Shown here piece by piece: positions 1 through 64,000 of a DNA stretch of 64,000 bases. The notes under the pieces were generated by a model. That model saw nothing but the letters and a program-made list of their open reading frames with translations, had not been told where the DNA came from and ran no database searches. Source of the stretch: an uncultured Acetatifactor sp. (GTDB taxonomy: Bacteria; Bacillota; Clostridia; Lachnospirales; Lachnospiraceae); the NCBI GenBank assembly GCA_947625255.1, contig CANQNT010000007.1, positions 62,001-126,000 on the forward strand, read 5' to 3'. Position 1 is the stretch's first letter, and each line of letters opens with the position of its first letter. Both the position numbers and the translations under genes were made by a program.

Positions 1-18
1 CCATTCTTTTTTCGCCAA
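1..18 (-). CDS. start of a leftward gene, truncated by the window edge
   Basis: Only six codons are visible (TTG start, reading MAKKEW). The call rests on a strong ribosome binding site, AAGGAGGT, seven bases upstream of the TTG on the minus strand. No competing gene lies in the region. The product cannot be named from six residues. A gene at this place beside a mobile module could be a recombinase or another mobility protein, but that is a guess from context only. Confidence 0.45.
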
Positions 19-82
19 CAAAACCACCTCCTTCCTTTTTCTTCTCTAATCGCTGTGCGATTTCATACGGTTCGTTGGCTCT

Positions 83-139
83 CTATAAGAGCCCGTGTAA
101 ATTTCGCGTGAGACAGCGTTTCTTGATGCTGTAACTCAA
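83..139 (-). CDS. possible 18-residue leader peptide
   Basis: A TTG-started frame of 18 codons follows a good Shine-Dalgarno site (AAGGAGA at about 147-153, spacing seven). It ends inside a small hairpin (GGCTC and GAGCC arms, about 78-95). The next good start downstream is the truncated gene at position 18. This arrangement resembles leader-peptide control of a downstream gene, but no sequence family is recognised and the reading is an inference. The rest of 140-419 shows no convincing gene. Confidence 0.35.
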   Translation of the reverse strand: MSYSIKKRCLTRNLHGLL

Positions 140-419
140 ATGAATTCTCCTTCTATAACAAGGACAGCGTTGTGGGGGTTCGCAACAAATTTTATAATAG
201 GATGCTCTGCTCCCGTGTCCTTTTGTTATAAAATATCGCCAGACGATATACATTCGCCCAATCTTCCTGACCACATTTGACTCATTGATTATCCTGATAT
301 TTATATTCTAACTATTTTTGCTGACACCTTCCACTTCACTGACGTATATTCTCGCTTTCACGCTAATTCCGTCTTTCCCTTCTTTTTGAAGCAAACCATT
401 TCATTTCTTGAAATAATCA

Positions 420-448
420 TTGACAAGTTTTGAAATTTCTCATATGAT
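420..448 (+). promoter_or_regulatory. sigma-70 type promoter
   Basis: TTGACA (420-425) and TATGAT (443-448) are separated by exactly 17 bases. Transcription would begin near 455, just ahead of the ribosome binding site GGGAGGT (462-468) and the ATG at 477. This rules out the in-frame start at 420, which lies inside the -35 box. Confidence 0.8.
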
Positions 449-476
449 TAATTCCAAAACAGGGAGGTGCAAGCAA

Positions 477-1553
477 ATGAGCAATACCAAAGCCAAGTCT
501 AAGCATATTAACAATACCGAAGCTAAGTCAGAGCAAATAAAAGCAATCAAAAAACGTCTGAATGAAGCACTTGACGCGGAGGGCTTGAATATATATCAGC
601 TTACGGAGGCAATTAACAAATCCGACAGTGAAATAAACGTAAACTATAACACTGTCCGCAAAGCCTTTGATAATACAACTACTGCCCTTGACATTACCGT
701 TTTTATTGCGGTCTCCCGGTATCTTCATTTGGATACCGCTGTATTGTTATCTGAGCCTGAGACAAAATACGAAACACTAAAGTCCGTTCCCGATACCATA
801 TCCTCCGGTCAGTTTTCTGTGCTTGACGACAAGAACTACCTCGGTAAATATTACGGTTACTTTTACTCTCAAAATCCAAAATCCAATAGCATCATCCATT
901 TTGAACTGGAAACTAAAGACACTCAGAATGGATTTAGAAGCACGCTCCAGTATCATGGAAAAGTGAACCTTGTTGATGGAAGTGTAGCGGACTCTCAACG
1001 CACACTCTACGGCACTCCCATCCTGCATGCACTACGTTCGAATGTGTATATAAATTTTGCAAATGATCTGGGTGACTTTTTCTTTTTCTATTTCTCAAGG
1101 CAATGGTTCACCAGCAACAGTCTTTATTTCCGTAAGGGAGTAGTGCTTTCTGCATCCACAATAGGCGACAAGCCACCCCTTGTTCAGAGCTTTGTTATGT
1201 TTGCCAGAGAACTATCCGAAGTAAAAGAAAAATTTATTCCTGGACTGCTCGGAACCGCCTCCCCGTCTTTCTCCATCCGCAGAGAAGATGCCGAGGCTCT
1301 GTGTGCTTCCGAACCGGTTGTAGCTGACTTCTTTAAAGACTTCGGTTACATTCTGGAGCACCAGGCAAAAAGCATTTACAGCATTAATGAGAACCAGATT
1401 CTGGCTTCCACAGACCGTCAAACAATGGACATCAACAAGGTTTTTCAGGCCATCTGTTTATTAAAGGAAAAGGCACTGGAACTGAATCGAATCTGTTATG
1501 AGGACAACAACGATCTGGCCGGTTTCACTAAGAGGTTTTTACAACAACCTTAG
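477..1553 (+). CDS. HTH-containing protein of unknown function
   Basis: The 358-residue protein starts at the ATG after GGGAGGT. Residues about 20-85 look like a Cro/CI-type helix-turn-helix, with an EALDAEGLNIYQLTEAI core followed by a recognition-helix-like NYNTVRKAFD. The remaining two thirds have mixed alpha/beta composition and no motif I recognise. It has its own promoter and faces the minus-strand genes at 1.6-2.3 kb. A regulatory or sensing role is plausible because of the HTH and its place in a mobile module, but the ligand and target are unknown. A weak hairpin lies at about 1560-1579 after the stop. Confidence 0.75.
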   Translation: MSNTKAKSKHINNTEAKSEQIKAIKKRLNEALDAEGLNIYQLTEAINKSDSEINVNYNTVRKAFDNTTTALDITVFIAVSRYLHLDTAVLLSEPETKYETLKSVPDTISSGQFSVLDDKNYLGKYYGYFYSQNPKSNSIIHFELETKDTQNGFRSTLQYHGKVNLVDGSVADSQRTLYGTPILHALRSNVYINFANDLGDFFFFYFSRQWFTSNSLYFRKGVVLSASTIGDKPPLVQSFVMFARELSEVKEKFIPGLLGTASPSFSIRREDAEALCASEPVVADFFKDFGYILEHQAKSIYSINENQILASTDRQTMDINKVFQAICLLKEKALELNRICYEDNNDLAGFTKRFLQQP

Positions 1554-1592
1554 TCCTTATCTGTAACCGATTATTACAGGCGGAATTTTGAT

Positions 1593-1929
1593 AAAAAAAG
1601 CCGGAGCAAAATGCATCAATACAACAGGTACGCTCCCTTCTCAGCATAATTTTATGCCTTACTGGACGTTGCCCTTGTGTATAATCCATTCCGCTCCGGC
1701 CATACTAGCTTGCGCTTTCCCAGCGTAGTTCTGCATAACTCGATTAGCAGATATTCTATTGTAGACCCATGAATTGGGTTCTGGCAGCTGACGTGCCTAC
1801 TTTGGCTTACCCTCGGCATTTCTGCCCTGGCGAATACTTTAAAAGCCAACGTGACCGCCTAGTCTCGCTGATTGCCCATCATGGTGTCCTACAGCAACTG
1901 TTTTTCGATACCACCTAAATTCCAGCCGC
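1593..1929 (-). ncRNA. candidate structured RNA ending in a terminator
   Basis: This 330-base stretch has no good gene but many nested hairpins on the minus strand. Examples are GGCA-GAAA-TGCC (1815-1826) enclosed by TTGGCTT/AAGCCAA arms (1802-1808, 1843-1849), an ACCCA/TGGGT hairpin near 1763-1778, a TCTGC/GCAGA stem (1730-1751), an ACTA/TAGT stem enclosing CGCT/AGCG (1704-1729), and GCATAA/TTATGC near 1640-1655. The 3' end is an 8-bp long-range pairing of GCCGGAGC (1693-1700) with GCTCCGGC (1600-1607), followed by seven U. No promoter of its own is evident. It could be processed from, or be the 3' UTR of, the gene at 1930-2262. I do not recognise the class. Confidence 0.5.
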
Positions 1930-2262
1930 TTACAACAAATCATCCTCAATTTTGTAAATGATACGGTCTACCTTACATCCTGAGACGCACTCCACCACTT
2001 GCTCAACTGTCAGGTCTTCCTCTGTCTTGGCGGATTTATAATGAAGTCCGACAGATCCGTCAATCATAATCCTGTCACCTAATTTAGCACCTCCCGGCGT
2101 TTTTACTACGTTCACGGCTTTCTGATACGCTGACATCCGCTTTTTTCTGCGGCATTCTACGCTATCCTTTTCCTGCAAAGCGGATGTTTCATTATCAATC
2201 ACCACACCCTGTGACTTTATACCGTCCACGCTGCTGTTCATTTTTTTCCGTTCATTCCTCAT
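1930..2262 (-). CDS. small protein of unknown function
   Basis: A 110-residue frame starts at ATG 2262 after GAGGAGG. It is preceded by a good promoter about 200 bases upstream. The N-terminal half is rich in Lys, Arg and Ser. The C-terminal half contains an acidic segment (EEDLTVEQVVECVSGC) and ends in KIEDDLL. No family is recognised. The long 5' leader (about 190 bases) and the structured RNA immediately downstream are the notable context. It is transcribed divergently from the S24 repressor gene. Confidence 0.6.
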   Translation of the reverse strand: MRNERKKMNSSVDGIKSQGVVIDNETSALQEKDSVECRRKKRMSAYQKAVNVVKTPGGAKLGDRIMIDGSVGLHYKSAKTEEDLTVEQVVECVSGCKVDRIIYKIEDDLL

Positions 2263-2462
2263 CAATAGACCTCCTCGTATACCTCAAAAAATGTATTACC
2301 CAAAACGGACAAAAGGGAATGTCTATCCGTTGATGAGTTTCTAATGGAGTATGCAAGGCAAGTTCCGACGCACAGCTGGTTTTTGTGCTGCCTCCACGCT
2401 CCGTGTTGCCGCTGTGTTACGATTCCAACCTCTCGTATACATCACTGGCGGCTGATGGTATT

Positions 2463-2492
2463 ATTATAGAACGCCCGACAGCCATTTGTCAA
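2463..2492 (-). promoter_or_regulatory. promoter for the leftward small gene
   Basis: On the minus strand TTGACA (2492-2487) and TATAAT (2468-2463) are separated by 18 bases. It reads leftward with a leader of about 190 bases before the start at 2262. It is divergent from, and close to, the promoter of the repressor gene, so both could share an operator. Apart from these promoters I see no gene between 2263 and 2583. Confidence 0.75.
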
Positions 2493-2523
2493 TAGGAAAA
2501 TCTAATTTTCCTCGATATTTTAC

Positions 2524-2552
2524 TTGACATCGAATATAAAGCGATTTATAAT
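2524..2552 (+). promoter_or_regulatory. promoter of the S24 repressor operon, with possible operator
   Basis: TTGACA (2524-2529) and TATAAT (2547-2552) have an exact 17-base spacing. The spacer contains an inverted ATCG...CGAT pair that could be an operator half-site pair for the repressor encoded next, which would give autoregulation. The promoter is read directly; the operator is an inference. The position excludes the in-frame TTG at 2524 as a start codon. Confidence 0.8.
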
Positions 2553-2583
2553 AGGAGTATCTCACGAAGAAGGAGGAAGCATT

Positions 2584-3456
2584 ATGGCGTCCAAAGATAA
2601 CCGTATTATACAGTTCAACCCGCAGGTCCGGGCACAGAAAGATGCCTGCAGTTCCTTGTTCCAGATTCCAGAATTGAAAGAACAGAACATTGTGGGCAAA
2701 AAGCTGGTGGAGGCTCGGAAAAAGATGAAGCTGAGCCAGAAGGATATGTCTGCTGCCCTTGACAACTACGGCACCCATGTATCCGCCGGCGCAATCAGCA
2801 AATGGGAAAAGGGTGACTCTTTCCCCAGCGTCCTTCAGTTCCTTGCCGTCTGCGACATTTGCCAGATCGACAACATCGGAGAATACTTCCTTGGAAAGAC
2901 AGCGGAATCCGCTGAATACTCTCCGGAACTGAGCCAGAAAGGTCTGAACATCCTACAGACCTTGAAAGAGGTTCTAATCGCGTCCGGTCAGTATACTCCG
3001 CCGACACGCAGAAGGATCACAAACTTCGCAGAAGAAATAGAGAAACGGAGTATGCGCATCAGCAACAACCTGGCATCAGCCGGTACAGGAAATTTTCTCG
3101 ACGAAGATCAGTTTACCACAGAAGACTATCCTGTCTCCCAGATACCGGATGGTACTGACTTTGGCATCCGCATTTCCGGTGACAGCATGGAACCCAAATA
3201 TGTGAACCGTCAAGTTGTGTGGGTTCAGCAGTGTTCAGAACTGAATCCTGGGGAAGTCGGCATCTTTATTTACGACGGGGATGGCTACATCAAAGAATAC
3301 CACGAAGAAATGCCTGATGAAGATGAATATGATGAATATCTCTGTGATGGTGTTCTTCAACCGAAGATTTCCCTTATATCGTACAACAAGAAGTACGCAC
3401 CAAAAATAATCTCTCCCTACTGCCGATTTGAGATTGTCGGACGGGTGTTGAATTAA
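2584..3456 (+). CDS. HTH repressor with LexA/S24-type self-cleaving domain
   Basis: The 290-residue protein starts at the ATG after AAGGAGGAAG. Residues about 38-95 form an XRE-type helix-turn-helix (LVEARKKMKLSQKDMSAAL, then AISKWEKGDSFPS). The C-terminal part is a peptidase S24 fold: a likely cleavage site Ala166-Gly167 in ASAGTGNF, nucleophile Ser201 in RISGDSMEPKY, and general base Lys237 in GDGYIKEY. In this family DNA damage (RecA filament) triggers self-cleavage and derepression. Its neighbours are a lesion-bypass polymerase cassette, which fits an SOS-type switch for the mobile module. A usual acidic insertion (DEDEYDEY) lies near the C-terminus. Confidence 0.88.
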   Translation: MASKDNRIIQFNPQVRAQKDACSSLFQIPELKEQNIVGKKLVEARKKMKLSQKDMSAALDNYGTHVSAGAISKWEKGDSFPSVLQFLAVCDICQIDNIGEYFLGKTAESAEYSPELSQKGLNILQTLKEVLIASGQYTPPTRRRITNFAEEIEKRSMRISNNLASAGTGNFLDEDQFTTEDYPVSQIPDGTDFGIRISGDSMEPKYVNRQVVWVQQCSELNPGEVGIFIYDGDGYIKEYHEEMPDEDEYDEYLCDGVLQPKISLISYNKKYAPKIISPYCRFEIVGRVLN

Positions 3457-3490
3457 AAGCTATAGACTGCCGTGCCAAGGAGGAATCTAT

Positions 3491-3979
3491 ATGACGAATG
3501 CTGGAACCGACCGCGGTAGAACGGCGATCTCATACTCAGAGGAAGAAATAGCTGAGTACATGGGATATTTCCAGTCTGCTCTGTCGGAGACAAATAAGAA
3601 ATTAAAAGCGGCAGGCTGCCCTCGCGCCGCTAGAAGACTCTGCAAAGATATGGCTTTTTACGCCAACGCAAAAGCGATGGCTGTCCTTGGAGTTGACTGG
3701 ATGGGCGTACTGAATGGTCTGCTTGCTGCATATTGCCAGGAGGCAATCCAGAACCAAATTATATATACGCCCCGGAAATACCGGAAAAAATGGACACAGA
3801 AGCTTATAGATGAAAAAATACAAATCTGTGGTCTGGGGGAATCATCCCGCAGGGAAATATATGCAACAGCCGGATTTATTTTTGAAGGGGATCCTAAGGA
3901 ACTGACGGCTCTGCCAGTTCCGGCGGAATCCGAAGAAACAGCAACGATACCGGTGTGTCGTATAGCAGCATCCGGATAA
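3491..3979 (+). CDS. small helical protein, paralog of the gene at 4227
   Basis: The 162-residue protein has a strong ribosome binding site (AAGGAGG) and lies 34 bases after the repressor gene, so it is probably in the same operon. Its central segment (YTPRKYRKKWTQ, then IQICGLGE) matches the corresponding segment of the protein at 4227-4712 (YTPKKYKHAWTAEE, then IEICGIEE), so the two are paralogs. No catalytic motif is visible. Its place in a lesion-bypass cassette suggests an accessory role, which is an inference only. Confidence 0.7.
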   Translation: MTNAGTDRGRTAISYSEEEIAEYMGYFQSALSETNKKLKAAGCPRAARRLCKDMAFYANAKAMAVLGVDWMGVLNGLLAAYCQEAIQNQIIYTPRKYRKKWTQKLIDEKIQICGLGESSRREIYATAGFIFEGDPKELTALPVPAESEETATIPVCRIAASG

Positions 3980-4000
3980 TAAACACACGAGGTGAGGATT

Positions 4001-4225
4001 ATGATCTGCCACTGCGATGCCTGCAATTATACATTTAACGCTGACCTCCTCCACAGCAAGTACGAGGTGCCAAGAAGATGCCCTGACTGTGGGAAACAGA
4101 CTGTCGCCAAAAGAGTGCTGGCTGTGAGGGCTGCAACCGAAGAAGAAATTGAGGAATATAGAAATAACCAAAGAATTGTTATGGACAAAATATATAAGGA
4201 GTTAAATGGAAGAAGGTGTGGCTGA
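4001..4225 (+). CDS. small zinc-ribbon protein
   Basis: The 74-residue protein starts at ATG 4001 after GAGGTGAGG. The first half contains CHCDAC and CPDCGK, two Cys pairs typical of a zinc ribbon. The rest is a charged helix (AATEEEIEEYRNNQ). It is clearly paralogous to the protein at 7172-7456, which shares MICHC, SKYEVP and CPDCGK. The two copies bracket the polymerase cassette. It overlaps a possible earlier start of the next gene by 20 bases. Function is unknown; nucleic-acid or protein binding is usual for such ribbons. Confidence 0.7.
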   Translation: MICHCDACNYTFNADLLHSKYEVPRRCPDCGKQTVAKRVLAVRAATEEEIEEYRNNQRIVMDKIYKELNGRRCG

Positions 4226-4226
4226 T

Positions 4227-4712
4227 ATGTTATTTTACGATGTAGATTTATTCGGCGAGGGCCCGAAGCCGGAACCGCTCACGGACGAGCAGTACAGACA
4301 GCGTTGTGAAACTTATGATTCGCTTTTAGCTGATTATCAAGCCCGCGCTACTAAAGCGTTTGGTCCCCGGCAGGCTCGGAGGATGGAGAAAGAAGTAGCC
4401 GAATTCAAAGGCCGCAATGCAATGCTCGACCTTGACTTCGATGATTGGAAAAATATGCTGGACGATATTTTAAGAATATGCTGTGAAGCCTTTATCACTG
4501 CTAAGATTAAATATACTCCGAAGAAATATAAACATGCATGGACCGCCGAAGAACTGGATGAAATGATAGAAATATGTGGGATTGAAGAACAAGGACGATA
4601 TTATATCTTCCGCGACGCGGGACTAGCCTGCAAAGCACCGGAAGAACTGGCAAAGCACGGATTTAAGGATGTCGTTCCACAACGGACACAGTCGGCAGCC
4701 ACAGGCGCATAA
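4227..4712 (+). CDS. small helical protein, paralog of the gene at 3491
   Basis: The protein is about 161 residues from ATG 4227, which follows the stop of the zinc-ribbon gene by one base. An alternative ATG at 4206 overlaps that gene and has a poorer site. Residues around YTPKKYKHAWTAEELDE and MIEICGIEE align with the protein at 3491-3979. The N-terminus has an acidic and proline stretch. No known fold is recognised. Position in the operon suggests an accessory to the Y-family polymerase. Confidence 0.68.
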   Translation: MLFYDVDLFGEGPKPEPLTDEQYRQRCETYDSLLADYQARATKAFGPRQARRMEKEVAEFKGRNAMLDLDFDDWKNMLDDILRICCEAFITAKIKYTPKKYKHAWTAEELDEMIEICGIEEQGRYYIFRDAGLACKAPEELAKHGFKDVVPQRTQSAATGA

Positions 4713-4760
4713 ACGGCGCATAATTATTCGCCGTATTATATAGAGGGAGGTGACCGCAGC

Positions 4761-5054
4761 ATGAACGCAACTGCCAAGGCGTTGCATCCGCATAAAGAAA
4801 AAGTATATGTGTCGGTCACTTCGGAGATCGACACGACAGGATTTATGCACCCGAAAACAATGGAATGGATAAACGGACGCGTATATAATATAGAAGAAGT
4901 CCGGGACTTCCGGCCGGCTGATACCGTCGGCATGGGATATTCCGGTGACTGCTACACTGTGGTAATCCATGGGGAAGAAAAACGGCTGTTCTTTGAACAC
5001 TCCCCTTTCCCGCCACGGTTCGGACGATGGTTTGTGGAAATCGTGGCAGGTTAA
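4761..5054 (+). CDS. small protein preceding the Y-family polymerase
   Basis: The 97-residue protein has an excellent start (GGGAGGTGA before the ATG). It looks like a compact beta-rich domain with segments VYVSVTSEIDTTGFMHP and CYTVVIHGEEKRLFFEH. I know proteins of this general look beside UmuC-like genes on Firmicutes mobile elements, but no function is established to my knowledge. It is followed 37 bases later by the polymerase gene. Confidence 0.65.
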   Translation: MNATAKALHPHKEKVYVSVTSEIDTTGFMHPKTMEWINGRVYNIEEVRDFRPADTVGMGYSGDCYTVVIHGEEKRLFFEHSPFPPRFGRWFVEIVAG

Positions 5055-5091
5055 AGACAATACAGAAATCCGCAGGAAGGAGGACACGGCT

Positions 5092-6570
5092 GTGGACAAG
5101 CATACTTACTTAGCAATCGACCTTAAATCATTTTACGCCAGCTCCGAATGTGCAGACAGACACCTCGACCCGCTGACAACGAACCTTGTTGTGGCTGACC
5201 AGAGCCGCACGGACAAAACCATCTGTCTTGCTGTCTCTCCTTCTCTCAAAGCCTACGGTATTCCGGGAAGAGCGAGGCTCTTTGAAGTCGTGCAGAAGGT
5301 CAAGCAGGTCAACGAGGACCGGCTGCGCAAGGCTCCCGGACACAGGTTCACGTCCGAGTGCTTTGATGCCAGAGGGCTTGCCGAAGACCCGAACCTCAAA
5401 CTCTCCTATATCACAGCCCCGCCAAGGATGGCAAGGTATGTGGAGGTGTCAGCACAAATCTATGCAATTTATCTGAAATACGTGGCACCAGAGGACATCT
5501 TCGCATACAGTATCGATGAAGTTTTTATTGACGCTACCGCTTACCTGAACACCTATCATATGACAGCACACGAACTGTGTATGACACTGATCCGAGAGGT
5601 GCTGTACGCCACAGGGATAACCGCCACAGGTGGCATCGGCACCAACCTCTACCTTGCCAAAGTCGCAATGGACATCGTGGCGAAACACGTCCCCGCCGAC
5701 AAGGACGGAGTGCGGATTGCCGAGCTGGACGAGTATTCATATAGAAAGAAGCTGTGGAACCACACTCCCCTCACCGACTTCTGGCGGCTGGGGCCCGGCA
5801 CAGCACGGAAACTCGAAAAGCGGTACATTTATACGATGGGACAGCTTGCGAGGGCTTCAACCTATGACCAGGAGTGGTTTTATAAGACGTTCGGCATTGA
5901 CGCAGAAATCCTCATCGACCACGCCTGGGGTGTGGAACCAACAACGATGGAACTGGTGAAATCTTATAAGCCGGAGACGAACTGCCTCTCTGAGGGTCAG
6001 GTGTTATCTGAGCCATATGAGTACAGCAAGGCACGGATCATCGTCCAGGAAATGACTGACAGCCTTATGCTCCAGCTGAACACCAAAGGACTGGTCTCTG
6101 ATTCCTTTACACTCGACATCGGATATGACCGTGAGAACTGCGACAAGGGAACGTACAGAGGAGCCACAAAGATTGACCACTATGGGCGAACGGTTCCCAA
6201 GCCGGCCCACGGCAGCACAAGGATTGACAGCCCGACAAACATCGGCAGTCAGCTTCAGAAAGCCATCGTGGGGCTTTTTGACCGCATCGTGGACAGAGAT
6301 TTGACCGTGCGGCGTGTGACTATCACAGCGAACCGGGTGGTAAAGGACACAGGCATCGTGCAGATGGATTTATTCACAGACGTGGCAAAGCTGGAAAAGG
6401 AAAAGAACCTGCAGGACGCGATGGTGCGGTTAAAGCAGAAATTTGGAAAGAACGCTGTACTCAAAGGCACGAACTTCTTAGAGGGTGCGACCATGCGGGA
6501 AAGAAATCAGCAGATTGGCGGACACAGAGCAGGTTCGGAGCATAAAGCAGGAGACATTGAGGATAAATAA
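5092..6570 (+). CDS. Y-family lesion-bypass DNA polymerase (UmuC/UvrX-like)
   Basis: The 492-residue protein starts at GTG 5092 after AAGGAGG. The open frame extends upstream but overlaps the preceding gene. The palm has the two catalytic motifs of Y-family polymerases: LAIDLKSFYASSE near residues 7-19 and YSIDEVFID near 138-146. These bind the metal ions for nucleotide transfer. The region ITATGGIGTNLYLAKVAMD corresponds to the fingers/thumb segment that follows. The C-terminus is a little-finger domain. In Firmicutes mobile elements this protein is usually paired with a YolD-like protein, as here, and is damage-inducible. The S24 repressor upstream fits that control. Confidence 0.92.
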   Translation: MDKHTYLAIDLKSFYASSECADRHLDPLTTNLVVADQSRTDKTICLAVSPSLKAYGIPGRARLFEVVQKVKQVNEDRLRKAPGHRFTSECFDARGLAEDPNLKLSYITAPPRMARYVEVSAQIYAIYLKYVAPEDIFAYSIDEVFIDATAYLNTYHMTAHELCMTLIREVLYATGITATGGIGTNLYLAKVAMDIVAKHVPADKDGVRIAELDEYSYRKKLWNHTPLTDFWRLGPGTARKLEKRYIYTMGQLARASTYDQEWFYKTFGIDAEILIDHAWGVEPTTMELVKSYKPETNCLSEGQVLSEPYEYSKARIIVQEMTDSLMLQLNTKGLVSDSFTLDIGYDRENCDKGTYRGATKIDHYGRTVPKPAHGSTRIDSPTNIGSQLQKAIVGLFDRIVDRDLTVRRVTITANRVVKDTGIVQMDLFTDVAKLEKEKNLQDAMVRLKQKFGKNAVLKGTNFLEGATMRERNQQIGGHRAGSEHKAGDIEDK

Positions 6571-6585
6571 AGGTGGTGTGGCCGT

Positions 6586-7131
6586 TTGGACAGAAACGAT
6601 AATTTTGACGATATAATAGATATGGAGCGGCCGTGGCCGAGGGACACACTCCGTAAGCATCCGAAGATGTCACCGCAGGACAGGGCTAAGATTTTCGCTC
6701 CCTTCGCGGCATTAAGAGGACACTCCGAACGGCTCGGCGAGGAGGATGTGAAACTGCTGCGGAGCAAGCGGACGGAGCTTAGTGAAGAAGAGGCCGAGAT
6801 TTTATCTGATAAATTACTCCAAGTGAAGAAAGGCATGACTGTGACTGTGGTCTACTTCCAGCCTGATAATGCAAATGGAGATGTGGGTTTTGATGTGACC
6901 GCCACAGGGGTTGTGAATTCCATTGATCCCGTCTATAGAATTTTGAAGATTAACACAGGCCGCACGAATCCGAAGAACGGTACGTTCGAAAAAGGCTCTG
7001 TGGATGATGTAATCCGCTTCGATGACCTGCTCGATGTGAGCGGACCCGATATCGTTGATATAGATAAGTATTTGGGGATTGAGGAACCTGCACCCGAAAT
7101 AGAGGACTCGTTCCCAGACTATACAGAATAA
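6586..7131 (+). CDS. YolD-like protein
   Basis: The 181-residue protein starts at TTG 6586 after AGGTGG, 15 bases downstream of the polymerase gene. It has the YolD signature: a PWPRDTLRKHPKMSPQDRAK-like region, an FAPFAALRGHSE segment and a beta-rich second half. YolD proteins are thought to be functional partners of UmuC-like polymerases, possibly playing the part UmuD' plays in Proteobacteria. The acidic tail (PAPEIEDSFPDYTE) is not typical of the core domain. Confidence 0.85.
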   Translation: MDRNDNFDDIIDMERPWPRDTLRKHPKMSPQDRAKIFAPFAALRGHSERLGEEDVKLLRSKRTELSEEEAEILSDKLLQVKKGMTVTVVYFQPDNANGDVGFDVTATGVVNSIDPVYRILKINTGRTNPKNGTFEKGSVDDVIRFDDLLDVSGPDIVDIDKYLGIEEPAPEIEDSFPDYTE

Positions 7132-7171
7132 CTAATAACCACAGCACATACAAGAAAGGACACCAACCCCT

Positions 7172-7456
7172 ATGATCTGCCACTGCACCGTCTGCGGTTC
7201 CACCTTCAATGCTTCAGTCATTCCCTCCAAATATGAGGTACCATGCAAGTGCCCCGACTGTGGGAAGAAAGTATCTGCCCCGCACACCCCAGCCGTGCGC
7301 CCTGCTACGGATGAGGAAATCAAAGAATATGAGGCTTTCAGGAAAAGCGAGGCTGACCGCGTGTTTAGGGATTTACATAAAGGCTATGACTGGTACGTGA
7401 ATAAGCCGGCCTTGAAGAATAAGCCCTGTGGGAATAAACACAGGCCCGGCGCGTGA
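7172..7456 (+). CDS. small zinc-ribbon protein, second copy
   Basis: The 94-residue protein is a paralog of the one at 4001-4225: MICHCTVCGSTFNAS, SKYEVP and CPDCGKK are shared, as is the acidic helix that follows (ATDEEIKEYEAF). The Cys pairs imply zinc binding. It carries an extra tail rich in Lys, Pro and Asn. It is the last plus-strand gene of the lesion-bypass cassette, before a hairpin shared with the converging gene. Confidence 0.7.
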   Translation: MICHCTVCGSTFNASVIPSKYEVPCKCPDCGKKVSAPHTPAVRPATDEEIKEYEAFRKSEADRVFRDLHKGYDWYVNKPALKNKPCGNKHRPGA

Positions 7457-7470
7457 ACTGCTCCGACGCA

Positions 7471-7506
7471 TAAAAATACCCCTGCCCAGACATCCCAAGC
7501 AGGGGT
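7471..7506 (-). terminator. intrinsic terminator of the 617-residue gene
   Basis: ACCCCTGC (7478-7485) pairs with GCAGGGGT (7499-7506). On the minus strand the stem is followed by ATTTTTA. It lies just past the stop of the leftward gene at 7513. On the plus strand no U-run follows, so it would work mainly leftward. Confidence 0.7.
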
Positions 7507-7512
7507 TCATCT

Positions 7513-9366
7513 TTATATCTGCACCACAGCCTTGCACCGCCACCGCAGCGATGCAGAGGCGCTGCCGTCCTGGAGCGTCAGCACTTCCTTAAAGCCTCTG
7601 CCACAGCAGAAAACAATCGGCGCGCTTGACATATCCCAAATCATACGGGTTAATGTCACACCTTCGCCAAGTGCCGTGTAACCGCCCTTCTTCCCTCCGC
7701 GTTTTTTGCAGAGGAATTGCGGATTCAAAAAGACTGTGACCGTCCTGCCGAACTGCCGACTGTTTCTCTCCAGCTCACTGGTGAGATGCTGTTCCAGTCT
7801 ATAGCTGTCACCTGTCAGATAATTGAACTGTGGATCAGCGGTACAGAGCGCATCAACCCACCGCTGTAAAAAGACCTTTGTGGAGAGCCTCTTGCCGTTC
7901 TCACCCTCACAGTCCACGATGGCTATTCTCAGCTCCTTACCATCGGCACTCATGCCTCCAGCTCCTGCTGCTTTCTCAACCTGTGAGAATTTCTCATGCC
8001 CCTCATCAAGAACAACAACCATACCCTGTCGTGCTTGGGCAGTTCTGATTGCATCCAGGACAGTCATCGGGAAGATGGTGCGACTGGCTTCATCAGCTTC
8101 CGTCCAGTTGGGAAGCTGCTCTGGGCGATCCTCAAAGCCTCCGGCAATCGCACGGCGCATTTTATCCTCGTACTTATCAATAACGGAAATCTCCTCTGTG
8201 GTCTCTTCCACAGGCTGTTCCGCCGCCAGTCTCGCAGCTCTTTCCTCTTCGCTCCTCTTAATCGCCGCCTCCATCATCTCATCCCCTTCTTTTTCAAGCC
8301 GTTCATGCTCCTGTTCACGATATTCCTTATCCCTGTCATACCGTTCCATGCTCTCCTCGAAAGTCTCAGTCGTCCATTCAAGCAGTCCAAGCCGCCCAAG
8401 AATAGGATAAAGGAAGCCTGCGAACTCGCCGCCGATGTCATGCAGGTCTGCAACTACTTCACGGTAGTTCCCATTCATCTTCTCTGTTCCCATATACAAT
8501 TTGCGCCCGTTCCGATATGCCTTAACTACTTCCTCTGCTGGGATTGCCTTTGTCCAAGCATATCCTGCCGGATGTTGGATGACGAGGACATCACCGCTGC
8601 ATACAGTCCCATCGATTCTTTTGTATCCTTTCGCATACTGTTCTTTGAAATACTTCAAAGCTGTGTCCGGGTATTTGATTTCAGTGGCCGTTTCCTTGCC
8701 GTCTGTATTCTTGCCAGTTTCCTTTCCTGTTTCCTTCCCGGCGTTAGAGCCAAGGTAAATCCTGTCTGAGAGGACATACTTCTTCCCATGTGTTCCCGGT
8801 GTCGCGTCTTCCACAGAATAACCGTCACCGACATACTCCACGGACTTGAGCCGGATAGTGAACTTATTCCCATCAGCAGTCTCAAAGGACATGCCCTGCA
8901 GAGAATAGAGAGCGTCCCATAGGATGTGAAGCTGCTCATCCTCACTGCACTCTTTCAGACGTTCCTTCAATTCCTTAATTGTCCCCTGCCGTTTGCGGAA
9001 TTTCTGCAACTGTTCTGCCACTTCACTGACCTGCTCCGTTTTGTACACAGGTCTGGTATAGGGCAGATAAGAATTCACAGATGTCATGGAGAGACCTGTG
9101 ATCCGCATAATCTCCTGCACGGACTTTCCTTCTTCTTTTAAGCCGCGGATTTCATCGGCTGTTTCCGACTCGTACACACCGGCTGTAACAAGGAACTTCT
9201 TAACCTTCTGCGGGGATAGCTCCAATTCCTCTCCGATTGCATTGAGCGACATATGGTCGCCGGATGCACCAGGCGTTTCGTATAAGTCAACCACAGCTTC
9301 CATCATCTCTTGCATGATGGCTTTGGAATCGTATTGTTTCTTATTTTTTGTCACGTCGTTTGTCAT
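7513..9366 (-). CDS. large protein with HTH-like N-terminal segments, unknown function
   Basis: The 617-residue protein starts at the ATG after GAAAGGAAAG. Two stretches near the N-terminus resemble helix-turn-helix motifs: LNAIGEELELSPQKVKKFL (about residues 41-59) and VQEIMRITGLSMTSVNSY (about 83-100). A long coiled-coil-like, Glu/Arg-rich segment lies in the middle (about 355-400). The C-terminal 200 residues include VVVLDEGHEKF, RIAIVDCEGE and a predicted alpha/beta region. I do not recognise a family. The array of DnaA-box-like repeats directly upstream makes a replication or partition role possible, but this is inference only. Confidence 0.75.
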   Translation of the reverse strand: MTNDVTKNKKQYDSKAIMQEMMEAVVDLYETPGASGDHMSLNAIGEELELSPQKVKKFLVTAGVYESETADEIRGLKEEGKSVQEIMRITGLSMTSVNSYLPYTRPVYKTEQVSEVAEQLQKFRKRQGTIKELKERLKECSEDEQLHILWDALYSLQGMSFETADGNKFTIRLKSVEYVGDGYSVEDATPGTHGKKYVLSDRIYLGSNAGKETGKETGKNTDGKETATEIKYPDTALKYFKEQYAKGYKRIDGTVCSGDVLVIQHPAGYAWTKAIPAEEVVKAYRNGRKLYMGTEKMNGNYREVVADLHDIGGEFAGFLYPILGRLGLLEWTTETFEESMERYDRDKEYREQEHERLEKEGDEMMEAAIKRSEEERAARLAAEQPVEETTEEISVIDKYEDKMRRAIAGGFEDRPEQLPNWTEADEASRTIFPMTVLDAIRTAQARQGMVVVLDEGHEKFSQVEKAAGAGGMSADGKELRIAIVDCEGENGKRLSTKVFLQRWVDALCTADPQFNYLTGDSYRLEQHLTSELERNSRQFGRTVTVFLNPQFLCKKRGGKKGGYTALGEGVTLTRMIWDMSSAPIVFCCGRGFKEVLTLQDGSASASLRWRCKAVVQI

Positions 9367-9404
9367 ACTGCTTTCCTTTCAGTTTCTTTTATTTATGTAG
9401 TCTT

Positions 9405-9521
9405 AACCATTCAATTCACTTGATACGATAAAATATATAGGAGCTGGTCTGCTCCGTCTTATCTTGTAGTACGTTTTCACATTATTTGCTTGCACATTTT
9501 TTCGTACCATTCAATTCACTT
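9405..9521. repeat. 16-bp direct repeat upstream of the 617-residue gene
   Basis: ACCATTCAATTCACTT occurs at about 9406-9421 and again at 9506-9521, about 100 bases apart. Both lie in the leader or promoter region of the leftward gene starting at 9366. The spacing suggests paired binding sites for a regulator, but no protein can be assigned. Confidence 0.6.
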
Positions 9522-9561
9522 TCTATATTCTATCACAGGGCTTTCGCCCTGTCAATAGATG

Positions 9562-9726
9562 AATTTTTTCGATTTTTTCGATTTTTTCGATTTTTTGAAT
9601 TTTCAAATTTTCCCAATTTCCCCAACCGAACCGCCGCTCATGATAGCCACAGCCTTAATGATGTCCACAGCTTCACATGATATCCACACTCACTCATGAT
9701 ATCCACACTCACTCATGATCCCCACA
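9562..9726. other. candidate replication origin: AT-rich 9-mers plus DnaA-box-like array
   Basis: A run of 9-base units GATTTTTTC (four imperfect copies, 9562-9597) is followed by AT-rich sequence. Then come five copies of a unit with core ATGATATCCACA starting at 9640, 9658, 9677, 9696 and 9715 (period 18-19). The core contains ATATCCACA, one mismatch from the DnaA box TTATCCACA; the other copies vary at one or two positions. An unwinding-prone repeat beside ordered initiator boxes is the usual plan of a bacterial origin. The assignment as an origin is an inference. No gene is seen in 9367-9732. Confidence 0.45.
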
Positions 9727-9732
9727 GCCTCT

Positions 9733-9921
9733 CTACTCCTTCTCCCCGTCCTTCGCCTTAATCGGACACACTGATATGCATTTATAGCATCTCACACATT
9801 TCTCCGAGTCAACCACAGGATATTCAAATCCCTCCTCGTCCGGTCGCATGGTAATGGCGTGAGTAATGAGACATAGTTGAGTTGGGATCAATTTGTTAAA
9901 AGGGCTTCTCGCAGTTGTCAC
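9733..9921 (-). pseudogene. 3' remnant of a [4Fe-4S] ferredoxin-domain gene
   Basis: The last 40 codons match the second cluster of a bacterial ferredoxin (CVRCYKCISVCPIKAKDG, with the CxxCxxCxxxCP spacing). The preceding AITMRPDEEGFEYPVVD matches the ferredoxin-like protein at 10971-11399. The first 20 residues of the open frame have no start signal and only a trace of the first cluster, so this is a truncated remnant. Such ferredoxin domains usually form the N-terminus of FrhB-type proteins found in polysaccharide loci. It sits at the left end of that locus beside the origin-like repeats, probably at an old recombination junction. Confidence 0.6.
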
Positions 9922-9929
9922 TACTCTAC

Positions 9930-10439
9930 TTAATCCAGATACTTCACATCATAAAACTCTGGATGCTTCTCGATAATCCTCCTGGCATACTCGATTCCAA
10001 TCACATCACTCGCCAATCCATCATCAATTACCATTTTTTCGACGTCCTCGACTGTGGCTGTCGGCACACAGGAAGTTCTCCGGAACTTAAGGAAGTCTGT
10101 GGTCATCCCTCTGACATCAATCAAAGGATATAGCTTTTCCCCGTTCTTATCCACATACTCTGTGAGGCAAAAGTAATGATGAGACGTTTCTTTATCTATC
10201 TGGCAAAGAGCATAACCAAACTTTTCATTCAGAGCCAATGCAAACAGGTTACAGGAACCCATCAGGAAAACACGAGCTGATGCGTATTCATATGGATTTT
10301 CGCCTTCATCCAGATTTTCTTCTGTCAGCAAATAATCCAATCCGAAACTATCAAAACCATCTGCGTTGAAAAGCAAGTCATTTATGTCATCATCAGGATT
10401 TTCAAAATATCCTGTGTAGATGTGATTCGTTTTTTTCAT
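9930..10439 (-). CDS. protein of unknown function in the polysaccharide locus
   Basis: The 169-residue protein lies six bases after the KdsC-like gene, on the same strand, so they are probably cotranscribed. It has an acidic N-terminus (YFENPDDDINDLLFNADGFD), a central SCNLFALALNEKFGYALCQI and HHYFCL, and LIDVRGMTTDFLKFR. The sequence is that of a soluble alpha/beta protein with no transmembrane segment or signal peptide. I do not recognise the family. Its place suggests a part in the sugar-acid branch, but this is only positional. Confidence 0.65.
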   Translation of the reverse strand: MKKTNHIYTGYFENPDDDINDLLFNADGFDSFGLDYLLTEENLDEGENPYEYASARVFLMGSCNLFALALNEKFGYALCQIDKETSHHYFCLTEYVDKNGEKLYPLIDVRGMTTDFLKFRRTSCVPTATVEDVEKMVIDDGLASDVIGIEYARRIIEKHPEFYDVKYLD

Positions 10440-10445
10440 AGGCGC

Positions 10446-10910
10446 TTATTCCTTATCTACCAGCCATTCAATAAAGTCTCTCACAGCCCCGTCGCCGCCG
10501 TTGTGTTCAGCCACGAAGCCAGCTATCTCTTTTACTTTCTTCACCGCATCGGCTGGGCAGCCAACTACTCCTCCTGCTTCCTTAACCGGAACCATGCACT
10601 GCAAATCAAGAATATCATCACCTATATATGCGACCTTGGATAAATCTGAAACTATCTCCTTCAGTTTGTCAATCTTATCTCGAACTCCCTGATGTACCTC
10701 TGTAATTGATAGTTCTTTACAACGGTTCATCACAATATCCGATTTCCTTGCTGTGATAATTACAGGTATAAATCCATATGGAATGGCAATATCCTTAATT
10801 CCGCAACCGTCTTTTATATCAAAGGCCTTAAAAATTTCTCCAGAACTTCCCATATAGATTTTACCATCAGTGAGCGTTCCGTCAACGTCCATCACTAAAT
10901 ATTTAATCAT
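10446..10910 (-). CDS. KdsC-like HAD phosphatase
   Basis: The 154-residue protein has the compact HAD fold of 3-deoxy-ulosonate-8-phosphate phosphatases: motif I DVDGTLTDG (nucleophile Asp), motif II VIITARKS and motif IV YIGDDILDLQCM. KdsC removes the phosphate from Kdo-8-phosphate before activation by KdsB. A KdsB homolog is in the same locus (15089-15835). The related phosphatases of the nonulosonate pathway look alike, so the substrate is not certain. No cap domain is present, as usual for the family, which acts as a tetramer. Confidence 0.85.
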   Translation of the reverse strand: MIKYLVMDVDGTLTDGKIYMGSSGEIFKAFDIKDGCGIKDIAIPYGFIPVIITARKSDIVMNRCKELSITEVHQGVRDKIDKLKEIVSDLSKVAYIGDDILDLQCMVPVKEAGGVVGCPADAVKKVKEIAGFVAEHNGGDGAVRDFIEWLVDKE

Positions 10911-10970
10911 AGTTGTGCCTTTCTTCTACATATGTGAGAATATATGAAGTGTCAATAATAACACTACCAA

Positions 10971-11399
10971 CTATAAAGTCTTATCCGCTTTTGCCTGCTT
11001 AAAAGCACAAACGCTCAAGCATTTGTATCATCGAATACACTTTTTAGCATCAACAACTGGATAAAGAAAGCCTTCCTCACACGGTCTCATTGCAATGGCG
11101 TGTACAGGACAAATAGAATAACATGCTGTACAACCACAACACTCTTCTCTATCACTATATAACTCAGGTAACTTTCTGTACGTGTCTTTTTGTTCTTCCA
11201 CATTGCTATTTCCACTAATAATAATGTTAACATATCGTGTTGATTTGTGAGGAGTATACAACTTGGAGGTTATCTCAAAATTTGCAGTGGGATCAGGTTG
11301 TGAGGAATCTGGAAGAAAAGAGCCGTCGGAATATTGATAGAGCCTTTCAAAGTTACCACATTTTCTTTTTTCCCGCTTCTTTGATTTCGTAAACATCAT
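10971..11399 (-). pseudogene. ferredoxin-domain protein with in-frame UGA at a cluster cysteine
   Basis: The frame from 11399 has about 75 residues of unknown sequence, then two [4Fe-4S] motifs. The first is complete (CCGCTACYSICP). The second reads CIR, a UGA stop (11030-11028), then YKCLSVC, so the UGA replaces the second Cys of the CxxCxxCxxxC motif. The frame then stays open to a TAG at 10971. The related remnant at 9733-9921 has Cys at this place. The simplest reading is a nonsense mutation of TGC or TGT. An 8-bp stem with a 4-base loop follows the UGA by one base, so selenocysteine insertion is a remote alternative. Confidence 0.65.
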
Positions 11400-11460
11400 T
11401 ATTCACCTATTCTCATATCTATGGTATAAACTCATAGCTATGAGTAAAAATATGTTATTA

Positions 11461-12438
11461 TTATTTATGCACATTTAGTAAAGTTTTCATTCTTGTGCCG
11501 AGCTTCAATTCATTTCTCAAATATGTTAATTTTGTTTTGTATGATGCGGAGCAAAATACTTTTGAGACTTTCCTTAGGTTAATATTAAGGCGATACTGCT
11601 CCCAAAAGGAACTCCGATTTGGTGGCATACATGGTGATATTAACAAATATTTATTATGCGTTATCGCCGAATCGATGTCAATACGCTCAGCAAATATAAC
11701 ATCTTTTAGACTTTCAAAAATTTTCTCTCCTTTACTAGAGTTAATAATAATCAGTGAGGTTCCTTTGTCATCGTCAGAAATCATTGCAAAAGACTTTACC
11801 CCCCCCCCCCACGCATCTCCTAAAATAATATCTGCCTCGGAATTAATATACTTATGATTACACCCATAACAAGAAGGACGTATGTTATAATCAGAGAGAA
11901 ATGCTCGCATATACGGATCTAATATTCTTGGATATGACAACGTTTTTTTACTATCAAAGCTTATTGATAGTCGATAATTATTCCAGCCTCTATCTTTGCA
12001 TCTAAAATTAACTTTATTAATCTTATGGTGTTCCGAAATCTTTCTTAAATAATTACACCAAACATAAGGACTAGGTACTCCATGACAAGCTAATGAAATT
12101 AAGATAAGGTAATGATTGTTTCCTATGTATTTTCTTAACGCAGCAACTTGACAAGGGGTTCCAACAAATAGAACATATTTGCTTGTGCCTAGAATGGTTT
12201 CAATTTTATAAAATATATCCTGTATATTACTTTGGACATACTTGCTGCCTATGCAATCATCTAAATTTTCAAGAGAATCGACCAATCTATGATAAACTTC
12301 GAAGTTACATGAATACCCGGCTGCACAAACAACTCCACCATCTTCAATTACCATACGAGCAATTTCATAAAAAAGACCCCCAGATGAACTAATTCTCCTT
12401 ACATTTTCATCATTACAATAACCTACATAAGATTCCAT
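11461..12438 (-). CDS. FrhB/FdhB C-terminal domain Fe-S oxidoreductase, poly-G tract in frame
   Basis: The 325-residue protein starts after GGGAGGATTTAC. It has the features of the coenzyme F420 hydrogenase beta-subunit-like family seen in exopolysaccharide loci: ISSSGGLFYEIARMV at the N-terminus, LFVGTPCQVAALRKYIG, SLACHGVPSPYVW, RPSCYGCNHKYINSEADI and ILGDAWG. The N-terminal ferredoxin domain usual in this family is absent; a separate ferredoxin gene follows downstream. It is homologous along its length to the gene at 12488-13451. A 12-G tract encodes Trp210 to Val214 directly after the conserved DAW motif and is in frame here. One base fewer would give an immediate TAA. Confidence 0.8.
   Translation of the reverse strand: MESYVGYCNDENVRRISSSGGLFYEIARMVIEDGGVVCAAGYSCNFEVYHRLVDSLENLDDCIGSKYVQSNIQDIFYKIETILGTSKYVLFVGTPCQVAALRKYIGNNHYLILISLACHGVPSPYVWCNYLRKISEHHKINKVNFRCKDRGWNNYRLSISFDSKKTLSYPRILDPYMRAFLSDYNIRPSCYGCNHKYINSEADIILGDAWGGGVKSFAMISDDDKGTSLIIINSSKGEKIFESLKDVIFAERIDIDSAITHNKYLLISPCMPPNRSSFWEQYRLNINLRKVSKVFCSASYKTKLTYLRNELKLGTRMKTLLNVHK
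11799..11810 (-). repeat. poly-G tract A (12 G), in frame
   Basis: Twelve C on the plus strand (G on the coding strand), preceded by T and followed by TAAAG. It lies inside the FrhB-like gene at 11461-12438. Twelve G keep the frame; eleven would create TAA at once, and thirteen would lead to a TGA nine codons further on. Confidence 0.95.
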
Positions 12439-12487
12439 GTAAATCCTCCCGATGCGTTATTAATTCGGGAGATATTTCCATATCTTA

Positions 12488-13451
12488 TTAATGAAAAAGT
12501 GCCCGAATCCGCGTTCCAAGTTTCAACCTGTTACGTATTCCTTGAGTATATTCTTTAACAGATTTTTTACAATATTTTTTTGCCGTTATTTCGATGTCAT
12601 CGGATGAGCAAATGTCTTTCCAGAAATTATCCCTGTCTGTAGGCCTTGGAGCAGAAATCATGATATACCTATTATGTTTCAAAGCATCATCAAAATCAAC
12701 CATCTCACATGTTAAATTCTGAGCGCTTTCCAGCAATTTGCGGCCTATTGGCGTATTAACAAGCACAAGAGTAAGACCCTGATTATCATCTCCTGAATTA
12801 GAGAAATCTTCAGCACCCCAAGCATCTGCCAAGGTAATATCGGAACTTCTTTTAATTCCCTTATTGATGCATTGGTAACAGGATGGTCTTAACGCATAAT
12901 CTTTCAAAAATGCCTGCATATATGGATCTCTACTACGCTTAATATCACTTGAACTCCCATCAGAGAAACTAATGCTTAAATGAAAATTTCTCCATCCCCA
13001 CTTCTTGTGTCGAAAATTAACACTACTAATAGATTTCTTGCTTGATACAAGACTTTTATAATTCTTCCAAATCCCAGGACTAGGCACCCCATGACATACA
13101 AGATCTACTGTCACAAATTCACTGGTACCCCCCCCCCACAATATTTTGGGCTGCCTTAACTTGGCAAGGCGTTCCTGCAAAAAGGACTTTTCTTCCTTCA
13201 TCAAGATATTTTTTAATTTGGGAAAAGCATGTATTTAAATCGCTCTGAAGATATTTACTCCCAAGAAACTGCATTAACTCATCAGTTGTTTCAGCGAATT
13301 TATGAACTACCATAAAATCTTGGTCATAGGCAGCCGCACATACCACGCCGTTTTCCTCCAGAATTGTTTTTGCTAGAGAATAAAAGACTCCTCCCGATGA
13401 ACTAATATATCTTATGGCATCATTTGTATTATATGCAACAAAAGACTGCAT
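12488..13451 (-). CDS. FrhB/FdhB-type Fe-S oxidoreductase, out of frame at a poly-G tract
   Basis: The gene starts at ATG 13451 after GGAGGG. It reads 110 codons to a stop just after a 10-G tract (13137-13128); the rest continues in another frame to 12488. With 9 G (or 12) the two parts join into 320 residues, close to the 325-residue neighbour at 11461-12438. The alignment between AAQNIVG and VCHG then has the same length as AALRKYIG to ACHG in that neighbour. Family motifs are ISSSGGVFYSLAK, LFAGTPCQVKAAQ, DLVCHGVPSPGIW, RPSCYQC and DAWG. It is probably a phase-off gene. A homopolymer sequencing error or a simple pseudogene would look the same. Confidence 0.75.
13128..13137 (-). repeat. poly-G tract B (10 G), out of frame
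   Basis: Ten G on the coding strand, preceded by T and followed by TACCAGTGA. At this length the upstream frame stops three codons later. Nine or twelve G restore the full FrhB-like protein. Confidence 0.95.
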
Positions 13452-13470
13452 TAATAATATCCCTCCAATA

Positions 13471-15063
13471 CTATATTTGAAATCTTGTGTCTGTAATAAA
13501 ACTTATAGAGCACTCACTTTTTCGTGTGTTAATGTAATCTGTCAACATACTCTGAATCTCGCTATTAAGTTCAATCGGGTTTTCATCAGAATTTGCAAAT
13601 GCCATTTCGCCTTTAGCATAATTATCAGAAAACCCATATCCATCAAGACCTGCAATAGCAATAGACTTTACATTGAATAAATCTAATAACCTCAAAAGCA
13701 TCAGTCCCGAATTATCCACATGAATCCAACCGCATTTAATTAATCTTTTGAAAGAGATAACATACTCTGCATTATACTTATTATCGATATTTGACGTTAC
13801 AATAACGGGAATTCCTGACTCTACCAACGTTTTTCCAAACGTCTCATATCTCTTGGCATTACTTACATACGCAAAATCACTTGCGATTCCATCATAAATG
13901 CCATTTATAGAAATAACGGCAGCTTTTTTATCACTAATATAGCTCTTAATTTCTTCTTTTTGCTTTTGCACGGAAATACCAGGAGCTACAATAACAACAT
14001 TTCGATCCGCCAGTACATCAGAAAGCCTTTTAATAGCATTTGAGTCATCCACTTCAGATGAAACATATTCCATATAAGTCTCTTCAAGCAAATCATAATC
14101 GTACCTTTTACGAGGAACAGCTCCAATTTTATTTAAAATATATCGAATATCTTTTGAGCGGATGCTGTTTTTCTTTTTCAAATACGTTACATTATTAACA
14201 TGTGCGCTATAGCACCCCGCCACAAAGTAAGGTGTTGAATAACCCCAGCTACACTTTGTACGAATATTCTCAATGTAATCATCGATAATATCAAGCAAGG
14301 CATCAATATCATATGAATAATGTAGCTTGTCGACCATATATTGCGCAATTAATTCTGTAGGTGTATTACCGGCGCCGCGTCCCATACCAGCAACAGTTCC
14401 ATCAACAACGACTTCTCTTTTTCCCAAAGTCATTCTAAGAAACTCTTGTGATAATGCGTTAGACATCTGCATATTATTATGCGAATGAAAGCCTATTCTA
14501 CAGGTAGGAGTCAAGTTATGGTTAATAATTTCAAAAACTCTTTCCAAATCTTCTTTATACATAGATCCAAATGTATCTACTATAGAAAGGCAATATGGTT
14601 CAATAGTATTAACTTGGTTAAGAAATTCGATTAATTCTATATCCGAATATCCCAAGATGTCAACAGGCTGAATAAAAAGTGTATACCCTTTCTGCTTAAT
14701 TACTTTGCATGCCTCAATAGCATCATTTCGTTCATTCTTAAAAAAACACTCACGAATTGCATCTATAGAATCTCCTTTGCACTCATCAAGGTTTTCAACA
14801 CTATATCTGCTATAATCCGCAAGAACGGTGAATTTACTTTCTCCCTTGTCTTTTGGGATAAATCGCTTGGCGTCTTGTGAATTCCGAAATACTGTTTTGC
14901 CTTCTCCAAATCCCTCATTTTGGAAAAAACCAATCTCTATAAAGTCAATGTGTGCTTTTTTTAGTCCGTTAATTATACCAGTGATGTTTTCATTTCCAAA
15001 CTTCTTATCAATCAAATAAGCACCATCACGAAGGGTACAATCTAAAAGTTTAGCATGTTTCAT
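13471..15063 (-). CDS. HMGL-type aldolase fused to a second domain
   Basis: The 530-residue protein starts at ATG 15063 after GGAGG. Residues 1-300 are a DRE-TIM metallolyase barrel: LLDCTLRDGAY near the N-terminus (metal-binding Asp and catalytic Arg), GFHSHNN (metal-binding His pair) and DGTVAGMGRGAGNTPTE. The family joins or splits 2-keto acids, as in 4-hydroxy-2-oxovalerate aldolase and isopropylmalate synthase. Residues about 340-530 form a second, Rossmann-like region (VVIVAPGISVQKQK, SIAIAGLDGYGFSDNYA) whose role is unknown. It lies between the KdsB gene and the KdsC-like gene. No KdsA or NeuB homolog is seen, so this enzyme may form the 3-deoxy-ulosonate. That function is an inference. 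Confidence 0.75.
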   Translation of the reverse strand: MKHAKLLDCTLRDGAYLIDKKFGNENITGIINGLKKAHIDFIEIGFFQNEGFGEGKTVFRNSQDAKRFIPKDKGESKFTVLADYSRYSVENLDECKGDSIDAIRECFFKNERNDAIEACKVIKQKGYTLFIQPVDILGYSDIELIEFLNQVNTIEPYCLSIVDTFGSMYKEDLERVFEIINHNLTPTCRIGFHSHNNMQMSNALSQEFLRMTLGKREVVVDGTVAGMGRGAGNTPTELIAQYMVDKLHYSYDIDALLDIIDDYIENIRTKCSWGYSTPYFVAGCYSAHVNNVTYLKKKNSIRSKDIRYILNKIGAVPRKRYDYDLLEETYMEYVSSEVDDSNAIKRLSDVLADRNVVIVAPGISVQKQKEEIKSYISDKKAAVISINGIYDGIASDFAYVSNAKRYETFGKTLVESGIPVIVTSNIDNKYNAEYVISFKRLIKCGWIHVDNSGLMLLRLLDLFNVKSIAIAGLDGYGFSDNYAKGEMAFANSDENPIELNSEIQSMLTDYINTRKSECSISFITDTRFQI

Positions 15064-15088
15064 GTGCTTACCTCCACGTTCCAAACAA

Positions 15089-15835
15089 TTATATCCCATC
15101 TCTTAATTTAATGGCCTGTTCAACGAGCGAAACCTGTTCCGGATAATCTACGCCAATGCTGCTATACTTAGTCTCTTTAACTCGTATCTTATAGCCATTT
15201 TCCATAGCTCGCAACGGTTCAATCCCCTCACCAAGCTCCAATTCCGTCTGACTCATACTTACAAACATCTTGAGAAAATCACGTTTGTAGGCGTATATTC
15301 CCACATGTCTAAATATGCGTGCAAGCTTTCCGTCTTTGATATTTGAAGGAATAATACTTCTGGAGAAATATAGAGCATCATCATTTTTATCTACTACAAC
15401 TTTTACAGTGCTACTAGCGGCTATTTCATCTGGATCCGTTATTTCAATTCTTAGAGAGCCAAATTCAACGCTTGCATCCTCAAATATTGAGATAACTTCA
15501 CTGATCTCTGCCGGATTAATGACAGGCTCATCCCCTTGAATATTAACAAACAAATCGCCCTGTACTTTAGTTGCAACTTCTCCAACTCTATCTGACCCTG
15601 TCTTGTGCTGATCAGATGTCATGATTACAGGCATCTGAAATGCAACACATACTTGGTAGATAGTATCATCATCAGTTGCAACATATACTTTATCAAGTTC
15701 CGGAACTTTTATGCATTGCTGATACACCCACCAGATCATAGGTTTTCCCAATATATCAACTAACGGTTTACCGGGAAACCTTGAAGATTTGTAGCGTGCA
15801 GGGATAACACCAATTACTTTCATATTATTAATCAT
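15089..15835 (-). CDS. kdsB: CMP-Kdo synthetase (3-deoxy-manno-octulosonate cytidylyltransferase)
   Basis: The 248-residue protein has the KdsB nucleotide-binding motif VIPARYKSSRFPGKPL at the N-terminus, then VATDDDTIY, TGSDRVGEVA and NIQGDEPVINP, all typical of CMP-Kdo synthetase. The length is as usual (about 250). The enzyme activates a 3-deoxy-ulosonic acid with CTP for transfer to a glycan. Kdo is best known from Gram-negative lipopolysaccharide, so its occurrence in a Firmicutes-type polysaccharide locus suggests a capsule containing Kdo or a related sugar acid. The start overlaps the stop of the flippase gene by eight bases. Confidence 0.9.
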   Translation of the reverse strand: MINNMKVIGVIPARYKSSRFPGKPLVDILGKPMIWWVYQQCIKVPELDKVYVATDDDTIYQVCVAFQMPVIMTSDQHKTGSDRVGEVATKVQGDLFVNIQGDEPVINPAEISEVISIFEDASVEFGSLRIEITDPDEIAASSTVKVVVDKNDDALYFSRSIIPSNIKDGKLARIFRHVGIYAYKRDFLKMFVSMSQTELELGEGIEPLRAMENGYKIRVKETKYSSIGVDYPEQVSLVEQAIKLRDGI

Positions 15836-17264
15836 TATTTTTTCCTTTCTTCCACCTAGAATTTATCAACCCAAGAAACATCTTGGGTAATTTCCGATTC
15901 ATTATAATGTTGTAAAGTAATGCGATTAAAATGCATATAAGATAACCAGTTGTGTTTCTGCAATAACATGCAGCGGCGGAAATAACGAATGTCAATAATC
16001 CTATGGTAATTTCGGGGTAATTATAGTTTATTTTTATCATTTTCCCTACATCATGATACCTATAAACACAAACAATAATATACGAAACAACCGTGGAAAT
16101 AGATGCTGCATACAATCCAAAACGAGATACCATTAACAGGTTCACTGCTAAATTAATAATTGCCCCTGCCGTAGACGATGCGGCCACATGACCTGTTTCC
16201 TTAAGTGCAATATATAAGCTTCCATACCAAGAAACTAGGCTTGAAAAGAATACCCCGCCATATAAAATTGGAATTTGATAGTATGCGTCGTTGTATTTAG
16301 CATCAAAAAGTACATAAAACATCAAAGGTGTAGCCGCTAATAAGAGTAAAATAACACCTATAAGGAAATTGAACATAAAACGGAACATCTTGCTGTAATA
16401 CTCACCCGGATTTTCAGTATCGAAACTTCTTACAGCCGACTCAGTCCACGCCATATTAAAAATACTATAAGCTGTTGAGTACAAAGTTGGTATTTTTGTT
16501 GCTGCGGAATAAATACCATTCATACTGACGCCCAAAAATGCAGTTACAACAAATCGATCAGACATATTAATAATCCAAAGTGAGATCGATGATGGCACTA
16601 TTGGAGCTGAAAACGCAAGCATCTCTTTTAAGCTTTCTTTTGAAAAATAGGAATGAGAAAAATAATGTCTTATTTCCTTTTGGCATGCCATATACACCAG
16701 TGAAGTTGCATATCCAAGCATAACGGACATCAGCACACCAATAAGAGTAAATTTGAGAACAGACACTAAAATGATCATCCATAGCATATAAGAAACGCTA
16801 TATACTATAATCGAAATTGTATATTTTATATTCTGCCCCATACCTCTTAGTAGCTGCCCAAAAACAATATACCCAGCTTCTGCTGACATCATCAGGCAGA
16901 TACATATTGCCGTTAATGGCGATATATGTGCAATTAACATTCCGCCTACACCTAAGACAGATGCCAAAATAGCAGTCGAGAACAAGAAAATTATAGTGCT
17001 ACTAATATACGCTTTTCTTTTATCGTCAGTTTTTGCTGTAAGAAGGTATCGAAACGCACCCTGCTGAATCTGTAAGGTTAATACTGGAATTAATATACTT
17101 GCTACAGAAACAATTATGTCATATGTTCCGTATTCCCCTGTAGAAAGGTTCCTCGTAGCAATAGGGAGAGTAATCAGCCCTATAAACTTTGGTGTTAAGC
17201 CTCCAATAGAAAGCAAAAACGTATTTTTTATCAGTCTTTTATTTTCATTTTCTACGCTATCCAC
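15828..17264 (-). CDS. wzx: Wzx-type polysaccharide flippase
   Basis: The protein is about 478 residues from GTG 17264, chosen because CGGAGG lies six bases ahead; an ATG at 17279 has no site. It is very hydrophobic with about 12-14 predicted membrane helices. The N-terminus (NTFLLSIGGLTPKFIGLITL) is typical of the MATE/MVF-like polysaccharide transporter family. It would move lipid-linked repeat units across the membrane, working with the EpsG-type polymerase at 22640-23833. It overlaps the pyruvyltransferase gene by eight bases, which suggests translational coupling. Confidence 0.87.
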   Translation of the reverse strand: MDSVENENKRLIKNTFLLSIGGLTPKFIGLITLPIATRNLSTGEYGTYDIIVSVASILIPVLTLQIQQGAFRYLLTAKTDDKRKAYISSTIIFLFSTAILASVLGVGGMLIAHISPLTAICICLMMSAEAGYIVFGQLLRGMGQNIKYTISIIVYSVSYMLWMIILVSVLKFTLIGVLMSVMLGYATSLVYMACQKEIRHYFSHSYFSKESLKEMLAFSAPIVPSSISLWIINMSDRFVVTAFLGVSMNGIYSAATKIPTLYSTAYSIFNMAWTESAVRSFDTENPGEYYSKMFRFMFNFLIGVILLLLAATPLMFYVLFDAKYNDAYYQIPILYGGVFFSSLVSWYGSLYIALKETGHVAASSTAGAIINLAVNLLMVSRFGLYAASISTVVSYIIVCVYRYHDVGKMIKINYNYPEITIGLLTFVISAAACYCRNTTGYLICILIALLYNIIMNRKLPKMFLGLINSRWKKGKNND

Positions 17265-18576
17265 AGAGAACCTCCGCATTTCTTTTTGACTCTTCCGTTA
17301 TCCTAGCAACGTTATTTAAATATTCACTATTATCGGCATCAATAATTGTTTTTGTTTCCTTAACAATCGAATCAACATTCAAAGCCAATGTCCTAAAATC
17401 AAAGAATCGATACGGGTAATTTATCATCTCATACAACGCTTCTGTTTTATGTGAATCAGAGCCAAATAATAATATTGGTGTACCTGCCAATAAAGACAAA
17501 ATCGAAGTGTGCCATCTTCCAGAAATGAAAATTTGAGCGCCTTGAAGTACATGATACAAATCTTCATAACTAGAGTTGTGTATGCACAAATAAGGTAACT
17601 TGTTTTTTCTTATTGTGTTCATCACCGGAGGATAGTAGCGACCAAAGCCCACTATAAATACTACCTGTGAACATAAATCCCTAAGCTTTTCTATGAGTTC
17701 ATCGTACATCGATTCTACATCGAATAGACTATCCCGATCTGTATAAAACCCAGAGGTATCACCAACACAAATATAGGGCTTGGAAAAGTCGATTGAGGAT
17801 TTCAGATATTCTGATGCTGTCCACGATAAACTCGGTTTAAACGAAAAAAGAGCATCCGGAACATATTTCGCATCGTTATATCCGCATTGTTTGCTAAGTA
17901 TATTTAACGAAAGCGGTTCTCTCACGTAGACACCATCTAGTTTTGGATATATCTTACTTATCATATAATATATATCTCGGTTTTGCGGATCCACAGTGTG
18001 ATTGATTATAAATGTTTTCTTATTAAACCAAACTTTCGACAAGTAGGACATAAATAAAACATATAACCCACCGACATGGTAATACCCATTCCTGTCAGTG
18101 CCATTAACTATGCTCCCTTCCCCATTAACAATTACTATATCAGCCCATTCAAGCATTTTCTTTTCATATTGAAGTCTTTTCCCCTGCATTACTTCTTCAG
18201 AATATTTTTCATAATCAGAAAACCGATATGGGACATGATACTTTTGAATTTCGAAACCTGTATTTTGTCCGCGTGCCTTCTTTATTGATTTTTTTATAAG
18301 ACGATATTCACCCATTAATAGCGTATCATCTAATGTGTCCTGAAGCTTTTCTTTGAAACTTCTCTCTGTGATACTGTAATAGGAATTATTAATGCTCTCT
18401 TGAGGGGTCTGTTTCCAACCATCAATCGGAGTTGCCGAATTAAGACTACGCCACGAAATTGTCCTAATTTCATTTTCTTCATTCTTTTCCAGCATATTTA
18501 ATAACATATCAGAGGTTGCATTTGCTCCATAGTTTGGCACATCGCGGGAGTCTCCAACTAATAGCACTTGGCTCAT
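17257..18576 (-). CDS. polysaccharide pyruvyl transferase family protein
   Basis: The protein is 439 residues from ATG 18576, which follows poly-G tract C by nine bases. N-terminal LLVGDSRDVPNYGANATSDM and later LFMSYLSKVW, YVREPLSLN and ISGRWHTSILSLLAGTP match the pyruvyl transferase family (PF04230), which adds ketal pyruvate from phosphoenolpyruvate to sugars. With 10 G the gene uses its own start. With 9 G it would be fused to a 34-residue stub of a paralog upstream. The G-rich tract may itself act as a weak ribosome binding site. FrhB-like genes in the same locus are common companions of this family. Confidence 0.8.
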   Translation of the reverse strand: MSQVLLVGDSRDVPNYGANATSDMLLNMLEKNEENEIRTISWRSLNSATPIDGWKQTPQESINNSYYSITERSFKEKLQDTLDDTLLMGEYRLIKKSIKKARGQNTGFEIQKYHVPYRFSDYEKYSEEVMQGKRLQYEKKMLEWADIVIVNGEGSIVNGTDRNGYYHVGGLYVLFMSYLSKVWFNKKTFIINHTVDPQNRDIYYMISKIYPKLDGVYVREPLSLNILSKQCGYNDAKYVPDALFSFKPSLSWTASEYLKSSIDFSKPYICVGDTSGFYTDRDSLFDVESMYDELIEKLRDLCSQVVFIVGFGRYYPPVMNTIRKNKLPYLCIHNSSYEDLYHVLQGAQIFISGRWHTSILSLLAGTPILLFGSDSHKTEALYEMINYPYRFFDFRTLALNVDSIVKETKTIIDADNSEYLNNVARITEESKRNAEVLCG

Positions 18577-18580
18577 AGTC

Positions 18581-18694
18581 TCATACCCCCCCCCCGATAG
18601 ATTTTTCAATCAACAGAAGAAGTGATTCTGTAGTACCAATAGCGCCGTAGTTAGGGCAATCTCTAAAATCGCCGATTAATAAAATTTTCTTCAT
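18581..18694 (-). pseudogene. N-terminal stub of a second pyruvyl transferase, ending at a poly-G tract
   Basis: The ATG at 18694 follows AGGAG. The 37 codons read KILLIGDFRDCPNYGAIGTT and on to a 10-G tract, then stop at TGA. This matches the first 33 residues of the complete paralog that begins just downstream (LLVGDSRDVPNYGANATS). So the locus has the start of one pyruvyltransferase gene joined, at the tract, to the whole of another. With 9 G the stub and the full gene would form one frame of 478 residues. Confidence 0.7.
18586..18595 (-). repeat. poly-G tract C (10 G) at a gene-to-gene junction
   Basis: Ten G on the coding strand, preceded by C and followed by TATGAGACTATG. Ten G give a stop at once (GTA TGA); eleven give a stop four codons on; nine fuse the stub to the complete pyruvyltransferase gene. 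Confidence 0.95.
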
Positions 18695-18714
18695 CAAAAC
18701 TACTCCTAATAAAA

Positions 18715-20450
18715 TTAGCTAGAAATCAAATTCTTTATTTTCAACCATGTAACACATTCCGCTAAATAAGGTATTTCCGAGAATGTGTTGCATTTCACAC
18801 ATCTTGCTCCTAGATCATGACAATCCTTAACTAATCTCTTTCGATTTTCCTTGTCTGCCTCCTTTTTATCAAAAGGAATATAAGCGTGGTATAATTCTGC
18901 ACAGCTTTGCAACATAGGAATCTTTTTTAACGAGGACTTAAATGTCTCATTTTGGTTGACTTCAATAAGCTGCAGATTGTCCATGTCAATTTCTCGATTC
19001 TGCCTATGTGAATATATAGGCACGTTCAAGAGCTGTGGACATAACTGATATACTATATATAATGAACCATGTCCATTTATCTTTTCCGACATAGGTGTCG
19101 ATGTTAATGAATCAAACACCTTCTTGTCAGCAAACATGTAGGCCGAGTACCTAAACAAATTTGTAACATTGACATGGTCCAGATTCTCGTTTAAGACGAA
19201 CCAATTGTAAGCTTTAGTACAGTCCTCTTCACTAAGCACTTCCTTTTCAATGCCAAGCTCTTTTAACCTAAGTTTCCACTCTTCACTATATAAATGCAAG
19301 TAGTGGCTTGGATCAATGTGTTTATGAGCTAGAGAATTTGTATAGTTAATGTAAAAATCAACAAGCTTTTCTATAGATTGCACATATCCTCCCGGTCTTG
19401 AAAGACGATTTGCAACTTCACCACCTCCACCATACTCAACAAACTCTGGTAAGTCTGCATTTGCAAGCATTTCATGGTATTTAACATTGCCGCCATGAAA
19501 GGCGAGCAACTCACCAAATACTGTAAAATCACTTTTTTTTCGAGACTCTATTGCCGTGACAAAATTCGGTTCGGTGCAATCAAAAGTTTTCAGGACAACC
19601 CCTAACAAGCTTGATAACTTTAAGCATGCTTCTGTATCCCCAGCGGCTGCAGGAATAGATTCATCCGCGCTTTCCCAGTTTAATATACTAAACTTTTTGT
19701 TGCCACAGGACGCCACATTAGCAGCTATCACACACCTAGAATCCAGTCCACCGGTAGCAAAAATGCCGACTGAGTCGAACGCTGAATATTTATTTACATT
19801 GAAGTCTATAGCATAAGCAACAGCTTTGGATAATCCATCGGATCTAGTAATATAACTATTTGTTCCAATATCCTTTAATATTACATTGGCTGTACTACAA
19901 TTGATTTCAAGTAACTGATGCGATAGCAATCTGTACACGCCGTTAAATGGCGTTTTATTAAAAGGCAAGCAACGTGTGGCTATTTTTTGATATAGAAGCG
20001 TATCATCAACCGTTCCGTTAATTGTCTTTGCAATATGATATCCTTGTGGAGTAACAATAAAACCATCCTTGCCAACATAATAATGAAGGTAATACGACTG
20101 CGTTTCGTCACAACACACATATATTGTATCTTTACATTTAATAATAAGAGCGAAAGAACCTATGCAATTCCGACGAATAAGATTAATGTCTTGTTTACTA
20201 TTGAAATCCTCATATATTTCCTTTAATGCGTTATACCCCCCCCACGCTTATAAACCAATGTCCCACTTAAAGCTACATAGTCATCTTGGTAGCCATAGAA
20301 GTTAATATTATCAATTGCCAACTTGTGATATGTATATATATGAGTACATGAAACGTGTTTCTCGCCACATGTAGTAAATCCAGCTGTTAAGAGGCTGTTA
20401 TGCAGGGTAGATGCCCACTTTATATTGTTAGTCAGAAAAAGCTTTCCCAT
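18715..20450 (-). CDS. asparagine-synthase-like amidotransferase, out of frame at a poly-G tract
   Basis: The first part (75 codons from ATG 20450) ends after an 8-G tract. The second part continues in another frame to 18715. With 9 G they join into a 578-residue protein of asparagine-synthase-type layout. The N-terminal part has the segment ALSGTLVYK, and after the tract ALKEIYEDF and CCDETQSYYLHYY follow as in the glutaminase-like domain. The synthase part has a PP-loop GIFATGGLDSRCVIA (ATP pyrophosphatase) and EFVEYGGGGEVANR. In polysaccharide loci such proteins amidate uronic acids. A UDP-uronate epimerase gene lies in the locus. The N-terminal Cys nucleophile of class II amidotransferases is not seen. 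It is off in this sequence. Confidence 0.72.
20236..20243 (-). repeat. poly-G tract D (8 G), out of frame
   Basis: Eight G on the coding strand, preceded by T and followed by TATAACG. At 8 G the frame stops three codons later (TAA). Nine G restore the asparagine-synthase-like protein; ten give GTA TAA. Confidence 0.95.
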
Positions 20451-21526
20451 TATTTTACTATCTCCTTAAGAGTTTCCAATTCCTTTTCTAAATCTGAGTA
20501 CGATTTAATAACATTTACTGTGCGACTAAAGTTTGCGTTATACTTATCTATCAGGTCTATGCAGTATTTTGTCTTGCAGTAAGGCTTAAGAATTTCGCCA
20601 ATGGTAAACGCAGGTATATTATAAAAAATTTTAGAAGTAACCAAACTCGTCGTATGCGCTCCAATAACAAAAGAAGGTCTTGGTTCCAAGCGAAACACAA
20701 GATTTTCAGAGCTTGGAGAATTCGCATTTAATATATCAAATCCATCATACTTGTCCTTCAGTGTTTCTCTAGGATGCAATCGGAAGTAAATAGAATACCC
20801 GCATCCCTCAACCGTACTAACAATATTGCTATAAATTATTCGTAGATCATCTGAGGAAAGATTACCTTCTTCCTCTAATGGGTTCGTAAAAATAATGCCA
20901 TATTTTTCTTTTTGCACAGGAATTACATCACCATCTTGTGATTCCATGTATTCCTTGTAATAGTTTATAGCACTTAGATTTTCATTCATTGCTCCATATT
21001 TTCCTGTATATAGGGTGAATGATTCAACAGGAATTTTATATAGCCTTCTTATGAAATTTTGCACTGTCTGTCTAATAACGAAATGAATCACAGCTTTCAC
21101 TTCATGGGTATCGATGTATACAGACTTAGCCCATCTTAACATGCTAATATCATAGCAACCAACGCCCTCATCAATAATAATAGCTTTCGGCTTTACATTG
21201 AATTTATCCTTAATCTTTTTGCAAAGAATAATATCTGCAAAGCAAGGGCTAATAACTATAAACTCTGTGTTCAGCTTTTCTTTGCTTAAGGTTGAAATTA
21301 TGGTATCGGTTCCAGCACCATATATGCATTCACATACGATTCCATTCGGGAAATTTAACGTTTCTTTCTTAATCAAATATCCGTTTTTAGGGTGTTCATC
21401 TATAAATAAGATTCCCCTAATAGGCTTACAATTATATTCCTCGCGAAGCTTTAATAAATATGATTTTATTCCTATCAAATGCCATGCTGTAATAGCAGTA
21501 GCTACGAAACCAATATCATTATCCAT
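20450..21526 (-). CDS. glycosyltransferase resembling sialyl/polysialyltransferases
   Basis: The 358-residue protein looks like a GT-B enzyme of the GT52 or polysialyltransferase type: IIIDEGVGCYD in the middle, a YFRLHPRET segment (the His-Pro motif used in CMP-sugar binding in these families) and FVIGAHTTSLVTSKIFYNIPA near the C-terminus. The family usually uses CMP-activated sugar acids. The same locus has a CMP-Kdo synthetase, so this could be the transferase of that sugar; this is an inference. The stop overlaps the start of the next gene (TAATG), which suggests coupled translation. Confidence 0.6.
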   Translation of the reverse strand: MDNDIGFVATAITAWHLIGIKSYLLKLREEYNCKPIRGILFIDEHPKNGYLIKKETLNFPNGIVCECIYGAGTDTIISTLSKEKLNTEFIVISPCFADIILCKKIKDKFNVKPKAIIIDEGVGCYDISMLRWAKSVYIDTHEVKAVIHFVIRQTVQNFIRRLYKIPVESFTLYTGKYGAMNENLSAINYYKEYMESQDGDVIPVQKEKYGIIFTNPLEEEGNLSSDDLRIIYSNIVSTVEGCGYSIYFRLHPRETLKDKYDGFDILNANSPSSENLVFRLEPRPSFVIGAHTTSLVTSKIFYNIPAFTIGEILKPYCKTKYCIDLIDKYNANFSRTVNVIKSYSDLEKELETLKEIVK

Positions 21527-21545
21527 TTCAAATTATCACCTCAAT

Positions 21546-22643
21546 CTAAACTAACCCTTTTGGTAATTCTTTTATTGTTCTTCTTCTATACAATCCGCTT
21601 CTAGCTAACCTAACATATCTAACAATCCTAAATACTAAATATTGCATTCTACCGCAAGAAGCTGCTTCTCCATATTTATTTCTAATCAATTTCTGTGCCT
21701 CTGGACTTTTCGAATCAAAAGCAAATCTTTTTAATATCGCTGGATTATATAAATTAGATTCTTTCATGATATCAATTAAGTTCAGTTCGCTTCTGTAAAA
21801 GTCTAGCTGTACTTTAGGGTTGTTCGATGCACTATTGGTCATACGATACACTGAAAGCTCCTTATCAAAAAGTAAAACATTATGTTTCTCTGAAAAATCA
21901 ACAAAGAAGACAAAATCAAAAGCATATGGGAAATTCGGATTGAAACCCTCAGAACACACTAAGGAATTTCGTTCAAATAACATACCGCATGTTGGTCCTC
22001 CAGCGAAACCATTGTAAAATGTTCTGTAACATTCATTTTTAGTGACTTTCTTCAGTAGCGGAGACCTACACCCAATACGTAGGACACGATTTATAATCTC
22101 CTTAATTAATTCTTTACGTGCAGACTTCAATCCAAATATACTATCCTTATTCGTAAGATCGTAATAATAATAACGATTTGGGATAATACAATCAGCACCA
22201 TTCATTTTGCCTGAATCCATCAGTCTTTCAATCGTAAGGAGATAATCTGTTAATAACAAGTCATCATCCTGCAAGTAGCACACATATTTTCCTGCTGACA
22301 ACAACGCACACCTATTCATATTGCCGCACATTCCAACATTTTGTTCATTTATATAAATACGAACATCAATGTTGCTACACAATTCAATCAGTTCTTCGTA
22401 CTTGTAATTCTGATCATTTGAAACAATAACAACTTCATAAGCAATATGCTTCGGCTTTTGTTGCATAAGGATACTTTTTATTGTCTCCTTTAAAAGATCC
22501 ATTCTCTTATATGTAGGGATAACGATACTAAGATCGTAATTTCTATCATCTTTACATGTACTATATTGCAAAACACTTTTCACATTTGCATCAAGCTCAA
22601 AATATCTCATTACTATTTGCTTCTCCATCATTGTCTTTTTCAA
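21546..22643 (-). CDS. family 2 glycosyltransferase
   Basis: The 365-residue protein has the GT-A fold of family 2: LSIVIPTYKRMDLLKETIKS near residue 35, VVIVSNDQNYKYEELIEL, NEQNVGMCGNMNRC and the DxD-like YLQDDDLLL. A nucleotide-sugar donor is used to extend the lipid-linked repeat unit on the cytoplasmic face; donor and acceptor cannot be told from sequence. A downstream in-frame ATG (MEKQIVMRYF) is a possible alternative start. Its start overlaps the stop of the EpsG-type gene (ATGA). Confidence 0.88.
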   Translation of the reverse strand: MKKTMMEKQIVMRYFELDANVKSVLQYSTCKDDRNYDLSIVIPTYKRMDLLKETIKSILMQQKPKHIAYEVVIVSNDQNYKYEELIELCSNIDVRIYINEQNVGMCGNMNRCALLSAGKYVCYLQDDDLLLTDYLLTIERLMDSGKMNGADCIIPNRYYYYDLTNKDSIFGLKSARKELIKEIINRVLRIGCRSPLLKKVTKNECYRTFYNGFAGGPTCGMLFERNSLVCSEGFNPNFPYAFDFVFFVDFSEKHNVLLFDKELSVYRMTNSASNNPKVQLDFYRSELNLIDIMKESNLYNPAILKRFAFDSKSPEAQKLIRNKYGEAASCGRMQYLVFRIVRYVRLARSGLYRRRTIKELPKGLV

Positions 22644-23833
22644 AAAATAAAATTGTATGGTACAACCCGATAACTACCACTCATAAAGAAATAATAGTAG
22701 AAGAAGAATATAATGTATGCATACATGAATATTTTGTAGGCATTATAAAATATATTTCCACCACTTGCTCCAACTGAGAATCTTATATTCATCGAAAAAA
22801 TGCCATTTGAGCTATTTATGTTCTTTAATGCATATGGTACAACAATTATAATCATGTAGAGGAACACAAAACCAACCCGTTCTATCTCTGTGTTAGACCT
22901 GACACTGAGTGCGTTAATAATATATCCTACCAGAAACAGATTATACATATCATAAATTTTAGGGTTATCTCGTATTGAATTATAAGCAAACCCGCAGGAT
23001 AATATAAAAGGTGCGTATTTCAACAAGTATAAAACATAAGAACCCTCTTCTCCCCATATATTAAAATACCAGCGAAAAGATTCAATTCCCGTAATCGTTA
23101 ATGCTAATTGCATGAAATTCCTATAATTTATAACTGCAACCAACACAGCTCCAAGAATAATCCATTTGGTTTTTCTTTTTCGCATGAAGTAGCATAACGG
23201 AAGTGCCAAAAAACACATATATCCTGCGTTGTGCGCCATCACCGAAACTGCGGACCAAATAAAATATTTTGCATTATTAGAAATAATTCTCAGCAGTCTA
23301 TGGGAACTTGATCCGTCTTCATCAATACTGCCTAAATCCATGAAGGAGATAGCATACATCCCTATCGTTATTCCTAGTGCCTGTCGAACAATGTTATAAC
23401 TAACCAAATAATAGAGCGCGGTGTATAGAAAAATACTACCTGAAACATTCACAGTGTCTTTCATACGATCCAGTGTTAAAAACAGGAATAAGTATGTGAG
23501 AAAACCCATTACGAACAATAGCATTGAACCATTGCCACCCAGTATATACACCAACCTGCATATTAGAATATAAAGCAATCCATAGTTTTCCTTATCTTCA
23601 CCCCAACCGGTGTTCCCCTGCTCACCAACATACGTAACTCCACTATAATACTGATTCCAATCAGCTCCAACCTGATACCTTGCTCCAGCGAAGAAAGCTA
23701 ATATAAATATAACTGCAAAAATCAAAATCCCTTTGGTAACACGGTCTCGTTCCGAAGAGTACGCAATAGATGTCAAGGCGGTTGCTATACATATAATCGC
23801 TAAATATAAAATCAGTGTTCCTGCGTATCCCAT
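22640..23833 (-). CDS. EpsG-family polysaccharide polymerase
   Basis: The 397-residue integral membrane protein has about ten hydrophobic helices. Between the second and third lies FFAGARYQVGADWNQYYSG, a pattern typical of EpsG family members (PF14897), in which a GxDxxxY-like sequence follows the first helices. These proteins act as Wzy-type polymerases that join repeat units outside the membrane. The Wzx flippase is in the same locus, so a Wzx/Wzy-type route is likely. The C-terminal helix is rich in Phe and Tyr. Confidence 0.78.
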   Translation of the reverse strand: MGYAGTLILYLAIICIATALTSIAYSSERDRVTKGILIFAVIFILAFFAGARYQVGADWNQYYSGVTYVGEQGNTGWGEDKENYGLLYILICRLVYILGGNGSMLLFVMGFLTYLFLFLTLDRMKDTVNVSGSIFLYTALYYLVSYNIVRQALGITIGMYAISFMDLGSIDEDGSSSHRLLRIISNNAKYFIWSAVSVMAHNAGYMCFLALPLCYFMRKRKTKWIILGAVLVAVINYRNFMQLALTITGIESFRWYFNIWGEEGSYVLYLLKYAPFILSCGFAYNSIRDNPKIYDMYNLFLVGYIINALSVRSNTEIERVGFVFLYMIIIVVPYALKNINSSNGIFSMNIRFSVGASGGNIFYNAYKIFMYAYIIFFFYYYFFMSGSYRVVPYNFIF

Positions 23834-23858
23834 ATTTTTCCTCTCGCCATTAAGAGTA

Positions 23859-24428
23859 TCACTTTACTAACTCTATATATTCCTTCAAACTCATCAGCTT
23901 CTTATCTTTCTCGCTGATGATCAGATTCTCAATGCCGCCAATGAGCTCAAACGGCCATTCAATACCGATGTCCGGATCGTTATAAATGATTCCAGAGTCT
24001 CCTTCACCGTAGAACACTTCCGCACACTTGTAGCTGACCACAGAATCCTCGATGACAAGGTATCCGTGTCCGAAATATGCCGGAACCAAAAGCATCTCTG
24101 TGTTCTCCCCGGTCAGATGAAAACCTCTCCACTGCCCAAATGTCGGTGAATTCGGACGCAGGTCAACTATTACATCGTAGACATGACCACTGATACAACG
24201 CACGAGCTTTGGCTGCTGTTTTACAAGCTGGAAGTGAGTCGCACGAATGACTCCGCGCTTAGAAATTGTATAAAACACTTCTTTCAACTCATGGTCGATG
24301 CCATTTGCCTTGAATGTATCAGCGTTATAGTCTTTAATCAAACCACCGCGCTCATCTGTAGCAAAGAACGGCTTTATATGATAAGCTCCTTTTAGGTCGA
24401 GCTCTTCAAACTCAAATTTCTGTACCAT
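23859..24428 (-). CDS. RfbC-like sugar 3,5-epimerase
   Basis: The protein is about 189 residues from ATG 24428; GGAGGAGAGG immediately upstream is the ribosome binding site and a TTG further up would overlap it. It is a cupin of the dTDP-4-dehydrorhamnose 3,5-epimerase family: FFATDERGGLIKDYN, GVIRATHFQ (catalytic His of the RGLHFQ-type motif), GHVYDVIVDLR and PAYFGHGYLV. In this locus the neighbours make CDP-sugars (rfbF, rfbG), so the substrate is probably CDP-4-keto-6-deoxyglucose and not the dTDP form. This is inferred from position. Confidence 0.85.
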   Translation of the reverse strand: MVQKFEFEELDLKGAYHIKPFFATDERGGLIKDYNADTFKANGIDHELKEVFYTISKRGVIRATHFQLVKQQPKLVRCISGHVYDVIVDLRPNSPTFGQWRGFHLTGENTEMLLVPAYFGHGYLVIEDSVVSYKCAEVFYGEGDSGIIYNDPDIGIEWPFELIGGIENLIISEKDKKLMSLKEYIELVK

Positions 24429-24447
24429 TGTCCTCTCCTCCAAGTCA

Positions 24448-25359
24448 TCAAAGGCTTTTCAGCCATTCCATGGTCATTCTTGTACCCTGTGCAAAAGACA
24501 CCTCCGGTTCAAATCCACAGTCCTCTTTTGTCGCAGTAATATCAAACGTACTAAGCGGCATATTGGTTCCTGTGAATGGAATATCACCAAACAACGGAAT
24601 AGCATCTGGAGCGCACTCTTTCTGCATCTCCAGGATGAATTCCTTAAGTGGTCTTGCATTACCGCTACCGATCATATACTCGCAGAAAGGCTTTCCGTTC
24701 TTGGCAATCAGGTAGAATGCCTTTGCTACATCGGAAACATAAACAAAATCATAATTCTGGGTTGCAGCCGTAAACTGCAACGGTTCCCCATTTATCACCT
24801 TACGCAGAGTTGTGTTGACGAAGCGAGGAGACAGTTCTCCAACGCCGTATGCATTTGTAATCATCGGCCACACAAGCTCAATTCCAACATCAACTGCAAC
24901 CGACTTGCACATACAATGGGCGATATGTTTTCCCATCCCATAAATGTAGCCCATACCAGGACGGCTACCCTGCGCATGGATTGCAGCTTCAACCTCATAT
25001 TCCATAATGCTGCCGGCGCACACAAATCTGGTGCATCCAAGTTCCTTAGCCGCTTTCATACACTCAACCGTATTAAGGGCATTTTGCATCTGCAGGTTAT
25101 AATCCACTCTTGCTGCACCGGCCGAACCAGCCCACGCAAAATGAATAAATGTATCATAATAGTTATGCGGCACTTTCTTCAACATTGCCTCCGTGTCGGA
25201 GATATCGCACTGCATATATTTCAAATTATCCTGGGCTTTTAATCTCTTGGGTTCTTCCCCCATATCCAGAGCAAGTACCTCACACCCTTCGGAAATGAAC
25301 TTCTCAACTGTATAGCTCCCTAAAAAACCATCTGCTCCGGTTATAATTACCTTTTCCAT
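24448..25359 (-). CDS. NAD(P)-dependent sugar epimerase/reductase (SDR family)
   Basis: The 303-residue protein has the Rossmann motif VIITGADGFLGSYTVE at the N-terminus and the catalytic pair in YIYGMGK (YxxxK). It lies between the RfbC-like epimerase and the NUDIX gene in the CDP-sugar cluster, so it is probably the last reductase or epimerase that yields a CDP-6-deoxyhexose. The product cannot be told from sequence. The 3-dehydrase (RfbH type) needed for CDP-3,6-dideoxyhexoses is not seen, which argues for a 6-deoxy sugar with its 3-hydroxyl kept. Confidence 0.82.
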   Translation of the reverse strand: MEKVIITGADGFLGSYTVEKFISEGCEVLALDMGEEPKRLKAQDNLKYMQCDISDTEAMLKKVPHNYYDTFIHFAWAGSAGAARVDYNLQMQNALNTVECMKAAKELGCTRFVCAGSIMEYEVEAAIHAQGSRPGMGYIYGMGKHIAHCMCKSVAVDVGIELVWPMITNAYGVGELSPRFVNTTLRKVINGEPLQFTAATQNYDFVYVSDVAKAFYLIAKNGKPFCEYMIGSGNARPLKEFILEMQKECAPDAIPLFGDIPFTGTNMPLSTFDITATKEDCGFEPEVSFAQGTRMTMEWLKSL

Positions 25360-25394
25360 AGTAATCCTCCAATGTATTTAGGCTTCTATCATAA

Positions 25395-25967
25395 TCAAAC
25401 ATTTTCACCGCTAAACCACTTCTGTAACAAATCACCATATAGCGTTATATGTACTGGTAGCAGATCTGCCGGCATACGGTCAAACCACTTCAAATATCCA
25501 GCTGTGTGTTCATCAGCGTTCCCATTCTTGATAACGAAATGACTTGTCAGCTTCGCACGGTATAGAAAAGATATATTATGCGAACGAGCCAGCTGATTTT
25601 CTAACCACGGTCTTTCCTGCTTATTGATTATTTCCCTTACCACGATAGGATTTTTGTCAAACTGAACTTCTACGCCCAATTCATTTTTAGCAGTTTTCTG
25701 TATCCTCGTTTCCAGGGATTCTTGCAAGCGTACACATCCGCCAGGGATGTGCCAGCCTTTACCGTGATATGGATCATCTCGCCACGTAAGAAGCACTCTG
25801 CGGTCTGCATCCGTTATAAACAAATCAATATTCACTAACGGCATAAGAGAACTTGCCAGTATAAACAATGATTCAGGAAGTCCTTCACAAGGATTTATGC
25901 TTTCCTGTCGCATTACTTCATACAAATTTTTTACCGTATCATCTATTCGTTTATTATCCTTGCTCAC
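25395..25967 (-). CDS. NUDIX hydrolase with an imperfect Nudix box
   Basis: The protein is about 190 residues from GTG 25967, whose GTGA overlaps the stop of rfbG; an ATG at 26003 lies inside rfbG and is less likely. The Nudix region reads GWHIPGGCVRLQES and then a helix ending in KNELGVEV. The usual REUXEE is changed to KT and NE at places, so metal-dependent hydrolysis may be altered. GDP-mannose-type hydrolases of this family also have degenerate boxes. Inside a CDP-sugar cluster it may act on a nucleotide sugar; the substrate is unknown. Confidence 0.75.
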   Translation of the reverse strand: MSKDNKRIDDTVKNLYEVMRQESINPCEGLPESLFILASSLMPLVNIDLFITDADRRVLLTWRDDPYHGKGWHIPGGCVRLQESLETRIQKTAKNELGVEVQFDKNPIVVREIINKQERPWLENQLARSHNISFLYRAKLTSHFVIKNGNADEHTAGYLKWFDRMPADLLPVHITLYGDLLQKWFSGENV

Positions 25968-27016
25968 TTCGTCAGAAACTCCGCTATCTGCTTGTCCATA
26001 CACGCTCTGACATCACCACCCGACATCCAGCACTTACTCCACTCCACAACTTTTTCAATCGCAGTATCAAGATTCCAGTGTGGCTTCCAGCCGAATATGG
26101 CTTTCAGCTTCGAACAATCTAACTTCAAAAAATTCGCCTCGTGCGGACCGCCGTCATAACGATCAACCCACTTCATGCCTTCGCCCCATTTACTGACGAA
26201 CAAATCAACCAGGGTTCCTGTCTGGAAACAGTCCACATCATCCGGTCCAACGTTGTACCAACCAGCCACACTGCCATTTTCATACTGCTCCGCTGCAATC
26301 ATCAGGTAAGCATAGAGCGGCTCAAGCACATGCTGGTATGGGCGTGTTGAGTAGGGATTGCGAACAATAATATCTTCGTGCTTTTGAGCCGCACGGATGC
26401 AGTCGGGGATAATTCTGTCGTGAGCAAAATCACCACCACCGATTACATTACCGGCTCTGGCTGTGGATATCGCCACATGACCATCTGGGAAGAAACTATT
26501 CTTATATGAGTGAGTCACAAGTTCCGAACATGATTTTGAATTGGAGTAAGGATCATATCCATCCAACTCTTCATTCTCTCTATATCCCCATGCCCATTCT
26601 TTATTGAGGTAGACCTTATCAGTGGTCACGTTCAGAAAAGACTTCACACAGCTGCTGTTGCGCACACATTCCAGAATATTGACTGTTCCCATAACATTAG
26701 TTTCATATGTATATGCAGGATCTTTATAGCTGTCCCTTACAATCGGTTGAGCTGCAAGGTGCAAAACAACCTCCGGCTGAGCATCATCAAAAGCGGCCTT
26801 GAGTGCTTTATAGTCCCTTACGTCACCAATGATAGAGTGAATATCTGAAGCAATGTCAGCAATTTCAAATAAAGAAGGTTCTGTCGGAGGATTCAATGAA
26901 TATCCCGTTACCTCTGCTCCTGCGTTCACGAGCATTTTGCAAAGCCAGGAACCTTTGAATCCGGTGTGTCCGGTAACAAATACTTTTTTGCCTTTATAAA
27001 ATGATATGTCGAACAT
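25964..27016 (-). CDS. rfbG: CDP-glucose 4,6-dehydratase
   Basis: The 350-residue protein has VFVTGHTGFKGSWLCKML at the N-terminus (the distinctive KGSWL of RfbG), an ATxVMGTVNILE-like region, VTTDKVYLNKEW and YSNSKSCSELV (YxxxK). RfbG forms CDP-4-keto-6-deoxyglucose, the entry point for CDP-deoxysugars. It lies three bases from rfbF and overlaps the NUDIX gene, so it is part of one transcription unit. Length is as usual for the family (about 350-360). Confidence 0.92.
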   Translation of the reverse strand: MFDISFYKGKKVFVTGHTGFKGSWLCKMLVNAGAEVTGYSLNPPTEPSLFEIADIASDIHSIIGDVRDYKALKAAFDDAQPEVVLHLAAQPIVRDSYKDPAYTYETNVMGTVNILECVRNSSCVKSFLNVTTDKVYLNKEWAWGYRENEELDGYDPYSNSKSCSELVTHSYKNSFFPDGHVAISTARAGNVIGGGDFAHDRIIPDCIRAAQKHEDIIVRNPYSTRPYQHVLEPLYAYLMIAAEQYENGSVAGWYNVGPDDVDCFQTGTLVDLFVSKWGEGMKWVDRYDGGPHEANFLKLDCSKLKAIFGWKPHWNLDTAIEKVVEWSKCWMSGGDVRACMDKQIAEFLTK

Positions 27017-27019
27017 GGA

Positions 27020-27802
27020 TTAGTCCTCCCACAGCTTCCACGGTGCTTTTCCGCTGTCCCACAGCTTCTCAAGCTGCTGCTTCTCTCTGAGTGTATCCAT
27101 ACACTGCCAATAGCCTTTATGCGTGTAAGCAGCCAGTTCACTCTTGCCCACTAATCCATTCAGTGGCTCTTTTTCAAATACTGTGGTGTCACCAGAAATA
27201 TAATCAAACAATGCCGATTCGAAGACAAAAAATCCTATATTGATAAGGTCGCCATCAAAATCAGATTTTTCTCTGAATGACCCAACTAACCCATCATTTT
27301 CAACTTCAACAACGCCTTTATTCTGCCCGAAATTATAGACAGAAACCGTTCCTATCTTTCCGGAAGCCTTGTGATATTCGAGCAGCTTTTTTATATCCAC
27401 ATCTCCAACCGCATCACCATATGTGAGCATGAATGTCTCATCACCCACATAATCTTTGATACGCTTTACCCGTCCACCAGTCTGAGTGTTAAGTCCAGTA
27501 TCTACAATTGTTACTTTCCACGGCTCAACATGTTTATTATGTACAATCATCTCGTTGCCACCATTTGTATAATCAAATGTGATATCCGACGTATGCAAAA
27601 AGTAATCGGCAAACCACTCCTTAATGACATGCTGCTTGTAACCCGCACAAATAATGAACTCATTGAATCCATAGTACGAATATATTTTCATGATGTGCCA
27701 GAGAATAGGCATACCGCCAATTTCTATCATTGGCTTCGGTTTATATGCTGATTCCTCAGAAATTCGGGTTCCAAATCCACCCGCAAGAATAACTACTTTC
27801 AT
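27020..27802 (-). CDS. rfbF: glucose-1-phosphate cytidylyltransferase
   Basis: The 260-residue protein begins VVILAGGFGTRISEESAYKP, with the nucleotidyltransferase loop and the PKPMIEIGG motif, followed by GYWQCMDTLREK near the C-terminus, all typical of RfbF. It makes CDP-glucose from CTP and glucose-1-phosphate. Its start overlaps the stop of the acyltransferase gene (TAATG), so a frameshift at tract F, which ends that gene early, might weaken its coupled translation. Confidence 0.93.
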   Translation of the reverse strand: MKVVILAGGFGTRISEESAYKPKPMIEIGGMPILWHIMKIYSYYGFNEFIICAGYKQHVIKEWFADYFLHTSDITFDYTNGGNEMIVHNKHVEPWKVTIVDTGLNTQTGGRVKRIKDYVGDETFMLTYGDAVGDVDIKKLLEYHKASGKIGTVSVYNFGQNKGVVEVENDGLVGSFREKSDFDGDLINIGFFVFESALFDYISGDTTVFEKEPLNGLVGKSELAAYTHKGYWQCMDTLREKQQLEKLWDSGKAPWKLWED

Positions 27803-28251
27803 TATTCTCCCTCCTCAATGTGACCTATGAGTTTTGCTGGTACCCCCCCCCAGATCTCTCCAGGACCCGTTGAATTTAACAAAACTGCATTTGCCGCAAT
27901 GACAGATTTTCTTCCAACAACAAGTCTCCCCTCATTGCATAAAATTTTAGCTCCAGCACAAAGAACTGCACCATCCTCAATAATGCACCCCTCGCACTTC
28001 TTCTTGTCAGGTTCACTGTATACCCTGCCAATTCCAATTGTTACTCCTTGAAATATTCGTACATTATCTCCAATGATAGAAGATTGATGAATCGCTCCGC
28101 CGACCATATTGTGTATAAATTCAACGTTATTCCCTAGCGTAACTGTTGTCGGGATATCACAGCCAAGCAATAGATTGATCCGCTTTGCAACATGTTTAAT
28201 TATTGGAATTTTATAAAGCTTTGTCATATTTGTTACGCTTATAATCATCAA
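27802..28251 (-). CDS. hexapeptide-repeat acyltransferase with poly-G tract near its end
   Basis: The 149-residue protein is of the serine acetyltransferase-like left-handed beta-helix type: MVGGAIHQSSIIGDNVRIFQ, GVTIGIGRVYSEPDKKKCEG, GAVLCAGAKILCNEGRLVVG, AANAVLLNSTGPGEIWGGVPAK. It probably O-acetylates a sugar with acetyl-CoA. The 9-G tract encodes the WGGV of the conserved GEIWGG-PAK motif (Trp134 to Val137) and is in frame. With 8 or 10 G the last 10-12 residues change and the frame ends early, so the tail of the enzyme, not its core, would vary. Confidence 0.8.
   Translation of the reverse strand: MMIISVTNMTKLYKIPIIKHVAKRINLLLGCDIPTTVTLGNNVEFIHNMVGGAIHQSSIIGDNVRIFQGVTIGIGRVYSEPDKKKCEGCIIEDGAVLCAGAKILCNEGRLVVGRKSVIAANAVLLNSTGPGEIWGGVPAKLIGHIEEGE
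27843..27851 (-). repeat. poly-G tract F (9 G), in frame
   Basis: Nine G on the coding strand, preceded by T and followed by TACCAGCA. It overlaps the WGG motif of the acyltransferase. Eight G lead to TAG six codons later; ten lead to TGA within about ten codons. Confidence 0.95.
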
Positions 28252-28309
28252 ATTCTCCTTAGATTGTCATCTAATAATATTTCAATACAAACGTGCTACA
28301 AATAGCGCT

Positions 28310-29485
28310 CTAATTTTTCATCTGTGCAGCGATATCCGCATCAACAATCTCTTCGCCCGTCTTACCCTTTAACTGCTCCTTGGATGCGGCACTTAAGCCA
28401 TCATTGACCACAGCTTTTAAGTCACAAGTACTGCATCTATCAAGCTGCTCTTTCGTAACTTTGCCATCTCTGTAATCACGGCAAATCTTATTCTCATACA
28501 TGGAGTATGGATGCTTGGTAAATAGTGCTTTTGCCTTGTGTTTCACAACCCACCATGCTGGCTTCATAAAGTACTTGTGCATAGCCGGAGAAACGGAGCC
28601 AATCATCCAGCACTGACGGTCACAGCAACGCACCTTCTTACGAACATCTTCTGCTTCCGGACTGTTCCACAGCTCATCCCACGTCTGCGTGTTCAGGTTG
28701 CCCATAACCTCTTTATCCTTTGTTCCATTACAGGGCATAACATCTCCGTAAGGATCAATAAAGAAGGTGTCAAAGCTCATATCGCAAGGCAACAATCTCG
28801 GCTGACCGTAAATGTAATTGATAAGGCCATGATTGAAATAGGCTCTAAACCATTTCTTAGGACTATTCGAGCGCAGAAGCTCATTAACCAACTCCTCAAA
28901 ATTCTTCGCAACCATTGGACGATCATGAATGATGTTCTTAGCTTCCACGAAGTAAAAGCTGTTATGCAGAGACGCTGTGGCAAACTCCATGCCCATCTCA
29001 TCGGAGATTTTATAAAGCGGCACAAGGTCCGGAGCATTCTTGTCCTGGACGGTCATTCCGAAGCCTACATCCTTAATCCCCATCTCGACCAACTTTTTCA
29101 AAGTACCATATCCACGCTGATAGCCGTTCTGAAGACCACGGATTTCGTTGTTGGTCTGTTCCAAACCCTCGATGGAGATACGGATGCCAACATCCGGGAA
29201 CTCTTTACACAGAGCCACAATTCGATCCGTGAAGAATCCGTTCGTAGAGATGACAATTCGGTCGCTCTTCTTCCGAAGCTCGGCTACGATATCGCGAATA
29301 TCCGTCCGGATAAAAGGTTCTCCACCAGTAATATTCGTGAAATACATCGGAGGCAGTTTCTTAATCGTCTCAATGCTAATTTCCTCCTCCGGCTTGGAGG
29401 GTGCTTTATATCGATTGCACATAGAACAACGAGCGTTGCACCGATATGTAACAATAACTGTTCCGTTTAACTTTTTCTCTGCCAT
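28310..29485 (-). CDS. radical SAM/SPASM protein of the polysaccharide locus
   Basis: The 391-residue protein has the radical SAM cluster CNARCSMC (C-x3-C-x2-C) near residue 16 and ITGGEPFIR, ISTNGF and IRISIEG that follow. A SPASM-like C-terminal region with several Cys (CDMSFDTFFIDPYGDVMPCN, then CCDRQC and CSTC) suggests auxiliary Fe-S clusters. Such proteins occur in surface-glycan loci but the substrate is not established. The C-terminus is about 60 residues longer than the SPASM domain and rich in Lys. The gene has no poly-G tract. Confidence 0.82.
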   Translation of the reverse strand: MAEKKLNGTVIVTYRCNARCSMCNRYKAPSKPEEEISIETIKKLPPMYFTNITGGEPFIRTDIRDIVAELRKKSDRIVISTNGFFTDRIVALCKEFPDVGIRISIEGLEQTNNEIRGLQNGYQRGYGTLKKLVEMGIKDVGFGMTVQDKNAPDLVPLYKISDEMGMEFATASLHNSFYFVEAKNIIHDRPMVAKNFEELVNELLRSNSPKKWFRAYFNHGLINYIYGQPRLLPCDMSFDTFFIDPYGDVMPCNGTKDKEVMGNLNTQTWDELWNSPEAEDVRKKVRCCDRQCWMIGSVSPAMHKYFMKPAWWVVKHKAKALFTKHPYSMYENKICRDYRDGKVTKEQLDRCSTCDLKAVVNDGLSAASKEQLKGKTGEEIVDADIAAQMKN

Positions 29486-29500
29486 GACTGTTCTCGTCTC

Positions 29501-31228
29501 CTAATCTTGATAAATCCTCATAACTTTTTGATAATACTGCTCCACGGTATTAAAACTTATATCCCTACAGTTCTGGCTGTAAGCATCGGTCAAAGCCTTA
29601 TCCGCCCACAGCTTTTGAATCTGTTCTTTTAATTCTTTCTTATCCCCGCTCTTAAATAGCTCGCCAGTTTTTCCAACTGTGATAAGTTCCGGGATACCAC
29701 CGATATCTGCTCCTAGCACAGGCGTCCTATACATTTGGCTCTCCATCACGGAAAAAGGACAGTTCTCATACCACTCTGAGGGATAAATGCTGAACCTTGC
29801 TTCTCGAATCAATGTCTCCAACGCATCTCCGGTCAGGAATCCAACATCCTTGATATTTTTCATACCTTTTATCTCGTCTTCCAGAGGGCCTGTCCCGGCA
29901 AAAATAAACTGTACATCCGGCAGCTCTCTGCACACAGAAATTAAAGTTTTAATGCCTTTCTCCTCTGAAAAGCGACCGAAGTACAGCACATATGGTGCAG
30001 AATAATAAACATTTAAGCTATACCCCCCCCCACGATAAATGGACAGCAACTTTTCAGTGTAACTTTCACTGCTATCACATTCAAATCTCAAACAACCATT
30101 AGTAAGAGAATCCAATGCGACAGGATTATTCCAATAGAATTTAATAAGTGATTCTAATTCGGCTTCATTACCGTTTTTAAATAAATCGCCATTTTCACCT
30201 TTTGTAATACTCTCTGGTATTCCTCCTGCATCTGACCCAATAACAGGAGTCCCAAGTTTCAATGACTCAATAACTGTCAACCCAAACGGTTCATACCATT
30301 CCGAAGGGCATATTGACATTCTCGCTTTCTTTATGAAGCCTTTTAATTTTTCCCCTGTTTGAAACCCAACATTCTTTACATTGCTTAAGGCGCTAATCTC
30401 AGACTCCAGGGGGCCAGTACCAGCAAATATAAAATTAACCTCTGGAAGGGCCTTACAAACATTCAAGAGGGTCTTAATGCCTTTTTCTTCTGAAAAACGA
30501 CCATAATAAAGCACATAATCATCTTTAGATGAGACAGGCTCTGGTGCAAAGTCAGTAAAATTATGCATTACTATTGTCTTTTCAGCGAAAATAGGATTAG
30601 TATCCATCATCTTCTTCATAAAGTTAGAACAGCAGATAATTGTATCTATCTGTTTATACGTTCCTTTAATTTTCCAGAAAGTAGCTTCCATTGTGCCTAT
30701 AGCACTTTTAGCTGTAGAGCCGTGGATGCACTTACCCTTTGTACAATTCAGAAAATGTCCTCCAAGACACTTCTCGCAGTTCTCGTGTGTGGCAGGATTG
30801 TTCATCATGTGGTTCGGGCATACCAACTGATAGTCGTGAGCAGTGAACACAATCTTGACTTTGTGCTTAGTCTCCTTCTCCCATTTCCGGATTTCCAGGA
30901 TAATCGAAGGTGTCAATTGATAATTAAAGTTATTCAGATGACAGACATCCGGTTTGAAATCATCCAGGACAAGACGAATCTTTTTCCGTGCCTCAGACGA
31001 ATAGATGGTCTTAATCGGATATGTCAGCTTCGATAGCTTGCTGCCACCATGGAAGTCCATATCTGATGTGTATGCGTTCACAGCATTTCCAACACATCGA
31101 CCTTCGTGTTCCATACCAAAGTATTGAACCTCATGTCCATACGCTTTCAACGCATCTCCCAGTTTGAATATGTAGGTCTCTGATCCGCCATTCGGATAGA
31201 GAAATTTATTAATCATCAAAATTTTCAT
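29501..31228 (-). CDS. family 4 glycosyltransferase with a duplicated C-terminal domain joined at a poly-G tract
   Basis: The 575-residue protein is longer than usual (about 380). Residues 1-205 form the N-terminal GT-B domain (INKFLYPNGGSETYIFKLGD). A C-terminal domain follows (about 206-395) with FSEEKGIKTL, FIFAGTGPLE, ICPSEWYEPFGLTVIE and AGGIPE. A second, diverged copy (about 413-575) repeats FSEEKGIKTL, FIFAGTGPLE, YPSEWYENCPFSVMESQMY and IGGIPE. The junction is a 9-G tract encoding Gly400-402. With 9 G the reading frame covers both copies. With 8 or 10 G it stops within four codons, giving a normal-sized enzyme with one C-terminal domain. Start overlaps the upstream gene (ATGA). Confidence 0.85.
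   Translation of the reverse strand: MKILMINKFLYPNGGSETYIFKLGDALKAYGHEVQYFGMEHEGRCVGNAVNAYTSDMDFHGGSKLSKLTYPIKTIYSSEARKKIRLVLDDFKPDVCHLNNFNYQLTPSIILEIRKWEKETKHKVKIVFTAHDYQLVCPNHMMNNPATHENCEKCLGGHFLNCTKGKCIHGSTAKSAIGTMEATFWKIKGTYKQIDTIICCSNFMKKMMDTNPIFAEKTIVMHNFTDFAPEPVSSKDDYVLYYGRFSEEKGIKTLLNVCKALPEVNFIFAGTGPLESEISALSNVKNVGFQTGEKLKGFIKKARMSICPSEWYEPFGLTVIESLKLGTPVIGSDAGGIPESITKGENGDLFKNGNEAELESLIKFYWNNPVALDSLTNGCLRFECDSSESYTEKLLSIYRGGGYSLNVYYSAPYVLYFGRFSEEKGIKTLISVCRELPDVQFIFAGTGPLEDEIKGMKNIKDVGFLTGDALETLIREARFSIYPSEWYENCPFSVMESQMYRTPVLGADIGGIPELITVGKTGELFKSGDKKELKEQIQKLWADKALTDAYSQNCRDISFNTVEQYYQKVMRIYQD
30023..30031 (-). repeat. poly-G tract E (9 G) between two copies of a glycosyltransferase domain
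   Basis: Nine G on the coding strand, preceded by T and followed by TATAGCTTAA. Ten G give GTA TAG; eight give ATA GCT TAA. The tract is therefore a switch between a two-copy and a one-copy protein. Confidence 0.95.
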
Positions 31229-32352
31229 TTACTTTTCATCCTATATAAATGGAGAGTCTTCTCACTTACATCATCCCAGCTGTACTTCCTACAGATGAAC
31301 TCAGCAGCCTCACTCTTATATCTCGCTACCAAATCCTCATCATCACAAAGCCCCTGCAACTTCTTTCTAAGATCCCCTACATCACTTTTCCGAAACACCA
31401 CGGCTTTATCTTCAACAACTTCACTGCATTCCTCTATATTAGAAGTCACACAACAGTTTCCGTAGCTCATTGCTTCCAATAAACTCAGCGGCATTCCCTC
31501 AAGATCACTGGGCAACACATATACATATGCATTACTGTATAACTCTTCGTGCAATCTTCCAGATACGAAGCCTGTGAAGATTACATTCTCTCCAGCCATC
31601 TTTTTCAATTCGTCGGTGAACTCATCCGTGTCAGAAGAACCGCCGGCAATCACCAGCTTCTTGTCTGTGTTAAGCCCCTTATAGGCTTCAACCAGATATT
31701 TCAATCCTTTCTCCGGAACAATCCGACCTAGAAACAGAAAATAGCTGTCCTTATCTAATCCAAATTTCTCTTTTATCTCTTTTGCTTCTCTAATCACAGG
31801 TCTATTCACACCGTTCGGAATGAACACAGTCTTCCTGTGATAAGTCTTCCAGAAATAGTCCTGGACACCTTTACTCAAAACAATAATCTCATCTGCTTGT
31901 TTAACAGCTATTTTCTCACCGAACCGTATATACTTCGAGCCGATGCCTTTTCCCCACTTCTCACGCTGCCAGTCCAGACCGTGGATAGTAGCGACACATC
32001 TTTTTCCCATCAGTTTGGGGAGCCACAACATTGCACAAGGACCTTCTGCATGGAAATGCACCACATCATACTTGCCAAATGCGGCATGAAACGCAGCAAA
32101 CACCGATGACGTCATCGCTGCGAGCCCCTTTTTATGTATTGTGTATACAGATTTGAGCTTTACTCCTTTGTACTCTAGCAACCCACCATTGTCACAGCCC
32201 GTCCGGTTATAACAGGTAACATCATGTCCCTGTGCCACCAGCCGGGTTGACAATTCTTCCACAACTACCTCAATTCCGCCACGAGAGGAGTCTCTTGCAG
32301 GCATGGTCTTGTGACCGAGCATGGCAATCTTTAGTTTTCTGTTGTCATTCAC
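31225..32352 (-). CDS. family 4 glycosyltransferase
   Basis: The 375-residue protein has the GT-B layout of family 4: LKIAMLGHKTMPARDSSRGG and GIEVVVEELSTRL at the N-terminus, YDVVHFHAEGPC, CVATIHGLDWQREKWG, and in the C-terminal domain FLGRIVPEKGLKYLVEAY and LPSDLEGMPLSLLEAMSYG with the E-x7-E-type donor site. The N-terminal GIEVVV and WQREKW segments resemble rhamnosyltransferase-type enzymes, but the sugar cannot be fixed. It precedes the duplicated glycosyltransferase gene by overlap and follows the repeat array. Confidence 0.88.
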   Translation of the reverse strand: MNDNRKLKIAMLGHKTMPARDSSRGGIEVVVEELSTRLVAQGHDVTCYNRTGCDNGGLLEYKGVKLKSVYTIHKKGLAAMTSSVFAAFHAAFGKYDVVHFHAEGPCAMLWLPKLMGKRCVATIHGLDWQREKWGKGIGSKYIRFGEKIAVKQADEIIVLSKGVQDYFWKTYHRKTVFIPNGVNRPVIREAKEIKEKFGLDKDSYFLFLGRIVPEKGLKYLVEAYKGLNTDKKLVIAGGSSDTDEFTDELKKMAGENVIFTGFVSGRLHEELYSNAYVYVLPSDLEGMPLSLLEAMSYGNCCVTSNIEECSEVVEDKAVVFRKSDVGDLRKKLQGLCDDEDLVARYKSEAAEFICRKYSWDDVSEKTLHLYRMKSK

Positions 32353-32520
32353 AATCTCTTTCCCCTTTATGAATCTCCTCTATATGAAGTGCTCAAATTG
32401 TCACTTAGCGTTGTCAGTTTCTTCTATATAAATGGCACTGTGATAATCACAGTCCTATCTATCTCATCCGCATCTCCCGCATTATGAAATCTCCCGCATT
32501 ATGAAACTGTAAACTGTGTT

Positions 32521-33053
32521 TACCCTACGAAAAAAGTTTCATATTGAACCACCGTACATATCTTCCGAGGTGTTTACCCAACACCAGAAGTTTTAATTCT
32601 GCACAGCCGCCCACAAGCGGTACATATCTTGAAACAGGTCTACCCAACAGAAAAAGTTTTACTTTCTACACGGCACATATCTCGAAGCACCCCTACCCAA
32701 CAGAAAAAGTTTTAAATTCAATACAGCTAATAACTGTTCATATCTTCGTATAGGCTTACCCAACAAAAAAAGTTTTAGCCCGTTTCTTGTGCATTTATTA
32801 CAAAAATAGTTCTATCAATTCAATCCGTCTTTTTAATATTTCAACAAATCATTGATTAGTCTTAGCACCTATGTCTACCCTACGTTTCGTTTCCCATAGC
32901 TGCGATACACGCATTACCATAGGTCTACCCAACAAAATGTCTATCGTAGAAGTTTTAGCTTGCTTGGCGTTTAACGCCGATTTTTGGCTTAAAATTTATG
33001 TGTTTTACACTGGCGCTGACGCTAAAGTTTAAAACTTTTTTTGTTGGGTAAAC
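32521..33053. repeat. array of about seven direct 21-bp motifs plus one inverted copy
   Basis: A motif close to TACCCAACARAAAAAGTTTTA occurs on the plus strand at 32521 (variant), 32575, 32641, 32694 and 32757, with diverged copies at 32876 and 32926. An inverted copy lies at 33029-33053. Spacings are mostly 50-66 bases. Copies two to five carry CATATCT and an 8-base variable spacer just before the motif. The inverted copy is exactly where the coding of the UDP-sugar dehydrogenase departs from its family, and between it and the copy at 32926 lies a palindrome GGCGTTTAACGCC. No gene lies in 32353-32954. Mobile-element ends or recombination sites are possible. Confidence 0.75.
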
Positions 33054-33701
33054 ATTCGCAAAAAGCTTTACAGCCTCAGCTTCGGTAAAGCCCATGTAGA
33101 GGACTTCTATATCCTTCTTTACTGCTCCCTCAACCAGCATCCCGGAGAAGATCTCCGCGGCATAACTGGTGGCTTCATCACAGCCAACGATGATACGACT
33201 CGGATACAGGTTGTCATAGAGTGCCTTGGATTCCCTCAGGAATTCCGGGCTGAATATGATCCGTTCCGTGTTATATTTTTTTCTGACCGCTTTTGTATAT
33301 CCAACCGGAATCGTACTCTTTATCACCATTACAGCCCTATCGCTGCTCTTCAACACTAGCTCAATAACCGCCTCAACCGCTAAACAGTCAAAGGAGTTCT
33401 TCTGTGGGTCATAGTTGGTCGGGGCGGCGATAATGACAAAGTCCGCGTCCGCATATGCGCTTTCCCCGTCCAGCGTTGCGGTCAAATCAAGATCCTTCTC
33501 AGCGAGATACTCTTCAATCTCCTTGTCCTGTATCGGGCTGATTTTCTTATTGATCTTCTCGACCTTCTCCGGGAGGATATCTACCGCCGTCACCTGGTTA
33601 TTCTGTGCAAGCAACACGGCTAGGGACAAGCCAACGTAACCTGTCCCTGCAACTGCAATTCTGTACTTTTCCCCTGTGTGTTCATTAACCATTACAATCA
33701 T
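32955..33701 (-). pseudogene. UDP-sugar 6-dehydrogenase, truncated at a repeat
   Basis: The first 215 or so residues are the N-terminal and start of the central domain of a UDP-glucose/UDP-N-acetylmannosamine dehydrogenase: AVAGTGYVGLSLAVLLAQNN, IKSTIPVGYTKAV, FSPEFLRESKALYDN and FTEAEAVKLFAN. Then the frame enters the inverted repeat copy (33053) and adds about 30 residues unlike the family. The catalytic Cys motif (GYGGYCLPKD) and the C-terminal domain are missing. A short family-like stretch (ACCTATGG...ATGCGTGTATCG, minus strand, about 32923-32900) seems to resume past the repeat, so the repeat appears to have inserted into the gene. UDP-uronate for the neighbouring epimerase must come from another gene if that enzyme is active. 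Confidence 0.8.
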
Positions 33702-33729
33702 CCATTCTTTCGTCTAGCATTCTCTTTAT

Positions 33730-34809
33730 TTATCTATTTCTATCTAAGTAATAGCCCTTATACCATTCCGCGAACTTCCGCAGCCCCGTCCTGATGTCAA
33801 TCATCGGTCTGAATCCGAAGTCGCATTCCAGCTCCTGACTCTCCGCGTAAGTCACCGGAACATCACCCGGCTGCATAGGAACCAGCTCCCTATGTCCCTC
33901 AAAGTCATAGTCTTCCGGCAGAACACCGGCGCGGACGAGCTCCTCCTGCAAAGTGCTGATATAGTCCAGCAGATTTTCAGGTGTCCCACCTCCAATGTTG
34001 TAAACACGGTACGGCGGAATCGGGAGACCATCCTCCCCTGTTTTCTTCTCCGGTGCTCCCTGCATGACCCGGATAACGCTTTCCACAATGTCATCGATAT
34101 AGGTAAAGTCGCGTTTACAGTTGCCGTAGTTGAATATCTGGATCGTTTTACAAGCACTCAATTTCTGCGTGGCGGAGTAGTAGAACATATCCGGCCGTCC
34201 CGCAGGACCGTAAACCGTGAAGAAACGCAAACCGGTCGATGGAATGTTGTAGAGCTTCGAGTAGGCATGCGCCAGAAGCTCATTGGACTTTTTCGTCGCC
34301 GCATAGAGACTCACAGGGTTATCTACCTTGTCCTCTGTACTGAACGGAACTTTCTTGTTGCCCCCGTAGACAGATGAGGACGAAGCGTATACAAGGTGTT
34401 CCACAGGATTGTGGCGGCAGGCCTCTAATATATTGAAGAAACCGATGATATTTGACTCGATATAAACATCCGGGTGCTCTATGGAGTAGCGCACACCAGC
34501 CTGTGCCGCGAGGTTCACAACGATATCCGGCTTATAGTCTGCGAAAACATGGTCCACAAGCGTCTTGTCCGCAAGATTGCCCTTTATAAAGGTGTGACTG
34601 ACATCGCTACTCTCCGCTGCCTTCTCAATCTCAGCAAGCCGATATTCTTTCAGGCTCACGTCGTAGTATTCGCTCATGCTGTCGAAACTGATGATATGCC
34701 CAGAGGACAGCTGTCTTAAAAGACGCACAACAAGGTTCGCACCTATGAATCCCGGTGAACCGGTCACCAGGATTGTTTTTCCGTTCAGATTCACATTCAT
34801 GTTGACCAT
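33730..34809 (-). CDS. UDP-glucuronate 4-epimerase type SDR
   Basis: The 359-residue protein has the Rossmann motif ILVTGSPGFIGANLVVRLL, FDSMSEYYDVSLKEYRL, NLAAQAGVRYSIEHPDVYIE, SLYAATKKSNELLAHAYSKL (catalytic YxxxK) and RFFTVYGPAGRPDMFYY, all typical of UDP-glucuronate 4-epimerases that make UDP-galacturonate. It is the first gene of the leftward locus seen here. Its start follows GGGAGTAGGAAATA. The dehydrogenase that would supply its substrate follows at once but is broken. Confidence 0.87.
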   Translation of the reverse strand: MVNMNVNLNGKTILVTGSPGFIGANLVVRLLRQLSSGHIISFDSMSEYYDVSLKEYRLAEIEKAAESSDVSHTFIKGNLADKTLVDHVFADYKPDIVVNLAAQAGVRYSIEHPDVYIESNIIGFFNILEACRHNPVEHLVYASSSSVYGGNKKVPFSTEDKVDNPVSLYAATKKSNELLAHAYSKLYNIPSTGLRFFTVYGPAGRPDMFYYSATQKLSACKTIQIFNYGNCKRDFTYIDDIVESVIRVMQGAPEKKTGEDGLPIPPYRVYNIGGGTPENLLDYISTLQEELVRAGVLPEDYDFEGHRELVPMQPGDVPVTYAESQELECDFGFRPMIDIRTGLRKFAEWYKGYYLDRNR

Positions 34810-35217
34810 TATTTCCTACTCCCGATTGATTTCTTTCTATATATAAACAATAGAGACGCAGTGTGGGTAACTGTGTGGACAAACACTGTGAAGCACACTA
34901 TCCCCTTGCTGCCTCTCCCCGGTACTGTAAAACTCTTCTCCCCAAATACCCTGTGCTTCTCGTCCTCTATTCCCTATCTCCCTGTCTGTCCCCTCATGGC
35001 ATCCTTTGAAATCTCTAAAATTCTCTCAACTTAACCCACTTCTTTTTACCTTATACTCACAGTAATAAAAGTTTCATCTTCTTGACCTCGATCTCCCCAG
35101 TTTCAGTCAAGAACATTTCAAAAGCTCATCTTTTAATACGTTGAGTAATGCAAAAACCCTGATATAGCTTGCATTTCCAAGAGCCTCATACTAGTCTTGT
35201 TTTCCTATCTGTATAAT

Positions 35218-35565
35218 TCAAGTCAGTTTCTTTTCCCCTGTTATTATTTGTACATTTCTATCTCTTACCGCAAGTTTCCTAAGCGATGTCGTAAAAATCC
35301 AAGTACGTGTGTTTCTGTACATCACCTTATGTGTCGTAACATCAGCAAGTCGATGAACAAAACTCGCGTTTCGTTGAATGATAGCATCAAACTGTTCTCT
35401 TTGGTTTTGTAATGAGAGCGGTTGAAAAGCAGCATTCTTGCAGTAAAACAGCATGATTCTTCTACTCAGCTGTAACCAAAATTTACATACGTTACTTAAC
35501 TGGTTAGCATTTTTCAGCCTAGGTATAGGTTGTATGATGAGCGCCAGGCGCTTTACAGTTTTCAT
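35218..35565 (-). CDS. possible small protein upstream of the polysaccharide locus
   Basis: A 115-residue frame with a good ribosome binding site (GGAAGG seven bases before ATG 35565). It is basic (many Arg and Lys) with segments KTVKRLALIIQPIPRL and TWIFTTSLRKLAVRDRN. It resembles no family I know. A regulator of the locus would fit its place, but the composition is also that of chance reading frames, so confidence is low. Confidence 0.3.
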   Translation of the reverse strand: MKTVKRLALIIQPIPRLKNANQLSNVCKFWLQLSRRIMLFYCKNAAFQPLSLQNQREQFDAIIQRNASFVHRLADVTTHKVMYRNTRTWIFTTSLRKLAVRDRNVQIITGEKKLT

Positions 35566-36653
35566 TCTTTATCCTTCCTGTTTCATTTTTTCGCTTTTTT
35601 CACATGTCTTCACCGCTTCCGACCCTATAATCGATATATTCACGATGTTTTAGCCGTTTTCAAGGATGCCTTGGAACGGTATTTTTTGTTCTCAAAAAGC
35701 ACCTGAAATGAACAAAAAGCTCATTCTTTTGAGAATGAAAATGTACATTTCTTAGATCGGAGATCTTCCAGCATTAATTATCTGTACTTTCTTCAGTACG
35801 ATATCTACCGCGTAAACCATGTGATGCCACCAAAAAGTACTGCTATGCTTAATGCTACATACCCAGTAAAAGCAACTTTATTCCTCTCAAAACCTAAAAA
35901 CACACGGAGACAAGTAACACCATGAGCGTTCTCCTCTCCGCACCGCTGACATTATTCAAAACTCTTTAGCAGAAAGTTCTTACTCCCATCTATCAAAGCG
36001 ACTTGTTTTTATTTGGCAAGCCTGTACATCCCAATTTGACGTTCTTGACCACTTTTCAGTCGTTTTCCGTATCGTTCTTTCCGCCCCAACACCCAACAAT
36101 CCGTTGAATAATAATAGACCCCTGCAACCAAACCATTTTCTTCAAGAACGCAAATGTGTTATTAACATCATGCCCAACAATTATCAGTCGGTTATTTTAA
36201 CGCTTCATGCTGTTCTTGCACTCGTATCCAACAGTTATCAATTAACCATTTCATATTTGGGTAAATAATAAGTCAAACTCAGAAACCACTCCTCTCCCTT
36301 TCAATCCTTAATCAATACCGTCACCAAATCCTCGCGCAATTTTACTCTCTGCCGCCCGATAAATCAGACATTTTCGTTCATCTATGCTATAATTCAAAAC
36401 TGTGGATAGAAGTGCTGAAATATATAATTACATTAGATATTTTATAGATCAGTTACAGAATATTCGCGACACAAATGAAGAACGAAATTTCCTACCTTTT
36501 CAAACATTTTTTCTTTCCCAATTTTTTGAATCCCTCTCTATTACACATTACACAGTTACTCAGACAACCCTCTTCCAATAACGTCTCATTTCACATACTT
36601 CACATATTTCCTTAATTAATAACACCTATTATCATATCCCTATACCATTTTTA

Positions 36654-36709
36654 CAAAAAAATCCTCTGGATGGAGAACCAGTCATTCACCGGCCCTCCAT
36701 CCAGAGGAT
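36654..36709 (-). terminator. intrinsic terminator of the gltX-helicase operon
   Basis: A perfect 15-bp stem, ATCCTCTGGATGGAG (36661-36675) with CTCCATCCAGAGGAT (36695-36709), followed on the minus strand by seven T (36660-36654). It is about 120 bases past the stop of the helicase gene. Confidence 0.9.
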
Positions 36710-36831
36710 TTCCATCATTTCATGCGCGCCATATGAAATTACATTTTCTTATGAAAAGCAAATTCTAAAGCAAATCTTCAACAATTTTTCTTTTAGATAA
36801 AAACCAAACTCCATACACTCCAACGCCCTAT

Positions 36832-38916
36832 TCACAACAACGGATTCAAAAACCGCGACGGAAGTCTGGGATGTTCTTTCGTCCCGGTAACAAAAGTCAT
36901 TTCCAACATTTCTTTCGCCCTTGTCATGGCCACATATAGCATCCTCCGTTCTTCCTCCACCGCGTCTTCATCCGGCATCCGCCCATGCGGATAGACTCCC
37001 TCATTCACTTCCGGAATATAAACCCTCTTAAACTCCAGTCCCTTGGATGCGTGCGCCGTCATCAGGCGCACGCCCTGCTCCTGGGTCTTGTCAGACTGCT
37101 TCTTCTGCATTTCCTCCCGTAAAATCTGTTGATCGGCCAACCAGTCCTGGCAAGTAACATAAGGAGCCGCATCCGCCGTAAGAAACTCCAGGATTTCCAT
37201 CCATTCTGAAAGTCGGAACTTGTCCGCTCCGGCCCTTTGCTTCAGGTAAGACTCATACCCCAAAGCCTTTCGCAAATACTGAATGGCAAGATAAGGCCTA
37301 TGTTGTCTGAGCTGCTTCAGTCCCTCTTCAAACTTTCGCAAATCCGACAAAATTTGCGCAAGGCGTCTTGGCGGTGCGCATTGCCGATAATATTCTCTCA
37401 CATGATCCAGATTGACTTCCTCTTCCTGCACAGCGTCCCTCCCGATCCAGCGGGACGGTTTGTTTACAATGGATAGAAATACGCTTCTCCTATGGTCCCC
37501 GTTAGCGAACCGTATGTAGTTCTCTAGGTCTTTTGCGATAAAATGATCATAAATGCAGGCGCTTTTTTCTTTCATGGCAAAAGGCACCCCCGCCTTGATC
37601 AGCTTCGATGCAAAGCCCTGCATCTGGGCGTTGGTGCGAAATAGGACGGCGCACTGCTCCGAGCAAGGCTCCTCCGAAATACGATCTACCAAATAACAAT
37701 CCTGCTCCTCACGCTCTGAAAAAGATTTTATGTTGACAGTAAGATGATCGGTACACTGCAAATCATTTACCCCATCCCTTTCCCGCGCCTCCTCTTCCGA
37801 CACCGCCTGGGCAGATTTCAAATCCTTAACAAACCGATTCTTATTTTCCCCAATCACTTTAAGCGACGCTTCCACAATTTCCGGTCTGCTGCGATAATTG
37901 AGGTTCAATAAAACCTGTTCGCATCCAGGGTAATCTTTCAGAAATTGCTGCATCAGTCCCGGTTCCGAACCGCGAAATCCATAAATGGACTGATCGTCAT
38001 CCCCCACCACGAACAGATGGTTTTGCGGCAGCGCCAACAAACGGATAATTTCATATTGCAAGGGATTAATGTCCTGAAATTCATCGATGAGCAGATATTG
38101 AAACTGCTCCTGCCAGAAATGTAAGACCTGCTGATTGGAACGCAACAGACTGAGACAACTATAAAGCATATCATCAAAATCCAACCCGCCGCTTTCCGCG
38201 CGGGCTTTCTCATATTGGTTAAGCAGCTCCCGGAAATGTCCCCGAAAAAGCTCCGGAAGCATGAGCTCCGCCTTTTGCTCCTGCCCTGTGTTCTTAAAAT
38301 AGCCGATAGCCGCAAGACACTTGACCGCATCCTCCGAGCGCTCCTCCTGCGCCCAGGCGGTCGTTTTGCCCTCTGTCCCCGCGAAACCACCTTGAATTTC
38401 CGTGGATCCGCCCATACCCTGATTCCCGGACCCGGCATGTTCATCACGACTGGCAGATGATGACAAGCCCCTCTGTCCTGCCCGAACGCCAGCCCGCGAC
38501 GACGCGTTCTGTTCCGCACGTTCCCTCTCCAGTTGCCGCTGCATCCGCGCCAATATGGGCAGTATGATTTGTTTTTTGTCCGTATCCGTCAAAATCTTCC
38601 CCATTTTTCCCAGGGATTGTTTCAAAATCTGATAAAAGATTGCATGGAATGTGCCGAAATTTACCGGGAAGAAACCACTTTGCGCTTCTTGAAAACGGCG
38701 CTGCATGGAGCCGGCGGCATCTTTTGTGAAAGTGATAACGAGAATGTGCTGCGGCGCGATGCCCAGGCACTGGATCAGATAGGAGATTCGATTTGTGATA
38801 ACGAAAGTCTTGCCGGAGCCGGGGCCCGCCAGAACCAGCATGGGCCCCTCCCCGTGGGTGGCAGCCTTGCGCTGCCCCTCATTCATTCGAGATAAAAATT
38901 CCTGCAGCTCAGGCAT
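36832..38916 (-). CDS. UvrD/PcrA-like superfamily 1 helicase
   Basis: The 694-residue protein has the Walker [16 protein letters not shown], motif Ia [14 protein letters not shown], Walker [41 protein letters not shown] and the C-terminal [16 protein letters not shown] and [14 protein letters not shown] of 3'-5' DNA helicases. A low-complexity insertion rich in Gly, Ser and Glu (about residues 140-190) is not typical of UvrD, and the protein is about 40 residues shorter than PcrA. Such paralogs act in repair or replication restart. It overlaps the end of gltX by eight bases. Confidence 0.9.
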
Positions 38917-40366
38917 TGGTCAACAGTTCAATCCCCTTTCGGATTCGCCTGATGCTTTCTTCTTTCCCCAGAATCTCCATAATCTCCGTGGCGCCCGCCG
39001 GGGTCATCTGTTTTCCCGAAACGGCGGTTCTGATCGGCCACATGACAAATCCATTTTTACAGCCCTTTTTCTCCACATAGGAAAGCAGCGTCTGGTAAAG
39101 AGCGTCATTCCCATAATCCTCCTGCGCCTCCAGAAGAGGAAGCACCTCTGTCAGCACCTCAAGGGACGTTTCCTGGGTGGTCTTCATCTTTTTGTGCGCA
39201 TACATGGCCGGATCGTACTCCGGCAATTCCTCAAAAAAGTCCACCTGACCGGCGATATCCGGAAACACCTCGATCCGGGTCTTGACCATGGCAGCGATCT
39301 TACGCAGATCCAAATCCCTGGTCAGAGCCGCCTTCAGATATGGGAGCGCCATCTCATAGAACCTTTCAAAATCCATGGCCTTCAGATACTCTCCGTTCAT
39401 CCAGCGCAGCTTCACGATATCAAATACCATGGGGGACTTGCCGATCCGATGATAATCAAACTGCTCAACCAGCTCCTGCAAGGTGAAAATCTCCTGATTG
39501 CTCTCGGGACTCCAGCCCAAAAGCGCGATATAATTCACGATGGCCTCCGTAAGAAAGCCCTGCTCCACCAAATCCTCAAAAGAGGAATGCCCGCTTCTCT
39601 TGGACAGCTTTTTATGATTCTCATCCGTCAGAAGGGGCAGGTGAACATAAACAGGCACCTCCCAGCCAAAGGCATGATACAGTCTCACATATTTGGGAGA
39701 AGAGGACAAATACTCATTTCCCCTCACCACATGGGTGATATTCATGGTATGGTCGTCCACTACGTTGGCAAAGTTATAAGTCGGGAACCCATCGGACTTG
39801 ATCAGAATCATATCGTCCAGCTCCGCGTTGTCCACCGTGATATCCCCATACAATTCATCATGAAAGGTCGTGGTGCCCTCCGAGGGATTGTTCTGACGGA
39901 TGACAAAAGGCTTGCCCGCCGCCAGATTGGCTTCCACCTCTTCCCTGGAAAGGGACAGGCAATGCTTATCATAAATCATGATTTCCTTGCCCTCCACGAT
40001 TTCCGTCTTCAAAGAGGCTAAACGCTCCTTATCACAAAAGCAATAATAGGCTTCCCCTTTTTCAATCAATTCCCTGGCATACTTCATATAAATGCCGGTC
40101 TTCACTCTCTCGCTCTGCACATAAGGACCATAACCGCCATCCTTGTCAGGCCCCTCGTCATGCACAAGCCCGGTCTTTTCCAATGTCCGATAAATGATAT
40201 CGACAGCTCCCTCTACGAAACGCTCCTGGTCCGTATCCTCGATACGAAGTATAAAATCGCCGCCCTCATGCTTGGCGATCAGATACTCATACAGCGCGGA
40301 ACGCAGATTTCCCACATGCATCCTGCCCGTGGGACTGGGCGCGAACCTTGTCCGAATCTTCGTCAT
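38909..40366 (-). CDS. gltX: glutamyl-tRNA synthetase
   Basis: The protein is 485 residues from ATG 40366 after GGAGG; upstream in-frame codons are untranslated by this reading. It has the class I signature [21 protein letters not shown] and the KMSKS-equivalent [24 protein letters not shown] and [19 protein letters not shown]. It charges tRNA-Glu (and perhaps tRNA-Gln) with glutamate. Length and motif order are normal. It is the first gene of the unit that includes the helicase. Confidence 0.95.
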
Positions 40367-40458
40367 TCCAAATTCCTCCATCCCGGGGCCCTCCCGGCCG
40401 CCGCGTTTTCCCAAATACTATAACACATTTCCCTAAATTTGTCATTACATTCATCGTA

Positions 40459-41136
40459 TCACAAATCAATTAATTTCAAAATCCACTGTTCTTCCACGTC
40501 CGGCAGTACCTTTTTCAAATGCTCCACGATCTTCTCCCTGGATACTGACGGCTCGCTCCCGTACGCGCTCGTCATGAAATCATAGCCGAACAGTTCCTCC
40601 GGCGTGGAGTATTTTGCCACGCCCCAGCCATAGGTCCGCCCGAATTTGTCTTTCCTATATACAAAATCGGCAATCGTAATATAAGTCTCCATCTGCAGTC
40701 TGGTAATCACCGTATCAAACCCCTTGTTGCCGCCCTTGCGGTAATTGCACAAGTCTTTCAGGTTCTTTGACAACAAGGCGCCATGCTCCTGAACCATATC
40801 AACAATTCCTTTATCTTTGCGGGAGGCAAGGCCGTCATCATACCGCGCGTCAAAGTCATAACCATCCCTGCGGAAATTGGCAAAATCCGGAAGCCACTCC
40901 CTGCTCACGAAGCCCGCTTTTCCGTCGAAAAGCTTTCCATAAATACAGTGACCGCTCCGGGCAATCGGTCCTTTCCACTCCCAGGGACCGTCCACCTCAT
41001 CAGAAAACCACAACTCCCGCGGACAACAATCCTCTACGGAAAAATCAGGGATGTGGTTTCCAAAAAAAGGCAGGAACCCCACCTCATCCACCAAATCGAT
41101 TAGATCCTCCGCGCTCCGAAGCTCCTGAAATCTCAT
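40459..41136 (-). CDS. AlkZ-related conserved protein
   Basis: The protein is 225 residues from ATG 41136 after GGGAGG; an upstream in-frame extension has no start signal. It contains EVGFLPFFGNHIPDFSVED and FSDEVDGPWEWKGPIARSG, a pattern I associate with AlkZ-related proteins of gut Firmicutes, whose function is not defined. Trp and Phe are abundant, and LQMETYITIADFVYRKDKFG occurs later. No signal peptide or membrane segment is present. A TATAAT element lies about 120-130 bases upstream on the minus strand. The 41137-41419 interval has no gene. Confidence 0.7.
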   Translation of the reverse strand: MRFQELRSAEDLIDLVDEVGFLPFFGNHIPDFSVEDCCPRELWFSDEVDGPWEWKGPIARSGHCIYGKLFDGKAGFVSREWLPDFANFRRDGYDFDARYDDGLASRKDKGIVDMVQEHGALLSKNLKDLCNYRKGGNKGFDTVITRLQMETYITIADFVYRKDKFGRTYGWGVAKYSTPEELFGYDFMTSAYGSEPSVSREKIVEHLKKVLPDVEEQWILKLIDL

Positions 41137-41419
41137 TGTTTTTCCTCCCATTTCATCCGATGCCGATCCCAACCGGCTCATAAAAGTCCTACATTCCCCT
41201 TTATGCTCCTTGCGTTTCCAAAGATACCCGCAAGATGTCACACAGACTCCTTATCGTAAAATATTATACATTCCATCTGGAAAAATGCAACTACATTTCT
41301 CCTCAAAATCTATTGTTCGTTCCTAAAAAAAATGGTAAAATAACCCTTGAAAAAACGATGGCTGCATGGATGTGACAGAGATTTCGAGATGATCAGACGA
41401 AAATACAAGGAGAATCAGT

Positions 41420-42009
41420 ATGCTGAGAAAAATCCTTTTTACCTTAAAATTATGCAGGGTTCTGCCTGTTTACCTCATGTGGAAGCGCTCCCCTTACGCG
41501 GATGTGATCCGGCAGGATCTTTATTTCTGGAAAGAGCTGAAGCGCATGGATTATGATAACGAACTGATTCTGCTGGCGCATCTTCTTTTGGAAGCGGAGC
41601 CTTTTCGAAACCTGATGATGTTCCGTCTGCATAAGCATCAGTTTCTGTCCGTCATCTCTTTCCGCCGATGAATACCCTCTTTATCGGTGCCAATGACGAC
41701 ATCGGGCCAAAGCTCTATATTCAGCACGGTTTTTCCACCATTATCGCCGCCAAATCCATCGGAGAAGAATGCTGGATCAATCAGCAGGTCACCATTGGAT
41801 TTGAGCAGGACCGGCAGCCCGTGATCGGCAGCCATGTGAGGATCTGTGCGGGAGCCATCATCGTAGGTGACGTGACCATCGGGGATAACTCCATCATTGC
41901 CGCGGGCGCGGTGGTGACCAAGGACGTTCCGGCCGGAGAAATCTGGGGCGGCTCTCCCGCTCACTTTATCAAAAAGGTAAAGGGGTCCTCTTTCGGGGAC
42001 CAACGCTAA
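41420..42009 (+). pseudogene. serine acetyltransferase-like gene with a frameshift
   Basis: The first part starts after AGGAG (ATG 41420) and runs 83 codons, helical, ending LHKHQFLSVISFRR. The second part begins in another frame with PPMNTLFIGANDDIGPKLYI and continues through GFSTIIAAKSIG, NQQVTIGFEQ and GEIWGGSPAHFIKK, a typical hexapeptide (left-handed beta-helix) acyltransferase. In related proteins these parts are contiguous (a segment like FFPPMNTLFIG). A one-base deletion near 41655-41665 explains the break. An error in the sequence is an alternative. The second part has no ribosome binding site of its own. Confidence 0.75.
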
Positions 42010-42040
42010 ACAGGGGCAGAACCCTTTTCGTGCCGCGGAA

Positions 42041-42494
42041 TCAGGCGCTCTCCTCCCGGTAATATTTTGCCTGGGCCTGGCAGAGTTCGTAATAATTTCC
42101 CTCCGTCTGCCGGATCAACCCCTCATGGCTGCCCCTTTGCACCAGGCGGCCCTCGTGGGAGACCGCGATGTCCCCACAAAATCTGCAGGAGGACATCCGG
42201 TGGGAAATATAGACCATGCTGCGGTCTGCAACCAGCTCGTTGAACCTTTTATAAATTCATACTCCGCCAGGAGATCCAGGGCCGCGGTGGGTTCATCCAG
42301 CAGCACAAAAGGAGCTGCCTTGTACACTGCCCGTTCAAGAGCAGGATCCGTCCCTCCGTAGGATCGTAGAGCCTACATAATAGCTTGATAAAGGTAGACT
42401 TCCCGTTTCCGTTCATGCCCACCACGGCCAACTTCTCGCCCGCCTTGAATTCCAGATTGATCTCCAATGGAACCAGGCGGGAAACGGACGACCC
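42041..42494 (-). pseudogene. remnant of an ABC exporter ATPase domain
   Basis: The 5' part encodes EINLEFKAGEKLAVVGMNGN and the Walker A GNGKSTFIK, then LYDPTEG. The part between Walker A and Walker B is deleted with a frameshift, and PFVLLDEPTAALD (Walker B and D-loop) appears in another frame. The end, in a third frame, reads YISHRMSSCRFCGDIAVSHE and then VQRGSHEGLIRQTEGNYYEL up to a TGA at 42043-42041. The transmembrane domain is missing upstream, where the GH2 gene ends. It is a clear decayed copy of a multidrug or lipid exporter ATPase. Confidence 0.85.
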
Positions 42495-45400
42495 CTACCA
42501 GGTAATGCGGAATACATTGATTTTATCATCATAAGCCGCCTTTACTCCCTGAATATAGGAAATGACGGCGTTGATTTCCACGATCAGGACTCCGTCGGGA
42601 TTCAGAAAGGGCTGCCCGTTCAACAGATTCTCCTCTCCGTCCACCAGAAGATGGGTACGCCCGACCTCCGCCTGAACCGTATGGCCGCCGGAGACGATGC
42701 TGAGGATCTTCCCATCAAAGGAGAAATCAAAGGCCTGGGGACGGCCTCCATGCATGGACCGCAAAATCGGGAGAATCGGGCTATAGACACTGCCGTGATC
42801 CACCACGCTCAAAACTCCATCCGTGTTGGGCTCCTGACCGTTGACCAAAACCTTGCAATAAAGCTTATCCGCGGGCACATACTTTGCGGCATCCGCCTGA
42901 GGAATGGACTCGAATGGATATTCCGTGATCAACTCCCACGCGCCGCCCCTGGGCAGACAGATCTGAGGAGCTTCCTTCTCCAGGGCCTCATCGCTTCTGG
43001 GTATGGAGGAAAACGACAAAGATGCCGTTATCACGGCTCCGGCTTCCATACTGGCAGTTACGCGAATCTCTCCCGCTCGTCTGGTAGAACGCAGGAATAC
43101 ACGATTGAGACCACATTCCGCATAAACATAAGACTTGTGAATCACACTGTCGTCCCGTCCAAAGCCCTGAAACCGACCGCTGTTATAACCCCCCAGGAAA
43201 GTGGCCTCGCCCTGGGTTTGGAAAGTGATCTTCTGATCCGCCAAAGGACAGACTCTGCCCTGGGTATCCGTCACCTCCACATCCAAATAGGCAATATCCA
43301 CGCCGTCCGCCTGGAACCCCTGGTCACCGGTATGAAGCGTTAAGCGCAGGGCGGCAGGCTCTCCCACCGTCTCCAGCGCGTCTTTAGCCAGCAGGGTTCC
43401 GTCATAGCCATAGGCGTAAGCCTCGATTTTTCCGGACCTGGTAATGTCAATGTGAGGGAACGCAAACACAAACGTGTCCCGGGGCTGATCGCAGACCCCG
43501 ACCGGCTCTCCATTGATCCTGAGCTCCACCTTTGCAATGGCATAGCTTCCGATCACATAGACCGTCTTATCGTGGGGATTGCGGAAACCGTATTCCCCGG
43601 TTTTGCGGAACGCTCCGTCCCGGAATTCCTTTTTCGCGTAACGGTAATGATTTCCATCGTCCGCCGGATAATTCCAATGCCCCAGAATCATTACCTTGGG
43701 CACCGGCGACTGCATGGTCTGGAAAACGTAAAAACTCTGCTTACGAATCCTCACGGGATCCACACGTCCGCTCATGCGGGCGTTTTCACTATAGGCCTGT
43801 CTGCCATGCTGGGCTGAATCCGTCCAACAAAGGGCCGCCGCGGCGGAATAATAATTTTTACCGGAAGCGCCTCCGATACGGTCATGGAAAAATTCCGCAT
43901 ATCCTCTGGCGGCGCACAGGGCGAAGTCCTCCGCCGTCAGATCATAGCAGTCGCCCCCAGGCTGCTTCCGTCCCATTTTGCCCAGCCACAGATTATCATA
44001 ATCATAATCCGGCGGACTAAAATCATCCCAGACTCTCCTGGGAGATTCCTCCCGCAAATACTCCGTCTCCGTAATCGGCCCCCGGGAAGCGATAAAACCG
44101 GCCGCATGGCGGTTCAGCATGGTTCCCACATATTCCGCCTCCGCCACCACTTCCTCCGTATTGATGGTGCGGCATCCCATGAACCTGCCTCCGTCAGGAT
44201 CCAAGTGTTCTTTCAAAATGCGCATCTGGCGCATATGCTTCTGATTGATGGAATTGTTTCCGGCTTCCCAGAACCAGATGGAGGGATGATTTCGAAAGGC
44301 AAGAATCACGTCCCGCATCAGCTCCAATCTCTGATTCCACTGACGGCCAAAGTTTTCCCGCTCCTTATCACCGGCAGGCTGGGTGCAAACCACGCCATAG
44401 CGGTCAAAGGAACGAATATCCGCCGGGCTGCCCGCCACATGCATAAAACGAATATGGTTGGCGTTGCTTTCCCGGATCAGGGCCGCATCCATGTCTTTCA
44501 GCCAGTCTACGGCGGTTCCGATGGCCGCCCACTCATTGGCGGCCCGCTGGGCGTAACCGGTGAGCCAGACTCTCCGGCCATTCAGGACCAGTCCCTTTTC
44601 CCCGCTGTATTCCACCTTGCGGAACCCCGTCACAATTTCCTCCTGATCGATGACCTCTCCATCTTCCAACAGACTTACCTCTGCCCGATAAAGATAAGGA
44701 TGCTCCAAAGACCAGAAATGCATACCGGATACTTTTCCCACGGCGGAAATCACCTGGGTTTCCAGAGGCTCCCAGGAGGTAGGGGACGCCTCCTCCTCAG
44801 ACAAGGGTTCAAAACACTCCCCCACCTTGCGATAAGCATCCTGGGGAATAATGGTCTTTAAGGGACGCACGGTTTCCGGATCCGCACAAGGTACGGAAAC
44901 CGATTCGGAGGCAAAAACAGCCGCTACTGTTCCATCCGCTTTCAGGATGCGGACCCGTGTGGCCAAATGTTTCCGCGCTCCCGATTCATTGCGGACCTCC
45001 GCCTCCACATGAATAAGGCTTTCCGCCTTTTCAAAGTCAAAATCCGTGGCATACACATACGTGCCATGGGTCTTCAGATTGCTGTACAAAGGCAGTGTCA
45101 GATAAACCGCTGGCTTAATGTGTAATTTCACATTCCTGGACAAGCCGCCCACGCAAGGATTGAAATCATTACAGTTCCAGAAATAGCCCACGCCGCGATG
45201 AGCGGGCGGGACCTTGTCCATATCGGTCAGGGAACAATAAAAGCTTCCCGGCGCCGCATCCGGATGATTCGGTGTCTCCGCGCCGTAGAAATCCAGGTTC
45301 CTGGTGGAGGTGCTGTCCGTGGCGATGGCCACCAGATTTTCTTCTCCATACAAAATATAAGGAGTAATTTCCATGCCAAAGGGCGCCACTCCCGCTTCAT

Positions 45401-45752
45401 AATAACCCGCCAGATTCCCGTTGACATAAAGATAGCAGGTCTGTCTGACACCCTCGAATTCCAGAATGATTTTCCGGTTCTCACAGCCCGCGGGCAGCCG
45501 GAACCACTTCCGATAGCAGGAAAAAGTCCTCTTTTGCCCGCTTCCGGCATCCTGAATCCGATTTAAGAACAAGTCTTCGTCATTATAAGTATGGGGAAGT
45601 CCTACCTCTTTCCAGCCTTCCTCCTGATAATCCCGTTCATAAAAAGCTCTCCCACGGGAATCCCGCGTAGCCTCCAGGGCCTCCTGCAAAGGAAAGGCAT
45701 CCGCCAACTTAAAATGCCATTGATAATTAAAAGAATATAGATTGCGCTCCAT
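42495..45752 (-). CDS. glycoside hydrolase family 2 protein with an unusual acid/base motif
   Basis: The protein is 1085 residues from ATG 45752 after GGAGGAAGCGG; the frame extends upstream without a start signal. The N-terminal jelly roll (FRLPAGCENRKIILEFEGVR, TCYLYVNGNLAGYYEAGVAP), Ig-like region and TIM barrel are GH2-like. The barrel has FRNHPSIWFWEAGNNSIN, where LacZ-type enzymes have NES, so the usual acid/base Glu is Asn. The nucleophile region may be GPITETEY. The C-terminal part is a DUF4982-like beta-rich region. No signal peptide is present. Neighbours concern rhamnogalacturonan, so an exo-acting galactosidase- or uronidase-like enzyme is likely. Confidence 0.8.
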   Translation of the reverse strand: MERNLYSFNYQWHFKLADAFPLQEALEATRDSRGRAFYERDYQEEGWKEVGLPHTYNDEDLFLNRIQDAGSGQKRTFSCYRKWFRLPAGCENRKIILEFEGVRQTCYLYVNGNLAGYYEAGVAPFGMEITPYILYGEENLVAIATDSTSTRNLDFYGAETPNHPDAAPGSFYCSLTDMDKVPPAHRGVGYFWNCNDFNPCVGGLSRNVKLHIKPAVYLTLPLYSNLKTHGTYVYATDFDFEKAESLIHVEAEVRNESGARKHLATRVRILKADGTVAAVFASESVSVPCADPETVRPLKTIIPQDAYRKVGECFEPLSEEEASPTSWEPLETQVISAVGKVSGMHFWSLEHPYLYRAEVSLLEDGEVIDQEEIVTGFRKVEYSGEKGLVLNGRRVWLTGYAQRAANEWAAIGTAVDWLKDMDAALIRESNANHIRFMHVAGSPADIRSFDRYGVVCTQPAGDKERENFGRQWNQRLELMRDVILAFRNHPSIWFWEAGNNSINQKHMRQMRILKEHLDPDGGRFMGCRTINTEEVVAEAEYVGTMLNRHAAGFIASRGPITETEYLREESPRRVWDDFSPPDYDYDNLWLGKMGRKQPGGDCYDLTAEDFALCAARGYAEFFHDRIGGASGKNYYSAAAALCWTDSAQHGRQAYSENARMSGRVDPVRIRKQSFYVFQTMQSPVPKVMILGHWNYPADDGNHYRYAKKEFRDGAFRKTGEYGFRNPHDKTVYVIGSYAIAKVELRINGEPVGVCDQPRDTFVFAFPHIDITRSGKIEAYAYGYDGTLLAKDALETVGEPAALRLTLHTGDQGFQADGVDIAYLDVEVTDTQGRVCPLADQKITFQTQGEATFLGGYNSGRFQGFGRDDSVIHKSYVYAECGLNRVFLRSTRRAGEIRVTASMEAGAVITASLSFSSIPRSDEALEKEAPQICLPRGGAWELITEYPFESIPQADAAKYVPADKLYCKVLVNGQEPNTDGVLSVVDHGSVYSPILPILRSMHGGRPQAFDFSFDGKILSIVSGGHTVQAEVGRTHLLVDGEENLLNGQPFLNPDGVLIVEINAVISYIQGVKAAYDDKINVFRITW

Positions 45753-45863
45753 CCGCTTCCTCCAATTTCCTCTTTTCCTGCCAGTCTTGTTTTTCCGGCT
45801 GCCGGTTCTGACTTTTTTGTGCCTGCCTGTTTTAATCCCTTTTTCGAACACCCAGGCGCTTGC

Positions 45864-47936
45864 CTATCGCAGCCACCCTTTCAGTTCGTCCAGCCGGTCA
45901 TCCGCGTCATATTGTCTGACCAAATCAGTCAATACTTTTGCGAATACCTCGGCTCCCCTGTGCTGGAGATGGGCGTTGTCCTGACTGCCCTCAGGACGGC
46001 CCGGATATTCTCCCGCTTCCGTCCAGAGGAACAGCTTCTTACACGCCTCGCCGCCCAGGCTGGCGCAATAGTCCGTAGTGGCCTTTCCCATATCCAAAAG
46101 GACCAGATTCTCTTCCCTGGCAAATTGTATCATCGCCTCCCGATATTCTGGGAAACTGATATGAAAACAGCCGTCTGCAGAATCCTCGCAATTTCGCATG
46201 GCGATTGCCGTTACCAGAACACAGACCGCGCCTTTTTCCCGACACAAGTCCACAAAAGGTTTTAAAGAGTTTCCAAAATCTTCCGCCGCCACATAGCGCT
46301 CCGGTTTCTCCTGATAGGCATCATTGTGGGCAAACTGCGCGAACAGATAGTCGCCTTTCCGGATGCGCGCGGCGATGTCCGCCAGCCGTCCTTCCTCACG
46401 GAAGCTGCGGCTGCTGCGGCCCGCCATGGCCCGATTATCGATGATCACGTTCTCCAGTTCATAGCACATGGCCTGCTGAAAAGAACTGTCCGGAGAATGG
46501 TAGCTTTTGCAGTTCTCCGCTCCCGCAAAATTCTGATACCACACCTGTCCCCAGCCGGTCTGGGGCTCCGATCCCTTGCCATAGCTCTGCATGGTGGAAT
46601 CTCCTGCCAGGAAAATACGTTTTTTCCAATTTGTTTCAACCCCTTGTCCCGGGACCGTATGCTTCTTATCCGTTTGGTAGACTGCCAACTCCACGCTTCC
46701 TCCGGGATACAAGGTGGAATTATAAAGCCGCTTGATTTGAGGAAGCTGCTTACCCGAGGGCGGGGTCTGCAAATCATAGTCCGTCCCACTGTAGATCCAG
46801 GCCGTTTCCCGGTTATAAATAATTACTTCCTCCCGGCCTCTTCCGAAAAGATCCCCATGAAGCACGTAGCCATCGGCAGGGAACGTCACTACCGCCTCCA
46901 TCTTCCCATTATACAAGGTCGGATTTACACCGCCGCCCCTGCGGTATGCCAGAATATAATCACGTCCGTCGCCGTTCCAATTGGAAAGGGCGTCCACGAT
47001 TGTCAGCCAGCCGGGCGTCTTCCGATCCTCTTTCCACACCTCTTTGCCGTTTTCATCCAGCAGGAACATCCCGTCCTTACCGTCCCACTGTCCCTTATAA
47101 CCGTCGCCTCTCCGGATCCGGTCCAGGCCGGCCACCTGCAGTCCCTTTTCTCCCGGCAGGAACTTTCCCAGCGCGATGTGCTGGGATTCAATAGAGCCAT
47201 CATAACGCCAAAGCTCTTCCCCGTCCGCACTGTACAGGCAAGTCACGCTGCCGCCAACGGCGATTTCCAGCTTGCCGTCACCGTTCACGTCCCCTACCCA
47301 GAGGCAGTCCGCATGGTCATCCAGATCATGACAGGACCAGCGCACTTTTCCATCGTGATCCAACAGATCATAGCCGGCCATCACTTCGTCATAACCGTCC
47401 CCGTCCACGTCATAAACCCAGGGGAAGTGACCGATATTGCCCTCATGGGTCCAGAGGAGCTCAAAACGATTATTCAGCGCCCACATATGACGATAACGGT
47501 CCTTCAAAATCACGTCCGATGCCCGCTTCCCGCCGCTCAAATTCGCGATCAGGATACAGTCGTGGGCATAGGGTGCAGGAAGCTCGTGAGACTGCTTCAA
47601 TGCGCCGGTGCACCCGTCCAGAACGCAAAATCGCTTCTCCATCACGCACAAAATCTCCAGCTTGCCGTCCCCGTCCCAGTCATATATCTGTGCGGGAAAG
47701 TCCGAGCCAAAGTTTCCCGGCACTTCCATGGGCGTCCCAACCTGCCACAGCAGCTCTCCCGTCAGACGATATGCCGTCACGCAGCTCACCTGATGAGGCA
47801 CATAGCGATCATCGATGCCGCTGTTTCCCTGCACGATGACCAGCTCCATTCTTCCGTCTCCGTCAATATCCCCCAGCAGTCCCTTGCCACCCCCGGCAGC
47901 AGCGATCTCTACGGTACCGATCAGCTTTACATTCAT
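45864..47936 (-). CDS. rhamnogalacturonan lyase-like propeller fused to a CE12-type esterase
   Basis: The protein is about 690 residues. An ATG at 47936 (and one at 47942) follow AAGGAAG; the second fits spacing better. Residues 1-400 are a beta-propeller with repeated calcium-type loops (DIDGDGRMEL, DWDGDGKLEI, DVDGDGYDEV, DVNGDGKLEI), like PL11 rhamnogalacturonan lyases but shorter. Residues about 430-690 are an SGNH esterase of the rhamnogalacturonan acetylesterase type: FLAGDSTMQSYG, NRAMAGRSSRSF, QFAHND and DNAHLQHRGAEVF. Both domains together would open and deacetylate pectin backbone fragments. No signal peptide is visible, so it acts inside the cell on imported oligomers, if active. 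Confidence 0.82.
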   Translation of the reverse strand: MNVKLIGTVEIAAAGGGKGLLGDIDGDGRMELVIVQGNSGIDDRYVPHQVSCVTAYRLTGELLWQVGTPMEVPGNFGSDFPAQIYDWDGDGKLEILCVMEKRFCVLDGCTGALKQSHELPAPYAHDCILIANLSGGKRASDVILKDRYRHMWALNNRFELLWTHEGNIGHFPWVYDVDGDGYDEVMAGYDLLDHDGKVRWSCHDLDDHADCLWVGDVNGDGKLEIAVGGSVTCLYSADGEELWRYDGSIESQHIALGKFLPGEKGLQVAGLDRIRRGDGYKGQWDGKDGMFLLDENGKEVWKEDRKTPGWLTIVDALSNWNGDGRDYILAYRRGGGVNPTLYNGKMEAVVTFPADGYVLHGDLFGRGREEVIIYNRETAWIYSGTDYDLQTPPSGKQLPQIKRLYNSTLYPGGSVELAVYQTDKKHTVPGQGVETNWKKRIFLAGDSTMQSYGKGSEPQTGWGQVWYQNFAGAENCKSYHSPDSSFQQAMCYELENVIIDNRAMAGRSSRSFREEGRLADIAARIRKGDYLFAQFAHNDAYQEKPERYVAAEDFGNSLKPFVDLCREKGAVCVLVTAIAMRNCEDSADGCFHISFPEYREAMIQFAREENLVLLDMGKATTDYCASLGGEACKKLFLWTEAGEYPGRPEGSQDNAHLQHRGAEVFAKVLTDLVRQYDADDRLDELKGWLR

Positions 47937-47987
47937 CTCCATCTTCCTTAATTCATCCTCCCTTTATAAAATGCGGCATATAAACCG

Positions 47988-48653
47988 TTACAAAGCATAA
48001 ACCTTCAGATTGGAATATTCTCCGATCATCGGAGCCAGCTGGCGAAAACCGATTTTTCCTCCGCCAAGCAGGGGACCATAGGTCACACCGTCATCCATAA
48101 AACGGAAAATCTCCAGATCCTCTATGGAAAAGACTACCACGTTTCCTTTCTTTACGACGCAGATCTTGTAAGGTGCCGTCACATCCTCCACGTTGGGAAT
48201 CGGATCCCCGCCCTGCACGGTCAGATAAAAGCCATAGCTCTTCCGCAGATTACAGGTATGGAATGCCCGTTCATCCTTTTCTTTCCGCCGGAAATACGAA
48301 ACATGAAACGCGTTCATGTCTCCATGATGATACAAAGGATATTCACCCGTCCTTGGCTGAAGCCTCGGGTCGAAAAGGTCCTCTCCATTCCTCCCCCTGG
48401 CGGCAAAGAATAAAATGCTCAGTCCAGGCTCCCGAAGCGGCCGAAACTCCCATTCAATCTTCACATCCGACGGGAAATCTACCGGACACCAAAGCACATA
48501 ATTGGCCTTCTGCCCCTCATTGGCGCTCATCGCGTTCTCCATGCGCATCTTTCCCTCGGGGAACGTAATCTGCGCCTTGCCCTCCAGCACAAAGTCCTTA
48601 ATATCCTCCTCACAGGACAAAGGATTCTCATAAATCAACTTCTCTTCCATCAT
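47988..48653 (-). CDS. DUF1961 (YesU-like) protein
   Basis: The 221-residue protein has the DUF1961 pattern: VLWCPVDFPSDVKIEWEFRP, FFAARGRNGEDLFDPRL, YPLYHHGDMNAFHVSYFRR and MDDGVTYGPLLGGGKIGFRQ. The family is beta-jelly-roll like and occurs in rhamnogalacturonan clusters; in Bacillus subtilis the member YesU lies beside a rhamnogalacturonan acetylesterase and lyase. The context here is the same. The reaction is not established. It is 45 bases upstream of the lyase/esterase gene on the same strand. Confidence 0.8.
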   Translation of the reverse strand: MMEEKLIYENPLSCEEDIKDFVLEGKAQITFPEGKMRMENAMSANEGQKANYVLWCPVDFPSDVKIEWEFRPLREPGLSILFFAARGRNGEDLFDPRLQPRTGEYPLYHHGDMNAFHVSYFRRKEKDERAFHTCNLRKSYGFYLTVQGGDPIPNVEDVTAPYKICVVKKGNVVVFSIEDLEIFRFMDDGVTYGPLLGGGKIGFRQLAPMIGEYSNLKVYAL

Positions 48654-48827
48654 AAAACCGCCTTTCTCATATTTTCCTAAAACAGACTGATCTGATTTTT
48701 TGCCCTAAAACCATTCTACCACGGTTTTCTCCACAAACGCCCCTATCCTTTTTCCTTTTTTTCGTCACGTAATCGTATATTCATATTAACCACAAGCGCA
48801 ATCATCAAAAACGCCATTACGATTTTA

Positions 48828-50186
48828 TCACGTTCTGAGCGCTCCCTGGATATTGCGCTTTCTCTTCTCATTCAATCTTTCATAAATCTCTATTTCTTCC
48901 TGCGTAAAGTTTTCATATTGAATTTGTTCAAAATCACATAAAACAAACAGCATCTCCGACATGGCATTTTCCGCTTCCTGTGTCACCACATATTCTTTCA
49001 CGTTCGATTTTTGCTTATCTTCCTGCTGTTTTTCCTTTGTTCCGCTTTTTGCCCTTACCTTGTCTTTCTCCAATACCGCGATCATTTCTCTGGCAAGCAG
49101 CCTTTGGATCGATAGAGACAGCTCCTTTTTGGAAATATTTAAAATATCTTCCATCTCTTTCAATGTGCATTTTTCATGGGGTTGGCTTAAATAATACAGC
49201 AGCTTCACATCAACAGTTGTGATATCGTTTCTCAGTGCCACGATATCAAATAATTTTTCCTGCAGCTTTCTTTCCCTGTAGATATCAAAAAAGATTCCCT
49301 CCCCCTCCAGCACGCCTTCACTGACCCTCGTTCTCTCATCCCCTAACCGATAATTTCCCGGTATGCTCAAAGGAGACACACTTCCGTCACTGGCAGCATC
49401 AAACAGGAACCGATATACCTGGCCTCTTCTTTTTTCGTAATCCATGTCATCAAAAACATCTTTGTAAAAATCATTGTAGCATGCAAAAACCGTACGTTTC
49501 ATCTGAATCGTCTTTTTCATGCTGATTCCCTGTGAAACCAAAGATCCCTTTGTCTTTACATAATAATACACGGGAATCTTTAATGCATAAATTGTATTGG
49601 TATGCCGTACATATTCCAAATTAAACATAAAATCCTCACACCAGCTTATGGAATTATCCATGCTTAATTGGTAATTTTCTATGATGGAACGCTTATATAA
49701 TTTATTCCACAAAACTCCATAATAAAAATCCGCCGGTTTCTGCATCATTTTGACGGCATAGTCCACACGTGTCATAATCCCTTCTTCTTCAATACTTCCC
49801 TTTTGCGAAACACGCTCTCCAATCACCCTGTAAAAATCAGCAATCACCATATCGCATTGGTTCTCCATGGCCGCCCGCACGAAAAACCTTGTGGCGTCCG
49901 GCGTAATCCAGTCATCGCTGTCCAAAAACTGCAGATATTCCCCCCTTGCCATGGCAATTCCCAGATTGCGGGTATGGGAAACCCCCGTATTTTCTTTGTG
50001 CAGTACCCGAATCCGCTTATCCTTTTCCGCATAAGCATCACAGATCAAACCGGAAGCATCTGTGCTCCCATCATTTAATAAGATCAATTCAAAATCCTTG
50101 TATTCCTGGTTCAGGATACTGTTTATACACCTGTCGATCGTTTTCTCCGCATTGTAAATTGGAACGATAATGCTTACCAATGGCAT
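48828..50186 (-). CDS. family 2 glycosyltransferase fused to a MarR-like winged helix
   Basis: The protein is about 452 residues from ATG 50186 (AAGGAG eleven bases ahead). Residues 1-250 form a GT-A domain: LVSIIVPIYNAEKTIDRCIN, ELILLNDGSTDASG, NTGVSHTRNLGIAMARGEYL and the DxD motif FLDSDDW. Residues about 310-430 are unlike glycosyltransferases: TTVDVKLLYYLSQPHEK, LKEMEDILNISKKELSLS and IQRLLAREMIAVLEKDK, then YVVTQEAENAMSEML, resembling a MarR-type winged helix with its dimerisation helices. Such a fusion of enzyme and DNA-binding-like domain is uncommon. It may sense or control the sugar pathway, or the domain may be a non-DNA-binding module. Confidence 0.75.
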   Translation of the reverse strand: MPLVSIIVPIYNAEKTIDRCINSILNQEYKDFELILLNDGSTDASGLICDAYAEKDKRIRVLHKENTGVSHTRNLGIAMARGEYLQFLDSDDWITPDATRFFVRAAMENQCDMVIADFYRVIGERVSQKGSIEEEGIMTRVDYAVKMMQKPADFYYGVLWNKLYKRSIIENYQLSMDNSISWCEDFMFNLEYVRHTNTIYALKIPVYYYVKTKGSLVSQGISMKKTIQMKRTVFACYNDFYKDVFDDMDYEKRRGQVYRFLFDAASDGSVSPLSIPGNYRLGDERTRVSEGVLEGEGIFFDIYRERKLQEKLFDIVALRNDITTVDVKLLYYLSQPHEKCTLKEMEDILNISKKELSLSIQRLLAREMIAVLEKDKVRAKSGTKEKQQEDKQKSNVKEYVVTQEAENAMSEMLFVLCDFEQIQYENFTQEEIEIYERLNEKRKRNIQGALRT

Positions 50187-50442
50187 CTCACGATAATCTC
50201 CTTTTCTGATATTCTGCAAGCCTTCCGATACGGACATCCTCCGATGCGGCACTGTCCATATCATCCCCCATAATCATCCCATCCATTGATTTCGTTGCTG
50301 ATCATTTTCCATCCTCGATGTTTTAAGCTTTCTATTCTGATTTTCAGCCGCTTATAACATATTAAACTCTTTTTAACTTTTCTTCAACCCTAATTCGACA
50401 ATTATTGACTGAATTTATCGTTCCGTATCTCACTTTTCCCGT

Positions 50443-50491
50443 CAAAAAACACCCTCAAATAGGGTATCCGGTCCAAGATCCTACTTGAGGG
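50443..50491 (-). terminator. intrinsic terminator of the MutS-like operon
   Basis: CCCTCAAATAGG (50452-50463) pairs with CCTACTTGAGGG (50480-50491), followed on the minus strand by TGTTTTTTG. It lies about 20-70 bases past the stop of the coiled-coil gene at 50513. The 50187-50512 interval holds no gene. Confidence 0.85.
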
Positions 50492-50512
50492 CGGCATATC
50501 ATCATAAATTTT

Positions 50513-51448
50513 TCATATTTCCTTTACTTTCCGCTCCCTTGCCTCCTGCGCGGCGGTCAGACATTTCTCCGCGTCGGCGCGCATGTTCCTGAGATGTTCC
50601 AGCACCCTGCTGATTTCCCCTTTCACTTCCTCCACACGCTTCAAAGACTCTTCAATCTTCCTGAGAACTGTCCAATCCACAAACAAGCCGTCAAAAAAGT
50701 AATCCGCGAACCGCAGGAAACCGTTGATACTGACCTTCAGCCTTGCATCTATGGTTACGTCCGCCAGCTCCGTACGAAATCGGTCAAGCTCCACCTGGAG
50801 CGTTTCCACCAGCTCCTGGGCTTCATCCAACCGACCGTGCTTGACCAGGTCCGCAATCAAATCCCCTCCCAGCAGATCCCAGGCGGCCCATCGGTTCGCG
50901 CTGCCAAGCCGGTCCAGGATACGTTCCGTCGTCCCCAGGGCAGTGGCGCCGGCGCTGATCGCCTCATCAATCTCTCGAACTTCACTCGTCAGACGCGTAA
51001 TTTCTTCCTCCAGACGCAGGACTTCCTCCGCTTCCGGTGTCCCGGAAGCTTTGATGGCAGCGGCTTTCTCCTCCAGAAGCTTTGCATATCGTTTTTCACA
51101 GCCACGCAGCGAGGCTTCCTCTTCCTGATATCTGCGCAAATCCTCCTTTACGGCGGCCAGCTCCCGCACCGCCGCATCATATTTGACCGCCGCGGCACAG
51201 GCTTCCTTTTTTTCCTTATCCAGCTTCTGATCCAGCTTGCCGACCACGCGATAAAAATAATTGGCCAGACTTCGTCCTTCCAGCTGGTCTACATCCTTTT
51301 GCTCGATTTCTTTCTCCACTTCCAGACTGAGCACCTTTTGTTCCAATTCGCGCCGTTCCTCCCGCAGCCGGGACAAAAGAGTATCCAGCCGTTGTTTTCT
51401 CAGTATCTGTTCCTGCAGTCTTTGCAGTTCTCCGTTCTCCATAGCCAT
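50513..51448 (-). CDS. coiled-coil protein linked to MutS-like ATPases
   Basis: The 311-residue protein is almost entirely helical, with long coiled-coil segments rich in Glu, Lys, Arg and Leu (LLSRLREERRELEQKVLSL, then LRLEEEITRLTSEVREID). A central globular stretch has RFADYFFDGLFVDWTVLRK. No catalytic motif is visible. The ATG overlaps the stop of the second MutS-like gene (TGATG), so translation is probably coupled. It may be a structural partner of those ATPases. The function is unknown. Confidence 0.7.
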   Translation of the reverse strand: MAMENGELQRLQEQILRKQRLDTLLSRLREERRELEQKVLSLEVEKEIEQKDVDQLEGRSLANYFYRVVGKLDQKLDKEKKEACAAAVKYDAAVRELAAVKEDLRRYQEEEASLRGCEKRYAKLLEEKAAAIKASGTPEAEEVLRLEEEITRLTSEVREIDEAISAGATALGTTERILDRLGSANRWAAWDLLGGDLIADLVKHGRLDEAQELVETLQVELDRFRTELADVTIDARLKVSINGFLRFADYFFDGLFVDWTVLRKIEESLKRVEEVKGEISRVLEHLRNMRADAEKCLTAAQEARERKVKEI

Positions 51449-53013
51449 CAGCTTTCCCTCCTTGTCAAATACCGTTCCACCAGTTCCCGTTCGTAAATCT
51501 CCTTTTCCGGTCTCCCCCGCACAATGCCAAAGGTCTTGCGGACGCCTCCCTCCGCATCCATAAGCTGCTCCGTCACATAATTTAACGCCCTTTCTCCCTC
51601 CGCGAGCTCCAGTTTCCCATCCTCCGCCCAGTCAGCCAGCCGGCTCAAATGGGTGACAAACACCAGATGAGAATGGGTCCGTGAAAAGGCCCCCAGCACT
51701 TCCGACAAAATAACGCTTCCCTCCGCCTCCGAGGTGCTGGAAAGAATCTCATTGAACAAAACCAGGCTCCCCCGCCTCAACTGCCCCGCCATGGTTCTGA
51801 TCTGCACCAGCTCCTGCTCCAGTCTGCCGTGCACGGCGCGTGTATCCTCTGTTCCCGCGAACAAAGTACCAATATAAGGAACCGCTGACGCACGGTAACT
51901 GACCGCCGGTACCGGGAACCCCAGCTGCGTCAGGACCTGGGCGCAACCAAGCGCCTGCAAAAAAGTGGTCTTGCCGCCGCTGTTAAACCCAGTGATCACG
52001 GCGATTCTGCCATCCACATTGGAATAGTCATTTCCCCGGATGCCGGCCACACCTCCCGGATTCCCCTGGCTATGACATTTGGCCAGCAGACGAAGCGGCA
52101 GCAAGTTCGTTGCCTCCATGCGTCCTTCTCCTTTTTCTCCTACCTCCGGCAGACAATAAGGCACTCCCAGTTCCCGATAGAGCGCAAGAAGCCGGATCCC
52201 TGTCTGATAAAAAAACAGGGAATTCCGAATCCGATGGAAAGGGCGCACCACGGCGCCGTTGAGTCGGGCCGCAAAATCACACAAGCGCACCAGCGTTTTC
52301 CTGTAAATTTCCTCCAGGTTATTGCGCAGGACCAAATCCCCTTCCGTGGAAATCAGGCACTCTTCATCAATGGCTTTCTTTTTCAGAAATCCTTTTTCTT
52401 TTCGCATATAGGTGTTTTCCGGGTAAAGACGCGCGATCCATACCTTGTTCATGGCGCCTCCCCAGCCATAATCCACGTCATATTCCACCGCGCCCGCGTC
52501 CAGGACCTCCCGCAAGATGCCAATGATTTCCCGCAGCCTCTCCTGCGCCTCTCCCGCTTCCAAAAAATGTGCGATCCTTGCCAGCACCTGAGAGCGGGGA
52601 GCTTTCCGCAACTCTAAATGAGCCGACTGAAGCACTTGGAGATTCCCCTCCAGGAGCGCCAGATACTCCTCCAGACGCTTATGAAGCGGCTCCTGAGAGG
52701 ACTCCCAAATATTCAGATTCCGCCTGGGCACATCGTCCCGAAGCCGCCCGCAGATTTCAAGACACCCTTCCAGAAAAGCGGGATCCTCCGTCAAATCCCG
52801 CAGCACACTTTGCCGAAATAAGATGACCTCCCTGTCCTCTGGCAGATTGCGCACCTCTTCGCAAAGCTGTTCATACTCTTCCCTGCGCAGACGCAAATCT
52901 GTGCAGAGCTCGTCAAACAACAGATCATGAATCAGGCTGTCGCTGACACGAACCCCTTCCCTCTGCGCCTGCCGTGTTTTTTCATCCGGATATAACAAAT
53001 CAAACTCTATCAT
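51448..53013 (-). CDS. MutS-family ATPase, second copy
   Basis: The protein is about 521 residues from ATG 53013 (AGGGTGTGCAGG site); the frame extends upstream in Gly-rich sequence without a start. It has the MutS C-terminal ATPase: Walker A VITGFNSGGKTTFLQALG, the Walker B-like VLFNEILSSTSEAEG and the HLVFVTHLSRLADWAED segment. The mismatch-recognition domain with the Phe-x-Glu motif is absent, so it is not canonical MutS. Similar short MutS-like proteins are common in Firmicutes, with unknown role. It is about 80 bases after its paralog at 53097. Confidence 0.83.
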   Translation of the reverse strand: MIEFDLLYPDEKTRQAQREGVRVSDSLIHDLLFDELCTDLRLRREEYEQLCEEVRNLPEDREVILFRQSVLRDLTEDPAFLEGCLEICGRLRDDVPRRNLNIWESSQEPLHKRLEEYLALLEGNLQVLQSAHLELRKAPRSQVLARIAHFLEAGEAQERLREIIGILREVLDAGAVEYDVDYGWGGAMNKVWIARLYPENTYMRKEKGFLKKKAIDEECLISTEGDLVLRNNLEEIYRKTLVRLCDFAARLNGAVVRPFHRIRNSLFFYQTGIRLLALYRELGVPYCLPEVGEKGEGRMEATNLLPLRLLAKCHSQGNPGGVAGIRGNDYSNVDGRIAVITGFNSGGKTTFLQALGCAQVLTQLGFPVPAVSYRASAVPYIGTLFAGTEDTRAVHGRLEQELVQIRTMAGQLRRGSLVLFNEILSSTSEAEGSVILSEVLGAFSRTHSHLVFVTHLSRLADWAEDGKLELAEGERALNYVTEQLMDAEGGVRKTFGIVRGRPEKEIYERELVERYLTRRES

Positions 53014-53096
53014 CCTGCACACCCTCGACAAACCGCCTCTGCAGCCATACGCCGCCATACCTCCGCCGCCGGTTCCGACATTTCGGCCGCGCCTCG

Positions 53097-54713
53097 TCAG
53101 CCACCGCTTTCCGCCGCCTCCGCCGAAAGCACCTCCCACAATCCTTCATAGGTGACGCCGCATTGTTCCGCTATATCCCTGGCATAGGACTGGCGATAGG
53201 ACTCCTGCCGCAGGATATGGAATGTCCTCTGCCGGGATTGCCGACACTCCGCCATACCAGCCACCAGACTATAAAAGCGCCCCTCTCCCAGTTCATCGAT
53301 CAGCTCATGGTAATGGGTCACCAGGCCTCCCACGCAGCCGCCCCGGTCAAATTCAGACATCAGTCGTTTTAAGAGCGTCACCGCCACCGGACGCTGGGTA
53401 CTGGTGAAAGGTTCGTTCAGCAATATCATGTCCCCGGCTTTCATGGAATCCAGAATTTTCTTCATTCTTTGAAGCTCCTGCTCAAAGCGCCCCACCATGG
53501 CCGTTTCCTCCTCGTCCCGGCCAAACAGCGTATGCACCTTTCCTGTCATTTCCAGCACCGCTTCCCGGGCCGGCACGTACATCCCGATCTGGGCCAGACA
53601 CTGAATGAGACCCACACTCCTTAGAAAAGTGGTCTTCCCGCCCTGATTGGCCCCCGTCAAAAGGAACAGGCGCTGATTTCCCTGGAAACAATAATCATTG
53701 GCCACCGCGTGAAATCCCTCTCCCCGCTGAAAAAGGTTCCTTCCCAAAGTCATGTCATAGGCCCCACGCACATGAAAGCCCCCGTCCCGCACCACAAAGC
53801 GCGGCAGACAAAAAGGGAAGCCCGCCTTTTCATATTCCCGCCGAAACCGCACACAGGCCAAATAAAAAACCAGCTCATTGGCAAACTGTAAGAACGGCCA
53901 AAAGGAAAAGCCTCCATATTCCCGGTACAGCGCATCCGCCTCTTTCCAGAGCTCCGGATCCTTCCGATCCACATATTCTTGTATTTTTTTATCCAAAACC
54001 GTCAAATCATTCTGATACACGCCTACGGAAAAATCATAGTCCTCCAAAAAGAAAGACGCCGCTTCCTGCAGACACGCCAAAAAGGAGGCGTTTTCCCCCT
54101 CTCTGGTATCATCCAATACCGCGTTGCGGCATTTTTGCTCCAAATCCTTATTAATCAGAAAATTCCGCGGCATTTTTTGCCGCACCCGATCCAGAAACGC
54201 CTCCAGTCGCCGCCGCTTCCTGCACGCATCCTGACCTGACACCGGTACCGCCAGCCTTCGAATCCCCTCGGCCAGGGGAGAATCCAAAGGAAGCTGTTCA
54301 AGCAGACGTCCCAGGGCGCCATCCATATCCGCCTGAAATTCCAGAAGCATCTGCAGATAAAACAATTTCTGCCCCAGCCCGTCCCGGGTTCCCCGGATAT
54401 GCCCCAGCTTCTTTTGGGACTCCGAGATACTGCCGACCGTCCAGACAGCCGCTTCATACAACTCCCGGTTCTCATACAATGCTTCCAGAATCCGCTGTCT
54501 GTAAAGCACCGTGGAAAGAGCGGCACAAGGATGCAGAAACACCTGTTCAAAATCAAACCGTTCTCCGAACCTGCCCAACCGGCAGACTTCCCTATAAAGC
54601 GCGTCCAGATTCAAATCCTTAATGTAGGATTCGTCTCCTGTTTTCCGCTCCTCCATCCATTCCTGATACCGTTCCCCGCAGTCCCATAACAGACTGAAAT
54701 ACCCGTCATCCAT
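53097..54713 (-). CDS. MutS-family ATPase, first copy
   Basis: The 538-residue protein has a helical N-terminal part resembling the lever and clamp region of MutS and a C-terminal ATPase: Walker A LFLLTGANQGGKTTFLRSVG, Walker B MILLNEPFTSTQ and VGGLVTHYHELIDELGEG. The DNA-mismatch-binding domain is missing. The paralog at 51448-53013 follows on the same strand. The tandem pair may form a heterodimer, which is an inference from arrangement. Its start is the ATG at 54713. Confidence 0.83.
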   Translation of the reverse strand: MDDGYFSLLWDCGERYQEWMEERKTGDESYIKDLNLDALYREVCRLGRFGERFDFEQVFLHPCAALSTVLYRQRILEALYENRELYEAAVWTVGSISESQKKLGHIRGTRDGLGQKLFYLQMLLEFQADMDGALGRLLEQLPLDSPLAEGIRRLAVPVSGQDACRKRRRLEAFLDRVRQKMPRNFLINKDLEQKCRNAVLDDTREGENASFLACLQEAASFFLEDYDFSVGVYQNDLTVLDKKIQEYVDRKDPELWKEADALYREYGGFSFWPFLQFANELVFYLACVRFRREYEKAGFPFCLPRFVVRDGGFHVRGAYDMTLGRNLFQRGEGFHAVANDYCFQGNQRLFLLTGANQGGKTTFLRSVGLIQCLAQIGMYVPAREAVLEMTGKVHTLFGRDEEETAMVGRFEQELQRMKKILDSMKAGDMILLNEPFTSTQRPVAVTLLKRLMSEFDRGGCVGGLVTHYHELIDELGEGRFYSLVAGMAECRQSRQRTFHILRQESYRQSYARDIAEQCGVTYEGLWEVLSAEAAESGG

Positions 54714-54829
54714 TCCAATTCCTCAAGCGTTCCTCGCCCCTGCGGCAATTGCCGCTCCAGCCTTGAAAGTTTCTCCGAACACTTACATCATAGCACAGAT
54801 CGGTATTTTTGGCTATGCCTGAATCAAAA

Positions 54830-55627
54830 TTACGGCACGCCTGCCACGGCCGCTTTCATGGAAGCCACATATTCCCCGATTTCCGGTGCGGCGTCCGCTC
54901 CCTTTCCGGCAATGATCCGCACAATGGCGCTTCCCACTATGGCCCCGTCGGAAATCTCCGCCATCTTCGCCGCCTGCTGGGGCGTACTGATTCCGAATCC
55001 TATGGCACAGGGAATGTCCGTCGCCTTACGAATGCTTGCCACGATCGATGTAAGATCCGTCTTGATCTCCTTGCGCACGCCGGTCACGCCCATAGAGGAA
55101 ACTACATACAGAAAGCCTTTCGCTTGGCCGGCAATGGCCTGAATCCGGTCCTCGGAAGTGGGGGCTACCATGGAAATCACCTCCACTCCATGAGCGGCCG
55201 CGGGCTCTTCCACCTCTCCTTTTTCTTCAAAAGGAAGATCCGGAATAATGATCCCGTCCACGCCCAACTCCCGGCATTTTCCAAAAAAGCGGTCGTAACC
55301 ATAATGGAACACGGGATTCAAATAGGTCATGAACACCAAAGGAAGATCGGAGCTTTCCCGTACTTTCCGCACGATCTCAAATACCCCGTCCGTGGTCATG
55401 CCGCCCCGCAGGGACCGTAAATCGGCTTCCTGGATCACAACGCCCTCCGCCGTCGGGTCGGAAAACGGAATTCCGATTTCCACCAGATCCACGCCCGCCT
55501 TTTCCATTTCCAGAATAAACTTCACCGTGCTGTCCGCGTCAGGGTCTCCGGCTGTTAAAAAGGCGATAAAAGCCTTATGATTTGGCGTGTCAAAAACACG
55601 GGACAGTCCGCTTTTTTTCTCATTCAT
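54830..55627 (-). CDS. trpA: tryptophan synthase alpha chain
   Basis: The protein is 265 residues from ATG 55627, which overlaps the stop of trpB by eight bases. It contains [35 protein letters not shown] (catalytic Glu and Asp), [18 protein letters not shown] and [14 protein letters not shown]. It splits indole-3-glycerol phosphate to indole, which passes to the beta chain. It is the last gene of the trp operon here. Confidence 0.95.
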
Positions 55628-56804
55628 GAAGATCCACCCCCTTGTATCTGGCGATTGCCGCCACATCTTTATCCCCCCGGCCTGACAGCGTAATGATCAT
55701 GCATTCGTCAGGCCCATACTGCCCGGCGATCTTGCGGGCATGAGCCACGGCATGGGCACTTTCAATGGCACAGATAATACCCTCCGTCCGCGCCAGATAT
55801 TCAAAAGCATCCACTGCCTCGTCATCCGTCACCGGCACATACCGGGCACGGCCGATATCATGAAGATAAGCATGCTCCGGCCCGATTCCGGGGTAATCCA
55901 ATCCCGCGGAAATGGAATAAACCGGGGCGATCTGCCCATATTCATTCTGGCAGAAATAGGATTTCATCCCGTGAAACACTCCGAGGGATCCTTTGGCAAT
56001 GGTGGCGGCATGGTAAGGTGTATCCAGGCCCTTTCCGGCCGCCTCGCAGCCGATCAGGGCCACATCCTTGTCCTCCAGGAACGGATGGAAAGAGCCCATG
56101 GCGTTGCTTCCGCCGCCTACACAGGCGATGACGGCCGCCGGCAGTCTGCCCTCCGCCTTCAGAATCTGTTCCCTGGCCTCTCTGCCGATCACGCTCTGGA
56201 AATCCCGCACGATCATGGGAAAGGGATGAGGGCCCATCACGGATCCCAGTACATAATGGGTGTCATTCACCCGATTGCTCCATTCCCGCATAGTTTCATT
56301 CACAGCATCCTTTAAGGTCTGGGTCCCGCTGGTCACGGGATGCACCTTCGCGCCCAAAAGCTCCATCCGATAGACATTTAACGCCTGCCTGTCCGTGTCC
56401 TCCTTGCCCATGAAGATCTCACACTCCATGCCAAAAAGCGCTGCCACCGTAGCCGTGGCCACGCCGTGCTGACCCGCTCCCGTTTCCGCGATCAGCCTGG
56501 TTTTTCCCATCTTTTTCGCGAGAAGCGCCTGTCCCAGTACATTGTTGATCTTATGGGAACCGGTGTGGTTCAAATCCTCCCGCTTAAGATAAATCTTGGC
56601 CCCGCCCAGATCCCGGGTCATTTTCTCCGCATAATACAAGAGAGAAGGCCGTCCCGCGTAGTCGTTCAAAAGCTTACGCAGCTCCTCCTGAAACTCCGGA
56701 TCCTTTTTATAATATTCATAGCATTCCTCCAAGCGGATCAGTTCGTTCATCAACGTCTCTGAAATATACTGCCCCCCGTGAATGCCATATCGTCCTCTGC
56801 TCAT
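55620..56804 (-). CDS. trpB: tryptophan synthase beta chain
   Basis: The 394-residue protein has the pyridoxal-phosphate Lys in [20 protein letters not shown], the GAGQHG loop, [10 protein letters not shown] (phosphate loop) and [16 protein letters not shown]. It joins indole and serine to tryptophan. It lies about 110 bases after trpF, with tandem GC-rich repeats in the gap. Length is normal for TrpB1. Confidence 0.96.
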
Positions 56805-56823
56805 ATTGCCTGTTCCTTTCCTA

Positions 56824-56930
56824 CCCTATTCTTTCCGCGCGGGCCGCTCCGCCCTATTCTTTGCCGCCGCGCGGGCCGCTCCGCCCTATTCTTTGCCGCC
56901 GCGTGAATTGCCCCGCCCTATTCTTGCGGC
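56824..56930. repeat. GC-rich tandem repeat between trpF and trpB
   Basis: About three and a half copies of a 28-32 bp unit beginning CCCTATTCTT and rich in GCCGCC/GCGCGG. The last copy overlaps the 3' end of trpF (stop at 56918), so the repeat seems to derive from the end of that gene by tandem duplication. It would form GC-rich hairpins in the mRNA between trpF and trpB. Confidence 0.8.
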
Positions 56931-57532
56931 CGCGCGGAAAATTCACGCACAATTTCCACTAAAGTCCGCATTTTCCGGGGATCCTTGTAGCCGCCGGTCT
57001 CCGCACCGGAGCTCACATCAATGCAATAGGGCCGAAAGCGCTCCATGGCGTCCCGGATGTTTTCCGGATCAATGCCCCCTGCCAGGAAAAAAGGCCGCTC
57101 CACCGCGCCCAGAGCCTCCCAGTCGAAACGCCTGCCGGTTCCCTTTCCATTATCAAATAACAAATAATCCGCGGGACTGTGCATCGCCCGTTCCACGTCT
57201 TCCCGACCCGACACCCGAAAGGCCTGAATCACGGGCTTTCCCGTAATATACCGAATCCGCGCCACAGTCTCTTCCGGCTCCGTCCCGTGGAGCTGGGCCA
57301 AATCAATGACTCCCTCTTGTAAAAGACGGATCATCGTTTCCTCCTGCTCGTCCACAAAAACCCCCACTGCCGGAATCCTCGGATCCAACTTCTCCCGCAG
57401 CCGCCTTGCCTGCTCCCAACCCACATTCCGATGGCTTTTCGGGTAAAAGACGAAGCCCACATAATCCGGCTGAATCTCATTGGCAAAAACAATATCCTCT
57501 TCCCGGAAAAGACCGCAGATTTTAATCTTCAT
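56918..57532 (-). CDS. trpF: phosphoribosylanthranilate isomerase
   Basis: The protein is 204 residues from ATG 57532 after GGAG (spacing five), overlapping the end of trpC by 11 bases. It begins KIKICGLFREEDIVFANEIQ, with the KxCG catalytic Cys, and later has DLAQLHGTEPEETV and FFLAGGIDPENI (phosphate-binding loop) and GVETG-like DVSSGAETGGYKD (catalytic Asp). It carries out the third committed step of tryptophan synthesis. The last codons are part of a tandem repeat. Confidence 0.94.
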   Translation of the reverse strand: MKIKICGLFREEDIVFANEIQPDYVGFVFYPKSHRNVGWEQARRLREKLDPRIPAVGVFVDEQEETMIRLLQEGVIDLAQLHGTEPEETVARIRYITGKPVIQAFRVSGREDVERAMHSPADYLLFDNGKGTGRRFDWEALGAVERPFFLAGGIDPENIRDAMERFRPYCIDVSSGAETGGYKDPRKMRTLVEIVREFSARPQE

Positions 57533-58313
57533 GTCCGCTCCTCCCGGCCAGGTCATCCAACATGGCCCTTTTATCCGCGCTGCGCATCAGGGCCTCTCCG
57601 ATCAAGACCGCGTCGGTACCGTTTTCCTGAAGTCTGGCAATGTCCTCTCTGGTTTTCATTCCGCTTTCCGAAACAAACAATACATTTCCGGGGACCAGAC
57701 TGCGAAGCCGCAGGGAGTTACCGATATCCACGGTAAAATCCTTCAGATTCCGATTATTGACTCCGATGATGTCCGCTCCGACTCCCAGCGCCATTTCGAT
57801 CTCCCGCTCATCATGGGCTTCCACCAATGCGTCCAGTCCCAGGGAATGTGCCAGCTCCAAATATTCCCCAAGCTGTTTGTCGGAAAGCAGAGTGCAGATC
57901 AGCAGTATGGCGTCCGCGCCAATGGCCTTGGCCTCGTAAATCATATACTCATCCACGGTGAAATCCTTGCGCAGCAGCGGAATGGAAACCGCTTCCCGGA
58001 TGCGGCTCAGGTACTCATTGCTTCCCTGGAAAAAATACGGCTCCGTCAAAACCGAAATGGCATTTGCCCCCGCGGCCTCATAATCCCTGGCAATCTCCAA
58101 ATAGGGAAAATGAGGGGCGATGATTCCTTTGGAAGGGGATGCCTTTTTCACTTCGCAGATGAAACCGATCCCGGGCTCACGCAGCGCCTTTGCGAAACCA
58201 ACTCCCGTACTCTTTCTTTCCAGCGCCATGGAACGATATTGCTCCAAAGAAATCTTTCGTTTATTCTCTTCCACACGCTCCCGCGTTTTTTCCGCAATCT
58301 TCTCTAAAATCAC
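57522..58313 (-). CDS. trpC: indole-3-glycerol phosphate synthase
   Basis: The protein is about 263 residues from GTG 58313, chosen because GGAGGG lies six bases upstream; a longer frame to 58361 has no site. It contains FICEVKKASPSKGIIA (catalytic Lys), LLRKDFTVDEYMIYEAKA, GVNNRNLKDFTVD and SESGMKTREDI. It closes the indole ring from CdRP. It lies 52 bases after trpD and overlaps trpF. Confidence 0.94.
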   Translation of the reverse strand: MILEKIAEKTRERVEENKRKISLEQYRSMALERKSTGVGFAKALREPGIGFICEVKKASPSKGIIAPHFPYLEIARDYEAAGANAISVLTEPYFFQGSNEYLSRIREAVSIPLLRKDFTVDEYMIYEAKAIGADAILLICTLLSDKQLGEYLELAHSLGLDALVEAHDEREIEMALGVGADIIGVNNRNLKDFTVDIGNSLRLRSLVPGNVLFVSESGMKTREDIARLQENGTDAVLIGEALMRSADKRAMLDDLAGRSGHED

Positions 58314-58365
58314 ATCGATCCCTCCGCTCTTACCATACTGCGTCCGCTCTTTGCGCAACACCCAT

Positions 58366-59376
58366 TCAGCGATTGGAAAGCTCCACGAATTTGCGCAGCT
58401 GTTCCATTGCTTTGCCGCTGTCGATCATTTCCTGGGCCAGCCTCACGCCCGCCTCCATGGATTCCGCCTTGCCGGCCACATATAGAGCCGCTGCCGCGTT
58501 CAATACCGCAGCATCCCTCTTGGCTCCCTTCTCACCGGAAAGAATTTCCAGAGTGATCCGAGCATTTTCCTGAGGGGTTCCGCCAACCAATTCTTCTTTT
58601 GCACAGCGCTTCATGCCGAACTGCTCCGGTGTGATCGTATAGGTCGTAAAGGAATCTCCCTCGAATTCGCAGACCTTGGTGGGCGCGCTCACGGAAATTT
58701 CATCCAGCTTATCCTCGCCATACACCACCATGCCTTTCCTCACGCCCAAATTGGACAATACCCTGGCCATAGACTCCACCATATCCGCATCATAAACCCC
58801 CATCACCTGCAGATTGGCACTGGCAGGATTGGCCAAAGGCCCCAAAATATTGAAAATCGTACGGATTCCCAATTCCTTGCGGATCTGTCCCACATATTTC
58901 ATGGCCGTATGGTACTTCTGGGCAAACAGGAAACAAATGCCAATCTCTTCCAGAATCTCCTTGCTCTTCTCCGGGGAAACCGTAATGTTCACGCCCAATG
59001 CCTCCAGACAATCCGCGGCCCCGGATCGGGAGCTGGCAGCCCGATTCCCGTGCTTTGCCACAGGGACTCCTGCCGCCGAAATGATCAACGATGCCGTGGT
59101 AGAAATATTAAAAGAATTAGAACCGTCTCCTCCGGTACCCACGATTTCAAGTACGTCAAAATCATGCTCCAAGGGAATGGCGTGCGCCCTCATCTCCTCC
59201 GCGGACCCCGTAATCTCATCAATGGTCTCACCTTTCATGCTCAGAGCCGTCAAATACGCGCTCTTCTGGATGTCATCCGCCGTCCCGCTCATGATCTCAT
59301 CCATCACCGCCCTGGACAACTCATAACCAAGATCCTCTCTACGCGCCAGTTTCCTGATTGCTTCCTGAATTCTCAT
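58366..59376 (-). CDS. trpD: anthranilate phosphoribosyltransferase
   Basis: The 336-residue protein has the PRPP-binding loop [40 protein letters not shown] and [18 protein letters not shown], typical of TrpD. It transfers phosphoribose to anthranilate. It is a separate gene here and not fused to trpG, with a 68-base gap between them. Confidence 0.95.
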
Positions 59377-59444
59377 TTCCTTTTCCTCCTGATCTTATCT
59401 ATTTCATTTTGATTCCTTACTTCTATTGTATCCGTTGTATCTCC

Positions 59445-60008
59445 TCACGCCAGGAAATTTCGGATGATTCTTATGCCGCCAGGGGTCAGCACGGATTCCG
59501 GGTGGAACTGTACGCCATATACGGGATAATCCCGATGCTCCACCGCCATGACCTCTCCATCCGCGGTCCTGGCCGTTACCCGCAGCACCTCCGACATCGT
59601 TGCCGGATCCGCCGCCAGGGAATGATATCTGGCCACCGGCATGGACTCCTCCATTCCCCGGAACAACCTGCTCTCCCGGTCCAGATATGCCACGGACTGC
59701 TTGCCGTGCATCAGCTCCTTCGCATAAGTGATGGTGGCGCCAAACACCTCGCAGATCGCCTGATGTCCCAGACAAATGCCCAAAATGGGAATCTTGCCGG
59801 CAAAGACACGAATCACGTCCTCACAGATTCCCGCGTCGGCAGGTCTGCCCGGCCCCGGGGAAAGCAGGATATGGGAGGGCGCCAATTTCTCAATTTCCTC
59901 CACACCCAGCTGGTCATTCCGAACCACTTTCAGATCCGGATTCACTTCTCCCACCAACTGATATACGTTATAGGAAAAGCTGTCATAATTATCAATCAGC
60001 AAAATCAT
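59445..60008 (-). CDS. trpG: anthranilate synthase, glutamine amidotransferase subunit
   Basis: The protein is 187 residues from ATG 60008, whose ATGA overlaps the trpE stop; a longer upstream frame runs through trpE. It has the class I amidotransferase triad: PILGICLGHQAICEVFG (nucleophile Cys) and the C-terminal GVQFHPESVLTPGG (His, Glu). It supplies ammonia to TrpE. The overlap suggests coupled translation and equal amounts of the two subunits. Confidence 0.95.
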   Translation of the reverse strand: MILLIDNYDSFSYNVYQLVGEVNPDLKVVRNDQLGVEEIEKLAPSHILLSPGPGRPADAGICEDVIRVFAGKIPILGICLGHQAICEVFGATITYAKELMHGKQSVAYLDRESRLFRGMEESMPVARYHSLAADPATMSEVLRVTARTADGEVMAVEHRDYPVYGVQFHPESVLTPGGIRIIRNFLA

Positions 60009-61483
60009 CCGTCCAACCCCTCCTCCGCGATCAATAATGCGTTCTTTACCGCGGCAGCCTTTTGCAGGCATTCCCGATACTCTGATTCCGGCACACTGTC
60101 CGCCACGATACCCGCCCCCGATCGGATGAACACTTTTCCATTCTTGGAAAACGCCAGCCGTATGGCGATACAAGTATCCAGGTTGCCCGTAAAGGACAAG
60201 TACCCAATAGCTCCGCCATAAATACCCCGTTTGTTATTCTCGAGTTCATTGATGATTTCACAGGCCCTGAGCTTGGGAGCCCCCGAAAGGGTTCCCGCCG
60301 GCAGGATGGCATCCACCGCGTCCAAGGCATCCCGATCCTCCCGCAGCCGTCCGCTTACCGTGGAACCAATGTGCATCACATGGGAAAACCGTTCGATGCT
60401 CATGTACTTCTCCACCTTAACGCTTCCGATTTTACTGATTTTGCCGATATCATTCCGTCCCAGATCCACCAGCATATTGTGTTCGGCCAATTCCTTGGCG
60501 TCTTTCAGGAGACCTCGCTCCAATTCCAAATCCTCCTCTTCCGTGGCTCCCCTTGGCCTGGTTCCTGCCAAAGGAAAGGTATACAGGGATCCATCCTGCA
60601 GCTTGACCAGGGTTTCCGGACTGGCCCCGGCGATTTCTCCATCGTTTCCCGAAAAATAAAACATATACGGGGATGGATTGGTGGTACGAAGCACCCGATA
60701 AACATCCAACAGGCTTCCTTCCATTTCCGCCTCCAGGCGATTGGACAAGACCACTTGGAAAATATCCCCTTCCCTGATATATTCTTTTCCCCGCATTACC
60801 ATGCGGCAATATTCCTCTTCCCCGAAAAGAGGCTTCAGTTCCGATTTCATCCGAAATCCCTTGTTTTCACACTTCTCGCCCCTGCGAAGCAGCTCAGCCA
60901 TTTGCTCCAGCTGAAGGGCGGCCTTGTAATAGCTCGTATCCAAATCCTCCGCTTTGGCGTTTGCGATCAAGACGATTTTTTGTCGATAATGGTCAAACGC
61001 GATCACCTTGTCGAACAACATCAGGTCCACATCCTGAAAACCGTCCTGATCCTGCGCGTCCAGCTTCAGCGTCGGCTCGCTATATTTGATATAATCGTAG
61101 GAAAAATAACCTACCAGGCCGCCGGTAAAGGGGGGAAGCTTCTCCACACGGGGACTTTTGTTTTCCGCCAGCACCTTGCGAATGGTCTCCCTGGGATTCC
61201 CCGGGAATTCCCGCTTGGCCAAAGGCGTGGAAATCGTCACCTTGCCATTATAGCAGGTCACGTCCATCACGGGATCATATCCCAAAAAGGAATACCGTCC
61301 CCATCTTTTGTCGGCCTCCGCGCTTTCCAACAAATAAGCATGGCGGCTCACCCTTTTCAACATCCGCAAAACCTCTACCGCGGTAGTGCCATCCGCGTAG
61401 ATTTCCGCGGACACCGGAATCACGCCATAACCTTGCGCTGCCAATTCTTTTGCATCTTCCAGTGTGGGATAAAATGCTTTCAC
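60005..61483 (-). CDS. trpE: anthranilate synthase component I
   Basis: The 492-residue protein has the chorismate-binding domain with FVQVVLSNRLEAEMEG-type segment (GDIFQVVLSNRLEAEMEG), YMFYFSGNDGEIAGASPETL, RPRGATEEED, NMLVDLGRNDIGKISKIGSV and LSGAPKLRACEII. The N-terminal part contains LLESAEADKRWGRYSFLG, the region for tryptophan feedback binding in the family. It is the first gene of the operon and lies directly behind the T-box. Confidence 0.96.
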   Translation of the reverse strand: MKAFYPTLEDAKELAAQGYGVIPVSAEIYADGTTAVEVLRMLKRVSRHAYLLESAEADKRWGRYSFLGYDPVMDVTCYNGKVTISTPLAKREFPGNPRETIRKVLAENKSPRVEKLPPFTGGLVGYFSYDYIKYSEPTLKLDAQDQDGFQDVDLMLFDKVIAFDHYRQKIVLIANAKAEDLDTSYYKAALQLEQMAELLRRGEKCENKGFRMKSELKPLFGEEEYCRMVMRGKEYIREGDIFQVVLSNRLEAEMEGSLLDVYRVLRTTNPSPYMFYFSGNDGEIAGASPETLVKLQDGSLYTFPLAGTRPRGATEEEDLELERGLLKDAKELAEHNMLVDLGRNDIGKISKIGSVKVEKYMSIERFSHVMHIGSTVSGRLREDRDALDAVDAILPAGTLSGAPKLRACEIINELENNKRGIYGGAIGYLSFTGNLDTCIAIRLAFSKNGKVFIRSGAGIVADSVPESEYRECLQKAAAVKNALLIAEEGLDG

Positions 61484-61542
61484 CTTTCGCTCTCCTTTCC
61501 TTACGGAATCCGTCCTGACCGGTAGGATGCTTTTTCACACAC

Positions 61543-61885
61543 AAAAAATCCCGTCCCCGACAGATTCCTGTTTCTGTCAAGGACGGGAACTTCATTCATG
61601 CTCTGAATCAATCTATCCCGCGGTGCCACCTTGCTTCACGGCCCAGAGCCGTGCACTTAACGGATACCAACATATCCTCGGCAACTGACGGGTGCCCTCC
61701 GTCGTAAAATACTCGGATCACTCCGCATCAACATCCCTGCGGACCTGAATTCCTTTCCTTACGCCCTCCGTGGTCCATTTAACGGGCTGCGTTCTGTCTG
61801 GCTCTCAGCTATCCAAACTCTCTGTAAGTGCACGATCCGTTTTTATCTCCACATCTTCGGTTTCCGGCAATATGAATTTTTCTAT
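61543..61885 (-). promoter_or_regulatory. tryptophan T-box leader
   Basis: The minus strand holds a full T-box: an upper stem region with AGAGAGTTTGGATAGCTGAGAG (about 61800-61825 with neighbours), a specifier loop near 61780 with the codon TGG for Trp (AAATGGACCACGGAGG), and the T-box core AGGTGGCACCGCGGG (about 61618-61632). The terminator stem (about 61550-61590, CCCGTCC with GGACGGG) is followed by TTTTTT. Uncharged tRNA-Trp would pair with the specifier and the UGGN bulge and allow read-through into trpE. It matches the operon it controls. No gene lies in 61484-61932. Confidence 0.93.
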
Positions 61886-61915
61886 ATTCTACACCCCGTC
61901 AGACGCATTTGTCAA
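61886..61915 (-). promoter_or_regulatory. promoter of the trp operon
   Basis: On the minus strand TTGACA (61915-61910) and TAGAAT (61891-61886) are separated by 18 bases. Transcription would start near 61879, at the beginning of the T-box leader. Confidence 0.75.
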
Positions 61916-61932
61916 CTCTTTTTTCAAGCTTT

Positions 61933-62256
61933 TTAAATCTTCTGCATGGAAAAAGAAAATGAAAATCGATGCTCCTGATCGTCCTCCGGCCACAATATTC
62001 CCACGCCGGTTGCCTGGAAATAACCGGAATAATCCACGTCACAAGTAATATCGACTCCCTCCAGGGAAAAGGAAAAGCTTTCATAGGGAGCATTGGAAAT
62101 CTTCCGAATGATCTCTTCCACGTCCCCTCCAAAGGGAGTAAATCCCTCTCTCCCCTTGACAAAGGAAAGGATGGACAGAATCGAAAGCCGTACACGCGAC
62201 ATGACAGCCGCGGTACGGCTTTTTGCAAATGAACTAATATCCGACGACTTATCCAA
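61933..62256 (-). CDS. small protein downstream of ackA, unknown function
   Basis: The 107-residue protein would start at a TTG (62256) that overlaps the ackA stop by eight bases; an ATG 18 codons in is an alternative. Motifs include SIRSIL-like SRVRLSILSILSFVKGREG, GGDVEEIIRKI and YSGYFQATGVGILWPED. It is beta-rich with a Phe/Ser-rich end. No family is recognised. The coupling with ackA suggests it is cotranscribed. Confidence 0.5.
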   Translation of the reverse strand: MDKSSDISSFAKSRTAAVMSRVRLSILSILSFVKGREGFTPFGGDVEEIIRKISNAPYESFSFSLEGVDITCDVDYSGYFQATGVGILWPEDDQEHRFSFSFSMQKI

Positions 62257-63457
62257 CCAGTCTCACGGTCTCCCTGGCGATTGCCAGCTCCTCATTGGTG
62301 GGAATGACCATTACCTTGGTGGCGGAATCAGGAGTGGTAATCACCAAATCCTCTCCGCGCTTATGGTTGTTCTCCTCGTCCAGAGTCACGCCCAGATAGC
62401 CTAAATATTCGCAAGTAAGCTTGCGTACCAGAGGCGCGTTCTCGCCGATTCCGGCGGTAAAACAAATCACATCTACGCCGTTCATGGCCGCGGTGTAAGC
62501 GCCAATATATTTCGCCACATGATAGCAATAGGTCTTCATGGTACGGATCGCGTTCTCATTGCCCGCATTATAACCCGCCTCCAAGTCCCGGAAATCAGAA
62601 GAAAGATTGTCGGACAAGCCCAGCACGCCGGACTTCTTGTTCAGGATGGCCATCACGTCATCAATGCTCTTGTTTTCCTTATGAGCGATAAATTCAATAA
62701 TGGCAGGATCAATATCACCGGAACGGGTACCCATGATCAGGCCCTCCAACGGAGTCAGACCCATGGAGGTGTCCACGCACTTGCCGTTTTTGACAGCGGA
62801 AACGCTGGCGCCATTGCCCAGGTGGCAAACGATGATTTTCAGGCTCTCATAAGGAACGCCGAGCACCTCTGCCGCTCTCTTGGACACATAGGAATGGCTG
62901 GTTCCATGGAAGCCATATCTCCTGATCTTGTATTTCTGATAATATTCATAAGGAAGTCCGTACATATAGGCCTCCTCCGGCATCGTCTGATGGAAAGCGG
63001 TATCGAACACGCCCACCATGGGGGTATCCGGCATCAGCTTCTTACAGGCGTTGATTCCGATCAGGTTGGCGGGATTATGCAGCGGAGCCAGATCATTGCA
63101 CTCCTCCACTGCCGCCAGAACTTCGTCCGTGATCACCACGGAGCCGGAGAACTTCTCGCCGCCATGCACCACGCGATGTCCTACCGCTCCAATCTCCGCA
63201 AGACTCTTCACCACGCCGGTCTTCTCATTGGTCAGTGCCTCCAGCACCAGGCGAATGGCGTCCGTATGATCCGCCATGGGAGTCACCGTGGTTTCCTTGT
63301 CCCCGCCCGCCGGCGTGTAGGAGATCATACTTCCATCGATTCCGATCCGTTCGCATAATCCCTTGGCGATACACTGCTCGGATTCCGAATTGATCAACTG
63401 AAACTTCAAAGAAGAACTTCCACAATTGATTACTAAGATATTCATTTTCTTCCTCAT
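62249..63457 (-). CDS. ackA: acetate kinase
   Basis: The 402-residue protein has the ASKHA-fold motifs: ILVINCGSSSLKFQLINSES, VGHRVVHGGEKFS, VFDTAFHQTMPEEAYMYGLP, RYGFHGTSHSYV, ICHLGNGASVSAVK and DTSMGLTPLEGLIMGTRSGD. It interconverts acetyl phosphate and acetate with ADP/ATP. It follows pta by 75 bases on the same strand, the usual pta-ackA pair for acetate production in fermenters. Length is normal. Confidence 0.97.
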   Translation of the reverse strand: MRKKMNILVINCGSSSLKFQLINSESEQCIAKGLCERIGIDGSMISYTPAGGDKETTVTPMADHTDAIRLVLEALTNEKTGVVKSLAEIGAVGHRVVHGGEKFSGSVVITDEVLAAVEECNDLAPLHNPANLIGINACKKLMPDTPMVGVFDTAFHQTMPEEAYMYGLPYEYYQKYKIRRYGFHGTSHSYVSKRAAEVLGVPYESLKIIVCHLGNGASVSAVKNGKCVDTSMGLTPLEGLIMGTRSGDIDPAIIEFIAHKENKSIDDVMAILNKKSGVLGLSDNLSSDFRDLEAGYNAGNENAIRTMKTYCYHVAKYIGAYTAAMNGVDVICFTAGIGENAPLVRKLTCEYLGYLGVTLDEENNHKRGEDLVITTPDSATKVMVIPTNEELAIARETVRLVG

Positions 63458-63532
63458 TTCCGCACGGCTCCGTGGACTTTTCAGGCTTCGGTCCGAACTC
63501 GCCGTGCTCTCTATCCTATCATTTTCTTATTC

Positions 63533-64000
<468 letters not shown>

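What the first reader, a model, noticed from the sequence alone, without database searches (positions are those of the whole stretch)
11799..30031. Six poly-G tracts form a possible multi-gene phase-variation system in one polysaccharide locus
Runs of 12, 10, 10, 8, 9 and 9 G (coding strand) lie at 11799, 13128, 18586, 20236, 27843 and 30023. All lie in or between genes of the polysaccharide locus: two Fe-S oxidoreductases, a pyruvyltransferase, an asparagine-synthase-like enzyme, an acyltransferase and a glycosyltransferase. I found no G or C run above six elsewhere in the 64 kb. Each one-base slip leads to a stop soon after. Affected genes are mainly modifying enzymes and transferases; the CDP-sugar, KdsB, flippase and polymerase genes have none. 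This is the pattern of contingency loci known in Campylobacter and Helicobacter, which I do not know as described for this group.
Basis: partly seen in the sequence, partly recalled or inferred. Interest (0 to 1): 0.93.

Follow-up and report, generated by a model that had tools for sequence, protein, structure and literature searches.

The report
Poly-G switch array in glycan locus
Six runs of 8 to 12 G's sit in a predicted surface-sugar gene cluster of a likely Lachnospiraceae bacterium, among 26 such runs in its genome; they likely slip in length during DNA copying, so that sister cells would make different sugar coats.

Summary
In detail: six G runs (12, 10, 10, 8, 9, 9 on the coding strand) lie in one polysaccharide locus, and no other G or C run in the 64 kb exceeds six. 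They belong to a genome-wide set of 26 runs of 8 or more. Of these, 21 are followed by TA, against 5-9% for runs of 1-6, and the TA falls in all three codon registers. The runs are therefore a distinct class, not base composition or assembly noise. In genes of the same kinds in other genomes, homologous tracts differ in length and frame state, as slipped-strand contingency loci should.

Three window genes are in frame and three out of frame. Two tracts differ from a plain ON/OFF switch: 30023 joins a glycosyltransferase to a second glycosyltransferase domain, and 18586 follows a duplicated gene start. Elsewhere the same G(n)TA unit sits in promoter spacers, in ORFs ending on a hairpin over the next ribosome-binding site, and in leader ORFs ending inside a terminator. 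Homopolymer contingency and attenuator switching are known; the clostridial glycan array, the TA signature and the hairpin-coupled form appear new. Variation inside one population was not testable.

The parts
11799..11810 (-). G12-TA tract inside FrhB-type gene 1 (ORF 11461-12438); in frame in this assembly
   Evidence: Pfam FrhB_FdhB_N and FrhB_FdhB_C
11461..12438 (-). FrhB_FdhB-like iron-sulfur oxidoreductase gene 1
13128..13137 (-). G10-TA tract inside FrhB-type gene 2; out of frame in this assembly
12488..13451 (-). FrhB_FdhB-like gene 2, split by the tract into an N-terminal piece (ATG at 13451) and a C-terminal piece (12491-13126)
18586..18595 (-). G10-TA tract between a 33-aa duplicate of the pyruvyltransferase N-terminus and the pyruvyltransferase start ATG
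17257..18694 (-). polysaccharide pyruvyltransferase gene with the N-terminal duplicate upstream (17 of 32 residues identical)
   Evidence: PS_pyruv_trans
20236..20243 (-). G8-TA tract in the N-terminal part of the asparagine-synthase-like gene; out of frame in this assembly
18715..20450 (-). asparagine-synthase-like gene, split by the tract
27843..27851 (-). G9-TA tract 12 codons before the end of the hexapeptide acyltransferase gene; its in-frame stop overlaps the ATG of the following nucleotidyltransferase gene
27802..28251 (-). hexapeptide acyltransferase gene
   Evidence: Hexapep, below its cut-off
27020..27802 (-). nucleotidyltransferase (CDP-sugar pathway type by recall) gene; its start overlaps the stop of the tract-bearing gene
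   Evidence: NTP_transferase
30023..30031 (-). G9-TA tract at the junction between a complete glycosyltransferase and a second C-terminal glycosyltransferase domain; in frame
29501..31228 (-). two-domain glycosyltransferase (575 aa), two Glycos_transf_1 stretches
   Evidence: homologues; L075

Best explanation
The six G(8-12)TA tracts likely form a slipped-strand contingency array: each would gain or lose G's during replication and so is predicted to shift the reading frame of one surface-glycan gene independently of the others. Shown here: tract positions, the non-random TA flank, the frame of each gene in this assembly (11799, 27843 and 30023 in frame; 13128, 18586 and 20236 out of frame), and differing lengths and frame states of homologous tracts in genes of the same kinds in other genomes. 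Inferred: slippage in living cells and the glycan change. Three modes are predicted in the window: premature stop inside enzymes (11799, 13128, 20236); change of the C-terminus, with possible effect on the overlapping next gene (27843); and fusion or separation of protein segments (30023 adds or omits a second glycosyltransferase domain; 18586 switches between re-initiation at, and N-terminal fusion to, the pyruvyltransferase). Phage or immune pressure on the coat is the likely reason for keeping them (inference).
For: Six of six window runs are long and TA-flanked, with no run of length 7. In the whole genome 21 of 26 runs of 8 or more are followed by TA; for runs of 9 or more it is 20 of 23, binomial P about 3e-21 against a 6.5% background. 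TA occurs in all three codon registers, also within the window alone, so it is not explained by one amino acid. 14 of 26 tracts lie in or at genes with surface-glycan type Pfam matches. Homologous acyltransferase tract: L076 G10 out of frame, L081 G9 in frame, a 7-G run in L077, no tract in L104. Homologous FrhB-like (by eye) tract: L120 G8 out, L125 G9 in. The window's own glycosyltransferase junction tract recurs at 64-65% protein identity in L075, G10, also in frame. Of 17 two-domain homologues read, 13 have Gly-Gly followed by V, Y or I at the junction, as G(n)TA would give in different frames.
Against: No read data or second strain: variation in one population is not shown, and the pairs with differing frame state are not the window's own genes. 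The protein database gave no other copy of the split FrhB gene of this species (the only 100% hit is the window itself; next 52%). The genome is in 126 contigs and may include foreign ones. Three out-of-frame genes could be decaying. Most congeners have few or no tracts: 30 TA tracts among 75 runs of 9 or more in 48 congeners, 16 of 48 with any TA tract. Three related acyltransferases (L083 G8, L122 G11, L120 G9) are all out of frame, which also fits decay. Four of the 17 two-domain homologues lack the V, Y or I, and their DNA was not seen.
Confidence: 0.85

Rival explanations
1. Gene decay: the out-of-frame genes are pseudogenes of a horizontally shuffled glycan locus, and the G runs are incidental mutation hot spots.
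For: Three of six genes are out of frame; there are partial duplicates (18586 N-terminal copy, ferredoxin-like fragment at 11028-11399). Three related acyltransferase tracts are all out of frame.
Against: The window genes are open apart from the tract. The TA flank is shared by in-frame and out-of-frame tracts. Tracts persist at homologous places over 64-74% protein identity.
Confidence: 0.08
2. Sequencing or assembly artefact of homopolymers (for example two-colour poly-G artefacts).
For: A single metagenome-type assembly; homopolymer lengths are error prone (general knowledge; the B. breve paper also found reference tract lengths unreliable, passages).
Against: The TA flank (21 of 26) and recurrence at homologous places in independent assemblies are not expected from an artefact. 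Exact lengths may still be wrong by one.
Confidence: 0.03
3. Tracts act at the RNA level, as targets of a trans-acting RNA with a C-rich loop, as RepG does in Helicobacter pylori, and length tunes rather than switches expression.
For: A shared G(n)TA word in many mRNAs could be one target; RepG precedent seen only as a search listing with the start of the abstract (PMC8295292).
Against: The same unit occurs in apparent promoter spacers, where the tract precedes the transcript (19 of 165 tracts meet my promoter rule). No candidate RNA was sought.
Confidence: 0.04

Closest known systems
Poly-G contingency loci of Campylobacter and Helicobacter
   Same: G runs in many genes, glycosyltransferases among them, with frame, promoter and C-terminal forms (H. 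canadensis, passages of PMC2823697).
   Different: Likely clostridial host; 21 of 26 tracts followed by TA; a junction tract joining two glycosyltransferase domains. The TA flank could not be checked in Campylobacter: the three 50-kb phage stretches fetched held no G run of 7 or more.
Bifidobacterium breve pilus G-tracts
   Same: Poly-G in a gut commensal joins two ORFs and affects downstream genes (passages of PMC9187656).
   Different: Pilus operons rather than a glycan array; no hairpin-covered start site in the passages I saw.
Streptococcus gallolyticus Pil1 phase-variable attenuator
   Same: A variable repeat in a leader ORF decides whether the ribosome reaches a terminator (abstract and passages of PMC3894217). 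The leaders of genus g55 have the same layout.
   Different: GCAGA repeats there, a G(n)TA tract here; many copies per genome, upstream of a secreted-protein family.
Clostridium difficile CwpV switch
   Same: Phase-variable surface protein in Clostridia (search listing and start of abstract only, PMC2784873).
   Different: By recall it works by DNA inversion, not by slippage of a homopolymer.

Membership tests
Simple-sequence-repeat contingency locus | Repeat tract longer than chance in a gene or its control region | tested here: met
Simple-sequence-repeat contingency locus | One-unit change shifts the frame to an early stop | tested here: met
   limited at 27843 (last 12 codons) and 18586
Simple-sequence-repeat contingency locus | Length differs between related genomes at the same place, with different frame state | tested here: met
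   L076 and L081, L120 and L125: related genes in other genomes. For the window's own tracts only the 30023 junction had a homologous tract, in frame in both
Simple-sequence-repeat contingency locus | Reversible length variation inside one population | not testable with these tools
   no reads or colony variants available
C-terminal phase variation (H. canadensis type) | Tract late in the gene changes the C-terminus without stopping expression | tested here: met
   27843 and 30023 by anatomy only
Hairpin-coupled translational switch (as proposed here) | Next gene's ribosome-binding site in a stable hairpin reached only by the in-frame ORF | tested here: not met
   Window tract 27843: 65 of 125 control junctions fold as strongly. 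Met elsewhere by anatomy in 6 of the 10 candidates tested, of 19 found (0-5 of 125 controls)
S. gallolyticus-type phase-variable attenuator | Leader ORF with a variable repeat whose in-frame stop lies in or at a transcription terminator | tested here: met
   Genus g55 only, by anatomy; the window tracts were not scanned for terminators
S. gallolyticus-type phase-variable attenuator | Translation of the leader prevents termination | not testable with these tools
   needs an experiment

The most novel reading that the evidence does not exclude
G(n)TA is one portable switch unit of Clostridia, used in four places: inside genes, in promoter spacers, in ORFs ending on a hairpin that covers the next ribosome-binding site, and in leader ORFs ending in a terminator. 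It would let a host's coat genes and a prophage's tail-region genes in the same genome switch by the same device. The TA is an undescribed nucleotide-level requirement, for tract birth or for slippage (no literature search was aimed at the flank itself).
Probability: 0.45. Interest if true: 0.87.

Novelty: new variant of a known kind. Interest (0 to 1): 0.7.

Why it matters
If true, Clostridia of this kind diversify their coats cell by cell as Campylobacter does, which would bear on phage predation and on immune recognition of commensals. The TA flank gives a simple search word for such switches: 232 G9TA matches against 58 for the reversed word in 390 other genomes of the same class. Hairpin-coupled and attenuator forms show how one slippery tract could switch a neighbouring gene without touching its coding sequence.

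Tried and rejected
Campylobacter phage stretches as a control for the TA flank: no G run of 7 or more in the three 50-kb stretches fetched, so uninformative. Relatives of one prophage tail-region protein: none in viral contigs or INPHARED. A plasmid search served no purpose. Strain-level variants of the split FrhB gene: none found. TA as a -10 element: fits the promoter-type tracts only. TA as the start of a stop codon or a fixed amino acid: rejected, since it falls in all three registers. Peptide conservation of the g55 leaders: no codon-position bias (243, 290, 271 differences), so the frame rather than the peptide appears to be kept. Literature: no paper on poly-G contingency in Lachnospiraceae glycan loci among those listed by searches (20 of 78 shown; 20 of 108; 20 of 46; 2 of 2; 3 of 3); none joining phase variation to a sequestered ribosome-binding site among those listed by 43 (12 of 12) and 71 (6 of 6). 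These were listings with abstract starts; most subscription journals are not held. Passages of PMC3711429 and PMC2831843 gave general background only. No search was aimed at the TA flank.
Full report
Observation. One search confirms the six runs at the stated coordinates (12, 10, 10, 8, 9, 9). The only other runs of 6 or more are five of exactly 6; none has length 7. Markov models of order 2 and 3 trained on the window give on average 0.48 and 0.32 runs of 8 or more, and none followed by TA in 60 replicates each; order 1 gives 2.15, with 0.15 followed by TA. All six are read as G on the coding strand and followed by TA.

Genome-wide class. The window lies at C7:62001-126000 of a 4.07-Mb genome in 126 contigs with 26 distinct runs of 8 or more (flanks). 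Of these, 21 are followed by TA and 24 by T, against a TA share of 5-9% after runs of length 1 to 6 in the 162 kb examined. For runs of 9 or more it is 20 of 23. TA falls in all three codon registers of the longest readings, in the window alone too, so it is kept as DNA or RNA and not as one amino acid. By Pfam, 14 of 26 tracts lie in or at genes of FrhB (FrhB_FdhB), pyruvyltransferase, glycosyltransferase, acyltransferase-3 or hexapeptide type (the window's hexapeptide match is below its cut-off). Others are a DUF1919 gene, a 2-hydroxyacid dehydrogenase, an aldo/keto reductase, the asparagine-synthase-like gene without a Pfam match, three prophage leaders, one promoter-type place, a transposase-associated ORF (L034) and three unassigned places.

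Taxon. The acetate kinase of the window has named matches at 86-90% identity from Lachnospiraceae and Acetatifactor MAGs; the closest matches (up to 96%) are unnamed. A Lachnospiraceae host is likely, and I call its class Clostridia on that ground.

Relatives. Of 80 genomes including the host, 27 have the word G9TA. In 48 congeners 30 of 75 runs of 9 or more are TA-flanked and 16 genomes have any TA tract, the most being 8, so the host is unusually rich. Among 391 genomes of the class including the host, 78 have a match. Leaving out the host there are 232 matches against 58 for the reversed word. Twenty genomes with four or more hold 153 against 12 (a choice that itself favours TA); the rest hold 79 against 46 (counts copied by hand). 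In 80 loci fetched by homology to the glycosyltransferase, without selection for tracts, 19 of 26 runs with a readable flank are followed by TA.

Evidence for switching. In the window 11799, 27843 and 30023 are in frame and 13128, 18586 and 20236 are out of frame. Differences between genomes were found for genes of the same kinds, not for the window's own. The tract of an acyltransferase next to the glycosyltransferase is G10 and out of frame in L076, G9 and in frame in L081, a 7-G run in L077 and absent in L104. A FrhB-like (by eye) tract is G8 and out of frame in L120, G9 and in frame in L125. Against this, three related acyltransferase tracts (L083, L122, L120) are all out of frame. The window's two-domain glycosyltransferase has its junction tract also in L075, in frame; of the 80 loci scanned only that one had the second domain nearby. 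Of 17 two-domain homologues read, 13 have Gly-Gly and then V, Y or I at the junction, as G(n)TA would give in different frames; four do not, and their DNA was not seen.

Modes in the window. 11799, 13128 and 20236 interrupt an enzyme. 30023 adds or omits a second Glycos_transf_1 domain; the host has a second such glycosyltransferase-tract-domain gene on C42 (L037). 27843 changes the last 12 codons and its in-frame stop overlaps the next gene's ATG, though without a strong hairpin (65 of 125 control junctions fold as strongly). At 18586 a 33-residue N-terminal duplicate (17 of 32 residues identical) precedes the tract, and the three frames give a stop just before the ATG, a stop overlapping it, or an in-frame fusion. 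I read this as a change of translation mode, not ON/OFF.

Other uses of the same unit. (a) Promoter spacers: 19 of 165 tracts lie 14-20 bases after a TTGACA-like hexamer (at most one mismatch) and open a TATAAT-like one (at most two); one in the host is perfect in both (L039). At least three of the 19 lie inside ORFs (window 18586, one on L037, L125) and are probably chance. The 165 include many fetched by the TA word, so TA shares there are not unbiased. (b) Hairpin-coupled starts: of 19 candidates I compared 10, picked after seeing their layout, with 125 tract-free junctions. Six have folds reached by 0-5 controls: three prophage tail-region genes and an FrhB-FrhB pair in the host, L061 in a congener and L301 in another family. 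Four do not (55-115 of 125). The six are also richer in G+C (0.44-0.67) than the controls (mean 0.41), which by itself lowers fold energy. In the six, one frame ends on the next ATG and the other two stop 5-19 bases after the tract. In the assembly four of the six are in frame. (c) Attenuator-like leaders: in genus g55 (another family of the class) a module of promoter-like sequence, leader ORF, tract and terminator precedes genes for secreted proteins. Of 28 BLAST places, 22 have leader and G run (one of only 6 G), 3 have no G run and 3 no clear start. Of the 22, 6 are in frame and 16 out; 19 are TA-flanked; a terminator stem was found in 20 and the secreted-protein start in 18. Of 18 TA-flanked copies given to, 17 fitted its end pattern: the register that ends in the terminator is open in 17 of 17 and the other two are closed in 17 of 17; lengths are 79, 82 or 91 bases, always the same remainder by three, and differences show no codon-position bias. 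So translation up to the terminator appears to be kept, not the peptide.

Known and new. Poly-G contingency with promoter and C-terminal forms is known (PMC2823697, passages). A commensal G-tract switch is known in B. breve (PMC9187656, passages). Phase-variable attenuation is shown for S. gallolyticus Pil1 with GCAGA repeats (PMC3894217, abstract and passages). I found no report of a clostridial glycan array or of a tract coupled to a hairpin-covered start site; the flank was not searched for. I file the finding as a new variant of a known kind.

Limits. No reads and no second strain of this species; assembled lengths may be off by one; contigs other than C7 might be foreign; the reason for TA is unexplained. 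I propose, without test, that a TA step beside the run raises slippage or marks how tracts arise.

Noticed in passing
L043 (own genome, C109), tracts at 537-545, 988-996, 1426-1435: Three small genes downstream of a collagen-like phage tail-fibre gene (PHROGs tail families; the three small proteins match no PHROG) each follow a short leader ORF with a G(n)TA tract and a hairpin over the ribosome-binding site; one leader is in frame and two are out of frame in the assembly.
   Followed up: partly
genus g55 loci, e.g. L305 around 1385-1700, L302-L324, L388-L399: Multi-copy promoter-like sequence, leader ORF, G(n)TA tract and terminator module upstream of secreted-protein genes: attenuator-like switches resembling S. 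gallolyticus Pil1.
   Followed up: partly
L039 tract 904-912 (own genome, C64): Tract in the spacer of an apparent promoter (TTGACA, 19 bases, TATAAT) upstream of a repetitive, proline- and glutamate-rich predicted surface protein.
   Followed up: no
L044 (own genome, C116), tract 1733-1742: Tract in the tail of one FrhB-type gene whose in-frame stop meets the start of a second FrhB-type gene with a hairpin over its ribosome-binding site.
   Followed up: yes
window 11028-11399: Ferredoxin-like fragment (cysteine motif by recall) downstream of FrhB gene 1, ending abruptly; probably a remnant of another such gene.
   Followed up: no
L035 1170-1177 and L038 4745-4752 (own genome): The two host runs of 8 G followed by AT rather than T; perhaps background runs rather than switches.
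   Followed up: no
L167 (viral contig), G9 run at 2964 of the reverse strand: Leader-like tract followed by an inverted repeat over a ribosome-binding site, seen by eye in the listing.
   Followed up: no
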